The notes below the pieces were generated by a model. The model was not told the origin of the DNA. It made no database searches and saw nothing but the letters and a program-made list of their open reading frames with translations. A program made the position numbers and the translations under genes. A stretch of DNA of 64,000 nt from Actinomycetes bacterium (GTDB lineage Bacteria; Actinomycetota; Acidimicrobiia; Acidimicrobiales; Ilumatobacteraceae), in NCBI GenBank assembly GCA_027491335.1, contig JAIXWJ010000026.1:1-64000 (forward strand), in the 5' to 3' direction. Positions within the stretch are counted from its first letter, which is position 1; each line of letters begins with the position of its first letter. Below are positions 1 through 64,000 of this stretch, piece by piece.

Positions 1-908
1 CGCATGGTGGTGATCTGACGACGGATGCCGTCTCGCCAATCGATGGACGAGTTGAATCCGACGTCGTGCAACTTCTTCAGGTCCGGAACGATGGATGCGA
101 TGGTGGCCGTGGTGGGCGCGAACGTGGGCGTGATGCCCGTGAGGCGGCCCATCTCTTCGCACCAATCCTCGATGGACACCAACTGATCGCCGCCCCAGTT
201 CACGACGGTGGCGCCGGTGCCGGCGTACGACAGCAGGTACGGGATGCTGCGGTTGATGTCCTCGGCGTGAATGGGCGTGTAGGTGGTGGGCTGATCCACG
301 TGCACCGGAACCGGAATGTTGCGTTCCATCATCATGAGGTGGAACGACATCCATCCGTAGTTGTCGCCATAGGGAACGTTCAGACGCGCGATGACGGTGG
401 GCACGCCCAGACGCTTGGCCGTGTGGGTCACCAACACCTCGCCGGCGATCTTGGAGATGCTGTAGGTCGGCATACCCGGCATCGGACGATGGCTGTCGCC
501 CAACAGGTCGGTCTCGGTTCGCGGCGAACCATGCTTGGGCTCGTACACCGCGGTGGACGAGCAGTGGAAGAAGGTCAGTGAGTCGCTGCGCGAAGCCGCC
601 ACTTCCATCAAGTCGGCGCTGCCGTGCGCGTTGGACGCGAACGCTTCCTCGAAGTTGTTGCTCTTGGCCACGGCGAAGTGCAACACCATGTCCAGATCGG
701 CCGGCACCTCGTCCAAGTCACCCTTGGCCAGATCGATGCTGACGGTCTTGACGCCTTTGTCGTGCCACGGCGCCCGGGTGTCGGGATCCTTGAAACGAGC
801 GGCGCCGTAGACGGTGTTGCCGGCGGCGGCCAACGACTCGGCCAGCGGACCGGCCACCCAACCGGTGACACCGGTGACCAGAATCTTCTTTCCCTTGATC
901 GGTTCCAT
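1..908 (-). CDS. NAD-dependent epimerase/dehydratase, 3' end cut by window
   Basis: This is an extended short-chain dehydrogenase that starts at ATG 908 and runs off the left edge without a stop, giving about 302 visible residues. The N-terminus carries the Rossmann motif TGVTGWVAG after the strand KKILV. A catalytic Y-x3-K (YSISK) follows HCSSTAVYEP about residue 150, as in sugar epimerases and 3-beta-HSD-like reductases. Seen: cofactor motif and active-site Tyr/Lys. Inferred: it reduces or epimerises a substrate of the surrounding catabolic island; the substrate is unknown. A good Shine-Dalgarno (GGGGGAG) lies just upstream, and the gene follows the 920-1714 gene by 11 nt, so the two are probably co-transcribed. 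Confidence 0.85.
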   Translation of the reverse strand, partial: MEPIKGKKILVTGVTGWVAGPLAESLAAAGNTVYGAARFKDPDTRAPWHDKGVKTVSIDLAKGDLDEVPADLDMVLHFAVAKSNNFEEAFASNAHGSADLMEVAASRSDSLTFFHCSSTAVYEPKHGSPRTETDLLGDSHRPMPGMPTYSISKIAGEVLVTHTAKRLGVPTVIARLNVPYGDNYGWMSFHLMMMERNIPVPVHVDQPTTYTPIHAEDINRSIPYLLSYAGTGATVVNWGGDQLVSIEDWCEEMGRLTGITPTFAPTTATIASIVPDLKKLHDVGFNSSIDWRDGIRRQITTM

Positions 909-919
909 GTGCTCCCCCA

Positions 920-1714
920 TCACCACAACTGGTCGGTGTACGTGTCGGTGCCGAACACCGTGTTCTTGAACGGTGCGGTCCACAGATGCTTGGCCAAGCC
1001 GCTCGCTTCGAGATCGGCGCCGAATCGGCCGTACCCCTGATCCCACTCGCTCTCGGGGGCGTGATCCACGAAGTGGATCTGCAAGAAACGCTGATCGGCC
1101 TTGGGCACGCGCGGAACGTCGGGCGGTGCGTCGGGCAGCAACGGCAGCAGCTTCGTGTAGTTGAACACGTCGGGACCCCACGAGGCGGCGAACGCCTTGG
1201 GAGCCCACTGCTTCTGCATCCAGTCGCTCATCTGTTCGTGGGTGACGCCCTCGTTCAGTTCGCCCACGTTCACCACGATGCCCGGGTAACCGCGATCGAG
1301 CGCCAACTCGATGTTGGTGGTGGTCTCGGTGCGGGTCATCGACCATTGGTTGTCGTAGAGCTGCGTGTGAATGTGGGTGCGCTCGGCGAACATGCGACCG
1401 GTGGCGTGCAGGTTCTTGACCGTGTCCACGCTCCAACGATTCCAGTCGTCGTGGTGGCCCTTGAGCACCCAGTAGATCGCCAGGTACGAACCGGTGTCGG
1501 CGTCCGGCGTCATCGGCGAATCCGCGGGATAGCGCAGTGCCTTCAGGTCGCGCGTGGCCACGAAGCGATCACCGGCGAACGAGTAGGCGCCCACCAGAAC
1601 GCCTCCGTAGAAGTGATCGCGTTCGTACCAGCGGTTGTACTCCACCTCGTGGCCCTTGTGCGGCTCCACCATGGTGAACAACAACGTGCCCAATTCGATC
1701 GGGTATTTCTTCAT
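920..1714 (-). CDS. Uncharacterised EthD-like/dimeric alpha-beta barrel protein
   Basis: 264-residue cytoplasmic protein of unknown function without signal peptide or TM segment. The N-terminal half contains EVEYNRWYERDHF, the E-x-N-x-W-Y-x3-H pattern seen in EthD-like and other ferredoxin-like dimeric barrel proteins. A second half (residues about 140-264) again looks like one barrel repeat, with a histidine-rich strand (LQIHFVDHAP). It may be a fused two-repeat barrel. A very strong purine-rich ribosome site (AAGGGGGG) precedes ATG 1714. It lies between a decayed nucleotidyltransferase module and the epimerase, and is the first gene of that pair. A role in handling a hydrophobic or CoA-linked substrate is only an inference from neighbours. 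Confidence 0.75.
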   Translation of the reverse strand: MKKYPIELGTLLFTMVEPHKGHEVEYNRWYERDHFYGGVLVGAYSFAGDRFVATRDLKALRYPADSPMTPDADTGSYLAIYWVLKGHHDDWNRWSVDTVKNLHATGRMFAERTHIHTQLYDNQWSMTRTETTTNIELALDRGYPGIVVNVGELNEGVTHEQMSDWMQKQWAPKAFAASWGPDVFNYTKLLPLLPDAPPDVPRVPKADQRFLQIHFVDHAPESEWDQGYGRFGADLEASGLAKHLWTAPFKNTVFGTDTYTDQLW

Positions 1715-1758
1715 GACGACCCCCCCTTCGAGACACTTTAGAGGGTTGGGCCGTGCGC

Positions 1759-1776
1759 GCCGAAACCGCGGTCAGG
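1759..1776. repeat. 18-bp direct repeat, copy B
   Basis: The exact sequence GCCGAAACCGCGGTCAGG occurs here and again at 2087-2104. This copy covers the stop codon (TGA, 1774-1772) of the nucleotidyltransferase remnant. The two copies bracket the 328-bp two-gene module, which suggests insertion or duplication by short-repeat recombination. Confidence 0.8.
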
Positions 1777-1933
1777 GAAGATGATCGAGGTCGGCCAGGT
1801 CTTTGGGACGGCCCGACGCCCGTTTGTTGATTTTCAGATCGGCGAGCGAAATCACTCGAATGCTCTCAACCTCGTGGTCGTGGAGCAATCTCAAGAACTC
1901 TTTGAAGTCCCGAGGAAACTCGATCTGTTCCAT
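1772..1933 (-). pseudogene. Nucleotidyltransferase remnant with core deleted
   Basis: A 53-codon frame starting at ATG 1933. Its first part (PRDFKEFLRLLHDHEVE) matches the N-terminus of small MNT/AbiEii-type nucleotidyltransferases. It jumps directly to VISLADLKINKRASGRPKDL, the C-terminal end of that family. Intact members are about 150 residues and carry between these blocks the GG(S/Y) and DxD catalytic core, which is absent here. Seen: both ends joined in frame, core missing. Inferred: an internal in-frame deletion left an inactive stub. It overlaps the 3' end of the 1866-2060 gene, as expected for the usual two-gene arrangement. Alternatively it is a domesticated mini-protein. Confidence 0.7.
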
Positions 1934-2060
1934 AGTTGATCCGTCGAAGAAGCAGAAGGTGCTGAAGACGTGCGGCCGGCGTTTGCGCCCACCAGTATTC
2001 GTTGTCGGCACGCTCGGCTTCCTCGTGGGAACCGAAGATACGAACGGACTTGTTCAGCAC
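1866..2060 (-). CDS. Small partner protein of a nucleotidyltransferase pair
   Basis: 64-residue protein from ATG 2060. Features are a short N-terminal strand (SVRIFGSHEEAERADNEYW), a helix with TPAARLQHLLLLRR and a C-terminal strand ending RVLEIAPRPRG. Small proteins of this type (about 60-90 residues, VRIF...AEAADREY...TPEERL...ELxxR) are commonly found immediately upstream of, or overlapping, small MNT-like nucleotidyltransferases. This copy looks full length, while its partner downstream has lost its core. Possible antitoxin-like role is family-based inference. The promoter is not evident; the gene begins 27 nt past the 18-bp direct repeat that ends the acetyltransferase gene. Confidence 0.6.
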   Translation of the reverse strand: MLNKSVRIFGSHEEAERADNEYWWAQTPAARLQHLLLLRRINYGTDRVSSGLQRVLEIAPRPRG

Positions 2061-2086
2061 GCCCGCATTCTACCCACCGAAAACGA

Positions 2087-2104
2087 GCCGAAACCGCGGT
2101 CAGG
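2087..2104. repeat. 18-bp direct repeat, copy A
   Basis: Exact copy of the 1759-1776 repeat. It covers the stop codon of the acetyltransferase gene (TGA, 2102-2100), just as the other copy covers the stop of the remnant gene, so both genes end in the same 18-bp context. Confidence 0.8.
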
Positions 2105-2732
2105 CGAGGCGTCGTTCCAATCCGGCCTTCACGTCGGGCCACTCCGATGCCACGATGGAATGCACGGCGGTGTCGCGCAACACGCCGTCCTCACCGGCCA
2201 CGTAACTGGGTCGATGCGAACGCAGAACTCCCTCGAACGTGGCGCCGATTCGAACGATCGCCGTTCGACTTCGCACGTTGCGCGCGTCGGTGCAGATGGC
2301 CACCCGTTGGGCCGCCCACACCTCGAAGGCATGTGACAGCAACATGTATTTGGCTTCGGTGTTCACCGCGGTGCGTTGTGCGGACGCCGCCAACCAAGTG
2401 CCGCCGATCTCGACCTCGTCGGGAAACGGACGCCCCGGGAAGCCCCGTCCGTAGGGTGACCGAATGTCCATGTAGCGGGTGCAACCCACCGCTCGACCAA
2501 TGTCGCCGGACGCGTCGAACACGCACTGCGCGAACGGCACGACCTTGCCCTCGGCGTGTTCGCGCACGAGAGCGTCGACGTGGGACTCCATCGCCTCGAA
2601 CGTGGACGGCACGGCGGTGAAGTCGTATTCGCTCCGATCCTCATTGGCCGCACGTACCAGATCGGGCACGTGATCGCGCGACAGTGGCACGAGTGCCACG
2701 TGTCGACCGATCATCGTCGGGGACGGGATCAT
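2100..2732 (-). CDS. GNAT-family N-acetyltransferase (RimJ/RimL-like)
   Basis: 210-residue cytoplasmic protein. It shows the RimJ/L-type GNAT layout: an N-terminal strand GRHVALVPLSRDHVPDL, a central beta-bulge region with VGCTRYMDIR and EIGGTWLAASAQRT (the acetyl-CoA-binding turn), then NTEAKYMLLSHAFE and CTDARNVRSR typical of this branch. It probably transfers acetyl from acetyl-CoA to an amine, either a protein N-terminus or a small molecule; the target is unknown. The start at 2732 lies 5 nt after the stop of the EthD gene, so it is translationally linked to the SDR/EthD operon. An alternative start is the second methionine seven residues in (MIGRH). Confidence 0.85.
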   Translation of the reverse strand: MIPSPTMIGRHVALVPLSRDHVPDLVRAANEDRSEYDFTAVPSTFEAMESHVDALVREHAEGKVVPFAQCVFDASGDIGRAVGCTRYMDIRSPYGRGFPGRPFPDEVEIGGTWLAASAQRTAVNTEAKYMLLSHAFEVWAAQRVAICTDARNVRSRTAIVRIGATFEGVLRSHRPSYVAGEDGVLRDTAVHSIVASEWPDVKAGLERRLA

Positions 2733-2737
2733 CGGCG

Positions 2738-3085
2738 TCAGTCGCCGATGACGATGCGCGGTTCCTCGGTGAGCACGAAGTTCAACGACGACGAGTCGAG
2801 AAACTTCGCGGTGTCAGCCATCACCTCGGGGAAATCGGGCTCGGTCATGTGCGCGAAGAACGCTTCGGTGGAGTCGAAGTGCTGAATGGTGACACCATCG
2901 AACTCGGGCTCGGGCTGACGGCTACCTTCGGCCGGCCACGCGGCGGGGTGCTGTTCGTAGCGACGCACGTACTTGGCCGCCGAGTTGGCCTTGATGAGCG
3001 GACCGTGAACGTCGAACCAGTAATCGAGGAACTCCTGATGCGTGGTCCCGGGCTTGCGCTTCAACATCGAAATGAGCTTGATCAT
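2738..3085 (-). CDS. EthD domain protein
   Basis: 115-residue single-domain EthD-type dimeric alpha-beta barrel. The hallmark is KLISMLKRKPGTTHQEFLDY followed by W-x3-H-G-P-L (the HGP turn), and a C-terminal half with EAFFAHMTEPDFP. EthD proteins accompany oxygenases, aromatic and ether catabolism, and other pathways with hydrophobic substrates; most lack a proven reaction. It lies 32 nt downstream of an SDR gene and 5 nt upstream of the GNAT gene, within one reverse-strand operon. Seen: domain and context. Inferred: an auxiliary role in the acyl-CoA degradation pathway encoded around it. Confidence 0.85.
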   Translation of the reverse strand: MIKLISMLKRKPGTTHQEFLDYWFDVHGPLIKANSAAKYVRRYEQHPAAWPAEGSRQPEPEFDGVTIQHFDSTEAFFAHMTEPDFPEVMADTAKFLDSSSLNFVLTEEPRIVIGD

Positions 3086-3117
3086 GTTCCCAGTCTCGCA
3101 CTCGCGAGGGTTCCGGT

Positions 3118-3903
3118 CTACAGCCCGAGGAACGAGCCCCCATCGCAGATCATGGTCTGTCCGGTGACGAAGGCCGAGTCGTCACTGGCGAGGAACAACG
3201 CCACCGAGCCGATGTCCTCGGTGATGTCACCCACGCGACCCAACGGAGTGCGGGCCTCGATGGCGTTTTGCAACGCCGGGTTCCGCTCGAAGGCGGTCAG
3301 CAGCGCGGGGCTACCGGCCACCGGTCCGATGCAGTTCACGGTGACCCCGTGCGGACCCCACTCACGGGCCAAGCTCTTGGCGATGGCGCGCTGAGCCGCC
3401 TTGGCCGGCGAGTACAACGGGATGTTCGCACTGCCCTCCACGCCCGAGGGCGAGGTGATCAGGATCAGACGACCACCACCGGTTCCCGCCGGACGCCGGG
3501 AACTGGCAACCAGGTGAGGCATGGCCGAACGCGCGCAGAACAAACTGGCCCACACGCCGGTGCGCGACATGTTCGTCCAGTGCTTGTCGATGCGGGCGTT
3601 TTCGAGCTTGTGCGGGATACCGCCCATGAACGCGTTGTGGACCATGATGTCCAACCGTCCGAAACGAGCGACGGTCTCGTCGACGCAGGCCTGCACCGAT
3701 TCACCGTCGGCCACGTCGGTGACGATGCACTCCGCTCGGCCACCATCGTCGCGAATGGACGCGGCCACGGGCTCACCCGTCTCGGCGCGCCGAGCGGCCA
3801 CCACCACGATGGCGCCCTCGCGAGCGAGTCGGCGCGCGATGCCTTCACCCACTCCCTGACCGGCTCCGGTCACGATGGCCACTCGGTCGTGCAAGCGATT
3901 CAC
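3118..3903 (-). CDS. Short-chain dehydrogenase/reductase, active subunit of SDR pair
   Basis: 261-residue classical SDR. The NAD(P) motif TGAGQGVGEG is at residues about 12-21. The catalytic Ser lies in LITSPSG, and Tyr/Lys in YSPAK, followed by SLAREWGPHGVTVN. The C-terminus FVTGQTMICDGGSFLGL is typical. The GTG start at 3903 forms a GTGA overlap with the stop of the upstream degenerate SDR, so both are translated together. Likely reaction: oxidation of a 3-hydroxyacyl-CoA or similar alcohol to the ketone before thiolytic or aldol cleavage. The tight coupling with a pseudo-SDR resembles heterotetrameric SDRs such as BbsCD of toluene degradation; this is analogy, not proof. Confidence 0.9.
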   Translation of the reverse strand: MNRLHDRVAIVTGAGQGVGEGIARRLAREGAIVVVAARRAETGEPVAASIRDDGGRAECIVTDVADGESVQACVDETVARFGRLDIMVHNAFMGGIPHKLENARIDKHWTNMSRTGVWASLFCARSAMPHLVASSRRPAGTGGGRLILITSPSGVEGSANIPLYSPAKAAQRAIAKSLAREWGPHGVTVNCIGPVAGSPALLTAFERNPALQNAIEARTPLGRVGDITEDIGSVALFLASDDSAFVTGQTMICDGGSFLGL

Positions 3904-4439
3904 ATCCACAGCCCTCCGTCGCACACCACGGTCTGTCCCGTCACGTGCGCCGCGGCACCACTGCACAACCAGGTCACCGTGTCCGATGGGTCGACCGCAC
4001 CAGTCATCGCGCGCGGCGCGATGGCCACGGGCCCGGACACCGCGGGGTCCACGCCGAACTCCTCGGGGGCCAATGCCACCGCGTTCACCGTGATTCCTTC
4101 CGCGCCCCATTGGCGAGCCGCCGACTTCACCGTGATTCGCGCCGCCTCGGCCAGGGCCGCGTGCACCGCGTGGCGGTCACCGCCCGACATTCCGATCGTG
4201 GGCACGATCACCACGATGCGCTTGGCTCCCGCCGCGTGGGCTTGCTGCAGACCGGCGATCACCTTCTGCATCGGTTGCTCGAACACCGCGTCGATGGTGG
4301 CGTCATCGAGTTCCTCGACGGGCCCCACACCTCGACGGCCGTCGACCGCGGTGACCACGACCGCGGCCTCCACGTCGGAGACGACCGTTGCCCGCACGTG
4401 GTCCGCGATGAGTCCATCGCCAACGACCAGAACGCTCAC
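3900..4439 (-). CDS. Degenerate SDR (probable pseudoenzyme subunit)
   Basis: 179-residue SDR homologue that is truncated and catalytically dead by sequence. The N-terminal VLVVGDGLIADHV lacks the TGxxxGxG cofactor loop. Aligning back from SAARQWGAEGITVN, the positions of the catalytic Tyr and Lys are His and Ala (HAALA). The SDR C-terminal signature HVTGQTVVCDGGLWM is fully kept, and that part mediates SDR tetramer contacts. The GTG start at 4439 overlaps the stop of the upstream SnoaL gene (GTGA), and its own stop overlaps the active SDR start. The likely role is as a structural partner of the active SDR. A decaying gene is less likely because the frame and C-terminus are intact. Confidence 0.8.
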   Translation of the reverse strand: MSVLVVGDGLIADHVRATVVSDVEAAVVVTAVDGRRGVGPVEELDDATIDAVFEQPMQKVIAGLQQAHAAGAKRIVVIVPTIGMSGGDRHAVHAALAEAARITVKSAARQWGAEGITVNAVALAPEEFGVDPAVSGPVAIAPRAMTGAVDPSDTVTWLCSGAAAHVTGQTVVCDGGLWM

Positions 4440-4888
4440 AACCCCGCCTCCCGATTCAGATGCGCCGAGACGTCGCCGTGCGCATCGACGAGCATGACGC
4501 GTTCGACGAAGCGCCACGTCGAACCGTCGTCGGTGGCGAACCGATCGTGGTAACGACCCGAAGCCACCACTTGCAACGGCAACGTCCCGGGAACGTCCTG
4601 AAGAACGGTGAACTGCGAACGGGAAACCGCCGCGTTCGGGCCATCGGATTCGATGATGGAGTTCGTGACCAAGTGCTTGGTGCGCGGAATGCCGTCGTAC
4701 ACCTTCACGAAGCGAGCCATCACGGCGCCCACCATCGGGCCCGGCACCGCGGGATGATCCGGGCCGGCCATGAACACCTGCGCGTCGTCGAACAACCGTG
4801 ACACGCCATCGAAGTCGCCGGCGTCGACGCGCTCGGCGTAGGTGTAGAGCAAGTTCAGGATCGACCGCTCGGCCCCCGAAGTCAACAT
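4436..4888 (-). CDS. SnoaL/NTF2-fold protein
   Basis: 150-residue protein with the SnoaL-like (NTF2) cone fold. It begins with a helix ending LLYTYAERVDAGDFDGVSRL, then FDDAQVFM, then central strands KHLVTNSIIES and RSQFTVLQD, and a C-terminal WRFVERVMLVD. Such proteins act as hydratases, isomerases (ketosteroid-isomerase relatives) or small-molecule binders; catalytic residues cannot be assigned. It is the first gene of the operon running SnoaL, pseudo-SDR, SDR, EthD, GNAT. A TACGGT hexamer ends 6 nt before the ATG, so the transcript is probably leaderless. It is divergent from the SDR gene at 4921 with a gap of only 32 nt. Confidence 0.85.
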   Translation of the reverse strand: MLTSGAERSILNLLYTYAERVDAGDFDGVSRLFDDAQVFMAGPDHPAVPGPMVGAVMARFVKVYDGIPRTKHLVTNSIIESDGPNAAVSRSQFTVLQDVPGTLPLQVVASGRYHDRFATDDGSTWRFVERVMLVDAHGDVSAHLNREAGL

Positions 4889-4894
4889 GCGAAC

Positions 4895-4913
4895 ACCGTA
4901 GACGAACTACCGT
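4895..4913. promoter_or_regulatory. Divergent, nearly back-to-back -10 hexamers
   Basis: On the reverse strand TACGGT (4900-4895) lies 6 nt before ATG 4888 of the SnoaL gene. On the forward strand TACCGT (4908-4913) lies 7 nt before GTG 4921 of the SDR gene. The two -10 elements are separated by 7 bp, so the two transcription units probably compete for polymerase and could be co-regulated by one factor. Confidence 0.5.
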
Positions 4914-4920
4914 GGCGGAC

Positions 4921-5766
4921 GTGCCCGAATCGAACGACCCCACACCCAACTGGCCCATCCCCGGCGAGCAGACCGACGAGATCGTCCGCGCCGCGTTTCC
5001 CCTTCGCCTCGGTTTGGCCGAGGGCAAGGTCGCTCTCGTCACCGGCGCGGGCCGTGGCATCGGTGAGGCGACGGCTCGTCTCTTCGCCACCGAAGGTGCC
5101 GCCGTCGTGGTGTGCGACATCGACGTGGCCTCGGCGCAAGCCGTCGTGCAATCCATCCAGGAACGAGGTGGCGAGGCCGTGGCCGTGGCCGCCGATCTCA
5201 CGAAGGAAGACGACGTGGCCGCGGTCATCAACACCGCCATCGATCGGTACGGCCGCCTCGACTGCGCCGTGAACAACGCCGGTATCAGCGGTCGCTTCGG
5301 CTCGTTCATCGACCTTCCCCTTCACGAGTGGCACCAGATGATCAACGCCAACCTCACCAGCGTCTTTCTGAGCCTCAAGTACGAACTGGGCGTGATGGCC
5401 GCGCAAGGAAGCGGCTCCATCGTGAACGTGTCGTCGGGAGCCGGCGTGGTGGCCGCACCCGGGCTTCCGCACTACACCGCCGCCAAGCACGGAGTGCTGG
5501 GTCTCACCAAGTGTGCCGCGCAGGAATACGCGGCCAAGGGCGTGCGCGTGAACGCCATCCTTCCCGGAACCACCCGCACCCCCATGATCGAGGGCTTCAT
5601 CAACGGAGACCCGCAGATCGAAAAGATGGTCAGCCGCGGAATCGGTCGCGGCTACCTGGGCGAGCCCACCGAGATCGCCGAAGCCGCGGTGTGGCTGTGC
5701 AGCGATCGGGCCAGCTTCGTGTGCGGCGAGTCGTTGCTCGTCGACGGCGCGACCGTCTGTCGCTGA
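4921..5766 (+). CDS. Short-chain dehydrogenase/reductase (classical)
   Basis: 281-residue classical SDR. After an unusual proline-rich N-terminal extension (DPTPNWPIPGEQ) come the cofactor motif TGAGRGIGEA, the D of VVCDID that favours NAD, NNAGISG, the catalytic Ser in VNVSSGAG, and YTAAK. The C-terminus is RASFVCGESLLVDGATVCR. I chose GTG 4921 over GTG 4912 because a TACCGT -10 hexamer overlaps the latter and ends 7 nt before the former. It is the only forward gene in this part of the island and is convergent with the racemase gene (4 nt gap). Probable role: alcohol/ketone interconversion on a CoA thioester or ring-derived substrate; the substrate is unknown. Confidence 0.88.
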   Translation: MPESNDPTPNWPIPGEQTDEIVRAAFPLRLGLAEGKVALVTGAGRGIGEATARLFATEGAAVVVCDIDVASAQAVVQSIQERGGEAVAVAADLTKEDDVAAVINTAIDRYGRLDCAVNNAGISGRFGSFIDLPLHEWHQMINANLTSVFLSLKYELGVMAAQGSGSIVNVSSGAGVVAAPGLPHYTAAKHGVLGLTKCAAQEYAAKGVRVNAILPGTTRTPMIEGFINGDPQIEKMVSRGIGRGYLGEPTEIAEAAVWLCSDRASFVCGESLLVDGATVCR

Positions 5767-5770
5767 CCGC

Positions 5771-6874
5771 TCAGTTCCAGCCGGCGAGTATCTCGTCGAC
5801 GGTGTTCTCACCCGGATGACACGGCACGCCCGCGCCGGCGACCGTGCGCGAGAACCGCGGAGCGCTCTGAGCTTGGGTCACGCCGTTCACGTTCACGGTG
5901 ACGCCGCGCGCCACCGTGTGCGGATGCGTCGTCACCTCGGTGGGTGACAACACCGGCGAGAAGCAGGCGTCGGATCCTTCGAACACCGCTTCCCATTCCG
6001 CGCGAGTTCGCGTGGCGAACACGGCGGCCATGCGCTTTTTCGCTTCGGCCCACACCGCACGATCGTTCTGTCGCGCCGGAGCGAGCAGATCGTCCTCGGC
6101 CACACCCAGACGATTCACCAACTCGGCGTAGAACTGGGGCTCGATCGCACCGACCGACACCCAACCACCGTCGCTGGTTCCGTACACGTTGTAGAAGTGC
6201 GCACCACCGTCGAGATGATTGGTGCCGCGTTCGCCCCAGAATCCGTTGGTGGCCGCCACGAAGAACGGTCCGAGAATCATCGCCGCGCCATCCACCATGG
6301 CGACGTCGATGGTCTGTCCCAGACCGCTGGTGTTGCGCTCCACCAACGCCGCGGACACTCCCATGGCCAACAACAAGCCACCGCCGGCGAAGTCGCCGAG
6401 CATGTTGACCGGGATGGTGGGCGGTTGACCCTCGTATCCGATCGTGTGCAAGGCACCCGACAACGAGATGTAGTTGATGTCGTGCCCGGCGCGTTGCGCC
6501 CACGGGCCGTCCTGCCCCCATCCGGTCATGCGGGCGAACACCAAACGCGGATTGCGAGCGCACAACACGTCGGGCCCGATTCCGAGACGTTCGCACACTC
6601 CCGGTCGGAACGGGTCGATCACCACGTCGGCTTGATCGGTGAGACGCAACAACGTCTCGATGTCGGAAGGGCTCTTCAGATCGAGGGCCACACCACGCTT
6701 GCCGCGCATCATCGGATTCGTGGGCACGCGCGACCGGTTCGCTCGCGCGGCCACCTCGGGTCGATCGACGGCCACCACGTCGGCGCCGAGGTCCGCCAGG
6801 ATCATCGCCCCGTACGGACCGGGCCCTTGGCCCACCAGCTCGACGACACGAACACCCGCGAGCGGTCCGGCCAT
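5771..6874 (-). CDS. CaiB/BaiF family, alpha-methylacyl-CoA racemase-like
   Basis: 367-residue family III CoA-transferase-fold protein of the AMACR branch. The N-terminus LAGVRVVELVGQGPGPYGAMIL and the RGKRGVALDLK segment are typical. The expected racemase pair is present: His in GHDINYISLSG and Asp in NMLGDFAGGG. It would interconvert (2R)- and (2S)-methylacyl-CoA, the step that readies branched isoprenoid or steroid side chains for beta-oxidation. Length equals known racemases (about 360) and is shorter than formyl-CoA transferases (about 425). The start ATG 6874 is 2 nt after the stop of the acyl-CoA ligase gene, so activation and racemisation are coupled. A CoA-transferase activity cannot be fully excluded. 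Confidence 0.88.
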   Translation of the reverse strand: MAGPLAGVRVVELVGQGPGPYGAMILADLGADVVAVDRPEVAARANRSRVPTNPMMRGKRGVALDLKSPSDIETLLRLTDQADVVIDPFRPGVCERLGIGPDVLCARNPRLVFARMTGWGQDGPWAQRAGHDINYISLSGALHTIGYEGQPPTIPVNMLGDFAGGGLLLAMGVSAALVERNTSGLGQTIDVAMVDGAAMILGPFFVAATNGFWGERGTNHLDGGAHFYNVYGTSDGGWVSVGAIEPQFYAELVNRLGVAEDDLLAPARQNDRAVWAEAKKRMAAVFATRTRAEWEAVFEGSDACFSPVLSPTEVTTHPHTVARGVTVNVNGVTQAQSAPRFSRTVAGAGVPCHPGENTVDEILAGWN

Positions 6875-6876
6875 GA

Positions 6877-8445
6877 TCAGCGACCCGCGTCCTCGACGGC
6901 ACGCTCCTTGGCCCAGCGGTAATCGCTCTTGCCCGCTGGCGAACGCACCATGAGGTCGACCAGCGTCAACTGACGCGGCACCTTGTACCCGGCCACGTGC
7001 TTGCGGCAATGCTCCTGAATGCTCTCGAGGCTCGGAGTGGTTCCTTGGCGCGCCTGAACCACCGCGGCCACCCGCTCACCCCAACGATCATCGGGCACTC
7101 CCACCACGACCGCGTCGAACACCTCGGGATGCGACTTCAACGCGTTCTCCACTTCCTCGGGGAAGATCTTCTCGCCACCACTGTTGATGCACACGGAACC
7201 GCGACCGATCAACGTGATGGAACCGTCCTCTTGCATGACGGCGAAGTCGCCGGGGATGGAATAACGAGTGCCGTCGGGGCCCGTCACGAACGTGGCGGCC
7301 GACTTCTCCGGATCCTTGTGATAGCGCAACGGGATGTTGCCGGTGCGGGCCAACTTGCCCATCACACCCACCGCCACGGGACGAAGGTCGTCACCGAGCA
7401 CGAAGGAGTCCGGGGCCGCTTTCACCGTGAGACCGGGCGTCTTGGGGGCATCCTTGCCCACCATGGTGATGCCGTTGGCGCCACCCTCGCTGGAGCCGAC
7501 GGCGTCGGTGAGAACGATGTTGGGGAACATCTCCATGAACTGGTCCTTGCACGCCTGCGAGAACAGCACCGCGCTGGAACTGACCGCGAACAACGACGAC
7601 AGGTCGTACTGCGCGCGCTGCTCGGCGAGATGATCCAACATCGGACGAGCCATCGCGTCACCGGTGATCATCAGCAGATTCACCTTCTCCGCGTCGATGG
7701 TGCGGAACACGTCGGCCGGATCGAACTTGGCGCGCAGGACCACCTTGTTGCCCACGAAGCTCTGGCCCATCACGCTCCACTGCGTGGCGCCGTGCATGAG
7801 CGGAGCGATGGGAAGTCCGCACAACAGGAAGCCGTTGCGACCCTTCTCCACGAATTGGCCGGGCTCGGTCATGCGCACGCCGGTGGTGATGTCGACACCA
7901 CCACCGAGAGCCATGACGACGTCCTCGTGACGCCACACCACACCCTTGGGCATGCCGGTGGTGCCGCCGGTGAACAGCATGTAGATGTCGTCGTTGCTGC
8001 GGGGCTCGAAATCGCGCTCGTCGGATTGAGCGGCCAGCGCCGCCTCGAACTCGGGACCCATCACCAATTGCGGCAGATCGGGTTGCACGGCGCGCGCACG
8101 ATCGGCGTACTCGGGCTCCACGATGAGATAGGTGAGGTCGGCGTTGCCGAACAAGTACGCGAGTTCGTCCTCGACGTAGCGATAGTTGATGTTGATCCAC
8201 ACCGCGCGAATCTTGAAGATGGCCCACAAGGCCTCCACCCACTCCACCCGATTGAGCGCGTAAATGCCCACGTGGTCCCCCGGCTTCACGCCTTGGGCGG
8301 CCAAATGGTGGGCCAAGCGGTTGGCTCGACGGTCCATCTCGGCGTACGTGCGCTTCACGTTCTCGTCGGCGACGTAGTCACGGTCGGGCCATTCGTCGAC
8401 GGCGGCCTCGAAGAGATCTGCGATGTTGAAGGTGCGTGCGGGCAT
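6877..8445 (-). CDS. Acyl-CoA synthetase (FadD-type, ANL superfamily)
   Basis: 522-residue AMP-forming acid:CoA ligase. The P-loop [15 protein letters not shown] is at about residues 162-176, the A5-like motif in DAVGSSEGG, the ATP-binding Asp in PGDFAVM, the hinge after LIGRGS, and the catalytic C-terminal Lys in [10 protein letters not shown]. Sequence style is that of actinobacterial FadD3/FadD19-like sterol-derived acid ligases, but chain-length specificity cannot be read directly. It activates the free acid to its CoA thioester, consistent with the racemase 2 nt downstream. It is divergent from the crotonase gene; TAGCAC lies 6 nt before ATG 8445, pointing to a leaderless start. Confidence 0.92.
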
Positions 8446-8494
8446 ACGTGTGTGCTACCACATAGGAGGCACTTTCAGGGAAAAAGGAGTGAAT

Positions 8495-9295
8495 ATGTCA
8501 GGCACCGAGCATCTACTGGTCGAACAAGTGGGACACACCTTGGTGGTCACCATGAACCGTCCCGAGGCCAAGAACGCCTTGAGCCCGGCGATGATCGTCG
8601 GACTGGCCGACGCGTGGGTGCGTCTGAACGAGGACGACGACATTCGCTGCGCGATCCTGACGGGGTCCGGCGGTTCGTTCTGCACCGGCATGGACTTGAA
8701 GGCTCGGGCCAACGACGATGCCGGTCCGAACCCGTACCAAGAGCGTTGGGCCGCCGACCCCGATCTGCACTGGAAGGCACTTCTGCGTCACTACCGCTTG
8801 CGCAAGCCGTTGATCGCCGCCGTCGAGGGCTACGCGGTGGCCGGAGGAACCGAGATCCTGCAGGCGACGCATCTGCGCGTCGCGGGCGAGAGCGCCACGT
8901 TCGGCGTGTTCGAGGCCCGTCGCGGATTGTTCCCCGTGGGCGGCAGCACCGTGCGCCTGCAACGCCAGATCGGCTACACCAACGCTCTCGAGATGTTGCT
9001 CACCGCGCGCGGATACACGGCCGCCGAAGCCAAGGAGATCGGCCTCATCGGCCATGTGGTGCCCGACGGCATGGCCCTCGACAAGGCCATGGAACTGGCC
9101 GACATGATTTGCGCCAACGGACCTCTCGCCGTGGAAGCGATCCTGAAGTCCGTTCAGGAGACCGCGGCCATGTCCGAGACCGAGGCGTTGAAGCTGGAGT
9201 TCGAGATTGGTTGGCCCATCTTCAGCACGAACGACTCCAAGGAGGGTCCGCGGGCGTTCGCCGAGAAGCGCACGCCCAACTGGACGCGCACCTGA
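8495..9295 (+). CDS. Enoyl-CoA hydratase/isomerase (crotonase)
   Basis: 266-residue crotonase-fold protein. [13 protein letters not shown] starts the fold; the oxyanion-hole segments are [12 protein letters not shown] and [10 protein letters not shown], and the family helix appears as [18 protein letters not shown]. The two acidic residues of hydratases are seen as E in AGGTE and in the [12 protein letters not shown] block. Hydration of a 2-enoyl-CoA is the likely reaction. The start ATG 8495 is fixed by a strong ribosome site (AAAAAGGAG), unlike most neighbours that look leaderless. It is divergent from the ligase gene and convergent, 12 nt apart, with the thiolase-like gene, so it sits in the middle of the degradative set. 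Confidence 0.9.
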
Positions 9296-9307
9296 CGAAC
9301 GACGACG

Positions 9308-10465
9308 TCAGGGCTTGCCGCTCGACACCAACCACATGGCGAAGAACTGGCTGCCGCCGCCGTAGGCGTGGCCGACCGCTTTGCGCGCACCGTCGATCTG
9401 GTGCTCGCCGGCCTTGCCCATCACCTGCATGGCGGCTTCACCGAAACGAAGCATGCCCGAGGCACCGATGGGATTGGTCGACATCACGCCACCCGACGGG
9501 TTGATGGGCAACGAACCACCGATGTCGGTGACTCCGTCCTCCACCCAACGCCATCCTTCGTTGCGCGGCGCGAAGCCCAGGTTCTCCAACCACATCGGCT
9601 CGAACCACGCGAACGGAACGTAGATCTCGGCGACGTCGATCTCCTTTGCCGGGTTGGTGATTCCACCCTTGCGCCACAGATCCTCGGCGCACATCTCGCC
9701 CGCGCGCGGACTGACCTGCTCGCGCCCGGCGAACGCCGTGGGCTCGCTGCGCATGGCGGTGGCGTGCACCCAGGCCTTGGGTCCGGGGTGCTTGTCGGCG
9801 CGCTCCTCGCTCATGAGCACGAGAGCCATTGCACCATCACTGGACGGACACGTCTCGACGAAGCGAATGGGATCCCACATCATGGGGCTTTCGAGAGCCT
9901 TCTCGAGGGTCCAGTCGGGTTCGTGAAGGTGCGCGTACGGGTTCTTGCAGGCGTTGGTGCGGTCCTTCACGGCCACCATGGCACCGATGTGCGACGGCGC
10001 ACCGGAACGCTTGATGTATCCGCGCACGATCGGCGAGAAGTAACCGCCCGCGCCGGCGTGCACCGGCATGCCGAACGGAATCGGAACGCTCAACGCCCAC
10101 ATGGCGTTGCCGTCGCTCTGCTTCTCGAAACCGATGGTGAGAACCGTGCCGTGAATGCCGGCCATCACGTGTTGCGCGGCGACGATGGCGGTGGAGCCAC
10201 CCACCGAGCCCGCGGTGTGCACGCGGAACACGGGCTTACCGTGCGCCGCCAACGCGTCGGCCAACCACAGTTCGGGCATGGCGACACCTTCGAGCGGATC
10301 GGGGGCCTTGCCGATGACGATGGCATCGACGTCGTCGATGCCGATGTTGGCATCGGCCAACGCACGATCGACGGCCTCACGCACGAGACCGGCGATGGAG
10401 ACGTCGGCTCGACACGAAGCGTGCTTCGTCTGTCCGACGCCGACTACTGCACAGAGATCGGCCAT
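9308..10465 (-). CDS. Thiolase-fold protein lacking thiolase residues (Ltp2/SCPx-like)
   Basis: 385-residue thiolase-superfamily protein. Where thiolases carry the nucleophilic Cys it reads HTAGSVGGSTA. The GHP histidine is Asn (STNPIGASG), and the C-terminal CxG site reads HAYGGGSQFF. Thus Cys-His-Cys chemistry is absent, as in Ltp2-type steroid side-chain aldolases that work with a DUF35 partner. The neighbouring DUF35 genes fit this. The likely reaction is retro-aldol or related C-C cleavage of a CoA thioester; the substrate is unknown. I chose ATG 10465, one nucleotide past the upstream stop; GTG 10474 is an in-frame alternative. It is the last gene of the DUF35-DUF35-thiolase-thiolase operon. 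Confidence 0.85.
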   Translation of the reverse strand: MADLCAVVGVGQTKHASCRADVSIAGLVREAVDRALADANIGIDDVDAIVIGKAPDPLEGVAMPELWLADALAAHGKPVFRVHTAGSVGGSTAIVAAQHVMAGIHGTVLTIGFEKQSDGNAMWALSVPIPFGMPVHAGAGGYFSPIVRGYIKRSGAPSHIGAMVAVKDRTNACKNPYAHLHEPDWTLEKALESPMMWDPIRFVETCPSSDGAMALVLMSEERADKHPGPKAWVHATAMRSEPTAFAGREQVSPRAGEMCAEDLWRKGGITNPAKEIDVAEIYVPFAWFEPMWLENLGFAPRNEGWRWVEDGVTDIGGSLPINPSGGVMSTNPIGASGMLRFGEAAMQVMGKAGEHQIDGARKAVGHAYGGGSQFFAMWLVSSGKP

Positions 10466-10466
10466 C

Positions 10467-11525
10467 TCACTCACCCTCCATCACGCACACCAGGTTTTGC
10501 TGCAACATCGGACCGCTCGTGCAGTGCGCGAGCACGCGATCGGCGGATCCGGAAAAGACGCTCTCGGCCGCTTCGGCGAAACGAGCCAACCCGGCGGCCA
10601 TGGCCGGGTTCGACACCAACGCACCACCACTCGGGTTGACGTGCGTGCCTTCGCCCAGGTTCATCGCTCGTCGCAACAGGATCTCCTGATGCGTGTACGG
10701 AGCATGCAGTTCGGCGATGTCGATGCGATCGTTGCCCACGCCGGCCTTGGCGGCGGCGATGGCGGCCGAAGAACTCTCGGTCATCGAACGCGCCCCCAAG
10801 CGTTGGGTGTCGATGCGATGGTCGATGCCACGGATCCAGGCCGGACGTTCGGCCAGGCTTCGCGCCGCGTCACCGGCGGCGAGAATGATCGCGTTGGCGC
10901 CGTCGACGGGCACACCACAGTCGTGGGCGCGCAACGGCGCGCTGGTGTACGGACGCGCGAGCAGTTGCTCGGCGGTGACGTTCTCCTTGGCGTAGGCGAT
11001 CGGATTGTTCAACGCGTCCCGGTAACTGCGAGCGGCCACTTCGGCCATGTCGGCCTCGGTCATGATGCCGGCGTCGAGACAGGCCCGCGCCTGCAGAGCC
11101 GACAGCGAGTCGAATCCCGGCCACAGCGGCGTCACCATGTACGGATCGGCCTGCAAGTTCAAGATGCGATCGATGGGGCCCGAGGTGGTCTTGCCGTTGG
11201 AGAACACCAACGCCACGTCGCATTCACCGGTCTGGATCTTGACCCACGCTTCGTACAGCGCGAGAGCGCCGTCGCCCTCCACGTGACTCTCGACGATGGG
11301 TGGCCACGCGCCGATGGCGTCCACGGCGGCCACGAAGCTGAACGGCTGACCGCTCATGTAGTCGCAGCTTCCGTGACACCAGAAGCCGATCTTCTGCCGT
11401 TCGATGCCGACCTTGGCGATGACGTCGTTGATGACCGGGAGGATCAATTCGACCGACGTCAGCGTGGAGCCGACTTCGTTGGGTCGCTGGGCCGTTGCGA
11501 CGATGGCCACGTCACGGCGCGACAT
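10467..11525 (-). CDS. Second thiolase-fold protein, catalytic residues missing
   Basis: 352-residue thiolase-like protein, about 30-40 residues shorter than true thiolases. The nucleophile region reads ESHVEGDGALALYEAW with no Cys, and the active-site His motif is replaced by SNPAMAAGL. The C-terminal loop is AHCTSGPMLQQN, similar to SCPx/Ltp proteins. Its ATG shares one base with the upstream DUF35 stop (TGATG), and its stop is one base from the next thiolase-like start. Strict coupling suggests a heteromer of the two thiolase folds. Seen: missing residues and coupling. Inferred: it is either a non-catalytic partner or part of a lyase that uses Tyr/other residues. Confidence 0.85.
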   Translation of the reverse strand: MSRRDVAIVATAQRPNEVGSTLTSVELILPVINDVIAKVGIERQKIGFWCHGSCDYMSGQPFSFVAAVDAIGAWPPIVESHVEGDGALALYEAWVKIQTGECDVALVFSNGKTTSGPIDRILNLQADPYMVTPLWPGFDSLSALQARACLDAGIMTEADMAEVAARSYRDALNNPIAYAKENVTAEQLLARPYTSAPLRAHDCGVPVDGANAIILAAGDAARSLAERPAWIRGIDHRIDTQRLGARSMTESSSAAIAAAKAGVGNDRIDIAELHAPYTHQEILLRRAMNLGEGTHVNPSGGALVSNPAMAAGLARFAEAAESVFSGSADRVLAHCTSGPMLQQNLVCVMEGE

Positions 11526-12022
11526 CAGCTGGCCCCCGCTTCGACACCCATGTCGCGATCGGGCTCACCGGTCGGACGGAAGTGGGCGATGTTCTCCAAC
11601 GACGGACCCCATTCACTGCGGTCCTTCCACACCGGTTCGACTCGCATTCCGATACGCACGTCGGTGGCCTCGCATTCCTGAATGAGGTGTTGCATGGAGA
11701 TGTCGGCTCCGTCGAGAAGGATCTGGGCGGCCACGTAGGGCAACTTGATCTTCTGGCCGAGGAACGGCACGTTCACCACGCAGAAGGTGGTGATGGTGCC
11801 GCGCGGGCCCACCACCACGTCGTCGCCCAGAATGCGGGCGCACTTCGGGCAGACGCCGTTGCGGGGCGGGAAGTACACGAGCGAGCAACCCGGGCATCGC
11901 TTGCCGATGAGGGTGCCTTCCAGCAATCCGTTGAGATGGCTGGTGGCATTGGGCCCGGCCGACCAGTTGTAGGTCACCGAGATCGGCTGACGCAGTCGCA
12001 TGATTCCATCGGCTTCGCTCAC
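11525..12022 (-). CDS. DUF35 OB-fold protein with zinc ribbon
   Basis: 165-residue protein of the Zn-ribbon plus OB-fold (DUF35) family. The rubredoxin-like knuckles are KRCPGCSLVYFPPRNGVCPKC at about residues 43-63, with four Cys for one zinc. The OB barrel follows (TITTFCVVNVPF, KLPYVAAQILLDGAD, MRVEPVWKD). Family members bind CoA or acyl-CoA and form complexes with Ltp2-type or thiolase-type enzymes and MaoC hydratases. The GTG start at 12022 overlaps the upstream gene's stop (GTGA), and its stop overlaps the start of the thiolase-like gene. It is most likely the obligatory partner of one of the two thiolase-fold proteins. Confidence 0.9.
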   Translation of the reverse strand: MSEADGIMRLRQPISVTYNWSAGPNATSHLNGLLEGTLIGKRCPGCSLVYFPPRNGVCPKCARILGDDVVVGPRGTITTFCVVNVPFLGQKIKLPYVAAQILLDGADISMQHLIQECEATDVRIGMRVEPVWKDRSEWGPSLENIAHFRPTGEPDRDMGVEAGAS

Positions 12023-12498
12023 GACGCCCCCTCCAACAAGTCGAAACACGCGATGTCGCGGACGCCGCCCGAACGTTCGGCCGCCCAACGCACCTTCACC
12101 CGCGATCCGGTGCGAATGCGCGCCATGTCACCAGCGTCCACCGCGTGCAACATGGGCACCGCGGCGCCGTCGAGGGTGATGAGGGCCCAGGCGAACGGGT
12201 GCTCGAGCGGTTGGTTCGGCTGGGGTTCCGACTGCCACGACCAGGTGACGACCGTTCCGGTCTCGGGAAGGGTCACCCACTCGTGCAGTTGCTCGCCGGT
12301 GACCGGGTCGAACTCGGCGGGCGGGAAGTACACCCGTCCGTCGGATCCTTTGGTGCCCTCCAGACGACCCTCCTGCAACGACAGGAAGAATCGGGACAAC
12401 AGAGTTCCGACGGTGCGCTTGTATGGATACTCGACAAGGAGAGGAGCGGTGAAAACACCGTCGGGCCCCGTTGTCGACGACGTGGTTGCTGCAGACAC
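12019..12498 (-). CDS. DUF35-like OB-fold protein without zinc-ribbon cysteines
   Basis: 159-residue OB-fold protein of the DUF35 type. SRFFLSLQEGRLEG and YFPPAEFDPVTGE occupy the place of the zinc ribbon, but the four cysteines are absent. The barrel is recognisable in TVVTWSWQSEP, HPFAWALITLDGA, MARIRTGSRVKVRWA. It is the first gene of a four-gene operon in which two DUF35 and two thiolase-fold proteins are encoded with 1-4 nt junctions. A two-plus-two heteromer is the simplest reading. GTG 12498 was chosen because it gives the family length and starts right after the divergent control region; no clear ribosome site is visible. Confidence 0.8.
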   Translation of the reverse strand: MSAATTSSTTGPDGVFTAPLLVEYPYKRTVGTLLSRFFLSLQEGRLEGTKGSDGRVYFPPAEFDPVTGEQLHEWVTLPETGTVVTWSWQSEPQPNQPLEHPFAWALITLDGAAVPMLHAVDAGDMARIRTGSRVKVRWAAERSGGVRDIACFDLLEGAS

Positions 12499-12594
12499 GG
12501 TTGCGTTCTTATCACTTGGCGCCCGTCGGACGCACACTGCCCCACGACGAAATGACGCCCTACCCAAACCGACCCACTGCTTGCTATTGTCGGA

Positions 12595-12600
12595 CGGGAG
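12595..12600 (+). promoter_or_regulatory. Candidate -10 element of the importer operon
   Basis: TATTGT lies about 40 nt upstream of ATG 12640 in the 141-bp gap between the divergent DUF35 and importer operons. No convincing -35 was seen. Unlike many neighbours this gene has an untranslated leader and a purine-rich GTGGGGGAATC before the ATG. Confidence 0.35.
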
Positions 12601-12639
12601 TCGGGCCGTGGGGGTCCCGATCGGAATCGTGGGGGAATC

Positions 12640-14091
12640 ATGATCAGGAAACATCGCTCGACCCGAGCCATGATCGCGGTCGCGTTGGTCGCCATCACCG
12701 CCGTCGGTTGCTCGAACCGCGAGGAGGGCGCCGACACGTCGACCGAGGAGCCGTCGACGGAGGCTCCCGCGAACTCCGAGGCGCCGACCACCGACGCACC
12801 GACCACCGAAATGTTCGGCGACATGCCCAGTCCGTGCGGACCGGCCACCGATGCCGGCGTTCCCACCATCGCTGAGGGCCAGAACGGTGGAGACACCTTG
12901 CGCCTCGGCACCGCCACCGACCACGGCTACGAAGCCGCGCCCGGACTCACCGTCGAGATGCTCGACGCCGCCGAGGCCTTCGCCGGCTGGTGCAACGCCC
13001 AGGGCGGTGTGCGCGGTCTGCCCATCGAGATCGTGGACCTCGACGGCAAGCTCTTCAACGTTCCGGCCGCCACCGAGCAGGCCTGCGCCGAGACCTTCGC
13101 CATGGTCGGCGGAGGATGGGTGTTCGACAACCAGATGTACCCGCGCTTCCACGAGTGCGGCATGGTGTCGTTCCCCGGATACGCGGTCACGGCCGAGGCC
13201 TCGTTGGCCAACGGTCGCGTGCAGCCCATCCCGAACCCGCCGAACGTGAAGCCGGCCTCGTGGTTCTTGTGGGCCAAGCAGTATCAGGCCGAGGCCATCG
13301 CCAAGCCGGCGATCATCTTCGGCGACTTCGTGAGCACCAAGATGGTGGCCGAGCAGATCAAGGCCACCATGGCCGCCATCGGCGGATTCGGCGAGCCCTT
13401 GATGATCCCCACCAACCCCTCGGGTGAGGCCAACTGGACGCCCTTCGCCCAGCAGTTGAAGGACGAAGGCATCACCATGCTCTCGTTGGTCGGTGAGCCC
13501 GGCAACATGATCCTGCTGTACAAGGCCATGCGCGAGGTCGGCTATGTGCCCGAGCTGGTGCTGAACGACGCCAACCACTACAGCGAGCAAATGGTCGCCG
13601 AGGGCAACGCCCAAGCCACCGAGGGCATCCGCGTTCGCACGGTGTACTCGCCGTTCGAAGAGGCCGACCAGAACCCGGCTTTGGCCAAGTTCCTCGAGAT
13701 CATGGCCGAGTACAACCCCGATGGTCGCATCGCCGGCCTCGGTCAGCAGGCCGTCTCGGCCATGCTGCTGTTCGTTCAGTCGGCCAACGCCTGCTTGGAC
13801 TCCAACAACAACGTGCTCGAGCGCGAGTGCGTGTTGGCCCAGGCCAAGAAGGTCACCTCGTGGACGGCCGGTGGTCTGCACGCCGAGTCGAACCCCGGTG
13901 GCAACGAGCCGCCGCGTTGCGGTCTCATCATGGGTGTCGTCGACGGCACCTGGCAGCGCGTGTACCCCGAGCGCGGAAGTGCCGATGACAACGGCAACGG
14001 CTGGCGTTGCGATGACGAGCAGGGTGCCATCGCCATCGAGGGCGACTTCGGCGACACGTCGGTGGCCATCGATCCGACGCGACCCAACTGA
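12640..14091 (+). CDS. ABC importer substrate-binding lipoprotein (Liv/HAAT type)
   Basis: 483-residue periplasmic-binding-protein-like lipoprotein. The signal peptide (MIRKHRSTRAMIAVALVAITAVG) ends in a lipobox with Cys 24 (AVGCSN). A Thr/Pro/Glu-rich linker of about 40 residues tethers the Peripla_BP_6-type domain. Cysteine pairs in the mature domain (CGPATD, GWCNAQ, QACAE, HECG, ACLDS, RECV, RCG, WRCD) suggest several disulfides. Family members bind branched-chain amino acids, amides, or aromatic and other organic acids. The gene heads the importer operon and is divergent from the DUF35/thiolase operon, so the ligand may be a substrate of that pathway. This is an inference from position only. 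Confidence 0.9.
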   Translation: MIRKHRSTRAMIAVALVAITAVGCSNREEGADTSTEEPSTEAPANSEAPTTDAPTTEMFGDMPSPCGPATDAGVPTIAEGQNGGDTLRLGTATDHGYEAAPGLTVEMLDAAEAFAGWCNAQGGVRGLPIEIVDLDGKLFNVPAATEQACAETFAMVGGGWVFDNQMYPRFHECGMVSFPGYAVTAEASLANGRVQPIPNPPNVKPASWFLWAKQYQAEAIAKPAIIFGDFVSTKMVAEQIKATMAAIGGFGEPLMIPTNPSGEANWTPFAQQLKDEGITMLSLVGEPGNMILLYKAMREVGYVPELVLNDANHYSEQMVAEGNAQATEGIRVRTVYSPFEEADQNPALAKFLEIMAEYNPDGRIAGLGQQAVSAMLLFVQSANACLDSNNNVLERECVLAQAKKVTSWTAGGLHAESNPGGNEPPRCGLIMGVVDGTWQRVYPERGSADDNGNGWRCDDEQGAIAIEGDFGDTSVAIDPTRPN

Positions 14092-14153
14092 TCGTCGAAA
14101 CCAACCAACGAACGCGATAGGCGCATTCTCATGAACCGGACGACGGGCCGCTG

Positions 14154-16427
14154 ATGCAGGAACTACTGACGTTCACCATCATCGGCCTGTCGACGGGCGC
14201 CATCTACGCGGTGGTGGCCAGCGGTCTGGTCGTCACGTACACCACCTCGGGCATCTTCAACCTCGCCCACGGTGCCACCGGCATGTTGGCCGCGTTCACC
14301 TATTGGCAGTTGCGATTCGACTGGGACCTTCCGGCTCCGTTGGCGTTGTTCATCACGTTGTTCGTGTTGTGTCCGTTGTTCGGAATCGTCACCGAACGAT
14401 TCGTGATGCGAGGGCTGCAGGGCACCACCGAAGTGGTGCGGCTCTCGGTGACGGTCGCGCTATTCGCGTTCATGATCGGCCTCGCGAACTGGATCTGGCC
14501 CAACGATGCCAGTCGAGAAGCGTTCCTCAAATTCTTCGAGGGCAACAGCATCTCGATCGGTGGTTTCAACGTCAGCTGGCATCGCCTCATCACGTTCGGT
14601 TGCGCGGTCGTGGTGGCCATCATCCTGCGCATCGTGCTGTACAAGACGCGCATGGGTGTCGCCATGCGCGCCGTGGTGGATGATCGCAACCTCACGGAAC
14701 TCAACGGCGGTCGACCCGATCGCGTGTCCATGTTCGCCTGGGCCATGGGTGCGTCGTTGGCCGGACTCGCCGGCATCTTGTTGGCCGGTGATCAACAGCT
14801 CAACATCGAGCCGCTCACGTTGCTCGTCATCAACGCCTACGCCGCCGCCATCATCGGTCGTCTCAAGAGTCTGCCCCTCACGTTCCTGGGGGCCGGATTG
14901 CTCGGATTGCTCGACGCCTACTACCTGATGATCTCCGACGAGTCGTGGTTCCCCCAGACGGCCTTCGGCTTCTCGCTTTCGGGAATCCGAGCGGCGCTTC
15001 CGACCATCGTGCTCTTCATCGCGTTGCTCGCCCGCCCGCAGAGTCGTTTGCGCGTCGGCACCGCGAAGTTGCGCGACGACAACCGTGTCCCCGAATGGCG
15101 CACCGCGATCCTGGGAGCGGTCGTGCTCGTGGTGGTCGTCGTCGGAATCTCCGGGATGCTCACCCGATCCAACACCTTGCTGTTGCTGAACGGCTTCACG
15201 TTCGCGATGGTCACGCTGTCGCTGGTGCCGCTCACCGGTTACGCCGGCCAAATGTCGTTGGCGCCCCTGACGTTCGCCGGACTCGGCGCCATCGCCATGT
15301 CGAAACTGCCCGGCAATGGCAGCCTGCTCACCCTCATCGCGGCCATCGCCATCGTGGCCGTCGTCGGCGCCATCGTGGCCCTGCCGGCATTACGACTCTC
15401 GGGCATCTATCTGGCTTTGTCCACCGCCGCGTTCGCCGTGATGGTCAGCAAGATCGTTTTCAACCAACGCCAGACGTTCCAGACCGGCAACATCACCGTG
15501 CCGGTATTGCGAGTCCCCTTCGTCACCATCGACAGCCCGCGCGCGCGACTGATTCTGGCCTCGGTGTGTTTCGCGATCTTGGGTCTCATCGTGGTGGCGG
15601 TTCGACGCAGTCGACTCGGACGACGCCTCATCGCGTTGAAGGACTCCCCCGCCGCCGCGGCGACATTGGGCATGAGCCTCACGCGCACCAAGTTGGCGGC
15701 CTTCGCCATCTCGGCCGGCATCGCGGCTTGCGCCGGTGCTCTGGCCGGCGACAAGGTCAGCCCGCAGCAGTACGACTTCACCCAGAGTCTGCCCATCGTG
15801 TTGTTGGCCGTGGTCGGCGGCGTGGGTTCGGTGGCCGGCGCGTTGTTCGGCGGCATGTTGTTGGGCGGCAACTCGGTGCTGGCCACCATCGTGCCCACGG
15901 TGAAGAATCTCACCAAGATCGGTCCCGGCACCATCGGCATCACTCTCGGACGCAATCCTCAAGGGGCGGCGGCTCAGATCGGCGATTCGTTCCGACCCTT
16001 GACCGAACAGCCGCGACTGATCGCCATCAGTGCCGCCGGCGCCGTGGGCGTCTGGGCTCTCGACACCACGAACGTCATCTCGCATTGGTCGTTCTTCGTG
16101 GCCTCGGTGGTGTGGATCCTGGCGGTCTCGCCCAATCTGCCCGCGTTGATGGCGGCCGCTCCGGCGCGACGGGCCATGGCTGTGGCGTGGCTGGCCATCG
16201 CAATGGTCATCGCCGCGGGCGTCGACTGGGGAACCGCTCTCGACGCCACCGGCAAGCGCATCATCTTGATCATCGGATTGGTGGCCTTGTTCGGAGTGGG
16301 TGCCCAGCGATTGCTGGAGAGCGCGCCCCGCATGCACGACTCGTCCCCCGACCTGGCCGGCTTGGACCGCGACTTCGATCGCGAAGAGATCGAGTTGGCC
16401 GAGCAAAAGATCGGCGTGGTTCTCTGA
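14154..16427 (+). CDS. Fused LivH-LivM branched-chain-type permease
   Basis: 757-residue inner-membrane protein joining both permease halves of a Liv-type importer. Residues 1-300 are LivH-like (GLSTGAIYAVVASGL, NLAHGATGM, the EAA-like TRMGVAMRAVVDD). Residues about 310-640 are LivM-like (GYAGQMSLA, LRLSGIYLALST, RLGRRLIALKDSPAAAATLG). A further C-terminal hydrophobic block of about 100 residues with three or four TM segments follows, ending in an acidic tail (DREEIELAEQK). Normal systems encode the halves separately at about 300 residues each. It starts 62 nt after the lipoprotein gene, and its stop overlaps the livG start by one base. Confidence 0.92.
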   Translation: MQELLTFTIIGLSTGAIYAVVASGLVVTYTTSGIFNLAHGATGMLAAFTYWQLRFDWDLPAPLALFITLFVLCPLFGIVTERFVMRGLQGTTEVVRLSVTVALFAFMIGLANWIWPNDASREAFLKFFEGNSISIGGFNVSWHRLITFGCAVVVAIILRIVLYKTRMGVAMRAVVDDRNLTELNGGRPDRVSMFAWAMGASLAGLAGILLAGDQQLNIEPLTLLVINAYAAAIIGRLKSLPLTFLGAGLLGLLDAYYLMISDESWFPQTAFGFSLSGIRAALPTIVLFIALLARPQSRLRVGTAKLRDDNRVPEWRTAILGAVVLVVVVVGISGMLTRSNTLLLLNGFTFAMVTLSLVPLTGYAGQMSLAPLTFAGLGAIAMSKLPGNGSLLTLIAAIAIVAVVGAIVALPALRLSGIYLALSTAAFAVMVSKIVFNQRQTFQTGNITVPVLRVPFVTIDSPRARLILASVCFAILGLIVVAVRRSRLGRRLIALKDSPAAAATLGMSLTRTKLAAFAISAGIAACAGALAGDKVSPQQYDFTQSLPIVLLAVVGGVGSVAGALFGGMLLGGNSVLATIVPTVKNLTKIGPGTIGITLGRNPQGAAAQIGDSFRPLTEQPRLIAISAAGAVGVWALDTTNVISHWSFFVASVVWILAVSPNLPALMAAAPARRAMAVAWLAIAMVIAAGVDWGTALDATGKRIILIIGLVALFGVGAQRLLESAPRMHDSSPDLAGLDRDFDREEIELAEQKIGVVL

Positions 16428-17134
16428 TGTCGTTGCTCGAGGTGCGCGGCGTGATGGTTCGCTTCGGCGGCGTGATGGCCGTCGGTGGCGTCGACCTCGA
16501 TGCCGAGGTCGGACAAGTGACCGGACTCATCGGACCGAACGGCGCCGGCAAAACCACGCTGTTCAACGTCATCAGCGGAATGCAGGAGCCGACGGCGGGT
16601 CAGGTTCTCGTGAGCGGAGTCGACATCACGAACGAAGCCCCGCACAAGCGGGCCAAGCGTGGTCTGGCCCGCACGTTCCAACGCCTCGAGCTGTTCTGGT
16701 CGCTCACGGTTCGCGACAACGTTCGCGTGGCGGCCGAATTGGCGGCCGTGCCCGACGTGGACGGAACCGTGGACTCCTTGCTCGACAAGGTCGGAGTGTC
16801 GGAACTCGCGAACTCGGTGGCCGGAGACCTTCCCACCGGATCGGCGCGCTTGGTCGAGATCGCCCGCGCGCTGGCCACCATGCCCCGGCTTCTGCTGTTG
16901 GACGAACCCGCGTCGGGTCTGGACGATTCCGAGACCGAACGACTCGGTTCGCTGTTGCGCGAGCTCTCGTCCGACGGGCTGGGCGTGTTGTTGGTCGAGC
17001 ACGACATGGATCTGGTGATGCACGTGTGCGACCGCATTCACGTGCTGGATCTGGGCAACATCATCTCGGTGGGCACCCCGTCCGAGGTCCAACACGACGA
17101 GGCCGTTCTGCGGGCCTATCTGGGGACGGCATGA
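16427..17134 (+). CDS. livG: ABC importer ATPase LivG-type
   Basis: 235-residue ATPase. Walker A is GPNGAGKTT, the Q-loop region is RTFQRLELFWSLTVRDN, the signature is the variant LPTGSARLVEIARAL, Walker B is LLLLDEPASGLD, and the switch histidine lies in LLVEHDMDLV. It is slightly shorter than typical LivG (about 250). The ATG shares a base with the permease stop (TGATG), and its stop overlaps the livF start (ATGA). It drives import through the fused permease together with LivF. The gene symbol follows family and position; the substrate could be other than amino acids. Confidence 0.92.
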   Translation: MSLLEVRGVMVRFGGVMAVGGVDLDAEVGQVTGLIGPNGAGKTTLFNVISGMQEPTAGQVLVSGVDITNEAPHKRAKRGLARTFQRLELFWSLTVRDNVRVAAELAAVPDVDGTVDSLLDKVGVSELANSVAGDLPTGSARLVEIARALATMPRLLLLDEPASGLDDSETERLGSLLRELSSDGLGVLLVEHDMDLVMHVCDRIHVLDLGNIISVGTPSEVQHDEAVLRAYLGTA

Positions 17135-17838
17135 CTTCGGCACCCATTCTCGAACTGCGCAACGTGCGGGCCGGCTACGGCTCCATCGACGTGTTGCACG
17201 GCGTGAACCTCACCATCGGTCGCGGCGAGGTGGTGGCACTCCTCGGCCCGAACGGAGCCGGCAAGAGCACCACCATCAAGGTGATCAGCGGATTGCTGCG
17301 TCCGTCGTCGGGTCACCTGATCGTGGCCGGTCGCGACGTCACCGGCGCTTCGGCCGGAGCGTTGGCGCGCGCGGGGCTGTGCACCATTCCCGAGGGACGT
17401 GGCATCTTCCCCAACCTCACGGTGCGCGAGAACCTGCTGATGGCCACCTTCAGCGGGCACAAGATGAGCGACATCGAGGAGAAGACGTACGCGCGTTTCC
17501 CTCGACTGAGCGAACGACGCACGCAGTTGGCCGGAACGATGTCGGGCGGAGAGCAGCAGATGCTGTCGTTGGCGCGTGCTCTGGCGACCGACCCCGCCAT
17601 CTTGCTGCTCGACGAATTGTCGATGGGACTCGCGCCACTGATCGTCGCCGAGTTGTACGCCCAAGTGGCGGCCATCGCGGCCGAGGGCGTGTCGGTTCTG
17701 GTCGTGGAGCAGTTCGCACGCACCGTGTTGGGAGTGGCCGACACGGCAGTGCTACTGACGCACGGATCGGTGCGCATGGCCGGCAAGGCATCGGACATCG
17801 GCGATGATGTATTGGCGGGGGCCTACCTCGGCTCGTGA
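17131..17838 (+). CDS. livF: ABC importer ATPase LivF-type
   Basis: 235-residue second ATPase of the importer. It has Walker A LGPNGAGKST, the LivF hallmark PEGRGIFPNLTVRENL, signature LAGTMSGGEQQMLSLARAL, Walker B LLLLDELSMGLAP and the switch region LVVEQFARTVL in which Gln replaces His, as is usual for LivF. It starts with an ATGA overlap on livG and ends the operon; no hairpin follows, and the next gene begins 61 nt later. It forms the asymmetric ATPase pair with LivG at the inner face of the membrane. Confidence 0.93.
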   Translation: MTSAPILELRNVRAGYGSIDVLHGVNLTIGRGEVVALLGPNGAGKSTTIKVISGLLRPSSGHLIVAGRDVTGASAGALARAGLCTIPEGRGIFPNLTVRENLLMATFSGHKMSDIEEKTYARFPRLSERRTQLAGTMSGGEQQMLSLARALATDPAILLLDELSMGLAPLIVAELYAQVAAIAAEGVSVLVVEQFARTVLGVADTAVLLTHGSVRMAGKASDIGDDVLAGAYLGS

Positions 17839-17899
17839 CCCCGCGTCGAGCAACCGAAGATCGAGACAGACAAGCGACAACAGAGAAACGGAACCGACA

Positions 17900-18265
17900 A
17901 TGAACGAGAACCGCATCCAGACCTTCACCGAAGAGATCGGCGAGTTGAAACTGCGTGGCGCCCGCGCCGACCGCGAGCGTTGGCTGTTGGCCATCGGCAC
18001 GGTGGCCCTCGTCGCCGGCGTGGCCTTGGCCGTCGTCGGAGGATTCCAGGCCAGTGGCACCACCGAGGTCGGCGATCAACTCGCGTTCCTCGCCACCGGA
18101 ACGCTCATCGGATTGGCACTCGTCATCGCCGGCGCGGCTCTGTTCGTGCGTTACTCGATCGCTCGCTTCATGCGCTTCTGGTTGGTGCGACTGGTGCACG
18201 AGCACCGCACCGAGACCGACCGAACCATCGAGGCGCTGAAGCGCATCGAAGACAAGCTGAAGTGA
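17900..18265 (+). CDS. Small two-TM membrane protein of unknown function
   Basis: 121-residue protein. It starts with an acidic/basic helix (TFTEEIGELKLRGARADRER), followed by TM1 at about 30-48 (LLAIGTVALVAGVALAVVGG) and TM2 at about 63-86 (LATGTLIGLALVIAGAALFV), and ends with a charged coiled-coil-like helix (RTETDRTIEALKRIEDKLK). No known domain is recognised. It lies 61 nt after livF in the same direction and could be a last gene of the importer operon, or independent. It is convergent with the AAA+ gene (4 nt gap). Both N- and C-termini are likely cytosolic. Confidence 0.75.
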   Translation: MNENRIQTFTEEIGELKLRGARADRERWLLAIGTVALVAGVALAVVGGFQASGTTEVGDQLAFLATGTLIGLALVIAGAALFVRYSIARFMRFWLVRLVHEHRTETDRTIEALKRIEDKLK

Positions 18266-18269
18266 TTCG

Positions 18270-19688
18270 TTAGCGGCTGCGGTAGGTGCCGCCGCTGCCT
18301 GCGCTCTGATCCTTGTTCAGTCGCTTGGACAGGTGCATTCCCTCGAGCACGAACTCCACCGCCGAGGCGATGCTGGCCGGGCTCTCGTCGCCGGCGAGCA
18401 ACGGCAACACCGCGGCCTTCAACGCCGGGATCTGCTCGATCAGCGCGGCCTGCTCGACCGAGGGGACGTCCTCGCCGGTGTGAACCACGGCCCCCTCCTC
18501 GAACGCGGTGACGATGTCGCGCGTCAGTTCGGGGCTGACGAGGTCGCGGTACGACGTGAGCACGGCGGCCTTCACCAACTCGCGCAACACGTGACCCTCG
18601 CGTCCATCTTCCATGGCCTCGATCTCGATCTTTCCGCCGGTCGATGCGGCGAACGAATCCAGATCGCACACGCGGGGCACCACGTTGGTCTCGCCCAATC
18701 GCAATCCTCGACGCAACGCGTTGGCGGCCATCACTTCGTAGTTGCTCACGCTGAGTCGCACGGACACGCCACTGCGCTGGTTCACCTGGCTGCTGGCTCG
18801 GGCCAACTGACTGAACGAGGCCACGATGAGTTCCATGTAGGCCGGCACCGTCACCGTGATCGATCCGACGCTCGGAGGACGGGCCTCCTGACGAATGATC
18901 ATGACTTCGGTGGCCGCCTCCAGCGGATAGTGCGTTCGGATCTGGCTGCCGAAGCGGTCCTTCAGCGGGGTGATGATGCGACCGCGGTTGGTGTAGTCCT
19001 CGGGGTTCGCCGAGGCGACCAACAGCACGTCGAGGGGTAGGCGGATCTTGTAGCCGCGCACCTGCACGTCGCGCTCTTCGAGGATGTTCAGCAAGCCGAC
19101 CTGGATGCGCTCGGACAGGTCGGGGAGTTCGTTGATGGCGAAGATGCCGCGGTTCGTGCGGGGCACGAGTCCGTAGTGCAACGTGAGCTCGTCGCTGAGA
19201 TAACGACCCTCGGCCACCTTGATGGGGTCGACCTCACCGATGAGGTCGGCGATGGCGGTGTCGGGCGTGGCCAACTTCTCGCCGAAACGATCGGTGCGAT
19301 GCACCCAGGAGATGGGGGTCTCGTCGCCCAACTCGGCCACCAGATCGCGAGCGTGCTTGGAGACCGGGTTGTACGGGTCGTCGTTGATCTCGCTGCCGGC
19401 GACGATGGGCATCCACTCGTCGAGCAAACCGGTGAGGCTGCGAATCATGCGCGTCTTGGCCTGTCCGCGCTCGCCCAAGAAGATGACGTCGTGGCCGGCG
19501 AGGATGGCGTTCTCCAGTTGCGGCATCACCGTGTCCTCGTAGCCGAGGACCCCCTCGAAGAGCGGTTCCTTGGCCATGATGCGCGCCACCGCGTTCAGGC
19601 GCATCTCCTCTTTCACCGGACGCGACACCCAGCCGGAGGCCTTCAGTTCCTTGATGGTCGCGACTTCGGGCGCTCGTGATTCAGCCAT
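18270..19688 (-). CDS. AAA+ ATPase, magnesium-chelatase ChlI-like
   Basis: 472-residue AAA+ protein of the ChlI/MoxR helix-2-insert clade. The P-loop is FLGERGQAKTRMIRSL, Walker B is GIFAINELPDLS, then the sensor VLLVASANPEDYTNRGR and the arginine-bearing LKDRFGSQIRTHYP. Family members are motors that remodel a partner through a VWA-domain protein. No VWA gene is adjacent; the only one in the window (36489-37379) has its own MoxR partner. I chose ATG 19688 because a TACTGT hexamer ends 6 nt before it (leaderless layout). It is divergent from the GH2 gene by 69 nt. The substrate protein is unknown. Confidence 0.85.
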   Translation of the reverse strand: MAESRAPEVATIKELKASGWVSRPVKEEMRLNAVARIMAKEPLFEGVLGYEDTVMPQLENAILAGHDVIFLGERGQAKTRMIRSLTGLLDEWMPIVAGSEINDDPYNPVSKHARDLVAELGDETPISWVHRTDRFGEKLATPDTAIADLIGEVDPIKVAEGRYLSDELTLHYGLVPRTNRGIFAINELPDLSERIQVGLLNILEERDVQVRGYKIRLPLDVLLVASANPEDYTNRGRIITPLKDRFGSQIRTHYPLEAATEVMIIRQEARPPSVGSITVTVPAYMELIVASFSQLARASSQVNQRSGVSVRLSVSNYEVMAANALRRGLRLGETNVVPRVCDLDSFAASTGGKIEIEAMEDGREGHVLRELVKAAVLTSYRDLVSPELTRDIVTAFEEGAVVHTGEDVPSVEQAALIEQIPALKAAVLPLLAGDESPASIASAVEFVLEGMHLSKRLNKDQSAGSGGTYRSR

Positions 19689-19694
19689 GCGACG

Positions 19695-19749
19695 ACAGTA
19701 CTTGCCACGGGGCGTTGGCGACACGGTGGAAGCCCGAGTCCACTACGGT
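19695..19749. promoter_or_regulatory. Divergent -10 hexamers, AAA+ and GH2 genes
   Basis: Reverse-strand TACTGT (19700-19695) ends 6 nt before ATG 19688. Forward-strand TACGGT (19744-19749) ends 8 nt before GTG 19758. Neither start has a Shine-Dalgarno, so both transcripts are probably leaderless. Confidence 0.45.
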
Positions 19750-19757
19750 TTCATGAC

Positions 19758-21923
19758 GTGAGTACCGAAGCCGAGGGTCGCACCGGGGACACCACGCGAC
19801 CGAGCCTCGATCTGAGCGGTGCATGGAAGGTTTCCATCGCGTCCGACGACGCTCTGCGCACGAGCGTGGGCCTCGACACCGACGACTCCGAGTGGCCCGA
19901 GATGAACGTGCCCGGACATTGGCAGGCCCATCCCCTCTTCTCCACCAGCAACGGGCCGTTGCTGTATCGGCGGGAGTTCTCCATGTCGGCGCCCGCGGAA
20001 GGCGAGCGTCGGTTCGTGGTGGTGGACGGCATCTTCTATCAGGGCGACGTGTGGCTGGATGGTGCGTACCTCGGTGATCCAGAGGGCTACTTCATCCCTC
20101 ATGCCTACGACGTGACGGCCCTCTCGCGCCTGGACGACGAACACGTGCTGGCCATCGGCGCCACCTGTTCGCCACAGCGCGACAAGAAGAACAAGCGCAA
20201 CATCACCGGCGTCTTCCAACATTGGGATTGCATCGATCCACTGTTCAACCCCGGGGGAATCTGGCGCGGTGTGCGCATCGAGTCCACCGGACCCGTGCGC
20301 ATCGATGCGTTACGAGTGTTGTGTCGCGACGCCAGCGAGGCCCGCGCCAATCTGCGTTTGCACGCCCGTCTCGACAGCGATGGCGAACGCCCGGTGAAGG
20401 TGGCCACGTACATCGACGGCGTGCTGACGGACGAACAACAACGAACGGTGGCGATCGGTTCGAACGAACTCGAATGGGACGTCGACGTGCAACGACCGGC
20501 CTTGTGGTGGCCGTGGTCGTTGGGCGAACAGAACCTCACCGACGTGCGCGTGGAGGTGACGTGCGACGGAGCGGTGAGTCACCGCGCCGAGCGACGCACC
20601 GGTTTGCGCGAGGTCTCCGTGCGGGACTGGGTGTACACGGTGAACGGCGAGCGGATCTTCATCAAGGGAGCCAACCTCGCACCGACACGCGCGATGTTGG
20701 GCGATGCCAGCCCCGGCGAATTGCGCCGCGACGTGGAGTTGGCTCGCGACGCCGGCCTCGACCTGCTTCGCGTTCACGGCCACATTTCGCGACCCGAGCT
20801 GTACGACGCCGCCGACGAACTCGGGATGCTGATCTGGCAGGACTTCCCGTTGCAGTGGGCGTACGCGCGACAGATTCGACGCGAAGCCGTGCGCCAGGCC
20901 ACCGAAGCCGTCAACATCCTCGGGCATCACCCGTCGATCATCACGTGGTGCGGGCACAACGAGCCGCTCGCGTTGTCCGTGGGCGATGGCGACACCTTCG
21001 ACATCAAGAAGTTGGCGATTCCCTTCATCGCGGGCCATCAGCTTCCGTCGTGGAACAAGAGCGTGCTGGATCGCTGGTTGAAGCGAGCCTTCGAGAAGGC
21101 CGACGTCACCCGACCGGTGGTGGCCCACAGCGGCATCCTGCCCCACCTTCCGCAGTTGGAGGGCACCGACAGTCACTTCTACTTCGGCTGGTACCACGGC
21201 CAAGAGCGCGACTTCCCCGGTTTCGCCGCCACCCTTCCGCGTCTCGTTCGATTCGTCAGCGAGTTCGGATCACAAGCCGTTCCGGAATCCGCCGAGTTCA
21301 TGAATCCGCACAAGTGGCCCGATCTCGATTGGGAGCACCTGAGCACCAACCACGGTTTGCAGAAGGCGATCTTCGACGAACGCATTCCGCCGGCGGCCTT
21401 CGACACCTTCGACGAATGGCGCTTGGCCACTCAGGTGTACCAAGCCGACATCATCCGCCATCACATCGAGACATTGCGCCGATTGAAGTATCGACCCACC
21501 GGTGGCTTCTGCATGTTCGCGTTCAACGACGCGATGCCCATGGTGTCATGGAGCGTGCTCGACCACGAGCGCGCACCGAAGTTGGGATTCACCGCGTTGG
21601 CCGAGGCGTGTCGACCGGTGATCGTGGTTGCCGATCGACCTCCGGCCAAGGTGCGACCCGGCGAAAGAGTGTCGATGGACGTGCACGTGGTGAGTGATCG
21701 TCGCGAGGACCTGATCGATGCCATCGTGACCGCGCGCGTGGAGATGTTGCACGACGAGAAGGTCTGGAAGTGGGAAGGCGACATCGCCGCCGACGACTGC
21801 ACGCGAGTGGGAGCGATCGACTTCATCGCTCCGTTCGCCGAGGGTGTGATCACGATCGACCTCACCCTCGAGTGCGGCGACGTGGTGGCGACGAATCGCT
21901 ACACCACCGTCTCCTCCGAGTAA
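19758..21923 (+). CDS. Glycoside hydrolase family 2, beta-mannosidase-like
   Basis: 721-residue GH2 enzyme. An N-terminal jelly-roll sugar-binding domain (residues about 15-165; YRREFSM, DVWLDGAYLGDPEGYF), an immunoglobulin-like domain (about 180-285; PALWWPWSLGEQ) and a TIM barrel (about 290-600) follow in order. The acid/base Glu lies in ITWCGHNEP and the nucleophile Glu in RFVSEFGSQAVPES. A last small beta-domain follows. There is no signal peptide, so it probably acts on imported oligosaccharides in the cytoplasm. Beta-mannosidase is the closest reading, but glucuronidase- or other GH2-type specificity is possible. The gene stands alone, with no sugar transporter nearby. Confidence 0.87.
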   Translation: MSTEAEGRTGDTTRPSLDLSGAWKVSIASDDALRTSVGLDTDDSEWPEMNVPGHWQAHPLFSTSNGPLLYRREFSMSAPAEGERRFVVVDGIFYQGDVWLDGAYLGDPEGYFIPHAYDVTALSRLDDEHVLAIGATCSPQRDKKNKRNITGVFQHWDCIDPLFNPGGIWRGVRIESTGPVRIDALRVLCRDASEARANLRLHARLDSDGERPVKVATYIDGVLTDEQQRTVAIGSNELEWDVDVQRPALWWPWSLGEQNLTDVRVEVTCDGAVSHRAERRTGLREVSVRDWVYTVNGERIFIKGANLAPTRAMLGDASPGELRRDVELARDAGLDLLRVHGHISRPELYDAADELGMLIWQDFPLQWAYARQIRREAVRQATEAVNILGHHPSIITWCGHNEPLALSVGDGDTFDIKKLAIPFIAGHQLPSWNKSVLDRWLKRAFEKADVTRPVVAHSGILPHLPQLEGTDSHFYFGWYHGQERDFPGFAATLPRLVRFVSEFGSQAVPESAEFMNPHKWPDLDWEHLSTNHGLQKAIFDERIPPAAFDTFDEWRLATQVYQADIIRHHIETLRRLKYRPTGGFCMFAFNDAMPMVSWSVLDHERAPKLGFTALAEACRPVIVVADRPPAKVRPGERVSMDVHVVSDRREDLIDAIVTARVEMLHDEKVWKWEGDIAADDCTRVGAIDFIAPFAEGVITIDLTLECGDVVATNRYTTVSSE

Positions 21924-21928
21924 CGAAA

Positions 21929-21971
21929 CTGGGTCGGGTAACGGACGCATAGCGTCCGTTACCCGACCCAG
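21929..21971. terminator. Bidirectional hairpin terminator
   Basis: A perfect 20-bp inverted repeat (left arm CTGGGTCGGGTAACGGACGC, loop ATA) lies between the convergent GH2 and sdhB genes, 5 nt after one stop and 7 nt from the other. No T-run follows on either strand, so it is likely a factor-aided bidirectional terminator. Confidence 0.85.
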
Positions 21972-21978
21972 AACCACA

Positions 21979-22751
21979 TCAGCCGCGGCTGAGTTCCTTG
22001 CGGTTCTTCACCTTGGACTTGCGGTAGTCCTTGTTCATGAGCGCGATCACGTCGATCGAGATCTCCTTGGGGCACGCCGCCTCGCACTCACCATGGTTGG
22101 TGCACGAACCGAAGTACTCGTCCATGGTCTCCACCATCGCCTCGACGCGCTTGTAACGCTCGGCTTGACCCTGGGGCAGCACGTTGAGATGGTTGATCTT
22201 CGCCGCGGTGAACAGATTGGCCGCACCGTTGGGGCACGCGGCCACGCACGCACCGCAACCGATGCACTCGGCCGAGTCCATGGCCGCGTCGGCGACGGGC
22301 TTGGGGATCGGGATCAAGTTGGCGTCGGGCGCACCACCGGTGGGAGCCGTGATGAATCCGCCGGACTCGATGATGCGATCGAAAGCCGAGCGATCGACCA
22401 TGAGGTCCTTGATGATCGGGAAGGCCGAGGCGCGCCACGGCTCGATCACGATCTCGTCACCACTCTTGAACTTGCGCATGTGCAACTGACACGTGGCGGT
22501 GCGGCGCTCGGGGCCGTGCGCCTGACCGTTGATCATGAGCGAGCAGGTTCCGCAGATGCCCTCGCGGCAGTCGTGGTCGAACACCACGGGAAGCTTGTTG
22601 TCCGAGATGAGACGCTCGTTCAGAACGTCGAGCATCTCGAGGAACGACGCTTCGTCGCTGATCTCGTCGATGATGTAGTCCTCGAAACGACCCGAGGTGT
22701 TCGGGCCGTCCTGACGCCAGATCTTGAGTTTGAGGTTTTTGAGGTGGTTGC

Positions 22752-22755
<4 letters not shown>
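21979..22755 (-). CDS. sdhB: Succinate dehydrogenase iron-sulfur subunit
   Basis: 258-residue electron-transfer subunit of complex II. The [2Fe-2S] cluster ligands are in CREGICGTC plus a later Cys (TATCQLH), the [4Fe-4S] ligands in [12 protein letters not shown], and the [3Fe-4S] ligands in [12 protein letters not shown]. It passes electrons from the FAD of SdhA to the haem/quinone site of SdhC. The GTG start 22755 overlaps the sdhA stop (GTGA). Order C-A-B with a single membrane anchor is the Bacillus/actinobacterial type. It is the last gene of the operon, followed by the perfect 20-bp hairpin. Confidence 0.97.
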
Positions 22756-24674
<1,919 letters not shown>

Positions 24675-24698
24675 GTGATGCTCTCCTGATGGTCCGGT

Positions 24699-25472
24699 TC
24701 AGCCGACGATTCCGGCGAGTACTGCGATGGGGAAAGAAACGTTTCCGACGACGACCAGCGTCGCGATGCCCGTGGCCGCACCCGTGCGCCACTTGTTGAA
24801 CTTCGGGTTGTTCCAACCGAGCGACTGGAAGAGGCTCCACACGCCGTGGAAAAGGTGCGTGCCCAACATGATGTTGGCCAGCACGTAGAAGATGGCCACC
24901 GGCACGCGCTCGAGGCTGAACACCACCGAGCCGTAGACATCCTTCAAGCCCTCGGCGTCCTTGCTGCCGGTGTAGGAGTTGATGGAGCCGGCGCCGAACG
25001 TGAGGTCGAGCAAGTGCCAGATCACGAACAACAGAACCACGATGCCCGTGAGGCGCATCGAGCGGCTGGCGAAGCTGGCCACCTGGTAGTCGCGCTCGCT
25101 CTGGTACTTCACCGGACGGGCCCGACGGTTGAGCACGGTCAACGAGTAGGCGGCGTGCAGGTGCAACAACAACATGGCGATGAGGCCGGCGCGCAGGATC
25201 CAGAGCATGGCCTTCTCGGGCAGGATCGGATACAGCAACTTCTCCAGGAAGTGGGCGTAGTGGTTCAGATCCGAGGCACCCATGTACATCTTGAGGTTGC
25301 CGATCATGTGGAAGACCACGAAGCCGATGAGGCCGATGCCCGTGATGGCCATCGCGTACTTCTTGCCCACGGCCGTGCCGTACAGGTCGAGGAGGAAGGG
25401 TTTGCGCTTGCGCGCCGACCGAGTGACCGCGGTGCCCGAAACCGGACCCCTCTTGGTGATTGTCTGCGCCAT
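24699..25472 (-). CDS. sdhC: Succinate dehydrogenase cytochrome b membrane anchor
   Basis: 257-residue membrane anchor of the five-helix, di-haem cytochrome b558 type, which explains the lack of an sdhD gene. Histidines that can bind haem are seen in VVFHMIGNLK, LLHLHAAYSL, VIWHLLDL and GTHLFHGVWSLF. It connects SdhB to the quinone pool. ATG 25472 (MAQTITKRG) was chosen; a longer reading would run through the promoter region. Upstream are a TAGCGT hexamer and a perfect palindrome at the presumed transcription start. It is the first gene of sdhCAB. Confidence 0.93.
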   Translation of the reverse strand: MAQTITKRGPVSGTAVTRSARKRKPFLLDLYGTAVGKKYAMAITGIGLIGFVVFHMIGNLKMYMGASDLNHYAHFLEKLLYPILPEKAMLWILRAGLIAMLLLHLHAAYSLTVLNRRARPVKYQSERDYQVASFASRSMRLTGIVVLLFVIWHLLDLTFGAGSINSYTGSKDAEGLKDVYGSVVFSLERVPVAIFYVLANIMLGTHLFHGVWSLFQSLGWNNPKFNKWRTGAATGIATLVVVGNVSFPIAVLAGIVG

Positions 25473-25515
25473 CGTGTCCTGCGCCTTTCCCGAACGGCCC
25501 CCGTGGGCCACCAGC

Positions 25516-25535
25516 CGTTCACCGCGCGGTGAACG
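25516..25535. promoter_or_regulatory. Perfect 20-bp palindrome, candidate sdh operator
   Basis: CGTTCACCGCGCGGTGAACG is identical on both strands. It lies 44 nt upstream of sdhC and directly downstream of the reverse-strand hexamer TAGCGT (25548-25543), so it covers the predicted transcription start, a classical repressor position. A dimeric regulator is inferred; alternatively the element forms an mRNA hairpin. Confidence 0.6.
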
Positions 25536-25542
25536 TGCCCAG

Positions 25543-25548
25543 ACGCTA
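25543..25548 (-). promoter_or_regulatory. Candidate -10 of the sdhCAB operon
   Basis: TAGCGT on the reverse strand, the same hexamer class used by neighbouring genes. Transcription would start at about 25536, giving a leader of roughly 65 nt that begins with the palindrome. No clear -35 is visible. Confidence 0.4.
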
Positions 25549-25699
25549 CTCCTCTGTCGCTCACGACCCCGAAATCGTCCCCGACCAATCCGCGACCGGA
25601 GCCAACAGTCACAAATGGCCACCGGAACCACCCCGGCGACCCGGACGCGCGAATCTCTCGTTGTCGCCGGATATCTCGTTCTCCGGGCCTCGGAGTCTC

Positions 25700-25705
25700 T
25701 ACAAT
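25700..25705 (+). promoter_or_regulatory. Candidate hppA -10 element TACAAT
   Basis: TACAAT, the best sigma-70-like -10 in the window, lies 61 nt before GTG 25767. GTTCTC, 16 nt further upstream, is a weak -35. The 294-bp sdhC-hppA gap holds this promoter, the sdh promoter and the palindrome, and no evident gene. Confidence 0.55.
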
Positions 25706-25766
25706 CCACTCGCCCCTGGCAGGGCGGTCAACCGGACCGCCCCCGAGTGTCTCGAGGAGAGAACTG

Positions 25767-28136
<2,370 letters not shown>

Positions 28137-28167
28137 TCCACGTTCGTTCAACGACGAGGCACTCGTC

Positions 28168-28207
28168 GAAGAGGCGCTCCGGGAAACCGGAGCGCCTCTT
28201 CGCTTTT
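28168..28207 (+). terminator. Intrinsic terminator of hppA
   Basis: A perfect 15-bp stem (left arm GAAGAGGCGCTCCGG) with a GAAA tetraloop, followed by GCTTTT. It lies 32 nt after the hppA stop and 22 nt before the dedA-family start. Confidence 0.9.
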
Positions 28208-28228
28208 CCGGCGCACTAGCGTCGGCCC

Positions 28229-28867
28229 ATGCTCGCCTTGTTCAACGTCGAATCCTGGATCGAAAGCGGTGGCCTGGCCATCCTGGCCACCATCGTTTTC
28301 GCCGAGTCCGGATTGCTCGTCGGCTTCTTCCTTCCGGGCGATTCGCTCTTGTTCATCGCGGGGTTTCTCACATCCTCGGCCGGGCCCGCGGCCCTGAGCG
28401 TGAAGCCGGATTCGTTGCCCTCTCTTCCACTCGTCGCCATCGTCGTGGTGCTGGCGGCCATCATCGGCGACCAAGTGGGCTACATGTTCGGGCGCAAAGT
28501 GGGGCCCAGCTTGTTTCAGCGCGAGGAGAGCCGTCTGTTCAAGCCGTCGCACGTGGTGAAGGCCCGCAGCTTCATGGACAAGCACGGCTCCAAGACCATC
28601 GTGATGGCGCGCTTCGTGCCCATCGTGCGCACCTTCGCTCCCATCGTGGCCGGAGTCAGCAACATGCAGTACCGCACGTTCGTGACGTACAACATCGTCG
28701 GCGGAATCGTCTGGGGCGCCGGGCTCACCACGTTGGGGCACTATCTCGGCGACATCGCGTGGGTGAAGGACAACATCGAGATCGCCTCGTTGGTGATCGT
28801 CTTCATCTCGGTTCTACCGATGATCATCGAGTTCGCCCGTCATCGACGACAGAATCCGGCGCACTGA
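28229..28867 (+). CDS. DedA-family membrane protein
   Basis: 212-residue DedA/SNARE-associated protein. The re-entrant loop motif is FAESGLLVGFFLPGDSLL, the second conserved block RFVPIVRTFAPIVAGVSNM, and the linker GYMFGRKVG. Four to five TM segments are predicted. DedA proteins act in polyprenyl-phosphate or phospholipid recycling and need the proton gradient; placement after a proton pump may be coincidental. TAGCGT (28217-28222) ends 6 nt before the ATG with no Shine-Dalgarno, so it has its own leaderless promoter after the hppA terminator. Confidence 0.92.
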   Translation: MLALFNVESWIESGGLAILATIVFAESGLLVGFFLPGDSLLFIAGFLTSSAGPAALSVKPDSLPSLPLVAIVVVLAAIIGDQVGYMFGRKVGPSLFQREESRLFKPSHVVKARSFMDKHGSKTIVMARFVPIVRTFAPIVAGVSNMQYRTFVTYNIVGGIVWGAGLTTLGHYLGDIAWVKDNIEIASLVIVFISVLPMIIEFARHRRQNPAH

Positions 28868-28871
28868 TCAC

Positions 28872-29513
28872 TCAGGAACGACGAGCCCACCCGTCGGGCG
28901 TGGCCACCAGATCGAGCACCGAACCGTCGGGAAAACGAAACGGGATTCTTGCGTCGAGTCGAGCCAGAGCGACGTCGAACGGGTCGATCGACAGTGCCCC
29001 CGTCGACCATCGATGAGTGCGGATCGCGGCGCACTCGGCGATCGCGACACGACCGTCCACCGTCTCCACGTCACCCAACAACACACCACGTTGGCCGTAC
29101 CCGTCGATGAATTCCCTCGCCGATTCCGTGGCGTACCACTCGAGATCGCTGGCCATCGGAACCAAAGTGCCGTGCACCCGACCCAACGCCTCGTCGGGGT
29201 CGTCCAACTCCACGGCATGGGTCTCGTTCCCGATCGTCCACTGCTCCATCGGTGACTCGCACGTGTACTCCGCCCACATGGCCTCGGCCTTGGCGATCAT
29301 CGGATCCGAACGTCGGGGAATGTCGAACTCCACGACGTGCATGAGGGGACGATCGTGTCGCCACCAGCCCCAGCAATACCACGACGTCGCACCGCGACGA
29401 AGCCGGTAGGAGGTGTACCCGCCGCTCATGATCGAGTGGTCCCACCATGCGAACGACCACTCTTCCTCGAGAGCGTCCGAATGCGCCTGCTCGTCACGAT
29501 CGGAAACGGCCAT
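28872..29513 (-). CDS. Uncharacterised conserved-looking protein
   Basis: 213-residue soluble protein of unknown function. It is rich in Trp/Tyr (EEEWSFAWWDHS, TSWYCWGWWRHDRP) and reads as a mainly beta protein with LMHVVEFDIPRR and ESPMEQWTIGNETHAVEL; the beta-rich pattern suggests a lipocalin- or tocopherol-cyclase-like lipid-binding fold, but I cannot assign a family. It has no signal peptide or TM. ATG 29513 was chosen because TAGTCT lies 8 nt before it. It is divergent from the SCP2 gene by only 21 nt, which hints at a shared lipid-related role. Confidence 0.7.
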   Translation of the reverse strand: MAVSDRDEQAHSDALEEEWSFAWWDHSIMSGGYTSYRLRRGATSWYCWGWWRHDRPLMHVVEFDIPRRSDPMIAKAEAMWAEYTCESPMEQWTIGNETHAVELDDPDEALGRVHGTLVPMASDLEWYATESAREFIDGYGQRGVLLGDVETVDGRVAIAECAAIRTHRWSTGALSIDPFDVALARLDARIPFRFPDGSVLDLVATPDGWARRS

Positions 29514-29534
29514 CGTCCGGCAGACTACGGAGCC

Positions 29535-29939
29535 ATGAGCAACGGCACCGTGCGCTATCTCAGCCTCGAATGGATCGATGCCCTCACGCGCGAGGTGGCC
29601 GCGAGCTCGGCCATTGCCGCGGTGGCCGGCGAGCACACGGTGGGCATCACCCAAACCGTCACCGGCGGACCCGAGGGTGACGTCACGTATCACCTGCAGA
29701 TCGCCGATGGCGTGGCCGCGTTCGGCCCCGGTTCGGCCTGGCCCGAGGACGTGCGCTTCGAACAGGAGTGGGACACCGCGGTGGCCGTGGCCACCGGAAC
29801 ACTCAACGCGCAACAAGCATTCATCACCGGTCGCATTCGTCTGACCGGCGATCAACAGAAGCTGTTGGCCAGCACCCCGGTCTTCGTCGCCCTCGACTCG
29901 GTGTTCGCCACCGTGCGAGAGTTCACGCGCTACGAGTGA
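29535..29939 (+). CDS. SCP2 sterol-transfer-domain protein
   Basis: 134-residue single-domain protein resembling the SCP2/sterol-binding fold. A helix YLSLEWIDALTREVA is followed by strands GITQTVTGG, VTYHLQIADG and VAAFGPGSAWPEDVRFEQ. Then come DTAVAVATGTLNAQQAFITGRIRLTGD, the canonical SCP2 turn, and a C-terminal helix. It probably binds acyl chains or sterol-like lipids and may shuttle substrates to the acyl-CoA enzymes encoded elsewhere in the window. The gene has no Shine-Dalgarno. Its 3' end overlaps the convergent MFS gene by 10 nt. Confidence 0.85.
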   Translation: MSNGTVRYLSLEWIDALTREVAASSAIAAVAGEHTVGITQTVTGGPEGDVTYHLQIADGVAAFGPGSAWPEDVRFEQEWDTAVAVATGTLNAQQAFITGRIRLTGDQQKLLASTPVFVALDSVFATVREFTRYE

Positions 29940-31123
29940 GTCGCTCGCGCGCCGCCGACCACCAACAGCGACACGCCACACAACACTCCGCCCACCAAGT
30001 AGGGCGCTCCGATCGACACGTGGTCGTACAGCAAACCGGCCACCGCCGGACCAGCCACCCGACCGACCGCGTTCACACCCTGCTGGAACCCGAGCGCTTC
30101 ACCGCGCCGATGATCGGGCACACGACCCGACACCAGCGCCGAGAGATTCGGCGTCACCAAACCTTGACCCACCGTCAACAACAGCAAGGACGCGATCAAA
30201 AACGGCCATTGCTCGGCCAATGACAACACCACCAGGCCGGCGGTGTTGAGCAGCAACCCCGCCTGCACCGAACGTTCGGTACCCCACGCGGTGTTCACCG
30301 GCCGCACCAACAACGTCTGAACGCCCACCAAGGTAAGGCCGACCCCGACGAACACCGCCGCCACCCCGGCCTCGGTGAGATCGAAGCGGTCTCCGGCCAA
30401 GAGCGAGAACGTGGACTCGAAACCGCTGAACGCCACGATGGCGGTGAAGCCCGCCACCGCGAGGCCCCACAGTCGAACCTTTCCGAGGTCGGCGTCGCGA
30501 AGTTCGCGGGCCGCCCGACGGGCTTCCACCGGTCGTGTTTCGGGCAACCGGAAAAAGGCCACGACGGCGTTGATCAGAGCCACGGTTCCGGCCACGTAGA
30601 ACGGAAGATGTTCACCACCGAGAGCAGCCAATCCACCCAGAGCCGGGCCCACCACGAAGCCCACGCCGAACGCCGCCCCGAGCAGACCGAGCAGTCGCGG
30701 ACGCTGGTGTGGCGGGGCCACGTCGGTGACCGCACCTTGGGCAACCGCCACGCTGGCTCCCGAAGCGCCGTCGATGATGCGACCGAGGAACAACACCCAC
30801 AGCGCTCCGGCGGCACCGGTGACGAACGAGCCGATGGCCGTTCCGAGCAACGAGATCAAGATGACGGGCTTGCGACCGATGCGGTCGGACAACTTGCCGA
30901 GAATCGGAGAGAAGACCAACTGGGCCAACGAGAAGGACGCGAACAACAATCCGACCTCGAGACCGCTGGCTCCGTAGCGCTCGGCGTAACGACCGAGAAT
31001 GGGAACCACGATGCCGAACCCGACCAGGTCGAGGGCCACCGTGAGCCAGATGGTGAAGAAACCCTGGGGCAGGGGCTCGCGCGTGGCGGTCTTGTCCCGA
31101 CGGACCATCGTTGGTTTCACCAC
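29930..31123 (-). CDS. MFS transporter, TetA/drug-efflux-like
   Basis: 397-residue major facilitator with 12 predicted TM segments. The DHA1/TetA-type motif A is GKLSDRIGRKPVIL in loop 2-3. The motif FLGRIIDGASGASVAVAQGAVTDV in TM4-5 and the second-half repeat GRVPDHRRGEALGF support a drug:proton antiporter of the TetA/MdtG type. The substrate is unknown. The GTG start 31123 lies 3 nt after the cysS stop; an ATG 15 nt further in is an alternative. It appears co-transcribed with cysS and convergent with the SCP2 gene. Confidence 0.88.
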   Translation of the reverse strand: MVKPTMVRRDKTATREPLPQGFFTIWLTVALDLVGFGIVVPILGRYAERYGASGLEVGLLFASFSLAQLVFSPILGKLSDRIGRKPVILISLLGTAIGSFVTGAAGALWVLFLGRIIDGASGASVAVAQGAVTDVAPPHQRPRLLGLLGAAFGVGFVVGPALGGLAALGGEHLPFYVAGTVALINAVVAFFRLPETRPVEARRAARELRDADLGKVRLWGLAVAGFTAIVAFSGFESTFSLLAGDRFDLTEAGVAAVFVGVGLTLVGVQTLLVRPVNTAWGTERSVQAGLLLNTAGLVVLSLAEQWPFLIASLLLLTVGQGLVTPNLSALVSGRVPDHRRGEALGFQQGVNAVGRVAGPAVAGLLYDHVSIGAPYLVGGVLCGVSLLVVGGARATHS

Positions 31124-31126
31124 TCG

Positions 31127-32482
31127 TCAGCGACGGACGGTGGTGCCCGCCTTGTTCGTCTCGACGATCCAGCCATCGGCTTGCAACGCCGCGCGCAACG
31201 CGTCGGCGGTGGCGAAATCCTTGGCCGCGCGGGCCGCGTCCAACTCGGCGGCCATCTTCAGTGTCTCGGCCGGCACGTCGGAGGCCTGCTTCAAATCCAG
31301 ACCGAATGCAGCACACATCGAACGCACCGCGGCCACCAACGCCGGAGCGGAGGCGTCCGACGCATCGAGCGCGGTGTTGGCCCGACGCACCGTCTCGAAC
31401 AGCAACGCCGACGCCGAGGGCGTGTCGAGGTCGTCGTCCATGAACGCTCGGAAGCGCGAGATGACCTCCGAATCCGGTTCCGCGCTCACCGTGTGTTGCG
31501 AACGGGCGGCGAAGGAATCCAGTCCTCCCAGGGTGTTCACCGCGGCATCGATGTTGTCTTGACCGATGCGCACCGGGCTTCGATAGTGCGTCTGCAACAA
31601 CACGAGTCGGTAGGCGCGCGGGTCGTAGTGCTGAAGTAGGTCGAGCAGGTTCGCCACGTTGCCGAGGCTCTTCGACATCTTCTCACCCTCGGTGTCGACG
31701 ACGAATCCGTTGTGCATCCAGTGATTCGCGAACTCGCGACCCAACGCCACGGCCTGCGCGCGTTCGTTCTCGTGGTGCGGGAACTTCAGATCCATGCCGC
31801 CGCAATGCAGGTCGAAACCGTCACCCAGAATCGACAGGCTCATCACCACGCACTCGCTGTGCCACCCGGGTCGACCCTCACCCCACGGTGACGGCCACGA
31901 CGGCTCGCCGGGCTTGCTGAACTTCCACAGGGCGAAGTCCGCGGGATGGCGCTTGTTACCCGCGCCGAACACCTCGCGATCGCCGCCGCCCGAGAGCATG
32001 TCGTCCAGGCTTTGGTGGGCCAACAGGCCGTAGTCGGGCACGTTGAGGACGCTGAGATACACGCCGTCCTCGGTGACGTAGGCGTTGTCGCGCTCGATGA
32101 GAGTGGCGATCATGTCGACCATCTGATCCACGTACTCGGTGGCGTGGGGGACGTCGGTGGGTCGCAGCACGTTCAGCTTGCCCATGGCGTCGAACCACAC
32201 GTTCTCGCACTTGTGGGTGATGTCCTGCCACGGACGGCCCTCGCGATTGGCGCGATCGATGATCTTGTCGTCGATGTCGGTGATGTTGGAGACGAGGCGC
32301 ACCTCGAGACCACTCCATTCGAGGTACCGACGAAGGATGTCGTACACGAGTGTGGCGCGCCCGTGACCGAGGTGGGGAGGGCCGTAGACGGTCGGGCCGC
32401 ACAAGTAGATCCCCACCTTGCCCGGGGTGCGCAAACGCAGTTCGCGCACGTCCGAGGTGGCGGTGTCGTACAGCCTGAACAT
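31127..32482 (-). CDS. cysS: Cysteinyl-tRNA synthetase
   Basis: 451-residue class I synthetase. The HIGH motif is PPHLGHGRATLVYD, zinc-binding Cys/His are seen in LCGPTVYG, WHSECVVM and HCGGMDLKFPHHENE, and the KMSKS loop is GEKMSKSLGN. The length and anticodon-binding C-terminal helices (AKDFATADALRAALQADGW) favour CysS over the shorter mycothiol ligase MshC, which it resembles in the core. A TAGGCT hexamer (32494-32489) ends 6 nt before the ATG, so the mRNA is probably leaderless. It is divergent from valS by 48 nt. Confidence 0.95.
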   Translation of the reverse strand: MFRLYDTATSDVRELRLRTPGKVGIYLCGPTVYGPPHLGHGRATLVYDILRRYLEWSGLEVRLVSNITDIDDKIIDRANREGRPWQDITHKCENVWFDAMGKLNVLRPTDVPHATEYVDQMVDMIATLIERDNAYVTEDGVYLSVLNVPDYGLLAHQSLDDMLSGGGDREVFGAGNKRHPADFALWKFSKPGEPSWPSPWGEGRPGWHSECVVMSLSILGDGFDLHCGGMDLKFPHHENERAQAVALGREFANHWMHNGFVVDTEGEKMSKSLGNVANLLDLLQHYDPRAYRLVLLQTHYRSPVRIGQDNIDAAVNTLGGLDSFAARSQHTVSAEPDSEVISRFRAFMDDDLDTPSASALLFETVRRANTALDASDASAPALVAAVRSMCAAFGLDLKQASDVPAETLKMAAELDAARAAKDFATADALRAALQADGWIVETNKAGTTVRR

Positions 32483-32488
32483 GGTGCG

Positions 32489-32520
32489 AGCCTACGCCCC
32501 CATGCCGGTCCACCTATAGC
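32489..32520. promoter_or_regulatory. Divergent cysS/valS -10 elements
   Basis: Reverse-strand TAGGCT (32494-32489) ends 6 nt before the cysS ATG; forward-strand TATAGC (32515-32520) ends 10 nt before the valS ATG. Neither gene has a Shine-Dalgarno, and no T-box-like leader fits in the 48-bp gap. Confidence 0.5.
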
Positions 32521-32530
32521 CTTGTCCCCC

Positions 32531-35089
32531 ATGGTGTCCATCCCCGACAAGCCCTCACTCGACGGAATCGAGAGCGAGTGGGCGCGCGTATGGGAGAGCG
32601 AGGGAACCTACGCCTTCGATCGATCCGCGGAACGGGCCGGCGTGTACGCGATCGACACTCCCCCGCCCACGGTGAGTGGTTCATTGCACATGGGTCACGT
32701 CTTCTCGTACACCCACACGGACACCATCGCCCGCTTCCAGCGCATGTCGGGCAAGTCGGTCTTCTACCCGATGGGTTGGGACGACAACGGTCTGCCCACC
32801 GAGCGACGCGTCCAGAACTTCTTCGGTGTGCGTTGCGACCCCAACGTCGCCTACGTCCCCGGTTTCCAACCGCCGTTCCGCGGTGATCCGCCCAAGGATC
32901 ATCAGCCGGTGGCCGTTTCGCGACCCAACTTCATCGAGTTGTGCGAGGAGCTCACCCACGAGGACGAGAAGGTCTTCGAGGATCTGTTCCGACGGCTCGG
33001 TCTGTCCGTGGATTGGTCGTTGTTGTACGCCACCATCGACGAGCGCAGCCGACGCGCGAGCCAACGCGCGTTCTTGCGCAATCTGGCTCGTGGCGAGGCG
33101 TACACGCAGGAGGCGCCCACGTTGTGGGACGTCGACTTCAAGACCGCGGTCGCCCAAGCCGAACTCGAGGATCGCGAGCGACCCGGCGCGTATCACCAGA
33201 TCGCCTTCTCCCGCGTCGACGGCGGTGGTGACGTCATCATCGACACCACGCGCCCCGTCTTGATCGCGGCATGCGTGGCTCTGGTGGCGCACCCCGACGA
33301 CGAGCGCTACAAGCCGTTGTTCGGATCGAAGGTGCGAACGCCGCTGTATGGCGTCGAGGTTCCGATCATGGCCCACCCGTTGGCCCAGCCCGACAAGGGA
33401 ACCGGCATCGCCATGATCTGCACCTTCGGCGACGTCACCGACGTCATTTGGTGGCGCGAACTGAATCTGCCCACGCGCGCCATCATCGGTCGCGACGGAC
33501 GAATCATCGCCACTCCACCCAACGGACTCGATTCCACCGAGGGGCTCGCCGCGTACGAACAGATCGCCGGGTTGTTCGTCAATCAGGCCCAGAACAAGGT
33601 CGTGGAAGCGTTGCGCGAGAGCGGCGCCATGCTCGGTGAGCCGCGGCCGATCACGCATCCGGTGAAGTTCTTCGAGAAGGGCGATCGCCCGCTCGAGATC
33701 GTCACCAGCCGTCAGTGGTACATCCGCAATGGCGGACGCGACACAGACCTGCGCGCCACCATGCTCGGTCGGGGCGACCAATTGGTCTGGCATCCCGATC
33801 ACATGCGGCATCGTTATTCGAACTGGGTCGAGGGATTGAACGGCGACTGGCTGATCAGTCGACAGCGCTACTTCGGTGTGCCGATTCCCGTGTGGTACGA
33901 GCTCGACGAGAACGGCGAAGCCATCCACGATCGGCCGATCATTCCCGACGAGTCCTCGTTGCCCATCGACCCCTCCACCGACGTGCCCCCGGGGTTCACC
34001 GCCGACCAGCGCAACGTGGCCGGTGGTTTCACCGGTGATCCCGACGTGATGGACACGTGGGCCACGTCGTCGCTCTCGCCCCAGATCGCCGGCTGTTGGG
34101 AGGACGACGCGGATCTGTTCGCGCGCGTCTTCCCCATGGACCTGCGACCGCAAGGACACGACATCATTCGCACCTGGCTGTTCAGCACGGTGGTGCGCTC
34201 GCACTTCGAGCACGACTCGCTTCCGTGGTCGAACGTCGCGTTGTCCGGATGGATCCTCGACCCCGACCGCAAGAAGATGTCGAAGTCGAAGGGCAACGTC
34301 GTCACACCGGTCGACCTGTTCGAGAAGTTCGGAAGCGATGCCGTGCGCTATTGGGCGGCTTCGGCGCGGCCCGGCGTGGACACCGCGTTCAGCGAGGAGC
34401 AGATGAAGGTCGGCCGCAAACTGGCCACCAAGTTGCTCAACGCCAGCAAGTTCGTGCTCGGGTTCCCGGAGCCGGGCGCCGATGCGGTGGTGTCCAACGA
34501 CGTCGACCGCGCGATGTTGGCGCGCGTCGCCGACACCGTGAGCGAGGCCACCGACGCGTTCGGTCAGTACGACTACGCGCGAGCACTCGAGCGAACCGAG
34601 GCTCTCTTCTGGTGGTTCTGCGACGATTACGTCGAACTCGTGAAGGGTCGCGCCTACGAAAGTCAGGGGCGCGAGCAGGCCGCGTCGGCACAGCTCGCGT
34701 TGCGACTGGCGCTGTCGGCGATCCAACGTCTAATGGCTCCGTTCATTCCCTTCACCACCGAGACCGTGTGGCGTTGGTGGCAGAGCGGATCGGTGCACCG
34801 CGCGACGTGGCCCTCCACCGCCGAATTGGGCGCGGTGGGCGACGCCAGCTTGATCACCCCCATCGGCGAGGTGCTGGCTCAGGTGCGTCGAGCCAAGACC
34901 GAGGCCAAGACCTCCCAGAAAACTCCGGTGGCCTCGGCCGTAGTCACGGGAAGCCCGGCCGAATTGGCGGCGGTCGAAACGGGCCGAGCCGACCTGTCCG
35001 AAGCGGGCAGTGTGCAGGCATGGAGCCTCATCGAGGGCTCCGGGCCGTTGACCGTCACAGTGGTGTTGGCCCCCGCCGAACCCCAATGA
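32531..35089 (+). CDS. valS: Valyl-tRNA synthetase
   Basis: 852-residue class Ia synthetase. HIGH motif is GSLHMGHVFSY; the CP1 editing domain lies at about residues 200-390; the block SNWVEGLNGDWLISRQRYFG precedes KMSKS (RKKMSKSKGNVVTP). The C-terminal anticodon domain is present, ending soon after a helix (EVLAQVRRAKTEAKTSQKT); the length fits the compact archaeal/actinobacterial-type ValRS without a long coiled-coil arm. It charges tRNA-Val and edits misactivated Thr. ATG 32531 is favoured by the TATAGC element upstream; GTG 32534 is next in frame. Confidence 0.96.
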   Translation: MVSIPDKPSLDGIESEWARVWESEGTYAFDRSAERAGVYAIDTPPPTVSGSLHMGHVFSYTHTDTIARFQRMSGKSVFYPMGWDDNGLPTERRVQNFFGVRCDPNVAYVPGFQPPFRGDPPKDHQPVAVSRPNFIELCEELTHEDEKVFEDLFRRLGLSVDWSLLYATIDERSRRASQRAFLRNLARGEAYTQEAPTLWDVDFKTAVAQAELEDRERPGAYHQIAFSRVDGGGDVIIDTTRPVLIAACVALVAHPDDERYKPLFGSKVRTPLYGVEVPIMAHPLAQPDKGTGIAMICTFGDVTDVIWWRELNLPTRAIIGRDGRIIATPPNGLDSTEGLAAYEQIAGLFVNQAQNKVVEALRESGAMLGEPRPITHPVKFFEKGDRPLEIVTSRQWYIRNGGRDTDLRATMLGRGDQLVWHPDHMRHRYSNWVEGLNGDWLISRQRYFGVPIPVWYELDENGEAIHDRPIIPDESSLPIDPSTDVPPGFTADQRNVAGGFTGDPDVMDTWATSSLSPQIAGCWEDDADLFARVFPMDLRPQGHDIIRTWLFSTVVRSHFEHDSLPWSNVALSGWILDPDRKKMSKSKGNVVTPVDLFEKFGSDAVRYWAASARPGVDTAFSEEQMKVGRKLATKLLNASKFVLGFPEPGADAVVSNDVDRAMLARVADTVSEATDAFGQYDYARALERTEALFWWFCDDYVELVKGRAYESQGREQAASAQLALRLALSAIQRLMAPFIPFTTETVWRWWQSGSVHRATWPSTAELGAVGDASLITPIGEVLAQVRRAKTEAKTSQKTPVASAVVTGSPAELAAVETGRADLSEAGSVQAWSLIEGSGPLTVTVVLAPAEPQ

Positions 35090-35118
35090 GGGCTCGCCAG
35101 CGGTAGTTTTTGACCCTT

Positions 35119-36468
35119 GTGACCGAGGTTCAGCCGCCCCACGACGACGAACCGATCGTCGGCGACGACACCTTGAACCATCTGTCGGTCCTGCGCCCGG
35201 ATCCGGCTCCGAAACGACGTCGCACCTGGACCCAACGCTTCGTTCTCGGCGTCAACGTCTTCGCGGTCGTCGCCTGCTTCGGTGCGGCCATCGGCATCTT
35301 CTACGGCAACGAGAAGGCGAACGACCGCCGCGTGGTGTCCATCATCGGCGCCGAGGGTGGACCGACCCTCACGTTGCCCAGCACCACCGTGGCCCTCAAC
35401 GAGGACGGATCCACGGCCTCCACCGAGGCTCCCGCGGTGGTCGACGTGACGGCGAAGAACTTCCTCATCACGGGCAGCGACAACGGCGCCTGCGTCGACC
35501 CCGATTCGCCCTACGCCGCCGCGTTCGGAAATCGCAATGGTCTCGGTGAACGCGCCGACACCATCATGATCCTGCGCCTCGACCCCACCACGAACGCCGC
35601 CGCCGTGTTGTCGTTCCCGCGCGACATGTGGGTGCGCATCGGCGGCACCAAGCGCATGGGCCGAATCAACAGCGCCTTCAACGCCGACGACCCGAACACT
35701 CTCATCCTCACCATCTGGGACAACTTCGGCATCCTGGCCGACCACTACGTGAACATCGACTTCTGCGCCTTCAAGCAGATCGTCGACGCCGTGGGTGGCG
35801 TTCGCGTTCCGTTCGCCACACCCGTGCGCGACCGCCACACGAACCTGCTCATCGAGACCGCCGGTTGCCACACGTTCAGCGGCGAGGAGGGCCTGGCGTA
35901 CGTTCGCTCGCGCCACTTCCAGTATTTCGATCCCAAGAAGAAGGAATGGGTCGAGGACCCCGCCTCGGATCGCGGACGCATCTCGCGCCAACAAGATTTC
36001 CTGCGTCGCGCCATCCAGATGGCTCTCGACAAGAGCGCCGGTAGTCCGGCCGTGGCCAAGCAGTTGATCGATGCCGGCATTCAGAACGTGATCCTCGACG
36101 CGAATCTGACTCCGGGCAAGTTGCTCGAGTTGGCTTCGGCGATGAAGAACCTGAACCCGACCACAATGCGCACGTATCAGGTCGAAGGACGCGGCGTGGA
36201 CAAGAGCGGCCAGTCGGTGCTGGAGCCTCTGCTGAAGTCCGACAGCATGAAGGCCGTGTTGGCCGTGTTCCAAGGCAAGGCTCGATTGGTGGACGCCCCC
36301 GAGCAACTCTTCGAAGTGGCCACCACCACGGTTGCCCCGGCCACGACAGCCGCTCCGGGTGGCACCTCCAAGCCCGGCGCGACCACCACCACGTCGTCGC
36401 TGGTTCCCGTCTACGTGGACGAGAACACCTACGGCGTTCTGCCCCCCGACGACCCCGCCTGCCGCTGA
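35119..36468 (+). CDS. LytR-CpsA-Psr (LCP) family protein
   Basis: 449-residue type II membrane protein. A cytoplasmic N-terminus of about 40 residues is followed by one TM helix (FVLGVNVFAVVACFGAAIGIF). The extracellular LCP domain shows RADTIMILRLDP, LSFPRDMWVRI (the polyprenyl-phosphate-binding Arg), FCAFKQIVDAVGGVRV and GLAYVRSRHF. A Thr/Pro-rich C-terminal tail (TTVAPATTAAPGGTS) follows. LCP enzymes attach anionic or arabinogalactan-like glycopolymers to peptidoglycan. GTG 35119 was chosen with a TAGTTT element 9 nt upstream; TTG 35110 is also in frame. It follows valS by 29 nt and is convergent with the VWA gene. Confidence 0.9.
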   Translation: MTEVQPPHDDEPIVGDDTLNHLSVLRPDPAPKRRRTWTQRFVLGVNVFAVVACFGAAIGIFYGNEKANDRRVVSIIGAEGGPTLTLPSTTVALNEDGSTASTEAPAVVDVTAKNFLITGSDNGACVDPDSPYAAAFGNRNGLGERADTIMILRLDPTTNAAAVLSFPRDMWVRIGGTKRMGRINSAFNADDPNTLILTIWDNFGILADHYVNIDFCAFKQIVDAVGGVRVPFATPVRDRHTNLLIETAGCHTFSGEEGLAYVRSRHFQYFDPKKKEWVEDPASDRGRISRQQDFLRRAIQMALDKSAGSPAVAKQLIDAGIQNVILDANLTPGKLLELASAMKNLNPTTMRTYQVEGRGVDKSGQSVLEPLLKSDSMKAVLAVFQGKARLVDAPEQLFEVATTTVAPATTAAPGGTSKPGATTTTSSLVPVYVDENTYGVLPPDDPACR

Positions 36469-36488
36469 AATCTTTTAGTGCTTCTGAG

Positions 36489-37379
36489 CTAGCCCAGGAC
36501 CTCGCGCAGGGCACCGGGCACGTCGGTGGGACCGTCGATCACGGCCAGTCGCGCGCCCACCTGTCCGGCGAACACACGCGCCTCGGCGTCGTCACCGGCC
36601 GGAGCCAGAATCACCACTTCCTCCAACGACCGCGCGGCGGCCACCACGTCGCCTTCCACCGTCGCTCGACAGTCGCTCAACACCACGGTGATGCGACGAC
36701 CGGCCCGCGTGCGCGACAACTGCTCGCCCGCCGCGCGCAACGCGCCGGCCAGATCGGTGGTTCCGAATCCGCGCAGCGACAACACATCGTTCACCACTTG
36801 CTCGCCCGACTTCGTGGAGTTCTGACTCTTGGCCACCACCACGTCCTTGCCGAAGGCGATCACGCTGTAGTCCTCGGGGCTGCGCCACGCCACCGCGGCC
36901 GCGGCCATCGCCGAGGTCGCCAACGGCTTGCCTCCCATGGAACCGCTGCGATCGACCAGCAAGGCGATCGCCGTCGACGGCCGAACCCACCCGCGCACTT
37001 TCAACGCGTCGGCGTCCACGGCACGCGCTTCGGCACGGGCACCGATGATCTCTTCCATCGACGCGTCGAGGTCGATGTCGCCGGCCTCGGGCCGATACGG
37101 CATGGTGGCCATCTTGCCGATGCCCCGTGGTCGCACCGGTCCGCGCTTCGACACGTCGAGGAACAGTCGCCCCGCCAACTTCTTGGCCAGTTCGCGCAAC
37201 TTCGGATCGGTGGCTCCGGTGAGATCGGCCAACAACGCCAACATCGCATCGGCGTCCTCGTCCATCGCCTCGTCGACGGCGTCCTCGTCGATCTCGCCCA
37301 CCTCGGGTGACACCTGCTCGAACTGCTGGTGTCGCGACAACTCGCGTCGCGACATCGTCTTCTTGGAGGCCTCGTTCAC
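36489..37379 (-). CDS. VWA-domain protein, MoxR partner
   Basis: 296-residue cytoplasmic protein. The N-terminal 110 residues are acidic and helical (DEDAVDEAMDEDADAM) and the C-terminal half is a von Willebrand A domain. Its MIDAS site is LLVDRSGSMGG, with Thr in FGTTDLAGAL and Asp in VVLSDCRA. Such proteins act with MoxR AAA+ ATPases to mature or remodel a client, classically methanol dehydrogenase and metalloenzymes. It is the last gene of the operon alcohol dehydrogenase, alcohol dehydrogenase, moxR, VWA. GTG 37379 is the longest start; ATG 37355 (MSRRELSRH) is equally plausible. Confidence 0.88.
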   Translation of the reverse strand: MNEASKKTMSRRELSRHQQFEQVSPEVGEIDEDAVDEAMDEDADAMLALLADLTGATDPKLRELAKKLAGRLFLDVSKRGPVRPRGIGKMATMPYRPEAGDIDLDASMEEIIGARAEARAVDADALKVRGWVRPSTAIALLVDRSGSMGGKPLATSAMAAAAVAWRSPEDYSVIAFGKDVVVAKSQNSTKSGEQVVNDVLSLRGFGTTDLAGALRAAGEQLSRTRAGRRITVVLSDCRATVEGDVVAAARSLEEVVILAPAGDDAEARVFAGQVGARLAVIDGPTDVPGALREVLG

Positions 37380-37408
37380 CGCTTGATCGGCGGCGTCACC
37401 CTCCTTGG

Positions 37409-38323
37409 CTACCGGGTCGCCCCCGCCGGGGCGCTCGCTTTTCCCGACTCACCGACCGGTGCGGGATTGAACACCTCGTTCCACAATTCGGTGATGATGT
37501 CCTCGCTGGTGCGCGAACTGCCCTCGCGCACTCGCACGCGACCCGACAACGCCACCAATGCGGCGTCCAACGACACGGTCGGGTCGTTCACGGTGGACGC
37601 GCGCACCGACGCCAAGGACGATGCGACGGCGGTCATGTCGATCGCTCCGCGCACGGACGAACCAACGCGCAAGTCGGTGTGAGCGCGCGTGCGTCGCACC
37701 AACTCCACCGTCTTGTCGAGCCATCCGGCGGGAAGTCCGTCGACGCCGCGCGCCGCGATGCGGGTCTCGACCTCGGCCGTTTGGTAGCCGACCGAAACGC
37801 GACACACGCGGTCGTACACGGCGCCACTGATGCGCGCGGTGCCGACGGCGTCGAAGGGGTTCATGGCGGCGACCAATCGGAATCCGGAATTCGCGGCCAC
37901 GCGCCCGTACCGCGGCACGTTCAATTCACCTTCGCTCATCACGGTGATGAGAACGTTGAGCGTCTCTTCCGGGATGCGGTTGATCTCCTCGACGTACAAC
38001 AACGAACCGTCGCGCATGGCGGTCACCAATGGGCCGTCGACGAACACGTCGGCCTCGTAACCCTCGGTCAACACGCGCGCCGGGTCGAAGTGTCCCACCA
38101 GACGCGCCGGCGTCAGTTCGGCGTTGCCCTCGACGAAGACGAAGCCGATGCCGAGACCACCCGCCACCGCGCGCAACAGCGTGCTCTTGCCGGTTCCGGG
38201 AGGACCCTCGAGCAACACGTGCCGATCGGCGTCCAACGCCGCCACCACCAGTTCCACCTCGCGACGACGCCCGATGACGACGTCGTCGAGCGACGCGATG
38301 AGTTCGGAGATCGGTGTGGTCAC
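37409..38323 (-). CDS. MoxR-type AAA+ ATPase
   Basis: 304-residue AAA+ ATPase of the MoxR clade. Walker A is EGPPGTGKSTLLRA, Walker B LLYVEEINRIPEETLN, the helix-2 insert NAELTPARLVGHFDPA and the sensor VAAMNPFDAVG. The GTG start 38323 overlaps the stop of the upstream alcohol dehydrogenase (GTGA), an unusually direct link to a candidate client. With the VWA protein 29 nt downstream it would form a chaperone-like remodelling pair. Inferred clients are the mycofactocin-type alcohol dehydrogenases of the same operon. Confidence 0.92.
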   Translation of the reverse strand: MTTPISELIASLDDVVIGRRREVELVVAALDADRHVLLEGPPGTGKSTLLRAVAGGLGIGFVFVEGNAELTPARLVGHFDPARVLTEGYEADVFVDGPLVTAMRDGSLLYVEEINRIPEETLNVLITVMSEGELNVPRYGRVAANSGFRLVAAMNPFDAVGTARISGAVYDRVCRVSVGYQTAEVETRIAARGVDGLPAGWLDKTVELVRRTRAHTDLRVGSSVRGAIDMTAVASSLASVRASTVNDPTVSLDAALVALSGRVRVREGSSRTSEDIITELWNEVFNPAPVGESGKASAPAGATR

Positions 38324-39477
38324 TTCAGGATGACGCCACGGATGTTGTTGCCCACGCGCATGTCCTCGTAGCCCTCGTTGATCTGATCGAGGCTGTAGGT
38401 CTTGCTGATGAGTTCATCCAGCTTCAACTGACCGGCGCGGTACATGTCGAGCAGTGCGGGGATGTCGGCGCGCGGGTTCAGCGAGCCGAAGATCGTGCCC
38501 TTGATCTCCTTGTTCCACATGGCCAGGTTGAACAGGTTCACGTTCGCGGTCTCGCTCGTCATGGGCGAGATGGCGGTGACCACCACGGTGCTGCCCTTGC
38601 CGGCCAGGTTCATGGCTTCGCCCATCATTTCGCCGTGCAGAACGCCGGGAGTCATGATGACGCGATCGGCCATCTGGCCGTACGTCATCTCCATGACCGA
38701 CATCATCGCGTCGGCCATCGACGGGAAGGTGTGGGTGGCACCGAACTCCATGGCCTTCTCGCGCTTGAACTCCACGGGGTCGATGGCGATGATGCGCTTG
38801 GCGCCCGACATGCGCGCACCCTGAACCGCGTTGATGCCGATGCCACCGATACCCACCACCACGACGGTGTCACCGGGCTGGGTGCCGGCGCGATTGGCGG
38901 CCGAACCCCATCCGGTGGCCACACCGCACGACACGAGAGCCACGCACTCGAGCGGGATGTCCTTTTCCACCTTGATGATCGACTGCTCGCTGACGCAGGC
39001 GTACTCCGAGAACGTGCCGACCTTGGCCATGAGAGTGACGGGCTTGCCGTTGACGAAGTGACGATGGGTGTCGTCGGTGATCATGCCACCGACGAACGTC
39101 TTGGCGCCGTTGTCGCACAGGTTCTGACGGCCGGTGGAGCAGTAACGGCAACGACCGCACGACGGCACGAACGAGGCCGACACGTGGTCACCAACGGCGA
39201 CGCTGGTGACGCCGGGGCCAACTTCGACCACCACGCCGGCACCCTCGTGTCCGCCGATGATGGGGAAGAAACTCTCGATACCCATGAGGGGCCAGAACTC
39301 CTCGGGCGGAACCATGTCGCCGGTGACGAGATGCTCGTCGCTGTGGCACAGACCGGCGGCCTTCCAATGCACCAACACCTCACCGGTCTTGGGCGGATGG
39401 ACCTCGATCTCCTCGATCTTCCATTCCTGATTGAGGCCCCACAGGACCGCGGCCTTGGACTTACGGATACCGGACAT
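38320..39477 (-). CDS. Zinc alcohol dehydrogenase, NDMA-dependent/mycofactocin type
   Basis: 385-residue class III-like medium-chain dehydrogenase. The catalytic zinc ligands are Cys in AAGLCHSDEH and His in GGHEGAG; the structural zinc knot is CGRCRYCSTGRQNLC; the NAD fold has VVVVGIGGIGINAVQGA. The insertions and the WGLNQEWKIEEIEV start are typical of the NDMA-dependent branch, which holds NAD(H) tightly and needs an external electron carrier, shown to be mycofactocin in mycobacteria. Its nearness to mftABC fits. It is the second dehydrogenase of the operon, 87 nt after the first, and is translationally coupled to moxR. Confidence 0.92.
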   Translation of the reverse strand: MSGIRKSKAAVLWGLNQEWKIEEIEVHPPKTGEVLVHWKAAGLCHSDEHLVTGDMVPPEEFWPLMGIESFFPIIGGHEGAGVVVEVGPGVTSVAVGDHVSASFVPSCGRCRYCSTGRQNLCDNGAKTFVGGMITDDTHRHFVNGKPVTLMAKVGTFSEYACVSEQSIIKVEKDIPLECVALVSCGVATGWGSAANRAGTQPGDTVVVVGIGGIGINAVQGARMSGAKRIIAIDPVEFKREKAMEFGATHTFPSMADAMMSVMEMTYGQMADRVIMTPGVLHGEMMGEAMNLAGKGSTVVVTAISPMTSETANVNLFNLAMWNKEIKGTIFGSLNPRADIPALLDMYRAGQLKLDELISKTYSLDQINEGYEDMRVGNNIRGVILK

Positions 39478-39564
39478 GGTTGGCTACCCCCTGCGCGGAC
39501 GACCCTCGTCCCGCGGAAGGAACGCTAGCCACTGCGGGCCCCGTCGTCCCATACGAAACCCGGG

Positions 39565-40674
39565 TCAGTAGACCAGCACTCCGCGGATGTTGTCGCCCTT
39601 GCGCATGTCCTCGTAGCCCTCGTTCACGCCCTCCAACGGGTAGGTGCGGGTGACCAAACCATCGAGGTCCAATTGACCCTCGCGGTAGAGGCTGGCCAAC
39701 TTGGGGATGTCGGCACGCGGGTTGCCCGATCCGAAGAGCGACCCCACCACCTGCTTCTCCATGAGGGTGATGTCGAGCATGTTCATGCTGGCGCCCATCT
39801 CGAGGGCCGGATGGATGTTGGTGACCACCACGCGGCCGCGCTTGGCCGCCAGAGCCATCGCCTCGTGCATCACGGAACCCTGACCGACACCCATGGTCAT
39901 GATGACCTTGTTGGCCATGGTTCCCCAGGTGATCTCCTGCAACAACGCCACGGCCTCGGTCATGCTGGACGCGGTGTGCGTGGCACCGAACTCCATGGCC
40001 TTCTCGCGCTTGAACTCCACGGGATCGATGGCCACGATGCGCTTGGCGCCGGCCAACTTGGCTCCCTGAATCGCGTTGGCGCCGATGCCACCGGCACCCA
40101 CCACCACCACGGTGTCGCCGGGCTTGGTCTCGGCGGCGTACACCGCCGAACCCCATCCGGTGACCACACCGCAGCCCAGCAAACACACCTTGTCGAGGGG
40201 CAGGTCCTCGTCCACCTTGATGCAGGAGGCCTCGTTCACCACCGTGTGCTTGGCGAAGGTGCCGAGCAAGCACATCAGGCCCAGATCCTGACCCCGCGCG
40301 TGGTGACGAGCACCGCCGTCGGTGATCTGGCGACCGCCGCCCATCAGGGCCCCGAGATCGCACAGGTTCTGGTGTCCGGTCGAGCAGCTCCGGCAACGGC
40401 CACACGAGGGGATGAATCCGAACACCACGTGGTCGCCGGGGGCCAGCCACGAGACGCCCTCGCCGACCTTGCGCACGATGCCGGCGCCCTCGTGGCCGCC
40501 GATGATGGGCAGGGCGAAGGGCAGGTCGCCGGTGACGAGGTGCTCGTCGCTGTGGCACATGCCCGAGGCCTTCATCTCCACCAACACCTCGCCGGGCTGG
40601 GGATCGTCGAGTTCGATCTCTTCCACGCTCCAGGGCTTGTGGGACTCCCACAAAATGGCGGCCGTTGTCTTCAT
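39565..40674 (-). CDS. Zinc alcohol dehydrogenase, second NDMA-type paralogue
   Basis: 369-residue paralogue of the 38320-39477 enzyme. Zinc ligands are seen in ASGMCHSDEH, GGHEGAG and CGRCRSCSTGHQNLC, and the NAD motif in VVVVGAGGIGANAIQGA. It lacks the about 10-residue insertion after HLVTGD found in the downstream enzyme (here LPFALPIIGGHEG), so the two probably prefer different alcohols. ATG 40674 has a GGGGGAATC ribosome site; the longer GTG-type start was rejected. It heads the operon and is divergent from mftA across 114 bp, which puts dehydrogenases and redox cofactor biosynthesis next to each other. Confidence 0.92.
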   Translation of the reverse strand: MKTTAAILWESHKPWSVEEIELDDPQPGEVLVEMKASGMCHSDEHLVTGDLPFALPIIGGHEGAGIVRKVGEGVSWLAPGDHVVFGFIPSCGRCRSCSTGHQNLCDLGALMGGGRQITDGGARHHARGQDLGLMCLLGTFAKHTVVNEASCIKVDEDLPLDKVCLLGCGVVTGWGSAVYAAETKPGDTVVVVGAGGIGANAIQGAKLAGAKRIVAIDPVEFKREKAMEFGATHTASSMTEAVALLQEITWGTMANKVIMTMGVGQGSVMHEAMALAAKRGRVVVTNIHPALEMGASMNMLDITLMEKQVVGSLFGSGNPRADIPKLASLYREGQLDLDGLVTRTYPLEGVNEGYEDMRKGDNIRGVLVY

Positions 40675-40746
40675 GATTCCCCCAGGGATGTTCCGGGCGG
40701 GCACCGTGGCGACCGCCAGCTCCAACTCGTACCTAACTCACTGGGG

Positions 40747-40782
40747 AACGGTAGTCCGTGCCGGACTGGACCGTTGTACGCT
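40747..40782 (+). promoter_or_regulatory. mftA promoter with overlapping dyad (candidate MftR site)
   Basis: AACGGT-AGTCCG at 40747-40758, a TGC spacer, then CGGACT-GG-ACCGTT at 40762-40775 form an inverted repeat with a 2-nt bulge. It ends just before the -10 hexamer TACGCT (40777-40782), which lies 6 nt before the mftA ATG. A TetR-type regulator such as MftR binding here is inferred; no mftR gene is in the window. Confidence 0.55.
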
Positions 40783-40788
40783 TCACGT

Positions 40789-40944
40789 ATGGACAGCCCG
40801 ACCGCCCCCGCCATCACGTCGTCCAACACGCCCGACACCTCGTCGTCCGACCCGGTGAACGCAACGACCGCCCATGACAACGTCATCGACAGCGACCTCC
40901 TCGTCGAGGAGATCAGCATCGATGGCATGTGCGGCGTCTACTGA
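40789..40944 (+). CDS. mftA: Mycofactocin precursor peptide MftA
   Basis: 51-residue ribosomal precursor of the redox cofactor mycofactocin. The C-terminal core IDGMCGVY is the family's invariant end; its Val-Tyr pair is decarboxylated and crosslinked by MftC to make the cofactor scaffold. The leader is Ser/Thr/Pro/Asp-rich, followed by the acidic helix SDLLVEEIS that binds MftB. Length is within the family's range. The start is fixed by a leaderless-type TACGCT hexamer 6 nt upstream. It is followed by mftB, whose start overlaps its end or lies 22 nt later. Confidence 0.95.
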   Translation: MDSPTAPAITSSNTPDTSSSDPVNATTAHDNVIDSDLLVEEISIDGMCGVY

Positions 40945-41245
40945 TCTCTCCCCCGCGAAGCCCGTCGTGACCGTCGCTCTCGACTCCGTGCTCGAGCTGC
41001 ATCCCCAGGTCGCGGTGCGGCCCGAACCCTTTGGTGCTCTGGCGTATCACTACGGCAATCGTCGATTGATCTTCCTGAAGCACCCCGACGTGGTGCGGGT
41101 CGTCCAACGGTTGGCCGAGCACCCCGACGTGGCCGCCACCCTCGGCGCCTGTGGCATCGCCCCCGACCGGCACGATTCCTTCGTGACCGCCCTCGCCTCT
41201 TTGCAGAAATCGGAGATCGTTCGTGAGCGCATCATCGCTGGTTGA
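40922..41245 (+). CDS. mftB: Mycofactocin peptide chaperone MftB
   Basis: About 107-residue RiPP recognition element protein that presents the MftA leader to MftC. The family core is LHPQVAVRPEPFGALAYHYGNRR followed by LIFLKHPDVVRVVQRLAEHP and a C-terminal winged-helix part. ATG 40922 overlaps the mftA end by 23 nt; GTG 40967, 22 nt after the mftA stop, would give a protein closer to the minimal family length. The 3' end overlaps mftC by 23 nt, so mftA-B-C form one translationally linked unit. Confidence 0.92.
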   Translation: MACAASTDLSPAKPVVTVALDSVLELHPQVAVRPEPFGALAYHYGNRRLIFLKHPDVVRVVQRLAEHPDVAATLGACGIAPDRHDSFVTALASLQKSEIVRERIIAG

Positions 41246-42353
41246 CCAGATGAAGCGGGGCCTCGACGCCCCGATCTGTCTCACGTGGGAACTCACGTAC
41301 GCGTGCAATCTGCAGTGCGTGCACTGCCTGTCGTCCAGCGGCCAACGCGATGAGCGCGAATTGTCCACCGCCGAGGCCAAGCGCGTGCTCGACGAACTGC
41401 GCGACCTCCAGGTTTTCTACATCAACATCGGTGGCGGTGAACCCATGGTTCGCCGAGATTTCTTCGAACTGCTCGAGTACTCGGTGGGCAACGGGATCGG
41501 CGTGAAGTTCAGCACGAACGGCGCCTTCATCGACGCCGAGAAGGCCCGTCGCCTCGCGGCCATGGATTATCTCGACATTCAGATCAGCCTCGACGGCGTG
41601 GATGCCGCCACCAACGACGCGGTGCGGGGCGTCGGTTCGTACGACATGGCCCGTCGCGCCATGGACAATCTCGCCGCGGCGAACTTCGGACCTTTCAAGA
41701 TCTCGGTGGTCGTCACGCGCCACAACGTGTCGCAACTGGACCAGTTCAAGGCCCTCGCCGATTCGTACGGCGCGCAACTGCGCATCACGCGTCTGCGGCC
41801 GTCGGGTCGCGGTGCCGACACGTGGCACGAACTGCACCCCACCAACGGTCAACAGCGCGAGATCTACGACTGGCTGTTGAAGCACGGTGAGAACGTGCTC
41901 ACCGGCGATTCGTTCTTCCACCTCAACGCGTTCGGCGAATCATTGCCCGGATTGAACATGTGCGGTGCGGGGCGCGTGGTGTGCCTCATCGACCCCATCG
42001 GCGACGTGTACGCGTGCCCCTTCGTCATCCACGACGAGTTCAAGGCCGGCAACGTGCGCGACGAGGGCGGCTTCTCGCGCGTCTGGAAGCAGAGCGACCT
42101 CTTCTTGTCGTTGCGCGAGCCGCAGTCGGCCGGAGCCTGCGTGTCGTGCGGTTCCTACGACGCCTGCCAGGGCGGGTGCATGGCCGCGAAGTTCTTCACG
42201 GGCATCCCGCTCGACGGACCCGACCCCGAGTGCGTCGGCGGTGACGGCGAGCACGCGTTGTCGATCGTGATGCCGGGCTCGGCGCCGAAGCCGGCGATGG
42301 ATCACTCCAAGCCGGTCACTCTTTCGCGCAAGCCGGTCTCCGCGCGCCGATGA
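41223..42353 (+). CDS. mftC: Mycofactocin radical SAM maturase MftC
   Basis: 376-residue radical SAM/SPASM enzyme. The SAM cluster motif is YACNLQCVHC, the GGE motif IGGGEPM, and the SPASM region has Cys in NMCGAG, VVCLIDPIGDVYACP, CVSCGSYDACQGGC and PECVG for auxiliary Fe-S clusters. It catalyses oxidative decarboxylation of the MftA C-terminal Tyr and then Val-Tyr crosslinking. The GTG start overlaps mftB and its end overlaps the OYE gene (ATGA). Length is typical for MftC. mftD, mftE and mftF, needed for later steps, do not follow. Confidence 0.96.
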   Translation: MSASSLVDQMKRGLDAPICLTWELTYACNLQCVHCLSSSGQRDERELSTAEAKRVLDELRDLQVFYINIGGGEPMVRRDFFELLEYSVGNGIGVKFSTNGAFIDAEKARRLAAMDYLDIQISLDGVDAATNDAVRGVGSYDMARRAMDNLAAANFGPFKISVVVTRHNVSQLDQFKALADSYGAQLRITRLRPSGRGADTWHELHPTNGQQREIYDWLLKHGENVLTGDSFFHLNAFGESLPGLNMCGAGRVVCLIDPIGDVYACPFVIHDEFKAGNVRDEGGFSRVWKQSDLFLSLREPQSAGACVSCGSYDACQGGCMAAKFFTGIPLDGPDPECVGGDGEHALSIVMPGSAPKPAMDHSKPVTLSRKPVSARR

Positions 42354-44230
42354 GCCTTCGTTCCCCGCTCGGTCTCGGGAGTCGCACATCCACGAACCGG
42401 ATCATGTTCGGCCCGCACGTCACCAATCTGGGTGACGACGACCGGTCGTTCACGTCGCGACACGTCGCCTACTACGAACGTCGAGCCCGGGGTGGTTGCG
42501 GACTCATCGTCACCGAGGGTGCCAGCGTGCATTCGAGCGATTGGCCGTACGAGCGCGCGCCGTTGGCCACCAACTGTGGCGCCGGTTGGCGTGCCATCGC
42601 CGATGCGTGCCACGCGCACGGTTCGTTGGTCGTCGCCGGTCTCGATCACGCCGGCGGTCAAGGATCGTCGGCCTATTCGCAACTTCCGCTGTGGGCACCA
42701 TCACGGGTTCCCGAAGTGAACAGTCGCGAGGTCCCCAAGTGGATGGAGGCCGACGACATCTCCGCCGTCATCGACGGCTTCGGCGATGCCGCGCGGGTCG
42801 CCGTGTCGTCGGGTTGCGACGGCGTCGAGATCAACGCCGGACAGCACAGCCTCGTTCGTCAGTTCATGTCGGGACTGACGAACCATCGTGGCGACGAGTA
42901 CGCCGATCGAATGTTGTTCGCTCGTCGAGTGATCGAAGCGGTCCGCACCGCGACGGGCCCGACCGCGATCGTCGGCCTGCGCTTGTCGTGCGACGAGTTG
43001 GCGCCGTGGGCCGGCATCACGCCCGAGATGGCACCGGGCATCGCCGCCGAATTGGCGGCCGCGGGTCTGGACTACGTCGTGGTGGTGCGTGGCTCCATCT
43101 TCTCGGTGGAGAAAACCCGACCCGATTTCCACGAGCCGACGGGTTTCAACATCGACGTGTGTCGCGCGGTTCGCGCGGCCGTGCCGGCCACCACCGCGGT
43201 GTTCCTTCAGGGGTCCATCGTCGACATCGGCCAAGCGGAATGGGCGATCACCGACGGCGTGTGCGATGGAGTGGAAATGACGCGCGCCCAGATCGCCGAC
43301 CCCGATCTGGGTTCCAAGGTGTCGGCGGATGCCATCGACACCATTCGGCCCTGCATCCGGTGCAATCAGACGTGTCAGGTGCGCGACGCGCGCAACCCCA
43401 TCGTCACCTGCGTGGGCGAGCCCACGAGCGGACACGAGTCCAGCGACCCCGACTGGTACGCGCGCGCTCCGCATTCGCGACGCGTTCTCGTCGTCGGCGG
43501 CGGCGTGGCCGGTTTGGAAGCGGCGCGAGTCGCGGCCACCCGAGGTCATCGCGTGACGATTCGCGAGGCGGACGAACGCGTGGGTGGTCTGGCCTCCGTG
43601 GCCGGACCCGGGGCGGCGTTGGTCGATTGGCTCGTCGCACGAAACGGCGAACTCGGTGTGTCGATCGAAACCTCGAACCGCGACACGGATCGCACCGGAT
43701 TCGACGTCGTGATTCAGGCCACCGGATCCCGTCGCGGAACTCCCGATCACACCATCGACTCCGATGTCGATGTCATCGACATCGCCGACGTGCGGCGCGG
43801 TCTACGGGACATCCCCAACGAGGGCTCGGTCGTGGTCCTGGATCCGATCGGCGGACCCATCGGGGTGGCGTTGGCCGAAGAACTCGGAGCCCGAGCCACG
43901 CTCGTCACTCCGGACAACATCGCGGGCAACGAGTTGTCGCGAACCGGCGATCTCGCTCCGGCCAACGTGCGCTTGGCCCAACGGGGCGTGGAGATTCGAC
44001 GACGGTCGGTGGTGCGTTCGATCTCCCGGCGTGGCGACGGATTCGTCGTGCGCGTTCAGGATCGATTCAGCGGAGTGGTCACCGAACTGGAAGCGGTCGC
44101 GGTGGTCGACGCCGGATTCCGGTTGCCCACGGATCCCATCGATGGGGCCGTGCCGGTGGGCGACTGTGTCGCGCCACGCACGATTCTCGAGGCCGTCCTC
44201 GAGGGTCGACGCGCCGCCGCCGACATCTGA
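42350..44230 (+). CDS. Mycofactocin-associated OYE/FadH-like oxidoreductase
   Basis: 626-residue multidomain flavoprotein of the 2,4-dienoyl-CoA reductase type. Residues 1-330 form an Old-Yellow-Enzyme FMN barrel (SLRSPLGLGSRTSTNRIMF; QHSLVRQFMSGLTNHRGDEY). The [4Fe-4S] site is CIRCNQTC with a fourth Cys 12 residues on. The C-terminal half is a FAD/NAD fold starting VLVVGGGVAGLEAARVAATR. Members of this clade occur in mycofactocin clusters, but their exact substrate is unproven; oxidation/reduction with mycofactocin as partner is proposed. ATGA overlap with mftC makes it the last gene of the operon, ahead of a 14-bp hairpin. Confidence 0.9.
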   Translation: MSLRSPLGLGSRTSTNRIMFGPHVTNLGDDDRSFTSRHVAYYERRARGGCGLIVTEGASVHSSDWPYERAPLATNCGAGWRAIADACHAHGSLVVAGLDHAGGQGSSAYSQLPLWAPSRVPEVNSREVPKWMEADDISAVIDGFGDAARVAVSSGCDGVEINAGQHSLVRQFMSGLTNHRGDEYADRMLFARRVIEAVRTATGPTAIVGLRLSCDELAPWAGITPEMAPGIAAELAAAGLDYVVVVRGSIFSVEKTRPDFHEPTGFNIDVCRAVRAAVPATTAVFLQGSIVDIGQAEWAITDGVCDGVEMTRAQIADPDLGSKVSADAIDTIRPCIRCNQTCQVRDARNPIVTCVGEPTSGHESSDPDWYARAPHSRRVLVVGGGVAGLEAARVAATRGHRVTIREADERVGGLASVAGPGAALVDWLVARNGELGVSIETSNRDTDRTGFDVVIQATGSRRGTPDHTIDSDVDVIDIADVRRGLRDIPNEGSVVVLDPIGGPIGVALAEELGARATLVTPDNIAGNELSRTGDLAPANVRLAQRGVEIRRRSVVRSISRRGDGFVVRVQDRFSGVVTELEAVAVVDAGFRLPTDPIDGAVPVGDCVAPRTILEAVLEGRRAAADI

Positions 44231-44247
44231 ACATCGCCAAGGTTGCC

Positions 44248-44281
44248 CGGGGTCGTGGCAGTGTCGCCTGCCACGACCCCG
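44248..44281. terminator. Bidirectional hairpin between mft operon and giant gene
   Basis: A perfect 14-bp stem (left arm CGGGGTCGTGGCAG, loop TGTCGC) lies 17 nt after the OYE stop and 4 nt from the convergent giant gene's stop. No T-run is present, so it probably ends both transcripts with help from Rho. Confidence 0.8.
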
Positions 44282-44285
44282 TAGC

Positions 44286-47200
44286 TCATGGTCGGGTGTC
44301 CGACTCGATCTTGTCTTGCTCTTCGTCTTCATCCTCGTCGCGACGGCGAGCGATGATGAACCACCAACCGGCCACGGCGATCGCGCCGAACAACAGAGCG
44401 ATCACTCCGACGTAGATGAAGATCCTCCACATCGTGGACATTCCTCCATCACCATCCGACGAGTCGCCGGAGTTCTCGGAGCCGTCACCATCGTTCGGAT
44501 CGGGCGCGTCGCTCGGAGCCCAGTCCTCGGAGATGTCGAACTCGTATCGAACATCGGTGTCATCGCCGTAAGCGTCGGTGGCTTCGATGATCAATCGGTA
44601 CGAACCGGGCGCGAGATCGCGCGGAAGGATCGCCTTGGCATCGAGCGAACCATCGGGACCGATGACGACCCGACCCAACTCGATGATCGTCGAGCCATCA
44701 CTCGACTCCACGCGAACCGTCGCCTCCGAGCCGGGTCGCAAATCGCGTCCCGTCCACGCGAAGTTCACCTTTTTCGGCTGCCCCCGTCCGTCGAACAGCA
44801 GATCGGAAGCGAGACGGGGATCGGCCGGAATTCGAACGTTCTCGATCACCGTCGCTTCTCCGGGGGTCGCGCTGTTGTACGGAGTGATCCGATAGTTGTA
44901 CGTCTCGCCGAGAATCGCGGACATGTCGCTGAACGGACTTTCGACGGCGATCGAGATCACTTCCCACGTGCCATCGGGGCGTTGACGTTCGATGACGAAC
45001 GATGTCGGTGTCGGGCCGGAACTCGGCCGTTCCCAACGGATGTCGAGACCTCCGTCGACACCGCGACCGAACGTTGGCGGCGGGATCGCGCCCGGCGGAG
45101 TCGGTGACACCGCATCGATCGGGTTCCACGTCGCGGTGACATCGAACGACGAGGTGGTTTCCACCGTCTGCCCGTAGACGTCGGTGGCGATCAAGCGAAC
45201 GACGTAGCGACCCGGAGCCAGATCTCGGGGGATCCGAATGGTCGAAGCGAGACGTCCGTTCGAGGGCACCGATGGATTGCTCAGCGTCGAGAGAACGGTT
45301 CCATCCGACGTCTCGAGAACGATCCTCGCCCGGGATCGCGGACTCAAGTCCTTGGCCCCGACGGTGAATCGCGTCGTCGTCGGCTCACCCGAGGCACCGA
45401 GACGCACCGAGATCGTCGGGTTCGGGTTGGCCGGCACGCGAGCGTTGGTGACCAACACCGACTCACCGGCGAGCAATCCGTTGTACGGGGTGATGCGGTA
45501 GGTGTAAGTGTTGCCCAATGTGGCGTTCGAGTCGACCACCGAGGTCCCGGTGGTCACGGAAACGATCTCCCAGGTGCCATTCGGACGTTGACGTTCGACC
45601 ACGTAGGCGGTGGCAGTCGCTCCGCTGGAGGCCGGAGACCACAGAATCTGCAGTCCGGCCACCACGGGCACGAATCGCGAATCGATCACGGCCGCCGGAT
45701 TCGTCGGGGGGAACACCGGGCGTTCCGGGGTGAGCGACGTGGACTGCCATTCGCTGTCACCGATCACCGTGTACGCCTGCACACGGAACCGATACGTGAC
45801 ACCGAACGTGAGTCCGTCGAAAGTCAACAGCGTCGAACCGACCAAGCCGTCGTCGTTGGTCACGACGGCCATCCGATTCAATCGCTGCTCGGCGACAGTG
45901 CCTCGGGCCGATCGTTCGGAGTCGGACTCTTGGATCGAAAGACCCTCGAAGGGGTCGGTCGCGATCGGATCAGGACCGAGCTGCACGGTGGAGCCCCATG
46001 TGAGACCTCCATCGGTGGAGGTTTGGATTCGATAACCCGCGACGGCGGCCCCACCATCATCGGTCGGAGGCACCCACGCCACCGCTGCCGTCGCCGTCGA
46101 TGACGTCGGCGTGGCCTCGACGGTGGTCGCAGCCACCGAGAGCGGCGCTCGCGGCGGAGCGACCGGGGCCGCGGTCACCCACGTGCTCGCCGCGCCGGTC
46201 CCCGCCACGTTTCGAGCGGTCACTCGGAAGACGTACGCGACGCCGTTGGTGAGTCCGGTGATCACCGTCGCCGTGCTCGGTGCGGTGACCGTTCCGACCG
46301 ACCGCCATGCGACACCACCGTTGGCCGACGACTCGACGACGTAGTCGACGATTCCCGCTCCACCGTTGCTCGACGGCGCGGTCCAACTCAACGAGATCTG
46401 ACGATTACCCGCAACCGGAGTCAGCGCGGTCGGTGCCGACGGCGTGCCCGACGGCGTTGCCGTGGCGGTGGTCGACGCCGTTCCGGTGCCAACGATGTTG
46501 ATCGCGCGCACCCGCACGCCGTAGGAGGTCCCGTTGACGAGACCCGACACCGTCGCCACCGTCGTCGTGGTGGTGACGCCCGCAATCCACGTGCTGCCGT
46601 CCGTCGTCGTCTCGACGACGTACGACGTGACCACGGAGCCGCCGCTGCTCACCGGCGCCAACCACGACACGGTGATCGACGAATCGGAGATCACCGTGGT
46701 CACGTTCTGAGGTGCCGACGGAGTGGTTGCCGGTGTGGCATTCACGGTCGCCGAGGCCGCGCCATCACCGGCCGCGTTCGTCGCCACGATGCGGAAGGAA
46801 TACGCCGTACCGTTCACGAGGCCACCGGAGGTGTACGACAGTGAGGGCGTGGTGTCGATGCGTACCCATGCGCCACCGTTCACCGGAGCTCGTTCGATCG
46901 CGTACGAGATGATCGCCGAGCCGCCGTTGTCGATCGGGGCGGTCCACGAGAGAGCCACCTGACCATTGGAGGCAATGGCGCTCAGCGTGACGGGCGAGCC
47001 GGGTAGGGCTCGCGGAGTCACGTTCACCGTCGACGCGGTTCCACGTCCGCCCGCGGTGATGGGTACGACCCTGACGATCGACTGCGTTCCGTTCACGAGA
47101 CCGGTCACGACGGCGTTGGTTCCCGTCACGGTGCGCTCGGTTCCGAACGTCTGACCACCATCGTTGGAGACCGCGACGCCGTAGCCCGAGACCGCGGAGC

Positions 47201-50200
47201 CACCGTTGTTGGTCGGCGCCGACCACGTCACCACTGCTTGTCCGTCACCCGCCACGGCATTCAAACCGCCGACGGCCCCCGATGTCGAGAACGGCGTCGC
47301 CATCACGGAACGGGTTGCCACACCGGTACCAGCGGCGTTCACCGCGCTCACGTGGAACGCGTAGGAAGTGCCATTGACGAGACCGGTGACGACGTGTGTC
47401 AACGACGTCGTGGTCGTTTCGACCGTCCATGTCGTGCCACCATCGGTGGACGACTCCACGATGTACGCGGTCACCGTCGCACCGCCGTTCGACGCGGGCG
47501 CCGACCATGCGAGAGATGCCTGGCCGTTACCCGGTGTCACCGAGAGGTCGAGAGGTGTCGTGGCCACAGTGCGGGGTGTGGCCGACGCCGGAGCACTCTC
47601 GGGACCCGTGCCGGCGCCGTTGTTCGCGCTGACCCTGAACGAAACGGGCACGCCGTTCGTGAGGCCGGTCGCGAGATACGACGTGACGGCCGTGCCCGTA
47701 CCCGAGGTGATGATCGACCAATTGGTCCCGTCGAACGATTGCGACACCACGTAGCCGGTCACCGGGGTGCCACCGGAGACAACCGGGGCGTTCCACGACA
47801 GTGCCACCTGACCGTTGCCGGGAGTTGCCACGAGGTTGGTGGGCAAACCGGCGAGAGCGCCGACGCTCGGAGTCGCGATGACGGACGTGGTGTACGCCCC
47901 GGATCCCGCGGCGTTGACCGCGGCGACTCGCACGTGCACCGGCACACCGTTCGCCAGACCCGTGAGAACGGCACTCGATGCGGGCGAACCCGAACTCGCC
48001 GTGGTCCACACGTTGCCGTCGGACGAGGTCTGCACGATGTACGACGTCACCGGCAGGCCTCCCGAGTTGCCGGGAGCGGACCACGTCATGGACAACAAAC
48101 CGTTACCCGACAGGATCGTGAGACCCACCGGCGTTCCGGGAACACCGGCCGGCGTCACGACGGCCGCCGACGACGGAGCGCTCGTGCCCGCCGCGTTCTG
48201 GGCCGTCACGCGAACCAGATGGGTGACGCCGTTGGTGAGCGACGACAAGGTGTGGGGGGACGTCGCCGAGGTCGACACCACGATCCAGGTCGATCCACCA
48301 TCCACCGAGGTCTCGACCGTGTAACCAACGACCGACGCGCCGTTGGTCGACGCCGGGGCCGACCAACTGACGGTCGCCGAGGCGTTGCCACCGAGGACCG
48401 AGAGCGACTGCGGCGCGGTGGACGGAGCCGCCGGCGTGAAGGACTCACTGGCCACCGATTCCGCGCCCACGCCGAACGACGTGATGGCCGCGACCTTGAC
48501 GAGAAGTGGCGTGCCATTGACGAGACCCGCGATGGAGTGGCTGGTGGCCGAGGATCCCGTGTTCGCCACCAACGTGGTGAAGGACGAGCCACCGTTGCTC
48601 GAGACGAGAATGCGATAACCAGTGATCGAACTTCCACCGTCGGAAACGGGGGCCGTCCACGACAACACCGCCGACCGCGAACCGGTCACGACCGTCGGCG
48701 CCGTGGGAGCCGCGGCGCCACCACGTGGCGTCACCGCGACACCGGTGGATGCCGCTCCGGTGCCAACGGCACTCAACGGCACGACGCGCAGGAGGTACGT
48801 CTGACCATTGTTCAGCGACGTGACCGTGGTCGTGGTCGCCGTCGATCCGGTGTCCGACACCAGAGTCGTCCACGTCGTGCCGTTCGCCGACTGCTCGATG
48901 CGATAGCCGGTGATCACCGAGCCACCGTTCGACGCCGGAGCGATCCACGACAACACCGCCGACGCGTCGCCAGCGATGGCCGACAGCGAAGTCGCGGCCC
49001 CCGATGTGGTGGCCGGCGTCGCCGATGCGTTGGCGCTGGCGACCCCCGCGAACGAACGGCTGAGCGCCGTCACGCGGAACGAGTACGCCGTGCCATTGGT
49101 CAGCCCGGACACCGATGCACTGAGCACTGGTGCACCGCTGTCGGCGACCACGGTCGTCCATGTCGTTGCGTCGGTCGACGATTCGACGCGGTAACCGGTG
49201 ATCGTGCGACCACCCGCATCACTCGGCGCCGACCACGACAACGCGACATTGCGGTCACCCGCGACGGCCACGACGTTCTGCGGTGCGGACGGGGTTCCGA
49301 GCGGGATGGCCATTGCCTGGCTGCTCGACGAACCCACCGAGGCGCCCGTGAGGACGCTCACGCGATAGAGGTACGTCGAGCCGTTCACCAGACCGGTGTC
49401 GGTGTACGACAACGGCGACGCGGCAACGTCCACCAGAGTGGAGTACGCCGAACCGTTCACCGAACGCTCGATGCGGTAGCCGGTGGTGCCGACGACCACG
49501 GGGTCGGTCCACGAGAGAGTGGCCGACGCATCGCCGGAGATCGCCGTGATGGCATTGGGCGCGGCCGCGAGAGCCACCGCGGAGGTCGGCGCGCTCGCCG
49601 ACCCCACCGATGCCGAGGTGATGGCCGAGACCCTCACGTACGTTGTGGCGCCACCAACGACACCCGAGATCAGTGCTCGGGTGACCGCCGAACCGGTGTC
49701 GGCGATGCGCGTGCTCCAGACGAGGCCGTCGTTCGAGGTTTCGATGCGGTAGCCCATCACCGGCAGGCCACCCGACGAAGCGGGAGCCGTCCAATCGACG
49801 AGTAGTTCGCCCGATCCGGGCGTGAGGTTCACCGCACTCGGTGCGCTCGGGTCGTCGAATGGCACTCCCGACACGACGTCACTCATCACACCCTGACCCG
49901 CACCGGTGAGTGCGGCGACCTTCACGTAGCGACGAGAACCGTTCACGAGTCCGACGTAGCTGTAGGTGCGGCTCACCGAGTTGGTGTTCGCCACCAACGT
50001 CGTCCACGTCGCGCCATCGGCGCTCGTGAAAATGCGGTATCCCGTGATCGAACGACCACCCGTGATCGAGGGAGCGGACCATGCCAGATCCAACCGTGCG
50101 TTACCAGCGCTGACCGAGACGGTGCCCGGTGCGCCGGCGATCGTGAATGGCGTCGCCGACATCGTGTTGCTCGCGATCGAAGCACCCGCGACGTTCACGG

Positions 50201-53200
50201 CCGAGACGCGGAACTGATACGAGGTTCCGTTGGTGAGTCCGGTGACGATGTAGCGCAGACCCGGGTTGCCCGTCGACGACGTCAACGTCATCCAACCGGA
50301 ACCGTCGTTCGACTCGACGCGGTAACCGATGATCGGTGCCCCACCGTCGCCGGTGGGTGCCGACCACTCGAGGGCCACCGCCGAGTCTCCCGCCGCGGCG
50401 GCGACGAGGGTCGGATCGGTCGGAACGTTCACGGGGGTGGTGGTCGCCGGAGCGCTCGGTGTGCTCTCGCCCACCGCGTTGATCGCCACGACTCGGACCG
50501 AAACCGGCACGCCGTTCGAAACTCCCGTGATGACCGCGGACGTCGTCGTTCCCGACACCGTCATCGCCGTCGACCACGTGGCGCCGCCATTCGACTGCTC
50601 GATTCGATACTGCGCGATGGTGCGACCACCGGTGGACGACGGAGCGGTCCACGACACCGACACCTGACTGTCGCCCGGCAGGAGCGTGACTCCCGTCGCT
50701 GCCGACGGCACGGTGGCCGGCGAGACCGAGACCGATCCGGTCGCAACGCTCGCACCAACCACGTTCACGGCCGACACACGGAACTGGTACGAGACTCCAT
50801 TGGTCAGACCGCTCACGTTGTGCGACGGCGAAGTCACACCGGTGGCGATGGGCGCCCACGTGGAGCCGGTCAATTGTTCGACGGTGTACGACAAGATGGG
50901 CGCGCCACCATTCGACATTGGGGCGTCCCACACGAGGGCGACCGCCGAGTCGGAGCCCACCGCGATGAGGGCGCGCGGAACCGCCGGGACACCCGCGGGG
51001 AGACCCGCGACCGGAGCGCCGAGGACACTCGCTCCCACCCCGTTCGATGCACTCATTCTGAAGAGGTACATCGTGCCGTTCACCAATCCGGTGATGGTGG
51101 TGGAGGTCGCCGACGAAGCGATCCCCGTGGCGGCCGGCACCCAGTTGATGCCGTCGATCGAACGGTCGATCGAGTAGCCGATCACGGGCGAACCACCGTT
51201 GGACGATGGAGCGTTCCAATTGATCGTCACCTGCGCGTTGCCACCGACGACCGAGGTCACGATCGGAGACTGTGGCACCGTGGCCGGCGTGCTCTGAATC
51301 GTCGTGCTCGGCGAGCCGACACCAATCGTGTTGATGGCACTCGCACGGAACGTGTAGGTCGTGCCATTGGTCAGTCCGTTGACTGCGACCGCGGGAACGG
51401 CGCTGTTCGAGTTGGTCACCGCGACGACGAAGTTGATTCCATCGGTCGATATCTCGACGCGGTATCCGACGATGGAGTTGCCTCCATCGTTCGTGGGTGC
51501 CGTGAAGGTGAGAACCACCGAACCGTCACCGGCGTTCGCGTTGAGCGCCGTCGGGGCACCGGGGAGACCGGCGGGGATCACCGACGCCGGCGCCGACGAG
51601 GCGCCGATGCCATTCGGATTGATGGCCCGCACACGGAACAGATACGACGAACCGTTCGTGAGTCCGACGACGTTGCGCGTGGTCGACGTCGACGCACTGT
51701 CGGCCACGATCACCGACCATGTCGTGCCGTTGTCCGCCGACTGCTCGATGCGATAACCCGTGATGGACGCCCCACCGGAGGAGTTCGGCGCCGTCCACTC
51801 CAGGTTGGCGCCCCCGTTCGCGGCGGTCGCCGTCAACGAGGTCGGAGCGTTCGGCGCACGGCTCGGGGTCACGGAAGCACTCGACGTGGCGCCTCCGAGT
51901 CCGGCGGCGTTCACACCGGCCACTCGGAACGTGTACGCCGTTCCATTGACGAGACCGGTCACGGTGTGAGTCGTGAGCGGATTCGACGTCGTGACGACCG
52001 ATGTCCAAGTGGATCCATCCGTCGTCGATTCGATCGAGTAACCGATCACCGGAGAACCATTGTCACCGGCGGCCGACCACGAGAGGTTGACGGCACCATC
52101 GCCGGCCACGGCCGTGACGGTGGCGGGAGCCGTGGGACCGGCGAACGGGACGACGGTGGTCACCGAGCTCGTGGCACCGACGCCCGATGCGTTCAGCGCA
52201 CTGACACGGAAGGACACCGACACGCCGTTGGCGAGGCCCGAGGCGTTGAAGGTCGTCGCGGTGACGGCGGTGTCGGCCACGACGATCGTCCAGGTGGCAC
52301 CTCCATCGGTCGACTTTTCGATGCGGTAACCGGTGACGGCGTTGCCACCATTGGACGAAGGTGCGGTCCACGTGAGCGAAGCAGTGGTGCTTCCGGCCGT
52401 CGCGACGAGATTGCGCGGCGCCGACGGCCCCGCGTACGGCGTGCCCGAGGCCGACTCCGACACGAGACCCGTACCCGATCCGTTCACCGCGGCGACACGG
52501 AAGTAATAGAGCGTTCCATTGACCAGCCCGGCGATGTTGGCCGTTGTCGCGGACGATCCCGTGTTCGAGATCGCGGGAGTCCACGAGATTCCATCGACCG
52601 ACCGCTCGACCGTGTAGCCGCTCGGCTGCAACGCGCCGGTCGGCGCGATCCACGACAGCACCACCGACGCATTGCTCGGCGTGACGACCAGACCAGTCGG
52701 CTGACCAGCCACCGTCGTCGGCACCGCCGACACGATGGCACTCGCCGATCCCGCTCCCACCGTGTTCAACGCGTACACGCGGAACGCGTACGACTGACCG
52801 TCCACCAGACCGGTGGCCGTGTACGTCGTCGCGGTGCTCGCGGTGTTGCCGGCGACGGTGGTCCACGTGGTTCCACCGTCGGCCGACGATTCGACGCGAT
52901 ATCCACTGACGGCGTTGCCACCATTGGACGAAGGAGCGATCCACGACAGCTGCACCTGCGAGGCACCGCCGGTGGCGGTAAACGAACGAGGTGCCGTGGG
53001 CGTGCCCGCGGGTGTCGCCGACGAGGTCGCACTCGCGACGCCCGGGCCGCTCGTGTTTCGCGCGGACACACGGAACGTGTGCGCGATGCCGTTGGCGAGA
53101 CCACTCACCACGAAGACGGTCGACGCCGAACCGGTGTCGGTCGCGACATCGGTCCACGACGTGCCGTTGTTGGTCGACGACTCGATGCGATAACCGGTGA

Positions 53201-56200
53201 TCGACGATCCGCCATCGGAGACGGGAGCCGCCCACAACAGCACGACCTGACCGTTGGAAGCGATCGACTGGAGAGCCGTGGGTTGTCCCGGCACACCGAA
53301 GGGAACCGCGGTCGCGGGCAGTGATGCGATGCCCGCACCGCTCGCGTTCACCGCGCTCACACGGAACGAGTAACTCACCGCGTTGGTGAGTCCCGTGACG
53401 GTGAACGAGGTCGACGCGACGCTCGATGAGACGATGCTCCACGTCGCGCCACCATCCGCGCTTCTCTCCACCACGTACGCGGAGATCGAAGAGCCACCGG
53501 TCGCTGCCGGCGCCGTCCAGGCCAGGGCGACCTGGGTGTTGCCCGCCGTGGCGGTGAGGCCGGTGGGTGCGATCGCGAGTCCGGCCGCGGTGGCGCCGAC
53601 GTTCGCGCTGTAGGCACCGAAGCCACCGGTGGTGACCGCCGCGACGCGGAAGGTCTGCAACGCACCGGCGGTGAGGTTGCCCACGGTGAACGCCGTCGCC
53701 GTCGTGCCGGTGTTGGCCACGACGGTCGTCCATGACGTGCCACCGTTGGAGCTTCGCTCGATGCGGTAACCGATCAGGTTCGCGCCACCGGTGCTGTTCG
53801 GCGCCGACCAGGCCAGCGTGACCTCGTTGGTGCCGCTCGTGGCCTGAAGGTTGATCGGCGCGCTGGGTGCCGTGAACGGGATCGATGCGGCGGTGGTGCT
53901 GGGACCGCTGTTGCCCGCGAGGTTCGTGGCGAGCACACGGAACACGTACGCCGTTCCATTGTTGAGTCCGCCGACGGTGGTGGTCAGGCTGGAAGCCGAC
54001 ACGATGCTGTCGACCGCGAACGTGGCGCCACCATCGATCGACTTCTCGATCACGTACGCGGTCACCGCGCGGCCGCCATCCGACGTCGGTGCGGCCCAGG
54101 TGAGCGTGATCTGGGAGTCACCCGCCACGGCGGTGAGACCGCTCGGACTGCTCGGAACACCAAACGGAGTCGCGTTCACCGCGCCCGAGGCGGCGCCGGC
54201 ACCGGCGGAGATGAGAGCCGACACACGGAATCGATACTCGGTTCCATTGACGAGACCGGTGACCGTGTAACTCGTGAGCGACGACGCGGTGTTGGACGCC
54301 ACGACGGACCAGACCGAACCCGTCGCCGGGGCCCGCTCGATGCGGTAACCGATGATCGACGTCGAGGGCACGTTGGCGGGAGCGGTCCACGACAGCGACA
54401 CGGATGTGTCACCGGCGGTGGCCGTCACCTCGGTTGGGGCCTCGGGTGCGACGTATGGTGTCGCCGTGGCCGGCTGAATGAACACACCCATGCCCGCGGC
54501 ATTGGTGGCTGCGACTCGGAACGCATAGGTCGATCCATTCGTCAGATCGGTCGCGGTGTACGTGAGAGCCGTGACCGACGACGAGAGCGTGGTCCACGTG
54601 AATCCGCCATCGGACGATTGCTGCACCGTGTACGACGTGATGGTGTTCCCTCCGTTGAACGTCGGTGCGGTCCAGGTGAGCACCACCTGAGAGGTCCCGG
54701 CCGCCGCGAGCAGCGAAGCGGGCGAAGCCGGAGTGGTGAAAGGAGTCGATGTCGTGACGTCGCTCGCCGAACTCGAGCCGACGACGTTGACCGCCGACAC
54801 TCGGAACGAATACAACGTGGCGTTGGTGAGGCCCGTGACGGTGTAGGCGGTGGCCTGGTTGCCCGTGCTCGCCGTGGCGACCGTCCAATTCGTCCCGTCC
54901 GAGCTGTACTCGACCTTGTAGCCACTGATCGCGGCACCGCCGTTGCTGCTGGGAGCGGTCCACCGCAAGGTCACCTTGGCGTCACCGGCGGTTCCACTGA
55001 GTGCGGTCGGAGTCGAGGGCGAGCCCTGCGGGAGCACCGATAGATAGTTGGAATAGGTCGAAGCCGATCCCGCCGACGTCAGAACCTGCACGCGGAAGAC
55101 GTAGAGAACGCCGTTGGTGAGACCAGTGGCCGTCCCGCTCGTGGAATTAGCCGAGGGGTTCGACATCGCGGAGGTCCACGTCGTTCCGTCGGTCGAACGT
55201 TCGACGACGTATCCCGTTTGGGTGACATCGGTCGGTGCGGTCCACGAGAGATTGGCCGAACCGTTGCCCGCGACGCCCGACAACACCACCGTCGACGTCA
55301 CGATCGGCGTGCCCGTGGTGGTCGAGCTCACCGCACCGACTCCGGCGGAGTTGATGGCGGACACACGCAATGTGTACGGCTGACCCGGCGCGAGACCGTT
55401 CACCGAGGCGTACGTCGACGACGTCTGCGTGTCGACGATGGCGGTGGTCCACGTGTCTCCACCGTCTTCGGAGACCTCCACCATGTAACCGGTCACCGGA
55501 GTTCCACCGGTCGACGACGGAGCCGTCCAGGTGAGGATCACGGCGCTGCTTCCCGATGTCGCCACGAGCGAGGTCGGTGCCGATGCCTTGGCGGCAGGAA
55601 CAGCCGCCACGCCGGCACTCGACGACCCGGTGCCCGCATCGTTGACGGCGCTGACGCGATACAGATACGTCGTCCCGTTGATGAGTGCCGAGTCGCCGAA
55701 GGAAGTCGTGGTGACTCCCGAGGCGATCGAGGTCCACGTGACACCACCGTTGCTCGAACGCTCGATGGTGTACGACGCGATCGCGGAACCTCCGTCGTTC
55801 ACGGGGGTCTCCCACGTCAGGGCCACGACGGCATCGCCCGAGATCGCGGTGAGGCGCGTGGGCGCCGACGGAGTGGTGAGCGGAGTCGCGGCGGCCGTGT
55901 TGGACGTCGATCCCGCACCAGCGGCGTTGATGGCGCTCACACGGAATGAATAGGACACGCCGTTCGTCACGTTGTTCACGACCACGTTGGTGCCGGAGTT
56001 ACCGGTGTTGGCGATGGCCGTGGTCCACGTGAGTCCTCCGTCGATCGACCGCTCGACGCGGTAGCCCGAGACGGGTGAACCATTGGTGTTGAGCGGAGCC
56101 ACCCAAGACAGCAATGCCGATGCGTTCGCACCGACGGCCGTCAACGCGGAGGGGGCCTCGGGCAACGTATACGCCGACGTGCTGATCGCCGCGGTCGGGG

Positions 56201-59200
56201 TGCCGACACCGGCGGCGTTCACCGCGAAGACACGGAACAGAATGGGCGCACCATTGGTGAGTCCGGTGACCGTCGCCTGACGCGCACCACTCGTCGAAGC
56301 GAAGGCCGTCGACCATGTGATGCCGCCGTCGAACGACTGATCGACCTTGTAATCGGTGATCGTTGCTCCACCATCGCTGGCCGGAGCATTCCATCCGAGA
56401 GCAACTTGTCCGTCGCCAGGTGTCGGAAGGAGAGCCGTCGGCGCCGACGGGGTCGTGAACGGAGTGACGGCAACCGGCAACGTCGCGGCACCGGTTCCAC
56501 CCGCGGTGATGGCCGAAACGCGGAAGTAGTACGTGGTCCCGTTGACGAGACCCGACTGCACCGATGCGGGAACGGCGGAACCCGTGTTGGCGGTGGCCAC
56601 GGACCAGTTGTTGGAATCGATCGAACGCTCGATCATGTATCCGATCACCGGGAGACCACCGGAGTCCGCCGGGGGCAGCCACGTCAGAACCGCTTGAGCA
56701 TTGGCCGCCAGACCAGCCAACGCCACGGGCGAGGCCGCGGGCGAACTCGGGATGGCCGTGGCGATGTTCGACGTGGCGCCACTTCCGGCCGACGTGACGG
56801 CGCTCACGCGGAACAGAACCGTCACGCCGTTGTCGAGCCCGGTCAACGTGTGAGCCGTCGCCGTCGTGCCCGTGTTGGCCACGGCGTCGGTCCACGTGGT
56901 GCCGCCGTCGACGGACTGCTCGATGCGGTAACCCGTGATGGGGTTACCGCCGGTCGAGACCGGAGCCGTCCAAGTCAGTTGCGCGCGGCCGCTCGAAGCG
57001 GCGGCCACAAGGTTCGAGGGTGCGCTCGCTGCCCCGTAGGGCGTTCCGGTGACCACATCGCTCGTCGCTCCCGGTCCAGCGGCGGTCAATGCCGTGATGC
57101 GGAATCCGTGGAGCTGGCCCGCCGTGAGGCCGAGAACGGCGAACGACGGCGTCGACGAGAACGTGTTGGAAGCCGCGGTGACGAAATCACCGGAGGCTCC
57201 GAGTCGATACTCCACTCGGTAACCGAGAACCGGGTAACCACCGGTCGTGGCCGGCGGCGTCCACGTGAGGTTCACGCTGTTCAGTCGACCTGCCGCCGCG
57301 AGTGCCGTCGGCGCACCGACGGTTTGCGTCGGCGTGTCGAAGATGACCGCGGGGCTCGGAATGCCGGTCGACGAGACCGAGAGAACGGGCGTCACTCGGA
57401 ATGCGTACGTCGTGCCCGTCGACAGTCCGCTCACGACGTGAGTGAGCAGAGTCGTCGTGGCACCGGCGGGCGCGCCGCTGGCCGCGGTGGCCGACGTGAA
57501 CACCGCCGACGACAGACCGCAATCCACCGAGCAATACTCGACTCGATATCCGACCACCGCGTTGCCACTGGTGGGCACGGGTGCGAGCCAGTTGAGCGAC
57601 ACGCTCGTGGTCGACGCCGTGGAGTTCAGCAACTGCACGGCAACCTGGGCGCTCGCCACCGGGGTCGCGGCCACGATGACCGCCGGACCCGTCGTGTTCG
57701 AGCCGCCATAGACCGCCCGAACACGGAACGTGTAGGTGACTCCGTTGGTGAGACCGGTCGCCGTGTAGAACGGCGCCGACATCGCGGTGGTCGTACCCGC
57801 GGGAGCGCCGGCCACCGCGGTGAGTGTCGTGTAGGTCCCGCTCGAAACGGTGCAGGTACCGGTGCAACGGTCGACGAGGTAGCCCGCCACGGTCTGCCCC
57901 GCGGTCATTGGCATCTGGTCCCAGGTGAGACCCACCTGAGCGTTGCCCACCACGGCCATCAGGGACGTGACGGTGTTCGCCGGACCACCCGAAGCCGTCG
58001 AGGGTTCGCTCGTACCCGCCGGCGTGATGGCGGTGACTCGATACACGAATGACGCTCCGGGCGTCATCACGCTGCTCGCATCGACACAAGCGGTCGACGA
58101 CGTGCACGAGAGTCCGGCGATCGGCGCGGCGACGAACGGACTCGACGACGTGGTGGTGCCGAGGGTCGACCACGTGGTGCCGTTGTCGGCACTGCGTTCC
58201 AATCGGTATCCGGTGACCGTGAGCCCACCGGAACTCACCGGTGCACCCCATCCGAGCGACACTCGCTCGGTGCCACCGGTGACCGTGAGTGCGGTTGGTG
58301 AGGTCGGCGCCGCCGCGGTTCCGTACGGACCAGCGGACAAACTCGGCGCACCCTCGCCCATGGCGGTGAGTGCGGTCACTCGGAACGAATAGCCCTGACC
58401 CAACGCCGACGCGAGGATGCTGTTCAGGTTGAACGAGGTCTCCGTCGAACCGGTGTCGGCGATCAACGTGGTCCATGCGGCACCGGTGCTCACCGCGATG
58501 GTGGACGACGGGAGCACGTACTCGATCTTGTATCCCGTGATGGGGTAACCACCCGTGTCCGCCGGAGCGGTCCAGGACAACGTGAGATTTCTTCCATTCA
58601 CGGCCACCGACGGAGCGGTGAGTCCGCGCGTCGTGATGCCCGACGCCGCGTAGTGACTCGCGACCTGGCTCGCGGAGAGAGCCTTGTTGTAGACCGCGAC
58701 CTCGCTCATCGAACCATTGAAGAAGGACCCGTCGGAGGTGTAGTTGTTGCCGATCATCAACTCGCCGACGGCGGTGACGAGCGGAGAACCCGACTGCGTC
58801 ACGAAGACGGAGTTCTGAAGTACGCCGTTCACGAAGAGTCTGGCCCCGCCGGTCGTCTGATCGAAGACCGCCACGACGTGCGACCACGCGCCGCCCACGA
58901 TGACGTTCGGCTGGGTCATCACGAATTGACTGCCCCCCGACGAATGCATGGCGAACGACAACTGAGTGCCGTTCAAGTACATCCCGTAGTTGCGCGACGT
59001 CGAACCCGCGTTTCCGCGGGCGATGATCGTCTGCCATCTGTTGGGAGCCCCGGCTTGAGGACGGATCCAAGCCTCGAGCGACAACGACGAAGCGATGCGC
59101 AGATCGGCGGTGCTCAACGTGGTCAACGCACCAGCCAGGTTGGCCGGTGTGGTGGGGGCCACGGTCGGGTAGGCCGCGGCACTGGCCGCGCTGCCACTGA

Positions 59201-62200
59201 ACGTGGCCGAGCCGCTCGTACCTCCGAACGGTGACGCGCCGCCGAAGACCACTCCCGTCGAACCCACGGCCAGTGATCGGGCGGTACCCGTCGCATCCGT
59301 TGGCGTCGAGCCGGCCGCGTTGTTGAAGCGGTACCAAAGAACCGGAGCGTCCGCGGTGACGGCCGCGCCGTAGTTGTCGGCGTTCGACGGGTTGGCCGTG
59401 ACGGCAACCGCGTTTCCGCTCGGAGAACCGGGCAACGTGTAGGGAACGGCGATTGCCACCGCACCCGAGCCGTTGCCGTTGGCATTGATCGCCGACACTC
59501 GGAATGAAGTGAGAGTGCCGTTCACGACTCCCGCGGTTCCGCTCGCCACGACACACGACGTGATGGTGGTGCAGGTGAATCCGGTGATCGCCCCCGTCAC
59601 GAACGGGGTCGTGGACGTCGTGGTGCCGAGGAGGCTGTACGTGCCGCCGCTCGAGCAGTTCGAGTTGCAGAGCTCGACGCGGTAACCCGTGATCGCCGAA
59701 CCGCCATTGCTGGTGGGCGCGGTCCATCCGAGCGTCACCGAGCCGGTGTTCGCCGAGGTCGCCGACATGTTCACCGGGGCCCCGGGAGCTCCACCCGGCG
59801 TGGAGGTGGCAATGCTGCCGGTGCCGGCGCCCGCCAAGGTGACCGCGCGCACGCGGAAGTAGTGGACGGTTCCGTTCGTGAGACCGGTGACGACCAACGA
59901 AGTGCTCGTCGACGGAACGGTGGACGAAACCGTCGTGAAGCCGGTGGTGGCCACAGCGGTACAGGCCGCCGCACTGGTGGTGCAGAAGTCCACGATGTAG
60001 GAGGAAATCGAGGTGCCGCCATTGTTCGACGGAGCCGTCCAGTTGACGGTCACGGATGCGTCGCCGGCGGTCGCCGAGATCGTCGCCACCGCGCCCGAGA
60101 CCGTGAACGGACGTGCGAGCGTCGTCGCGTAAGCGCCGACTCCGGCGGTGTTGGTGTTGGCCGCGACTCGATAGGTGTACGTGGTGCCGTTGATCGGAGT
60201 CGAATCGGTGAACGTGAGCGTGGTGCTCGCGATGGTGCTACTGAGCGTGGTCCAGTTGGTGCCATCGCTCGTGCGCTGCAACGTGTACGTGTACGACGCC
60301 GGAGCGGGTGAGCCGAGGCTCGACGGAATCGCCCACCTCAACACGACCGAGGCGTTGCCGGGTGTGGCACTGAAATTCGTCGGAGCCGAAGCGGTGCTGG
60401 CCACCGCGGCCTGCGGAACCGAAACCGTCACGAGACTTCCCGACACCGGTCGCGCATCGACGAGAGCGGTCGTCGAGTTGACGGCGGTGATGGCGGTGAC
60501 CGCGAACGTCGACGTCGACACTCCGGCCGACGGCGAAACCGTCACGGACAGTCCGCCCGAGTAAACGCTGTACAACAAGCAGTGCGCCGTGGCCGAGGGA
60601 CAGGTGGTCGTCACCGCGGTCGTCGACGTGCACGCCGTCTGACCGCTGTTGCACCGTTCGATGGTGTATCCGATGATCGGGCTACCTCCGTCGTTGGACG
60701 GAGCGGTCCACGAGAGCGTGGCGGTACCCGTGTTGTCGATGGTGGCGACGAGGCCCCGGGGAGCTCCCGGTGCGGTCACCGGTGTCGCCGTGGTCGTCGC
60801 GAAGGCTCCGACACCGGCAGAGGTGGCGGCGGCCACGCGGAATGAATAGTTGGTTCCGAGCACGAGACCGGACACGTTCACGGTGAGTCCGCTCGGACGA
60901 GCGACATCGACCCATGTCGCTCCATCCGTGGAACGTTGGACGACGTAGTTGGTGATGACGCTTCCACCATTGTTGACCGGGGCCAACCAAGTGAGGACCA
61001 CTCCCCCATTGGCGTCGACCGTGGCTCCCAAGGATGCCGGCGCGGAGGCGGTGCTGATCGGCAGAGCGGTCGTGACGGCCGCGTTGTTGACCGAGTTCGC
61101 CGTGATCGCCGTGACACGGAAGTAATAAGCGGTGCCATTCAGAAGACCCGTCGCGTTGTACGACGTGACGATGCCGGTGTTCGCCGCGATGGTGCTCCAC
61201 GTCGTGTTGTTCGTCGACTGCTCGACTCGGTATCCGACCACCGCGGAACCACCGTTGCTCGCCGGGGCCGACCACGTCAGGGTCGCCTGAGTGCTGCCAG
61301 CGGTCGCCGACAGACCCACGGGAGCCAATGCCGCTCCGAACGGGACGACGTCGGTGGTGGAGACGACTCCGTATCCGAGCGCGTTCTGTGCCGACACTCG
61401 ATACGTGTAGTTGACGCCGTTCACGAGCGAGGTGTCCACCCACGAAGTGGTGTTCACCGAGTTGACGAGCATGGACCAGGTCGCACCTCGATCCGATGAA
61501 CGCTCGACTCGGTAACCGGTGAGCGCATACCCGCCGTTGTCGGAGGGAGCGGACCACGTCACGCTCGCCCGTCCGTCTCCGGGCACCGCATCGAGAAGTG
61601 TTGGCGCCGTGGGGGTCGAGCCCGGAGTCGCGTTGATCGCGTTGACGTTCGTCGCGGTACCGACACCGAAGGGCGTGATCGCGGCCACCGTGTAGAAGTA
61701 CGTGGTGCCGTTGGCGAGGCCACCAACCGTGTAGGTGGTGCCCGTCGAATTGGTGGAGGGAACGATCGTGGAGAACTGGGCCGTGTTGTTGCACCACGTG
61801 GTGGATGCGTTGTAGACGCACTGCGAGATTTGATAGGCCGTCACCGGCGCGCCGCCCGGATCCTGAGGGGACTGCCATGACAGCGCCACCGAGCCATTAC
61901 CGCGCACGGCGGAAAGGGCTGTCGGTGCTGTTGCCGCTGTCATCGGCGTTGTGGATGCGGCGGCACTCACAACGCCCAAACCGCCTGGGCTGGCGGCCGG
62001 ACCTCCGTTCACATACGCCGTCACCCTGAAGTAGTAGAGAACTCCATTGGTGAGGTTCGTGATCGTCGCACTGGTGGTGGACGTGTACGAATCGATCGTC
62101 CACGAAGTGCCGTTCACACTGCGCTCGATTTGGTAGCCGGTGATCGTGAATCCACTGGCGTTCGTGGGCGCCGTCCATGAAAGAGATGCTTGACGGTTGC

Positions 62201-64000
62201 CCCGAACGGCCAGAACGTTGGTGGGCGCACCAACTTGCGTGAACGGAGTCGCGAACACGGGACTGGACGTCGAGTCGCCCACCGCGTTCACCGCGCGCAC
62301 TTCCCAGAAGTAACTGGTGCCGTTGGTTAGCCCGGTGACCCCGTTGGTGTCGATGAATGAGAACGTGCTGGCGGTCACCGTGGTCAGCAAGGTTCCGTTT
62401 CGGAACACCTTGTACCCGGTGATGGCCGAGCCGCCGTTGCTGGCCGGCGCCGACCAAGAGATCGTCGCCCTCTTGTCGCCACCGGTCACCGCGACCGAGA
62501 GAGGCGACAGTGACACCGTGGCGGGTGTGGCGGGGCTGAAGGTTCCCCACTCACCGATACCAGCCGACGTGAGGGCGGCCATACGGAACGTGTACGTCGT
62601 ACCGTTCGTGAGTCCGCGCACCACGTACGAGGTTCCCGAAGCATCGAGGGTGAGGGTGGTCCAATTGGTGCCATCGACGGAGTACTCCATGCGATACGAA
62701 AGCACCGAGAAGCCGCCGTTGCTGACGGGGGCGGCCCACGTCAGCGTGACTCGTCCGTCCGACGCGACGGCCGATGTGGGTCGGACAGCGGTTGGCACCG
62801 ACATCGGAGTCGCGTTCACCACGGTCGGTGAAGCCGCGCCCGCCACGTTGGATGGCGTGATGCGCACGTAGTACGACGTACCGACGGTGAGAGCCGAAGT
62901 GTTCCCCGCGGTGCCCGTGATGGTCACACTGGTGACACCCGCGCCCACCGTCGTCGCCGACGTCGACATGCTGCTCGACGTCGATTGTCCGGCCCACGTA
63001 CCCCATGCGGCCACGAAGGTCCCGCCAACCGTGGCGATCTCGACCCTGTATCCGGTGGGCAGAGGCGCGGTCGGTGTGCGCCACGACACGACGATCGAAC
63101 TCGCCGTCGTGGAGACCGTCGCGCCACTCACCATGTTGGGCACCGTGGACGTCGTCGGCCACGAGGGTGCCACGATCGAGGTGGTGGAGGAGGCTCCCGC
63201 GCCCTCGGATGTCAGCGGCGTCACGCGGTACGTGTACACCGTCCCCGGTGTGAGACCGGTGATCACGGTCGTCAGCAAGGGCACGCCGACCGACGAACTT
63301 CCGAGGTTGGGTGACACCGTCGTCCACGAAGTGCCACCATTGTCGCTCTGCTCGAGCATGTAGCCATAAATCGTTTGACCACCGTTGCTGGTGGGCGCCG
63401 CCCAGTTGAGCGTCACCTGTCCACTCGCGGTCGGAACTCCGAACGTCGGGGTCGTGGCCACCGAAGCCGTCAGACTCTGCGGTGCGGATGGGACCGTCGC
63501 CGGGGTGCCGAGCACCATCGCTCCGTTGATACTGCAGGACGTAGCGGAGGTGTCGGCGAGCGTTTCATCGCACGCACCGGTCACCGCGCTCACGCGAGCC
63601 TGATACTGCGTGCCGTTGGTGAGGCCCGAGAAGGTGTACGTGTTCGTGCTCGGTGACCCGGTGTTGCGCACATACGTGGTCCATGTGCAACTCGCGAAGG
63701 AGCACAAGTCGAGTTGATAACCGGCGACCGGGAGTCCACCGTTCGACGACGGAGCGTTCCACGACACCGTCATGAACCCGTCTCCGGTGACCGAACGAAC
63801 GAGCGACGGTGCGGAGGCGGGGCCGAAGGGCATCGCCGAAACGATGCTCGACTGACCATCACCTTGCGTGGTGGTGGGAGTGATCCGGAATCGGTAGGTG
63901 GTGCCGTTGACCAATCCGCGCACGTCGAGCGACCTCGCGGTGGTCGTGGCAACCGGGAACCACAACGAGCCGAACACGTTCTGCTCGATTCGGTAGCTCG
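44286..64000 (-). CDS. Giant FN3-repeat surface protein, 5' end beyond window
   Basis: An uninterrupted reverse-strand frame of at least 6,570 codons that continues past the right edge (SYRIEQN precedes the first in-window GTG at 63977), so the N-terminus and any signal peptide are unseen. From the edge: about 61 fibronectin type III modules of about 95 residues, one LamG-like domain at residues about 1520-1785, a duplicated C-terminal FN3 plus beta-sandwich unit, an Asp/Gly/Ser linker, one TM helix (about 6517-6543) and an acidic tail (RRRDEDEDEEQDK). Cys pairs occur only in residues before about 2150. No LPXTG motif is present. The layout suggests a membrane-anchored adhesin or matrix protein more than 200 nm long. 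Residue numbers count from 63977. Confidence 0.93.
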   Translation of the reverse strand, partial: SYRIEQNVFGSLWFPVATTTARSLDVRGLVNGTTYRFRITPTTTQGDGQSSIVSAMPFGPASAPSLVRSVTGDGFMTVSWNAPSSNGGLPVAGYQLDLCSFASCTWTTYVRNTGSPSTNTYTFSGLTNGTQYQARVSAVTGACDETLADTSATSCSINGAMVLGTPATVPSAPQSLTASVATTPTFGVPTASGQVTLNWAAPTSNGGQTIYGYMLEQSDNGGTSWTTVSPNLGSSSVGVPLLTTVITGLTPGTVYTYRVTPLTSEGAGASSTTSIVAPSWPTTSTVPNMVSGATVSTTASSIVVSWRTPTAPLPTGYRVEIATVGGTFVAAWGTWAGQSTSSSMSTSATTVGAGVTSVTITGTAGNTSALTVGTSYYVRITPSNVAGAASPTVVNATPMSVPTAVRPTSAVASDGRVTLTWAAPVSNGGFSVLSYRMEYSVDGTNWTTLTLDASGTSYVVRGLTNGTTYTFRMAALTSAGIGEWGTFSPATPATVSLSPLSVAVTGGDKRATISWSAPASNGGSAITGYKVFRNGTLLTTVTASTFSFIDTNGVTGLTNGTSYFWEVRAVNAVGDSTSSPVFATPFTQVGAPTNVLAVRGNRQASLSWTAPTNASGFTITGYQIERSVNGTSWTIDSYTSTTSATITNLTNGVLYYFRVTAYVNGGPAASPGGLGVVSAAASTTPMTAATAPTALSAVRGNGSVALSWQSPQDPGGAPVTAYQISQCVYNASTTWCNNTAQFSTIVPSTNSTGTTYTVGGLANGTTYFYTVAAITPFGVGTATNVNAINATPGSTPTAPTLLDAVPGDGRASVTWSAPSDNGGYALTGYRVERSSDRGATWSMLVNSVNTTSWVDTSLVNGVNYTYRVSAQNALGYGVVSTTDVVPFGAALAPVGLSATAGSTQATLTWSAPASNGGSAVVGYRVEQSTNNTTWSTIAANTGIVTSYNATGLLNGTAYYFRVTAITANSVNNAAVTTALPISTASAPASLGATVDANGGVVLTWLAPVNNGGSVITNYVVQRSTDGATWVDVARPSGLTVNVSGLVLGTNYSFRVAAATSAGVGAFATTTATPVTAPGAPRGLVATIDNTGTATLSWTAPSNDGGSPIIGYTIERCNSGQTACTSTTAVTTTCPSATAHCLLYSVYSGGLSVTVSPSAGVSTSTFAVTAITAVNSTTALVDARPVSGSLVTVSVPQAAVASTASAPTNFSATPGNASVVLRWAIPSSLGSPAPASYTYTLQRTSDGTNWTTLSSTIASTTLTFTDSTPINGTTYTYRVAANTNTAGVGAYATTLARPFTVSGAVATISATAGDASVTVNWTAPSNNGGTSISSYIVDFCTTSAAACTAVATTGFTTVSSTVPSTSTSLVVTGLTNGTVHYFRVRAVTLAGAGTGSIATSTPGGAPGAPVNMSATSANTGSVTLGWTAPTSNGGSAITGYRVELCNSNCSSGGTYSLLGTTTSTTPFVTGAITGFTCTTITSCVVASGTAGVVNGTLTSFRVSAINANGNGSGAVAIAVPYTLPGSPSGNAVAVTANPSNADNYGAAVTADAPVLWYRFNNAAGSTPTDATGTARSLAVGSTGVVFGGASPFGGTSGSATFSGSAASAAAYPTVAPTTPANLAGALTTLSTADLRIASSLSLEAWIRPQAGAPNRWQTIIARGNAGSTSRNYGMYLNGTQLSFAMHSSGGSQFVMTQPNVIVGGAWSHVVAVFDQTTGGARLFVNGVLQNSVFVTQSGSPLVTAVGELMIGNNYTSDGSFFNGSMSEVAVYNKALSASQVASHYAASGITTRGLTAPSVAVNGRNLTLSWTAPADTGGYPITGYKIEYVLPSSTIAVSTGAAWTTLIADTGSTETSFNLNSILASALGQGYSFRVTALTAMGEGAPSLSAGPYGTAAAPTSPTALTVTGGTERVSLGWGAPVSSGGLTVTGYRLERSADNGTTWSTLGTTTSSSPFVAAPIAGLSCTSSTACVDASSVMTPGASFVYRVTAITPAGTSEPSTASGGPANTVTSLMAVVGNAQVGLTWDQMPMTAGQTVAGYLVDRCTGTCTVSSGTYTTLTAVAGAPAGTTTAMSAPFYTATGLTNGVTYTFRVRAVYGGSNTTGPAVIVAATPVASAQVAVQLLNSTASTTSVSLNWLAPVPTSGNAVVGYRVEYCSVDCGLSSAVFTSATAASGAPAGATTTLLTHVVSGLSTGTTYAFRVTPVLSVSSTGIPSPAVIFDTPTQTVGAPTALAAAGRLNSVNLTWTPPATTGGYPVLGYRVEYRLGASGDFVTAASNTFSSTPSFAVLGLTAGQLHGFRITALTAAGPGATSDVVTGTPYGAASAPSNLVAAASSGRAQLTWTAPVSTGGNPITGYRIEQSVDGGTTWTDAVANTGTTATAHTLTGLDNGVTVLFRVSAVTSAGSGATSNIATAIPSSPAASPVALAGLAANAQAVLTWLPPADSGGLPVIGYMIERSIDSNNWSVATANTGSAVPASVQSGLVNGTTYYFRVSAITAGGTGAATLPVAVTPFTTPSAPTALLPTPGDGQVALGWNAPASDGGATITDYKVDQSFDGGITWSTAFASTSGARQATVTGLTNGAPILFRVFAVNAAGVGTPTAAISTSAYTLPEAPSALTAVGANASALLSWVAPLNTNGSPVSGYRVERSIDGGLTWTTAIANTGNSGTNVVVNNVTNGVSYSFRVSAINAAGAGSTSNTAAATPLTTPSAPTRLTAISGDAVVALTWETPVNDGGSAIASYTIERSSNGGVTWTSIASGVTTTSFGDSALINGTTYLYRVSAVNDAGTGSSSAGVAAVPAAKASAPTSLVATSGSSAVILTWTAPSSTGGTPVTGYMVEVSEDGGDTWTTAIVDTQTSSTYASVNGLAPGQPYTLRVSAINSAGVGAVSSTTTGTPIVTSTVVLSGVAGNGSANLSWTAPTDVTQTGYVVERSTDGTTWTSAMSNPSANSTSGTATGLTNGVLYVFRVQVLTSAGSASTYSNYLSVLPQGSPSTPTALSGTAGDAKVTLRWTAPSSNGGAAISGYKVEYSSDGTNWTVATASTGNQATAYTVTGLTNATLYSFRVSAVNVVGSSSASDVTTSTPFTTPASPASLLAAAGTSQVVLTWTAPTFNGGNTITSYTVQQSSDGGFTWTTLSSSVTALTYTATDLTNGSTYAFRVAATNAAGMGVFIQPATATPYVAPEAPTEVTATAGDTSVSLSWTAPANVPSTSIIGYRIERAPATGSVWSVVASNTASSLTSYTVTGLVNGTEYRFRVSALISAGAGAASGAVNATPFGVPSSPSGLTAVAGDSQITLTWAAPTSDGGRAVTAYVIEKSIDGGATFAVDSIVSASSLTTTVGGLNNGTAYVFRVLATNLAGNSGPSTTAASIPFTAPSAPINLQATSGTNEVTLAWSAPNSTGGANLIGYRIERSSNGGTSWTTVVANTGTTATAFTVGNLTAGALQTFRVAAVTTGGFGAYSANVGATAAGLAIAPTGLTATAGNTQVALAWTAPAATGGSSISAYVVERSADGGATWSIVSSSVASTSFTVTGLTNAVSYSFRVSAVNASGAGIASLPATAVPFGVPGQPTALQSIASNGQVVLLWAAPVSDGGSSITGYRIESSTNNGTSWTDVATDTGSASTVFVVSGLANGIAHTFRVSARNTSGPGVASATSSATPAGTPTAPRSFTATGGASQVQLSWIAPSSNGGNAVSGYRVESSADGGTTWTTVAGNTASTATTYTATGLVDGQSYAFRVYALNTVGAGSASAIVSAVPTTVAGQPTGLVVTPSNASVVLSWIAPTGALQPSGYTVERSVDGISWTPAISNTGSSATTANIAGLVNGTLYYFRVAAVNGSGTGLVSESASGTPYAGPSAPRNLVATAGSTTASLTWTAPSSNGGNAVTGYRIEKSTDGGATWTIVVADTAVTATTFNASGLANGVSVSFRVSALNASGVGATSSVTTVVPFAGPTAPATVTAVAGDGAVNLSWSAAGDNGSPVIGYSIESTTDGSTWTSVVTTSNPLTTHTVTGLVNGTAYTFRVAGVNAAGLGGATSSASVTPSRAPNAPTSLTATAANGGANLEWTAPNSSGGASITGYRIEQSADNGTTWSVIVADSASTSTTRNVVGLTNGSSYLFRVRAINPNGIGASSAPASVIPAGLPGAPTALNANAGDGSVVLTFTAPTNDGGNSIVGYRVEISTDGINFVVAVTNSNSAVPAVAVNGLTNGTTYTFRASAINTIGVGSPSTTIQSTPATVPQSPIVTSVVGGNAQVTINWNAPSSNGGSPVIGYSIDRSIDGINWVPAATGIASSATSTTITGLVNGTMYLFRMSASNGVGASVLGAPVAGLPAGVPAVPRALIAVGSDSAVALVWDAPMSNGGAPILSYTVEQLTGSTWAPIATGVTSPSHNVSGLTNGVSYQFRVSAVNVVGASVATGSVSVSPATVPSAATGVTLLPGDSQVSVSWTAPSSTGGRTIAQYRIEQSNGGATWSTAMTVSGTTTSAVITGVSNGVPVSVRVVAINAVGESTPSAPATTTPVNVPTDPTLVAAAAGDSAVALEWSAPTGDGGAPIIGYRVESNDGSGWMTLTSSTGNPGLRYIVTGLTNGTSYQFRVSAVNVAGASIASNTMSATPFTIAGAPGTVSVSAGNARLDLAWSAPSITGGRSITGYRIFTSADGATWTTLVANTNSVSRTYSYVGLVNGSRRYVKVAALTGAGQGVMSDVVSGVPFDDPSAPSAVNLTPGSGELLVDWTAPASSGGLPVMGYRIETSNDGLVWSTRIADTGSAVTRALISGVVGGATTYVRVSAITSASVGSASAPTSAVALAAAPNAITAISGDASATLSWTDPVVVGTTGYRIERSVNGSAYSTLVDVAASPLSYTDTGLVNGSTYLYRVSVLTGASVGSSSSQAMAIPLGTPSAPQNVVAVAGDRNVALSWSAPSDAGGRTITGYRVESSTDATTWTTVVADSGAPVLSASVSGLTNGTAYSFRVTALSRSFAGVASANASATPATTSGAATSLSAIAGDASAVLSWIAPASNGGSVITGYRIEQSANGTTWTTLVSDTGSTATTTTVTSLNNGQTYLLRVVPLSAVGTGAASTGVAVTPRGGAAAPTAPTVVTGSRSAVLSWTAPVSDGGSSITGYRILVSSNGGSSFTTLVANTGSSATSHSIAGLVNGTPLLVKVAAITSFGVGAESVASESFTPAAPSTAPQSLSVLGGNASATVSWSAPASTNGASVVGYTVETSVDGGSTWIVVSTSATSPHTLSSLTNGVTHLVRVTAQNAAGTSAPSSAAVVTPAGVPGTPVGLTILSGNGLLSMTWSAPGNSGGLPVTSYIVQTSSDGNVWTTASSGSPASSAVLTGLANGVPVHVRVAAVNAAGSGAYTTSVIATPSVGALAGLPTNLVATPGNGQVALSWNAPVVSGGTPVTGYVVSQSFDGTNWSIITSGTGTAVTSYLATGLTNGVPVSFRVSANNGAGTGPESAPASATPRTVATTPLDLSVTPGNGQASLAWSAPASNGGATVTAYIVESSTDGGTTWTVETTTTSLTHVVTGLVNGTSYAFHVSAVNAAGTGVATRSVMATPFSTSGAVGGLNAVAGDGQAVVTWSAPTNNGGSAVSGYGVAVSNDGGQTFGTERTVTGTNAVVTGLVNGTQSIVRVVPITAGGRGTASTVNVTPRALPGSPVTLSAIASNGQVALSWTAPIDNGGSAIISYAIERAPVNGGAWVRIDTTPSLSYTSGGLVNGTAYSFRIVATNAAGDGAASATVNATPATTPSAPQNVTTVISDSSITVSWLAPVSSGGSVVTSYVVETTTDGSTWIAGVTTTTTVATVSGLVNGTSYGVRVRAINIVGTGTASTTATATPSGTPSAPTALTPVAGNRQISLSWTAPSSNGGAGIVDYVVESSANGGVAWRSVGTVTAPSTATVITGLTNGVAYVFRVTARNVAGTGAASTWVTAAPVAPPRAPLSVAATTVEATPTSSTATAAVAWVPPTDDGGAAVAGYRIQTSTDGGLTWGSTVQLGPDPIATDPFEGLSIQESDSERSARGTVAEQRLNRMAVVTNDDGLVGSTLLTFDGLTFGVTYRFRVQAYTVIGDSEWQSTSLTPERPVFPPTNPAAVIDSRFVPVVAGLQILWSPASSGATATAYVVERQRPNGTWEIVSVTTGTSVVDSNATLGNTYTYRITPYNGLLAGESVLVTNARVPANPNPTISVRLGASGEPTTTRFTVGAKDLSPRSRARIVLETSDGTVLSTLSNPSVPSNGRLASTIRIPRDLAPGRYVVRLIATDVYGQTVETTSSFDVTATWNPIDAVSPTPPGAIPPPTFGRGVDGGLDIRWERPSSGPTPTSFVIERQRPDGTWEVISIAVESPFSDMSAILGETYNYRITPYNSATPGEATVIENVRIPADPRLASDLLFDGRGQPKKVNFAWTGRDLRPGSEATVRVESSDGSTIIELGRVVIGPDGSLDAKAILPRDLAPGSYRLIIEATDAYGDDTDVRYEFDISEDWAPSDAPDPNDGDGSENSGDSSDGDGGMSTMWRIFIYVGVIALLFGAIAVAGWWFIIARRRDEDEDEEQDKIESDTRP
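44500..45720 (-). repeat. Duplicated FN3 plus beta-sandwich unit next to the membrane
   Basis: Two tandem units, about 45110-45720 and 44500-45108. Each has an FN3-like domain (VERQRPNGTWEIVS / IERQRPDGTWEVIS) followed by a beta-sandwich ending IPRDLAPGRYVVRLIATDVY or LPRDLAPGSYRLIIEATDAY. The pattern differs from the main array and forms a distinct stalk base. Confidence 0.8.
45110..64000 (-). repeat. Tandem FN3 module array (about 60 in this span)
   Basis: Each module of about 285 bp encodes SAPTxLxAxxGDGxVxLxW, then APxSNGGxxITGYRIExS, then GLTNGTxYxFRVSAVNAAGxG. Modules are strongly diverged from one another; none of those compared by eye are identical, so the array is old or under diversifying or recoded constraint. 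Spacer lengths vary only slightly, except for an insertion in the 59th module (ESDSERSARGTVAEQRLNRM). Confidence 0.9.
58625..59420 (-). other. LamG/concanavalin A-like domain inside the FN3 array
   Basis: Residues about 1520-1785 of the giant protein. Hallmarks are LWYRFNNAAGSTPTDATG, the strand SLSLEAWIRPQ, RNYGMYLNG, HVVAVFDQTTGGARLFVNG, then MIGNNYTSDGSFFNGSMSEV and AVYNKALSASQVASHY. Such LamG_3-type domains bind glycans or proteins, so this is the best candidate ligand-binding site in the visible part. Confidence 0.85.

Follow-up and report, generated by a model that had tools for sequence, protein, structure and literature searches.

A minus-strand reading frame that runs free of stops from 44286 to 63998, as far as the edge of the window, raises the questions of whether it belongs to a real gene, what its product would do and how it came to lie beside the mycofactocin system. 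The window is the whole stretch of 64,000 nucleotides analysed (C8:1-64000), part of a contig of 93,175 bases from a 2.52-Mb metagenome-assembled genome (MAG) that is 94.57% complete; this source genome is designated G000 in all genome comparisons. The organism, an uncultured actinobacterium, is taken to belong to Acidimicrobiia. We consider it probable, with moderate confidence, that the gene at this locus is intact and under selection, encodes a surface protein of the fibrillar-adhesin-like type and is carried as accessory cargo that is exchanged between genera.

Extent and integrity of the frame

When the frame was read past 64000, through the window and the next 29 kb, the upstream stop was located at 76196 with no stop internal to the frame. 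The first start codons are GTG at 76172 followed by ATG at 76166, the latter being the first ATG and the likely start. The product from this ATG is 10,626 residues with a mass of about 1.07 MDa, and the gene accounts for 1.3% of the assembly. The initial annotation had claimed a giant FN3/LamG protein of more than 6,560 residues. The domain assignment was borne out by Pfam and by a model built from the protein's own modules, and the frame is open over the claimed length although the figure is an underestimate, the full protein being 1.6 times the visible length. The sequence right of 64000, to which the same annotation had pointed for the N-terminus, carries the frame to ATG 76166 with neither a stop nor a frameshift before the start, and the N-terminus encoded there is signal-like by eye.

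44286..64000, minus strand: portion of the giant gene that falls in the window, about codon 4056 to codon 10626 plus the stop; the likely ATG start lies outside the window

The GC content of the gene is 65.4% compared with 64.7% for the remainder of the contig. Misassembly of the array, a concern of the initial annotation, found no footing: the longest exact repeat within the gene is only 28 bp, and the array was found again in independent MAGs. An assembly artefact is therefore an unlikely source of the giant array.

The ratio dN/dS of the gene was 0.11-0.23 against G015 and G002 in seven segments (the first 354 residues of G002 lying outside the comparison), 0.09-0.23 wherever dS was unsaturated, and 0.05-0.29 in 400-codon windows; synonymous sites of the gene are saturated between G000 and both G003 and G189. 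As judged from these substitution patterns, the gene is under purifying selection along its length, and such selection is thus visible along some 10,000 codons of a giant gene. That the frame is instead an assembly collapse, a chimera or a pseudogene is extremely improbable. For this view it can be said that the MAG sequence is without long-read support, that short non-matching stretches occur at the contig ends of the G015 pieces, and that decay does occur in relatives, since a second N-terminal copy of the gene in one genome (G181 C118, L093) has a frame break near residues 657-690. Against it stand the shortness of the internal repeats, the agreement of module order among independently assembled MAGs, and dN/dS of about 0.1-0.23 along the gene. 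The gene is apparently real and intact.

Domain order and membrane anchor

The polypeptide begins with a polar leader of ~60 residues, a signal-like hydrophobic stretch ending in VLA and a low-complexity linker, followed by an FN3 module, a LamG domain, two FN3 modules, a linker, a further FN3 module, the second LamG domain and then FN3 modules to about residue 10,000, a run broken by the third LamG domain. Past residue ~10,000 are FN3-like and Ig-like domains, an acidic linker, one transmembrane (TM) segment and the tail. The signal-like N-terminus, recognized by eye and with an unusually long n-region of ~60 residues, is also present in G015 and G002 and, more distantly, in G003.

outside the window, minus strand: first LamG domain, about residues 262-470 (bounds inferred from FN3 on either side)
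outside the window, minus strand: second LamG domain, residues 896-1047 (Pfam; modelled fold)
58659..59120, minus strand: third LamG domain (Laminin_G_3), residues 5683-5836 (Pfam and own-module model)
46155..64000, minus strand: regular FN3 array with 57 of the 61 modules of the window (own HMM and Pfam)
44433..45989, minus strand: membrane-near stretch, residues 10060-10578, with beta domains of FN3-like and Ig-like type and an acidic linker (weak model)
44349..44432, minus strand: single C-terminal TM segment (translation by eye; helix in the AlphaFold model)
44289..44348, minus strand: tail RRRDEDEDEEQDKIESDTRP, basic then acidic (translation)
44245..44285, no strand assigned: hairpin with an uninterrupted 14-bp stem between two convergent genes (folding z -5.6 against shuffles)

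The own-module model identified 95 FN3 modules in the full protein and placed 61 starts inside the window, in agreement with the number of about 61 proposed at the outset; the remaining four modules of the window are weaker and lie between 46155 and 44.8 kb. Pfam fn3 gave 15, 22, 23 and 23 significant stretches (83) across four pieces of the protein, and of 91 matches to PF00041 genome-wide 85 fall in the giant frame (row count). Pairs of modules share a mean identity of 37% with a maximum of 58.5%, and adjacent pairs 38% with at most 49%. The protein has a repeat array of the kind that forms the stalk of fibrillar adhesin-like proteins, which would be rod-shaped.

Three stretches matched Laminin_G_3 of Pfam, one in the window and two upstream of it near the N-terminus, so that two of the three lie within the first ~1,050 of the 10,626 residues and the third is mid-chain. 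The model of the second domain had a mean pLDDT of 76, with both ends disordered and a core of about 75-95. Among the best 50 of 402 PDB matches an arabinanase with sugar-binding domain 4 came first, followed by other lectin-fold domains; a sequence profile also supports the assignment. Clostridial neurotoxin binding domains appeared among the Foldseek matches, but at 12-18% identity they have nothing beyond the jelly-roll lectin fold in common with the domain, and toxicity is not implied. The LamG domains probably bind glycans on particles or other cells.

All 40 cysteines have another cysteine within 20 residues, compared with a mean of 5.4 and a maximum of 18 of 40 in 2000 random draws. Taken as 20 pairs, with the pairing in orthologues our own from aligned residues, they are kept or lost whole and none is half-lost. 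The pairs kept among those aligned were 20 of 20 in G015, 18 of 18 in G002, 19 of 20 in G003, 10 of 11 in G189 and 14 of 18 in G109, with 2, 0, 3, 2 and 6 additional cysteines, respectively, at other aligned places. The close spacing and the retention or loss of whole pairs are fitting for disulfides of an exported protein.

The single TM segment and acidic tail of the initial annotation were read in the translation, with a helix at the TM in the AlphaFold model, although the model of this region is weak (mean pLDDT 62.5, pTM 0.36). By eye and by the model helix, the TM and charged tail provide the surface anchor expected of a fibrillar adhesin-like protein, and both are also present in G002 and, with another sequence, in G109. 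No LPxTG was found near the C-terminus, the defining motif of the sortase-anchored class, and the only two occurrences of LPxT[GAS], at residues 7616 and 9371, fall within FN3 modules of the array. A C-terminal fragment of the gene in G189 (C15; L088 2559-3758) ends by eye in a multi-helix hydrophobic region rather than a single TM, and this end was without a Pfam match; the fragment may be part of the gene represented by the half on C3, the middle being missing.

No shuffle of 200 was as stable as the hairpin at 44245..44285, and its stem is kept in G002 with one paired change (by eye). It is possibly a transcription terminator shared by both convergent genes.

Module order, location and probable exchange among relatives

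With an N-terminal alignment and a cut-off of E below 1e-80, the giant gene was detected in 4 of the 24 genus genomes and, over the whole family, in 9 of 221 (our count); the carriers belong to three genera, and many genomes of the set are incomplete; among genus genomes at least 90% complete it is present in 2 of 7. At 1e-10, 45 of the 221 family genomes match, mostly through single FN3-like stretches. At 1e-25, samples of the order and class gave 2 of 397 and 2 of 395 genomes, namely the source genome and G458 of another family. The frame in G458 has 3,147 residues, is still open where the stretch ends, and matches residues 726-3805 with 37-38% identity. Among the papers listed in searches of the open-access literature, which leaves out most subscription journals, none described the protein in its title or abstract.

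The orthologues lie in five contigs in G002, three in G015 and three in G109 (another genus), and those of G003 and G189 are cut by contig ends. Of the 10,626 residues, 9,652 are covered in G015 (84% identity), 9,996 in G002 (73%), 6,642 in G003 (about 61%), 6,868 in G189 (56%) and 9,726 in G109 (50%). Orthologous modules are therefore 50-84% identical, compared with ~37% between different modules within one protein. From residue 1 to ~7,700 the orthologues are without any gap of at least 25 residues, and after realignment with a gap cost favouring long gaps such gaps were absent from 12 of 14 segments. In G015, 66 residues are absent at residue 10062, and the C-terminal piece of G189 has gaps of 80 and 98 in an out-of-register stretch.

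When modules were placed singly, they were in increasing order for 35 of 35 and 30 of 30 in G002, for 23 of 23, 34 of 34 and 30 of 30 in G015, for 54 of 55 in G003 and for 39 of 40 in the N-terminal half of G189; a double step near module 36 reflects a weak module that the model overlooks in relatives, and another at the end of G015 corresponds to the 66 missing residues. Of the 49 modules of G109 that face modules 17-66 of G000, 46 matched the collinear one best (our count); in the N-terminal piece of G109 only 10 of 14 modules follow the order, the last of these out of place. Past module ~66 the register between genera was not resolvable: from module 66 to module 90 G109 takes 26 steps instead of 24, from module 67 to module 90 G189 takes 17 instead of 23, and only 58 of 78 and 14 of 23 modules, respectively, are in order in the pieces concerned. 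Since collinearity extends to module ~66 and register is lost beyond, order in these alignments is largely conserved across genera in the outer two thirds and not in the membrane-near third. Comparison of single modules between species and between genera, possible for this giant gene, sets a fixed outer arm apart from a variable stalk and makes constraints on repeat order in giant adhesin-like proteins directly testable. A further, tentative possibility is that the ~66 addressed, non-interchangeable modules, each retaining its identity at its position between genera and despite horizontal exchange, constitute an ordered scaffold or ruler with position-specific partners and with LamG at fixed stations, the membrane-near stalk being an adjustable spacer and the whole 32-kb gene a single-gene cargo inserted into core-gene gaps.

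The gene lies alone between the convergent OYE-1 and MftC genes and a PlsY-like gene. Convergence with a mycofactocin operon, as first annotated, was confirmed by the identity of the OYE-1 and MftC genes.

42350..44230, plus strand: mycofactocin-system FadH/OYE family oxidoreductase 1, left core flank (family match; in 22 of 24 genus genomes)
41223..42353, plus strand: mycofactocin radical SAM maturase MftC (family match)

In an ORF at 39673-40944 (plus strand) the match to the mycofactocin precursor MftA is confined to the last 20 residues, and the long N-terminal part is probably a mis-start.

OYE and PlsY share one contig in 15 of the 24 genus genomes (our count). The gap between them is empty or nearly so in four (71 bases in G004, 22 in G019, 16 in G001, and G023, with an apparently split OYE frame and hardly anything in the gap besides the rest of that frame). 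It holds a DNA methylase in nine (G003, G006, G007, G009, G014, G016, G017, G018 and G022), with sulfate-assimilation genes besides in G018 and G022, a frame of ~634 residues for a secreted-looking protein in one (G010, L138), and the giant gene in one, the source genome. Pfam was used for the G007 methylase and for two of the G018 genes, and the other contents were read by eye. In G002 both flanks are present on separate contigs. In this genus the gap seems to be a variable spot. Other species have it empty or filled with other genes, so that the giant gene seems to be tied to the mycofactocin genes by its site of insertion rather than by function.

In G003 the giant gene has another location, on C10. 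Misbinning of this contig is made less likely by the 9.7 kb upstream of the gene, parts of which are 90-95% identical to the sister species G007. No match to the giant N-terminus was found in G007 (97% complete), a contig of which may end near that place. Short DNA elements of ~75-170 bp at L046 624-756 and 8676-8850 recur at many places in G003, G007 and other genomes of the family.

A candidate partner gene upstream was rejected: this 258-residue ORF (contig 76526-77302, minus strand) is antisense to the plus-strand PlsY-like gene. Minus-strand ORFs of 301 and 275 residues further upstream have no Pfam match and are antisense to an OYE-like frame. Upstream of each of nine copies of the giant gene examined are one to four CCTCAA/TTGAGG boxes, two of them 115 bp apart in G000, G002 and G015, and three or four close together in G003, G189, G178 and one copy of G181. 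The boxes are perhaps a regulator site.

C8 about 76437-76560 (outside the window); L046 9545-9600; also L086, L092, L094, L055, L049 and L089: CCTCAA/TTGAGG box sites

The giant protein of G003 (genus g1) is 84.5% identical to that of G189 (genus g48), whereas ValS is 72% identical; within one genus, G003 and G000 share about 60% in the giant protein and 82% in ValS. For G003-G189 the giant gene gave pS 0.56 and dS 1.04, and ValS pS 0.72 and dS 2.36, which is near saturation. Between G000 and G002, dS was 0.34 for ValS, 0.32-0.60 for four flanking genes and about 0.9-1.35 in all windows of the giant gene. A low-dS tract between G000 and G015 (dS 0.17) spans residues 9601-10000. In a tree of residues 430-1390 with seven rows, that of G109 long-branched, the genus as one clade was rejected (AU p 1.3e-9), as was G000+G002 (p 0.005). 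In the ValS tree G003 with G189+G168 was rejected (p 1e-40) and G000+G015 was not (p 0.19). The clades tested were picked after the identities had been seen, and ValS is the one marker protein on which exchange rests; RpoB, sought as a second marker, was found in 7 of 12 genomes and in none of G003, G015 and G189.

Given the conflict of the giant gene with ValS in both tree and identity, transfer of the gene, or of alleles of it, between genera is the most likely explanation, and the comparison suggests exchange of the 32-kb gene in one piece. Movement between species of the source genus perhaps also occurred, a weaker case since G000+G015 is not rejected by ValS. That the gene is instead an old one, inherited vertically and lost many times, with a fixed order that reflects slow change, is improbable. 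It would account for the upstream flank of 2.0-2.6 kb shared at 77-78% DNA identity by G003 and G181, of two genera, which indicates that one location may be old, and for the distant homologue of G458, a genome of another family, with its 37-38% identity along some 3,100 residues. It is opposed by the AU tests, by the two chromosomal locations inside one genus and by the giant proteins of G003 and G189 being more alike than their ValS. Transfer remains the preferred explanation.

Proposed role and known systems

The features point to a mechanism in which export, surface display, rod shape, glycan binding and adhesion are all predicted from the sequence. The chain would be exported by way of a Sec-type N-terminal signal and stay fixed in the membrane through its C-terminal TM, the acidic tail remaining inside. 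The rise per FN3 module is about 3.3 nm, and ~95 FN3 beads would form a rod of some 0.3 micrometres, on which two of the LamG lectin-fold domains would sit towards the distal, N-terminal end and the third at mid-length. The protein would most likely serve attachment to particles or cells, with glycan-binding domains presented at a distance of a few hundred nanometres. The outer part, to about module 66, consists of individually distinct modules with order kept across genera, the membrane-near part differs in module number, and the gene behaves as accessory cargo, alone in a core-gene gap and most likely exchanged between genera. Adhesion fits this architecture.

It is rather unlikely that, instead of being an adhesin, the protein coats or shields the cell to keep off grazers, phage or predators, with LamG tethering neighbouring chains or the cell's own polysaccharide. 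The sheer length and the Ser/Thr-rich, lysine-poor composition (0.29% lysine) would suit a shield; three lectin-fold domains, two near the membrane-far end, would exceed its needs, and the gene is carried by only 4 of 24 genus genomes, or 2 of 7 with at least 90% completeness. An adhesin-like role is therefore preferred.

The repeat type of Ebh of Staphylococcus aureus differs from that of the giant protein. Ebh is a known system near the giant protein (as cited in PMC11573180), where giant bacterial genes are also described as strain-specific (Reva and Tummler, as cited there). Larger proteins exist, such as a 39,678-residue frame of Omnitrophota, according to PMC10066038.

With fibrillar adhesin-like proteins, as their features are listed in PMC8286594, the giant protein shares a single chain, domains of a putatively adhesive type towards the membrane-far N-terminus, a stalk of small beta domains and a C-terminal anchor; it differs in a TM anchor with charged tail in place of LPxTG and in its length of 10,626 residues. 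The words 'fn3' and 'laminin' are absent from the main text of that paper. Periscope proteins likewise place a tandem-domain rod between a functional end and an anchor and, according to PMC9704523, have highly identical repeats that expand and contract. The giant protein resembles them in that its membrane-near module number varies between genera, whereas its modules are not highly identical tandem repeats but share ~37% on average, with the outer order fixed.

Giant1-5 of Apilactobacillus kunkeei, as described in PMC12863079, are proteins of 3,000-8,000 residues encoded by five consecutive genes, with beta-solenoid domains in Giant1-3. Common to them and the giant protein are very large size, an extracellular location, predicted for the giant protein, and sequence exchange between two genera, likely in its case; these fructophilic lactic acid bacteria offer a precedent for giant surface genes exchanged between genera. 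In contrast, the actinobacterial case is one lone FN3/LamG gene in a core-gene gap. Overall, the protein is a large representative of a known architecture, in which a fixed module order and likely horizontal exchange can be traced with uncommon clarity.
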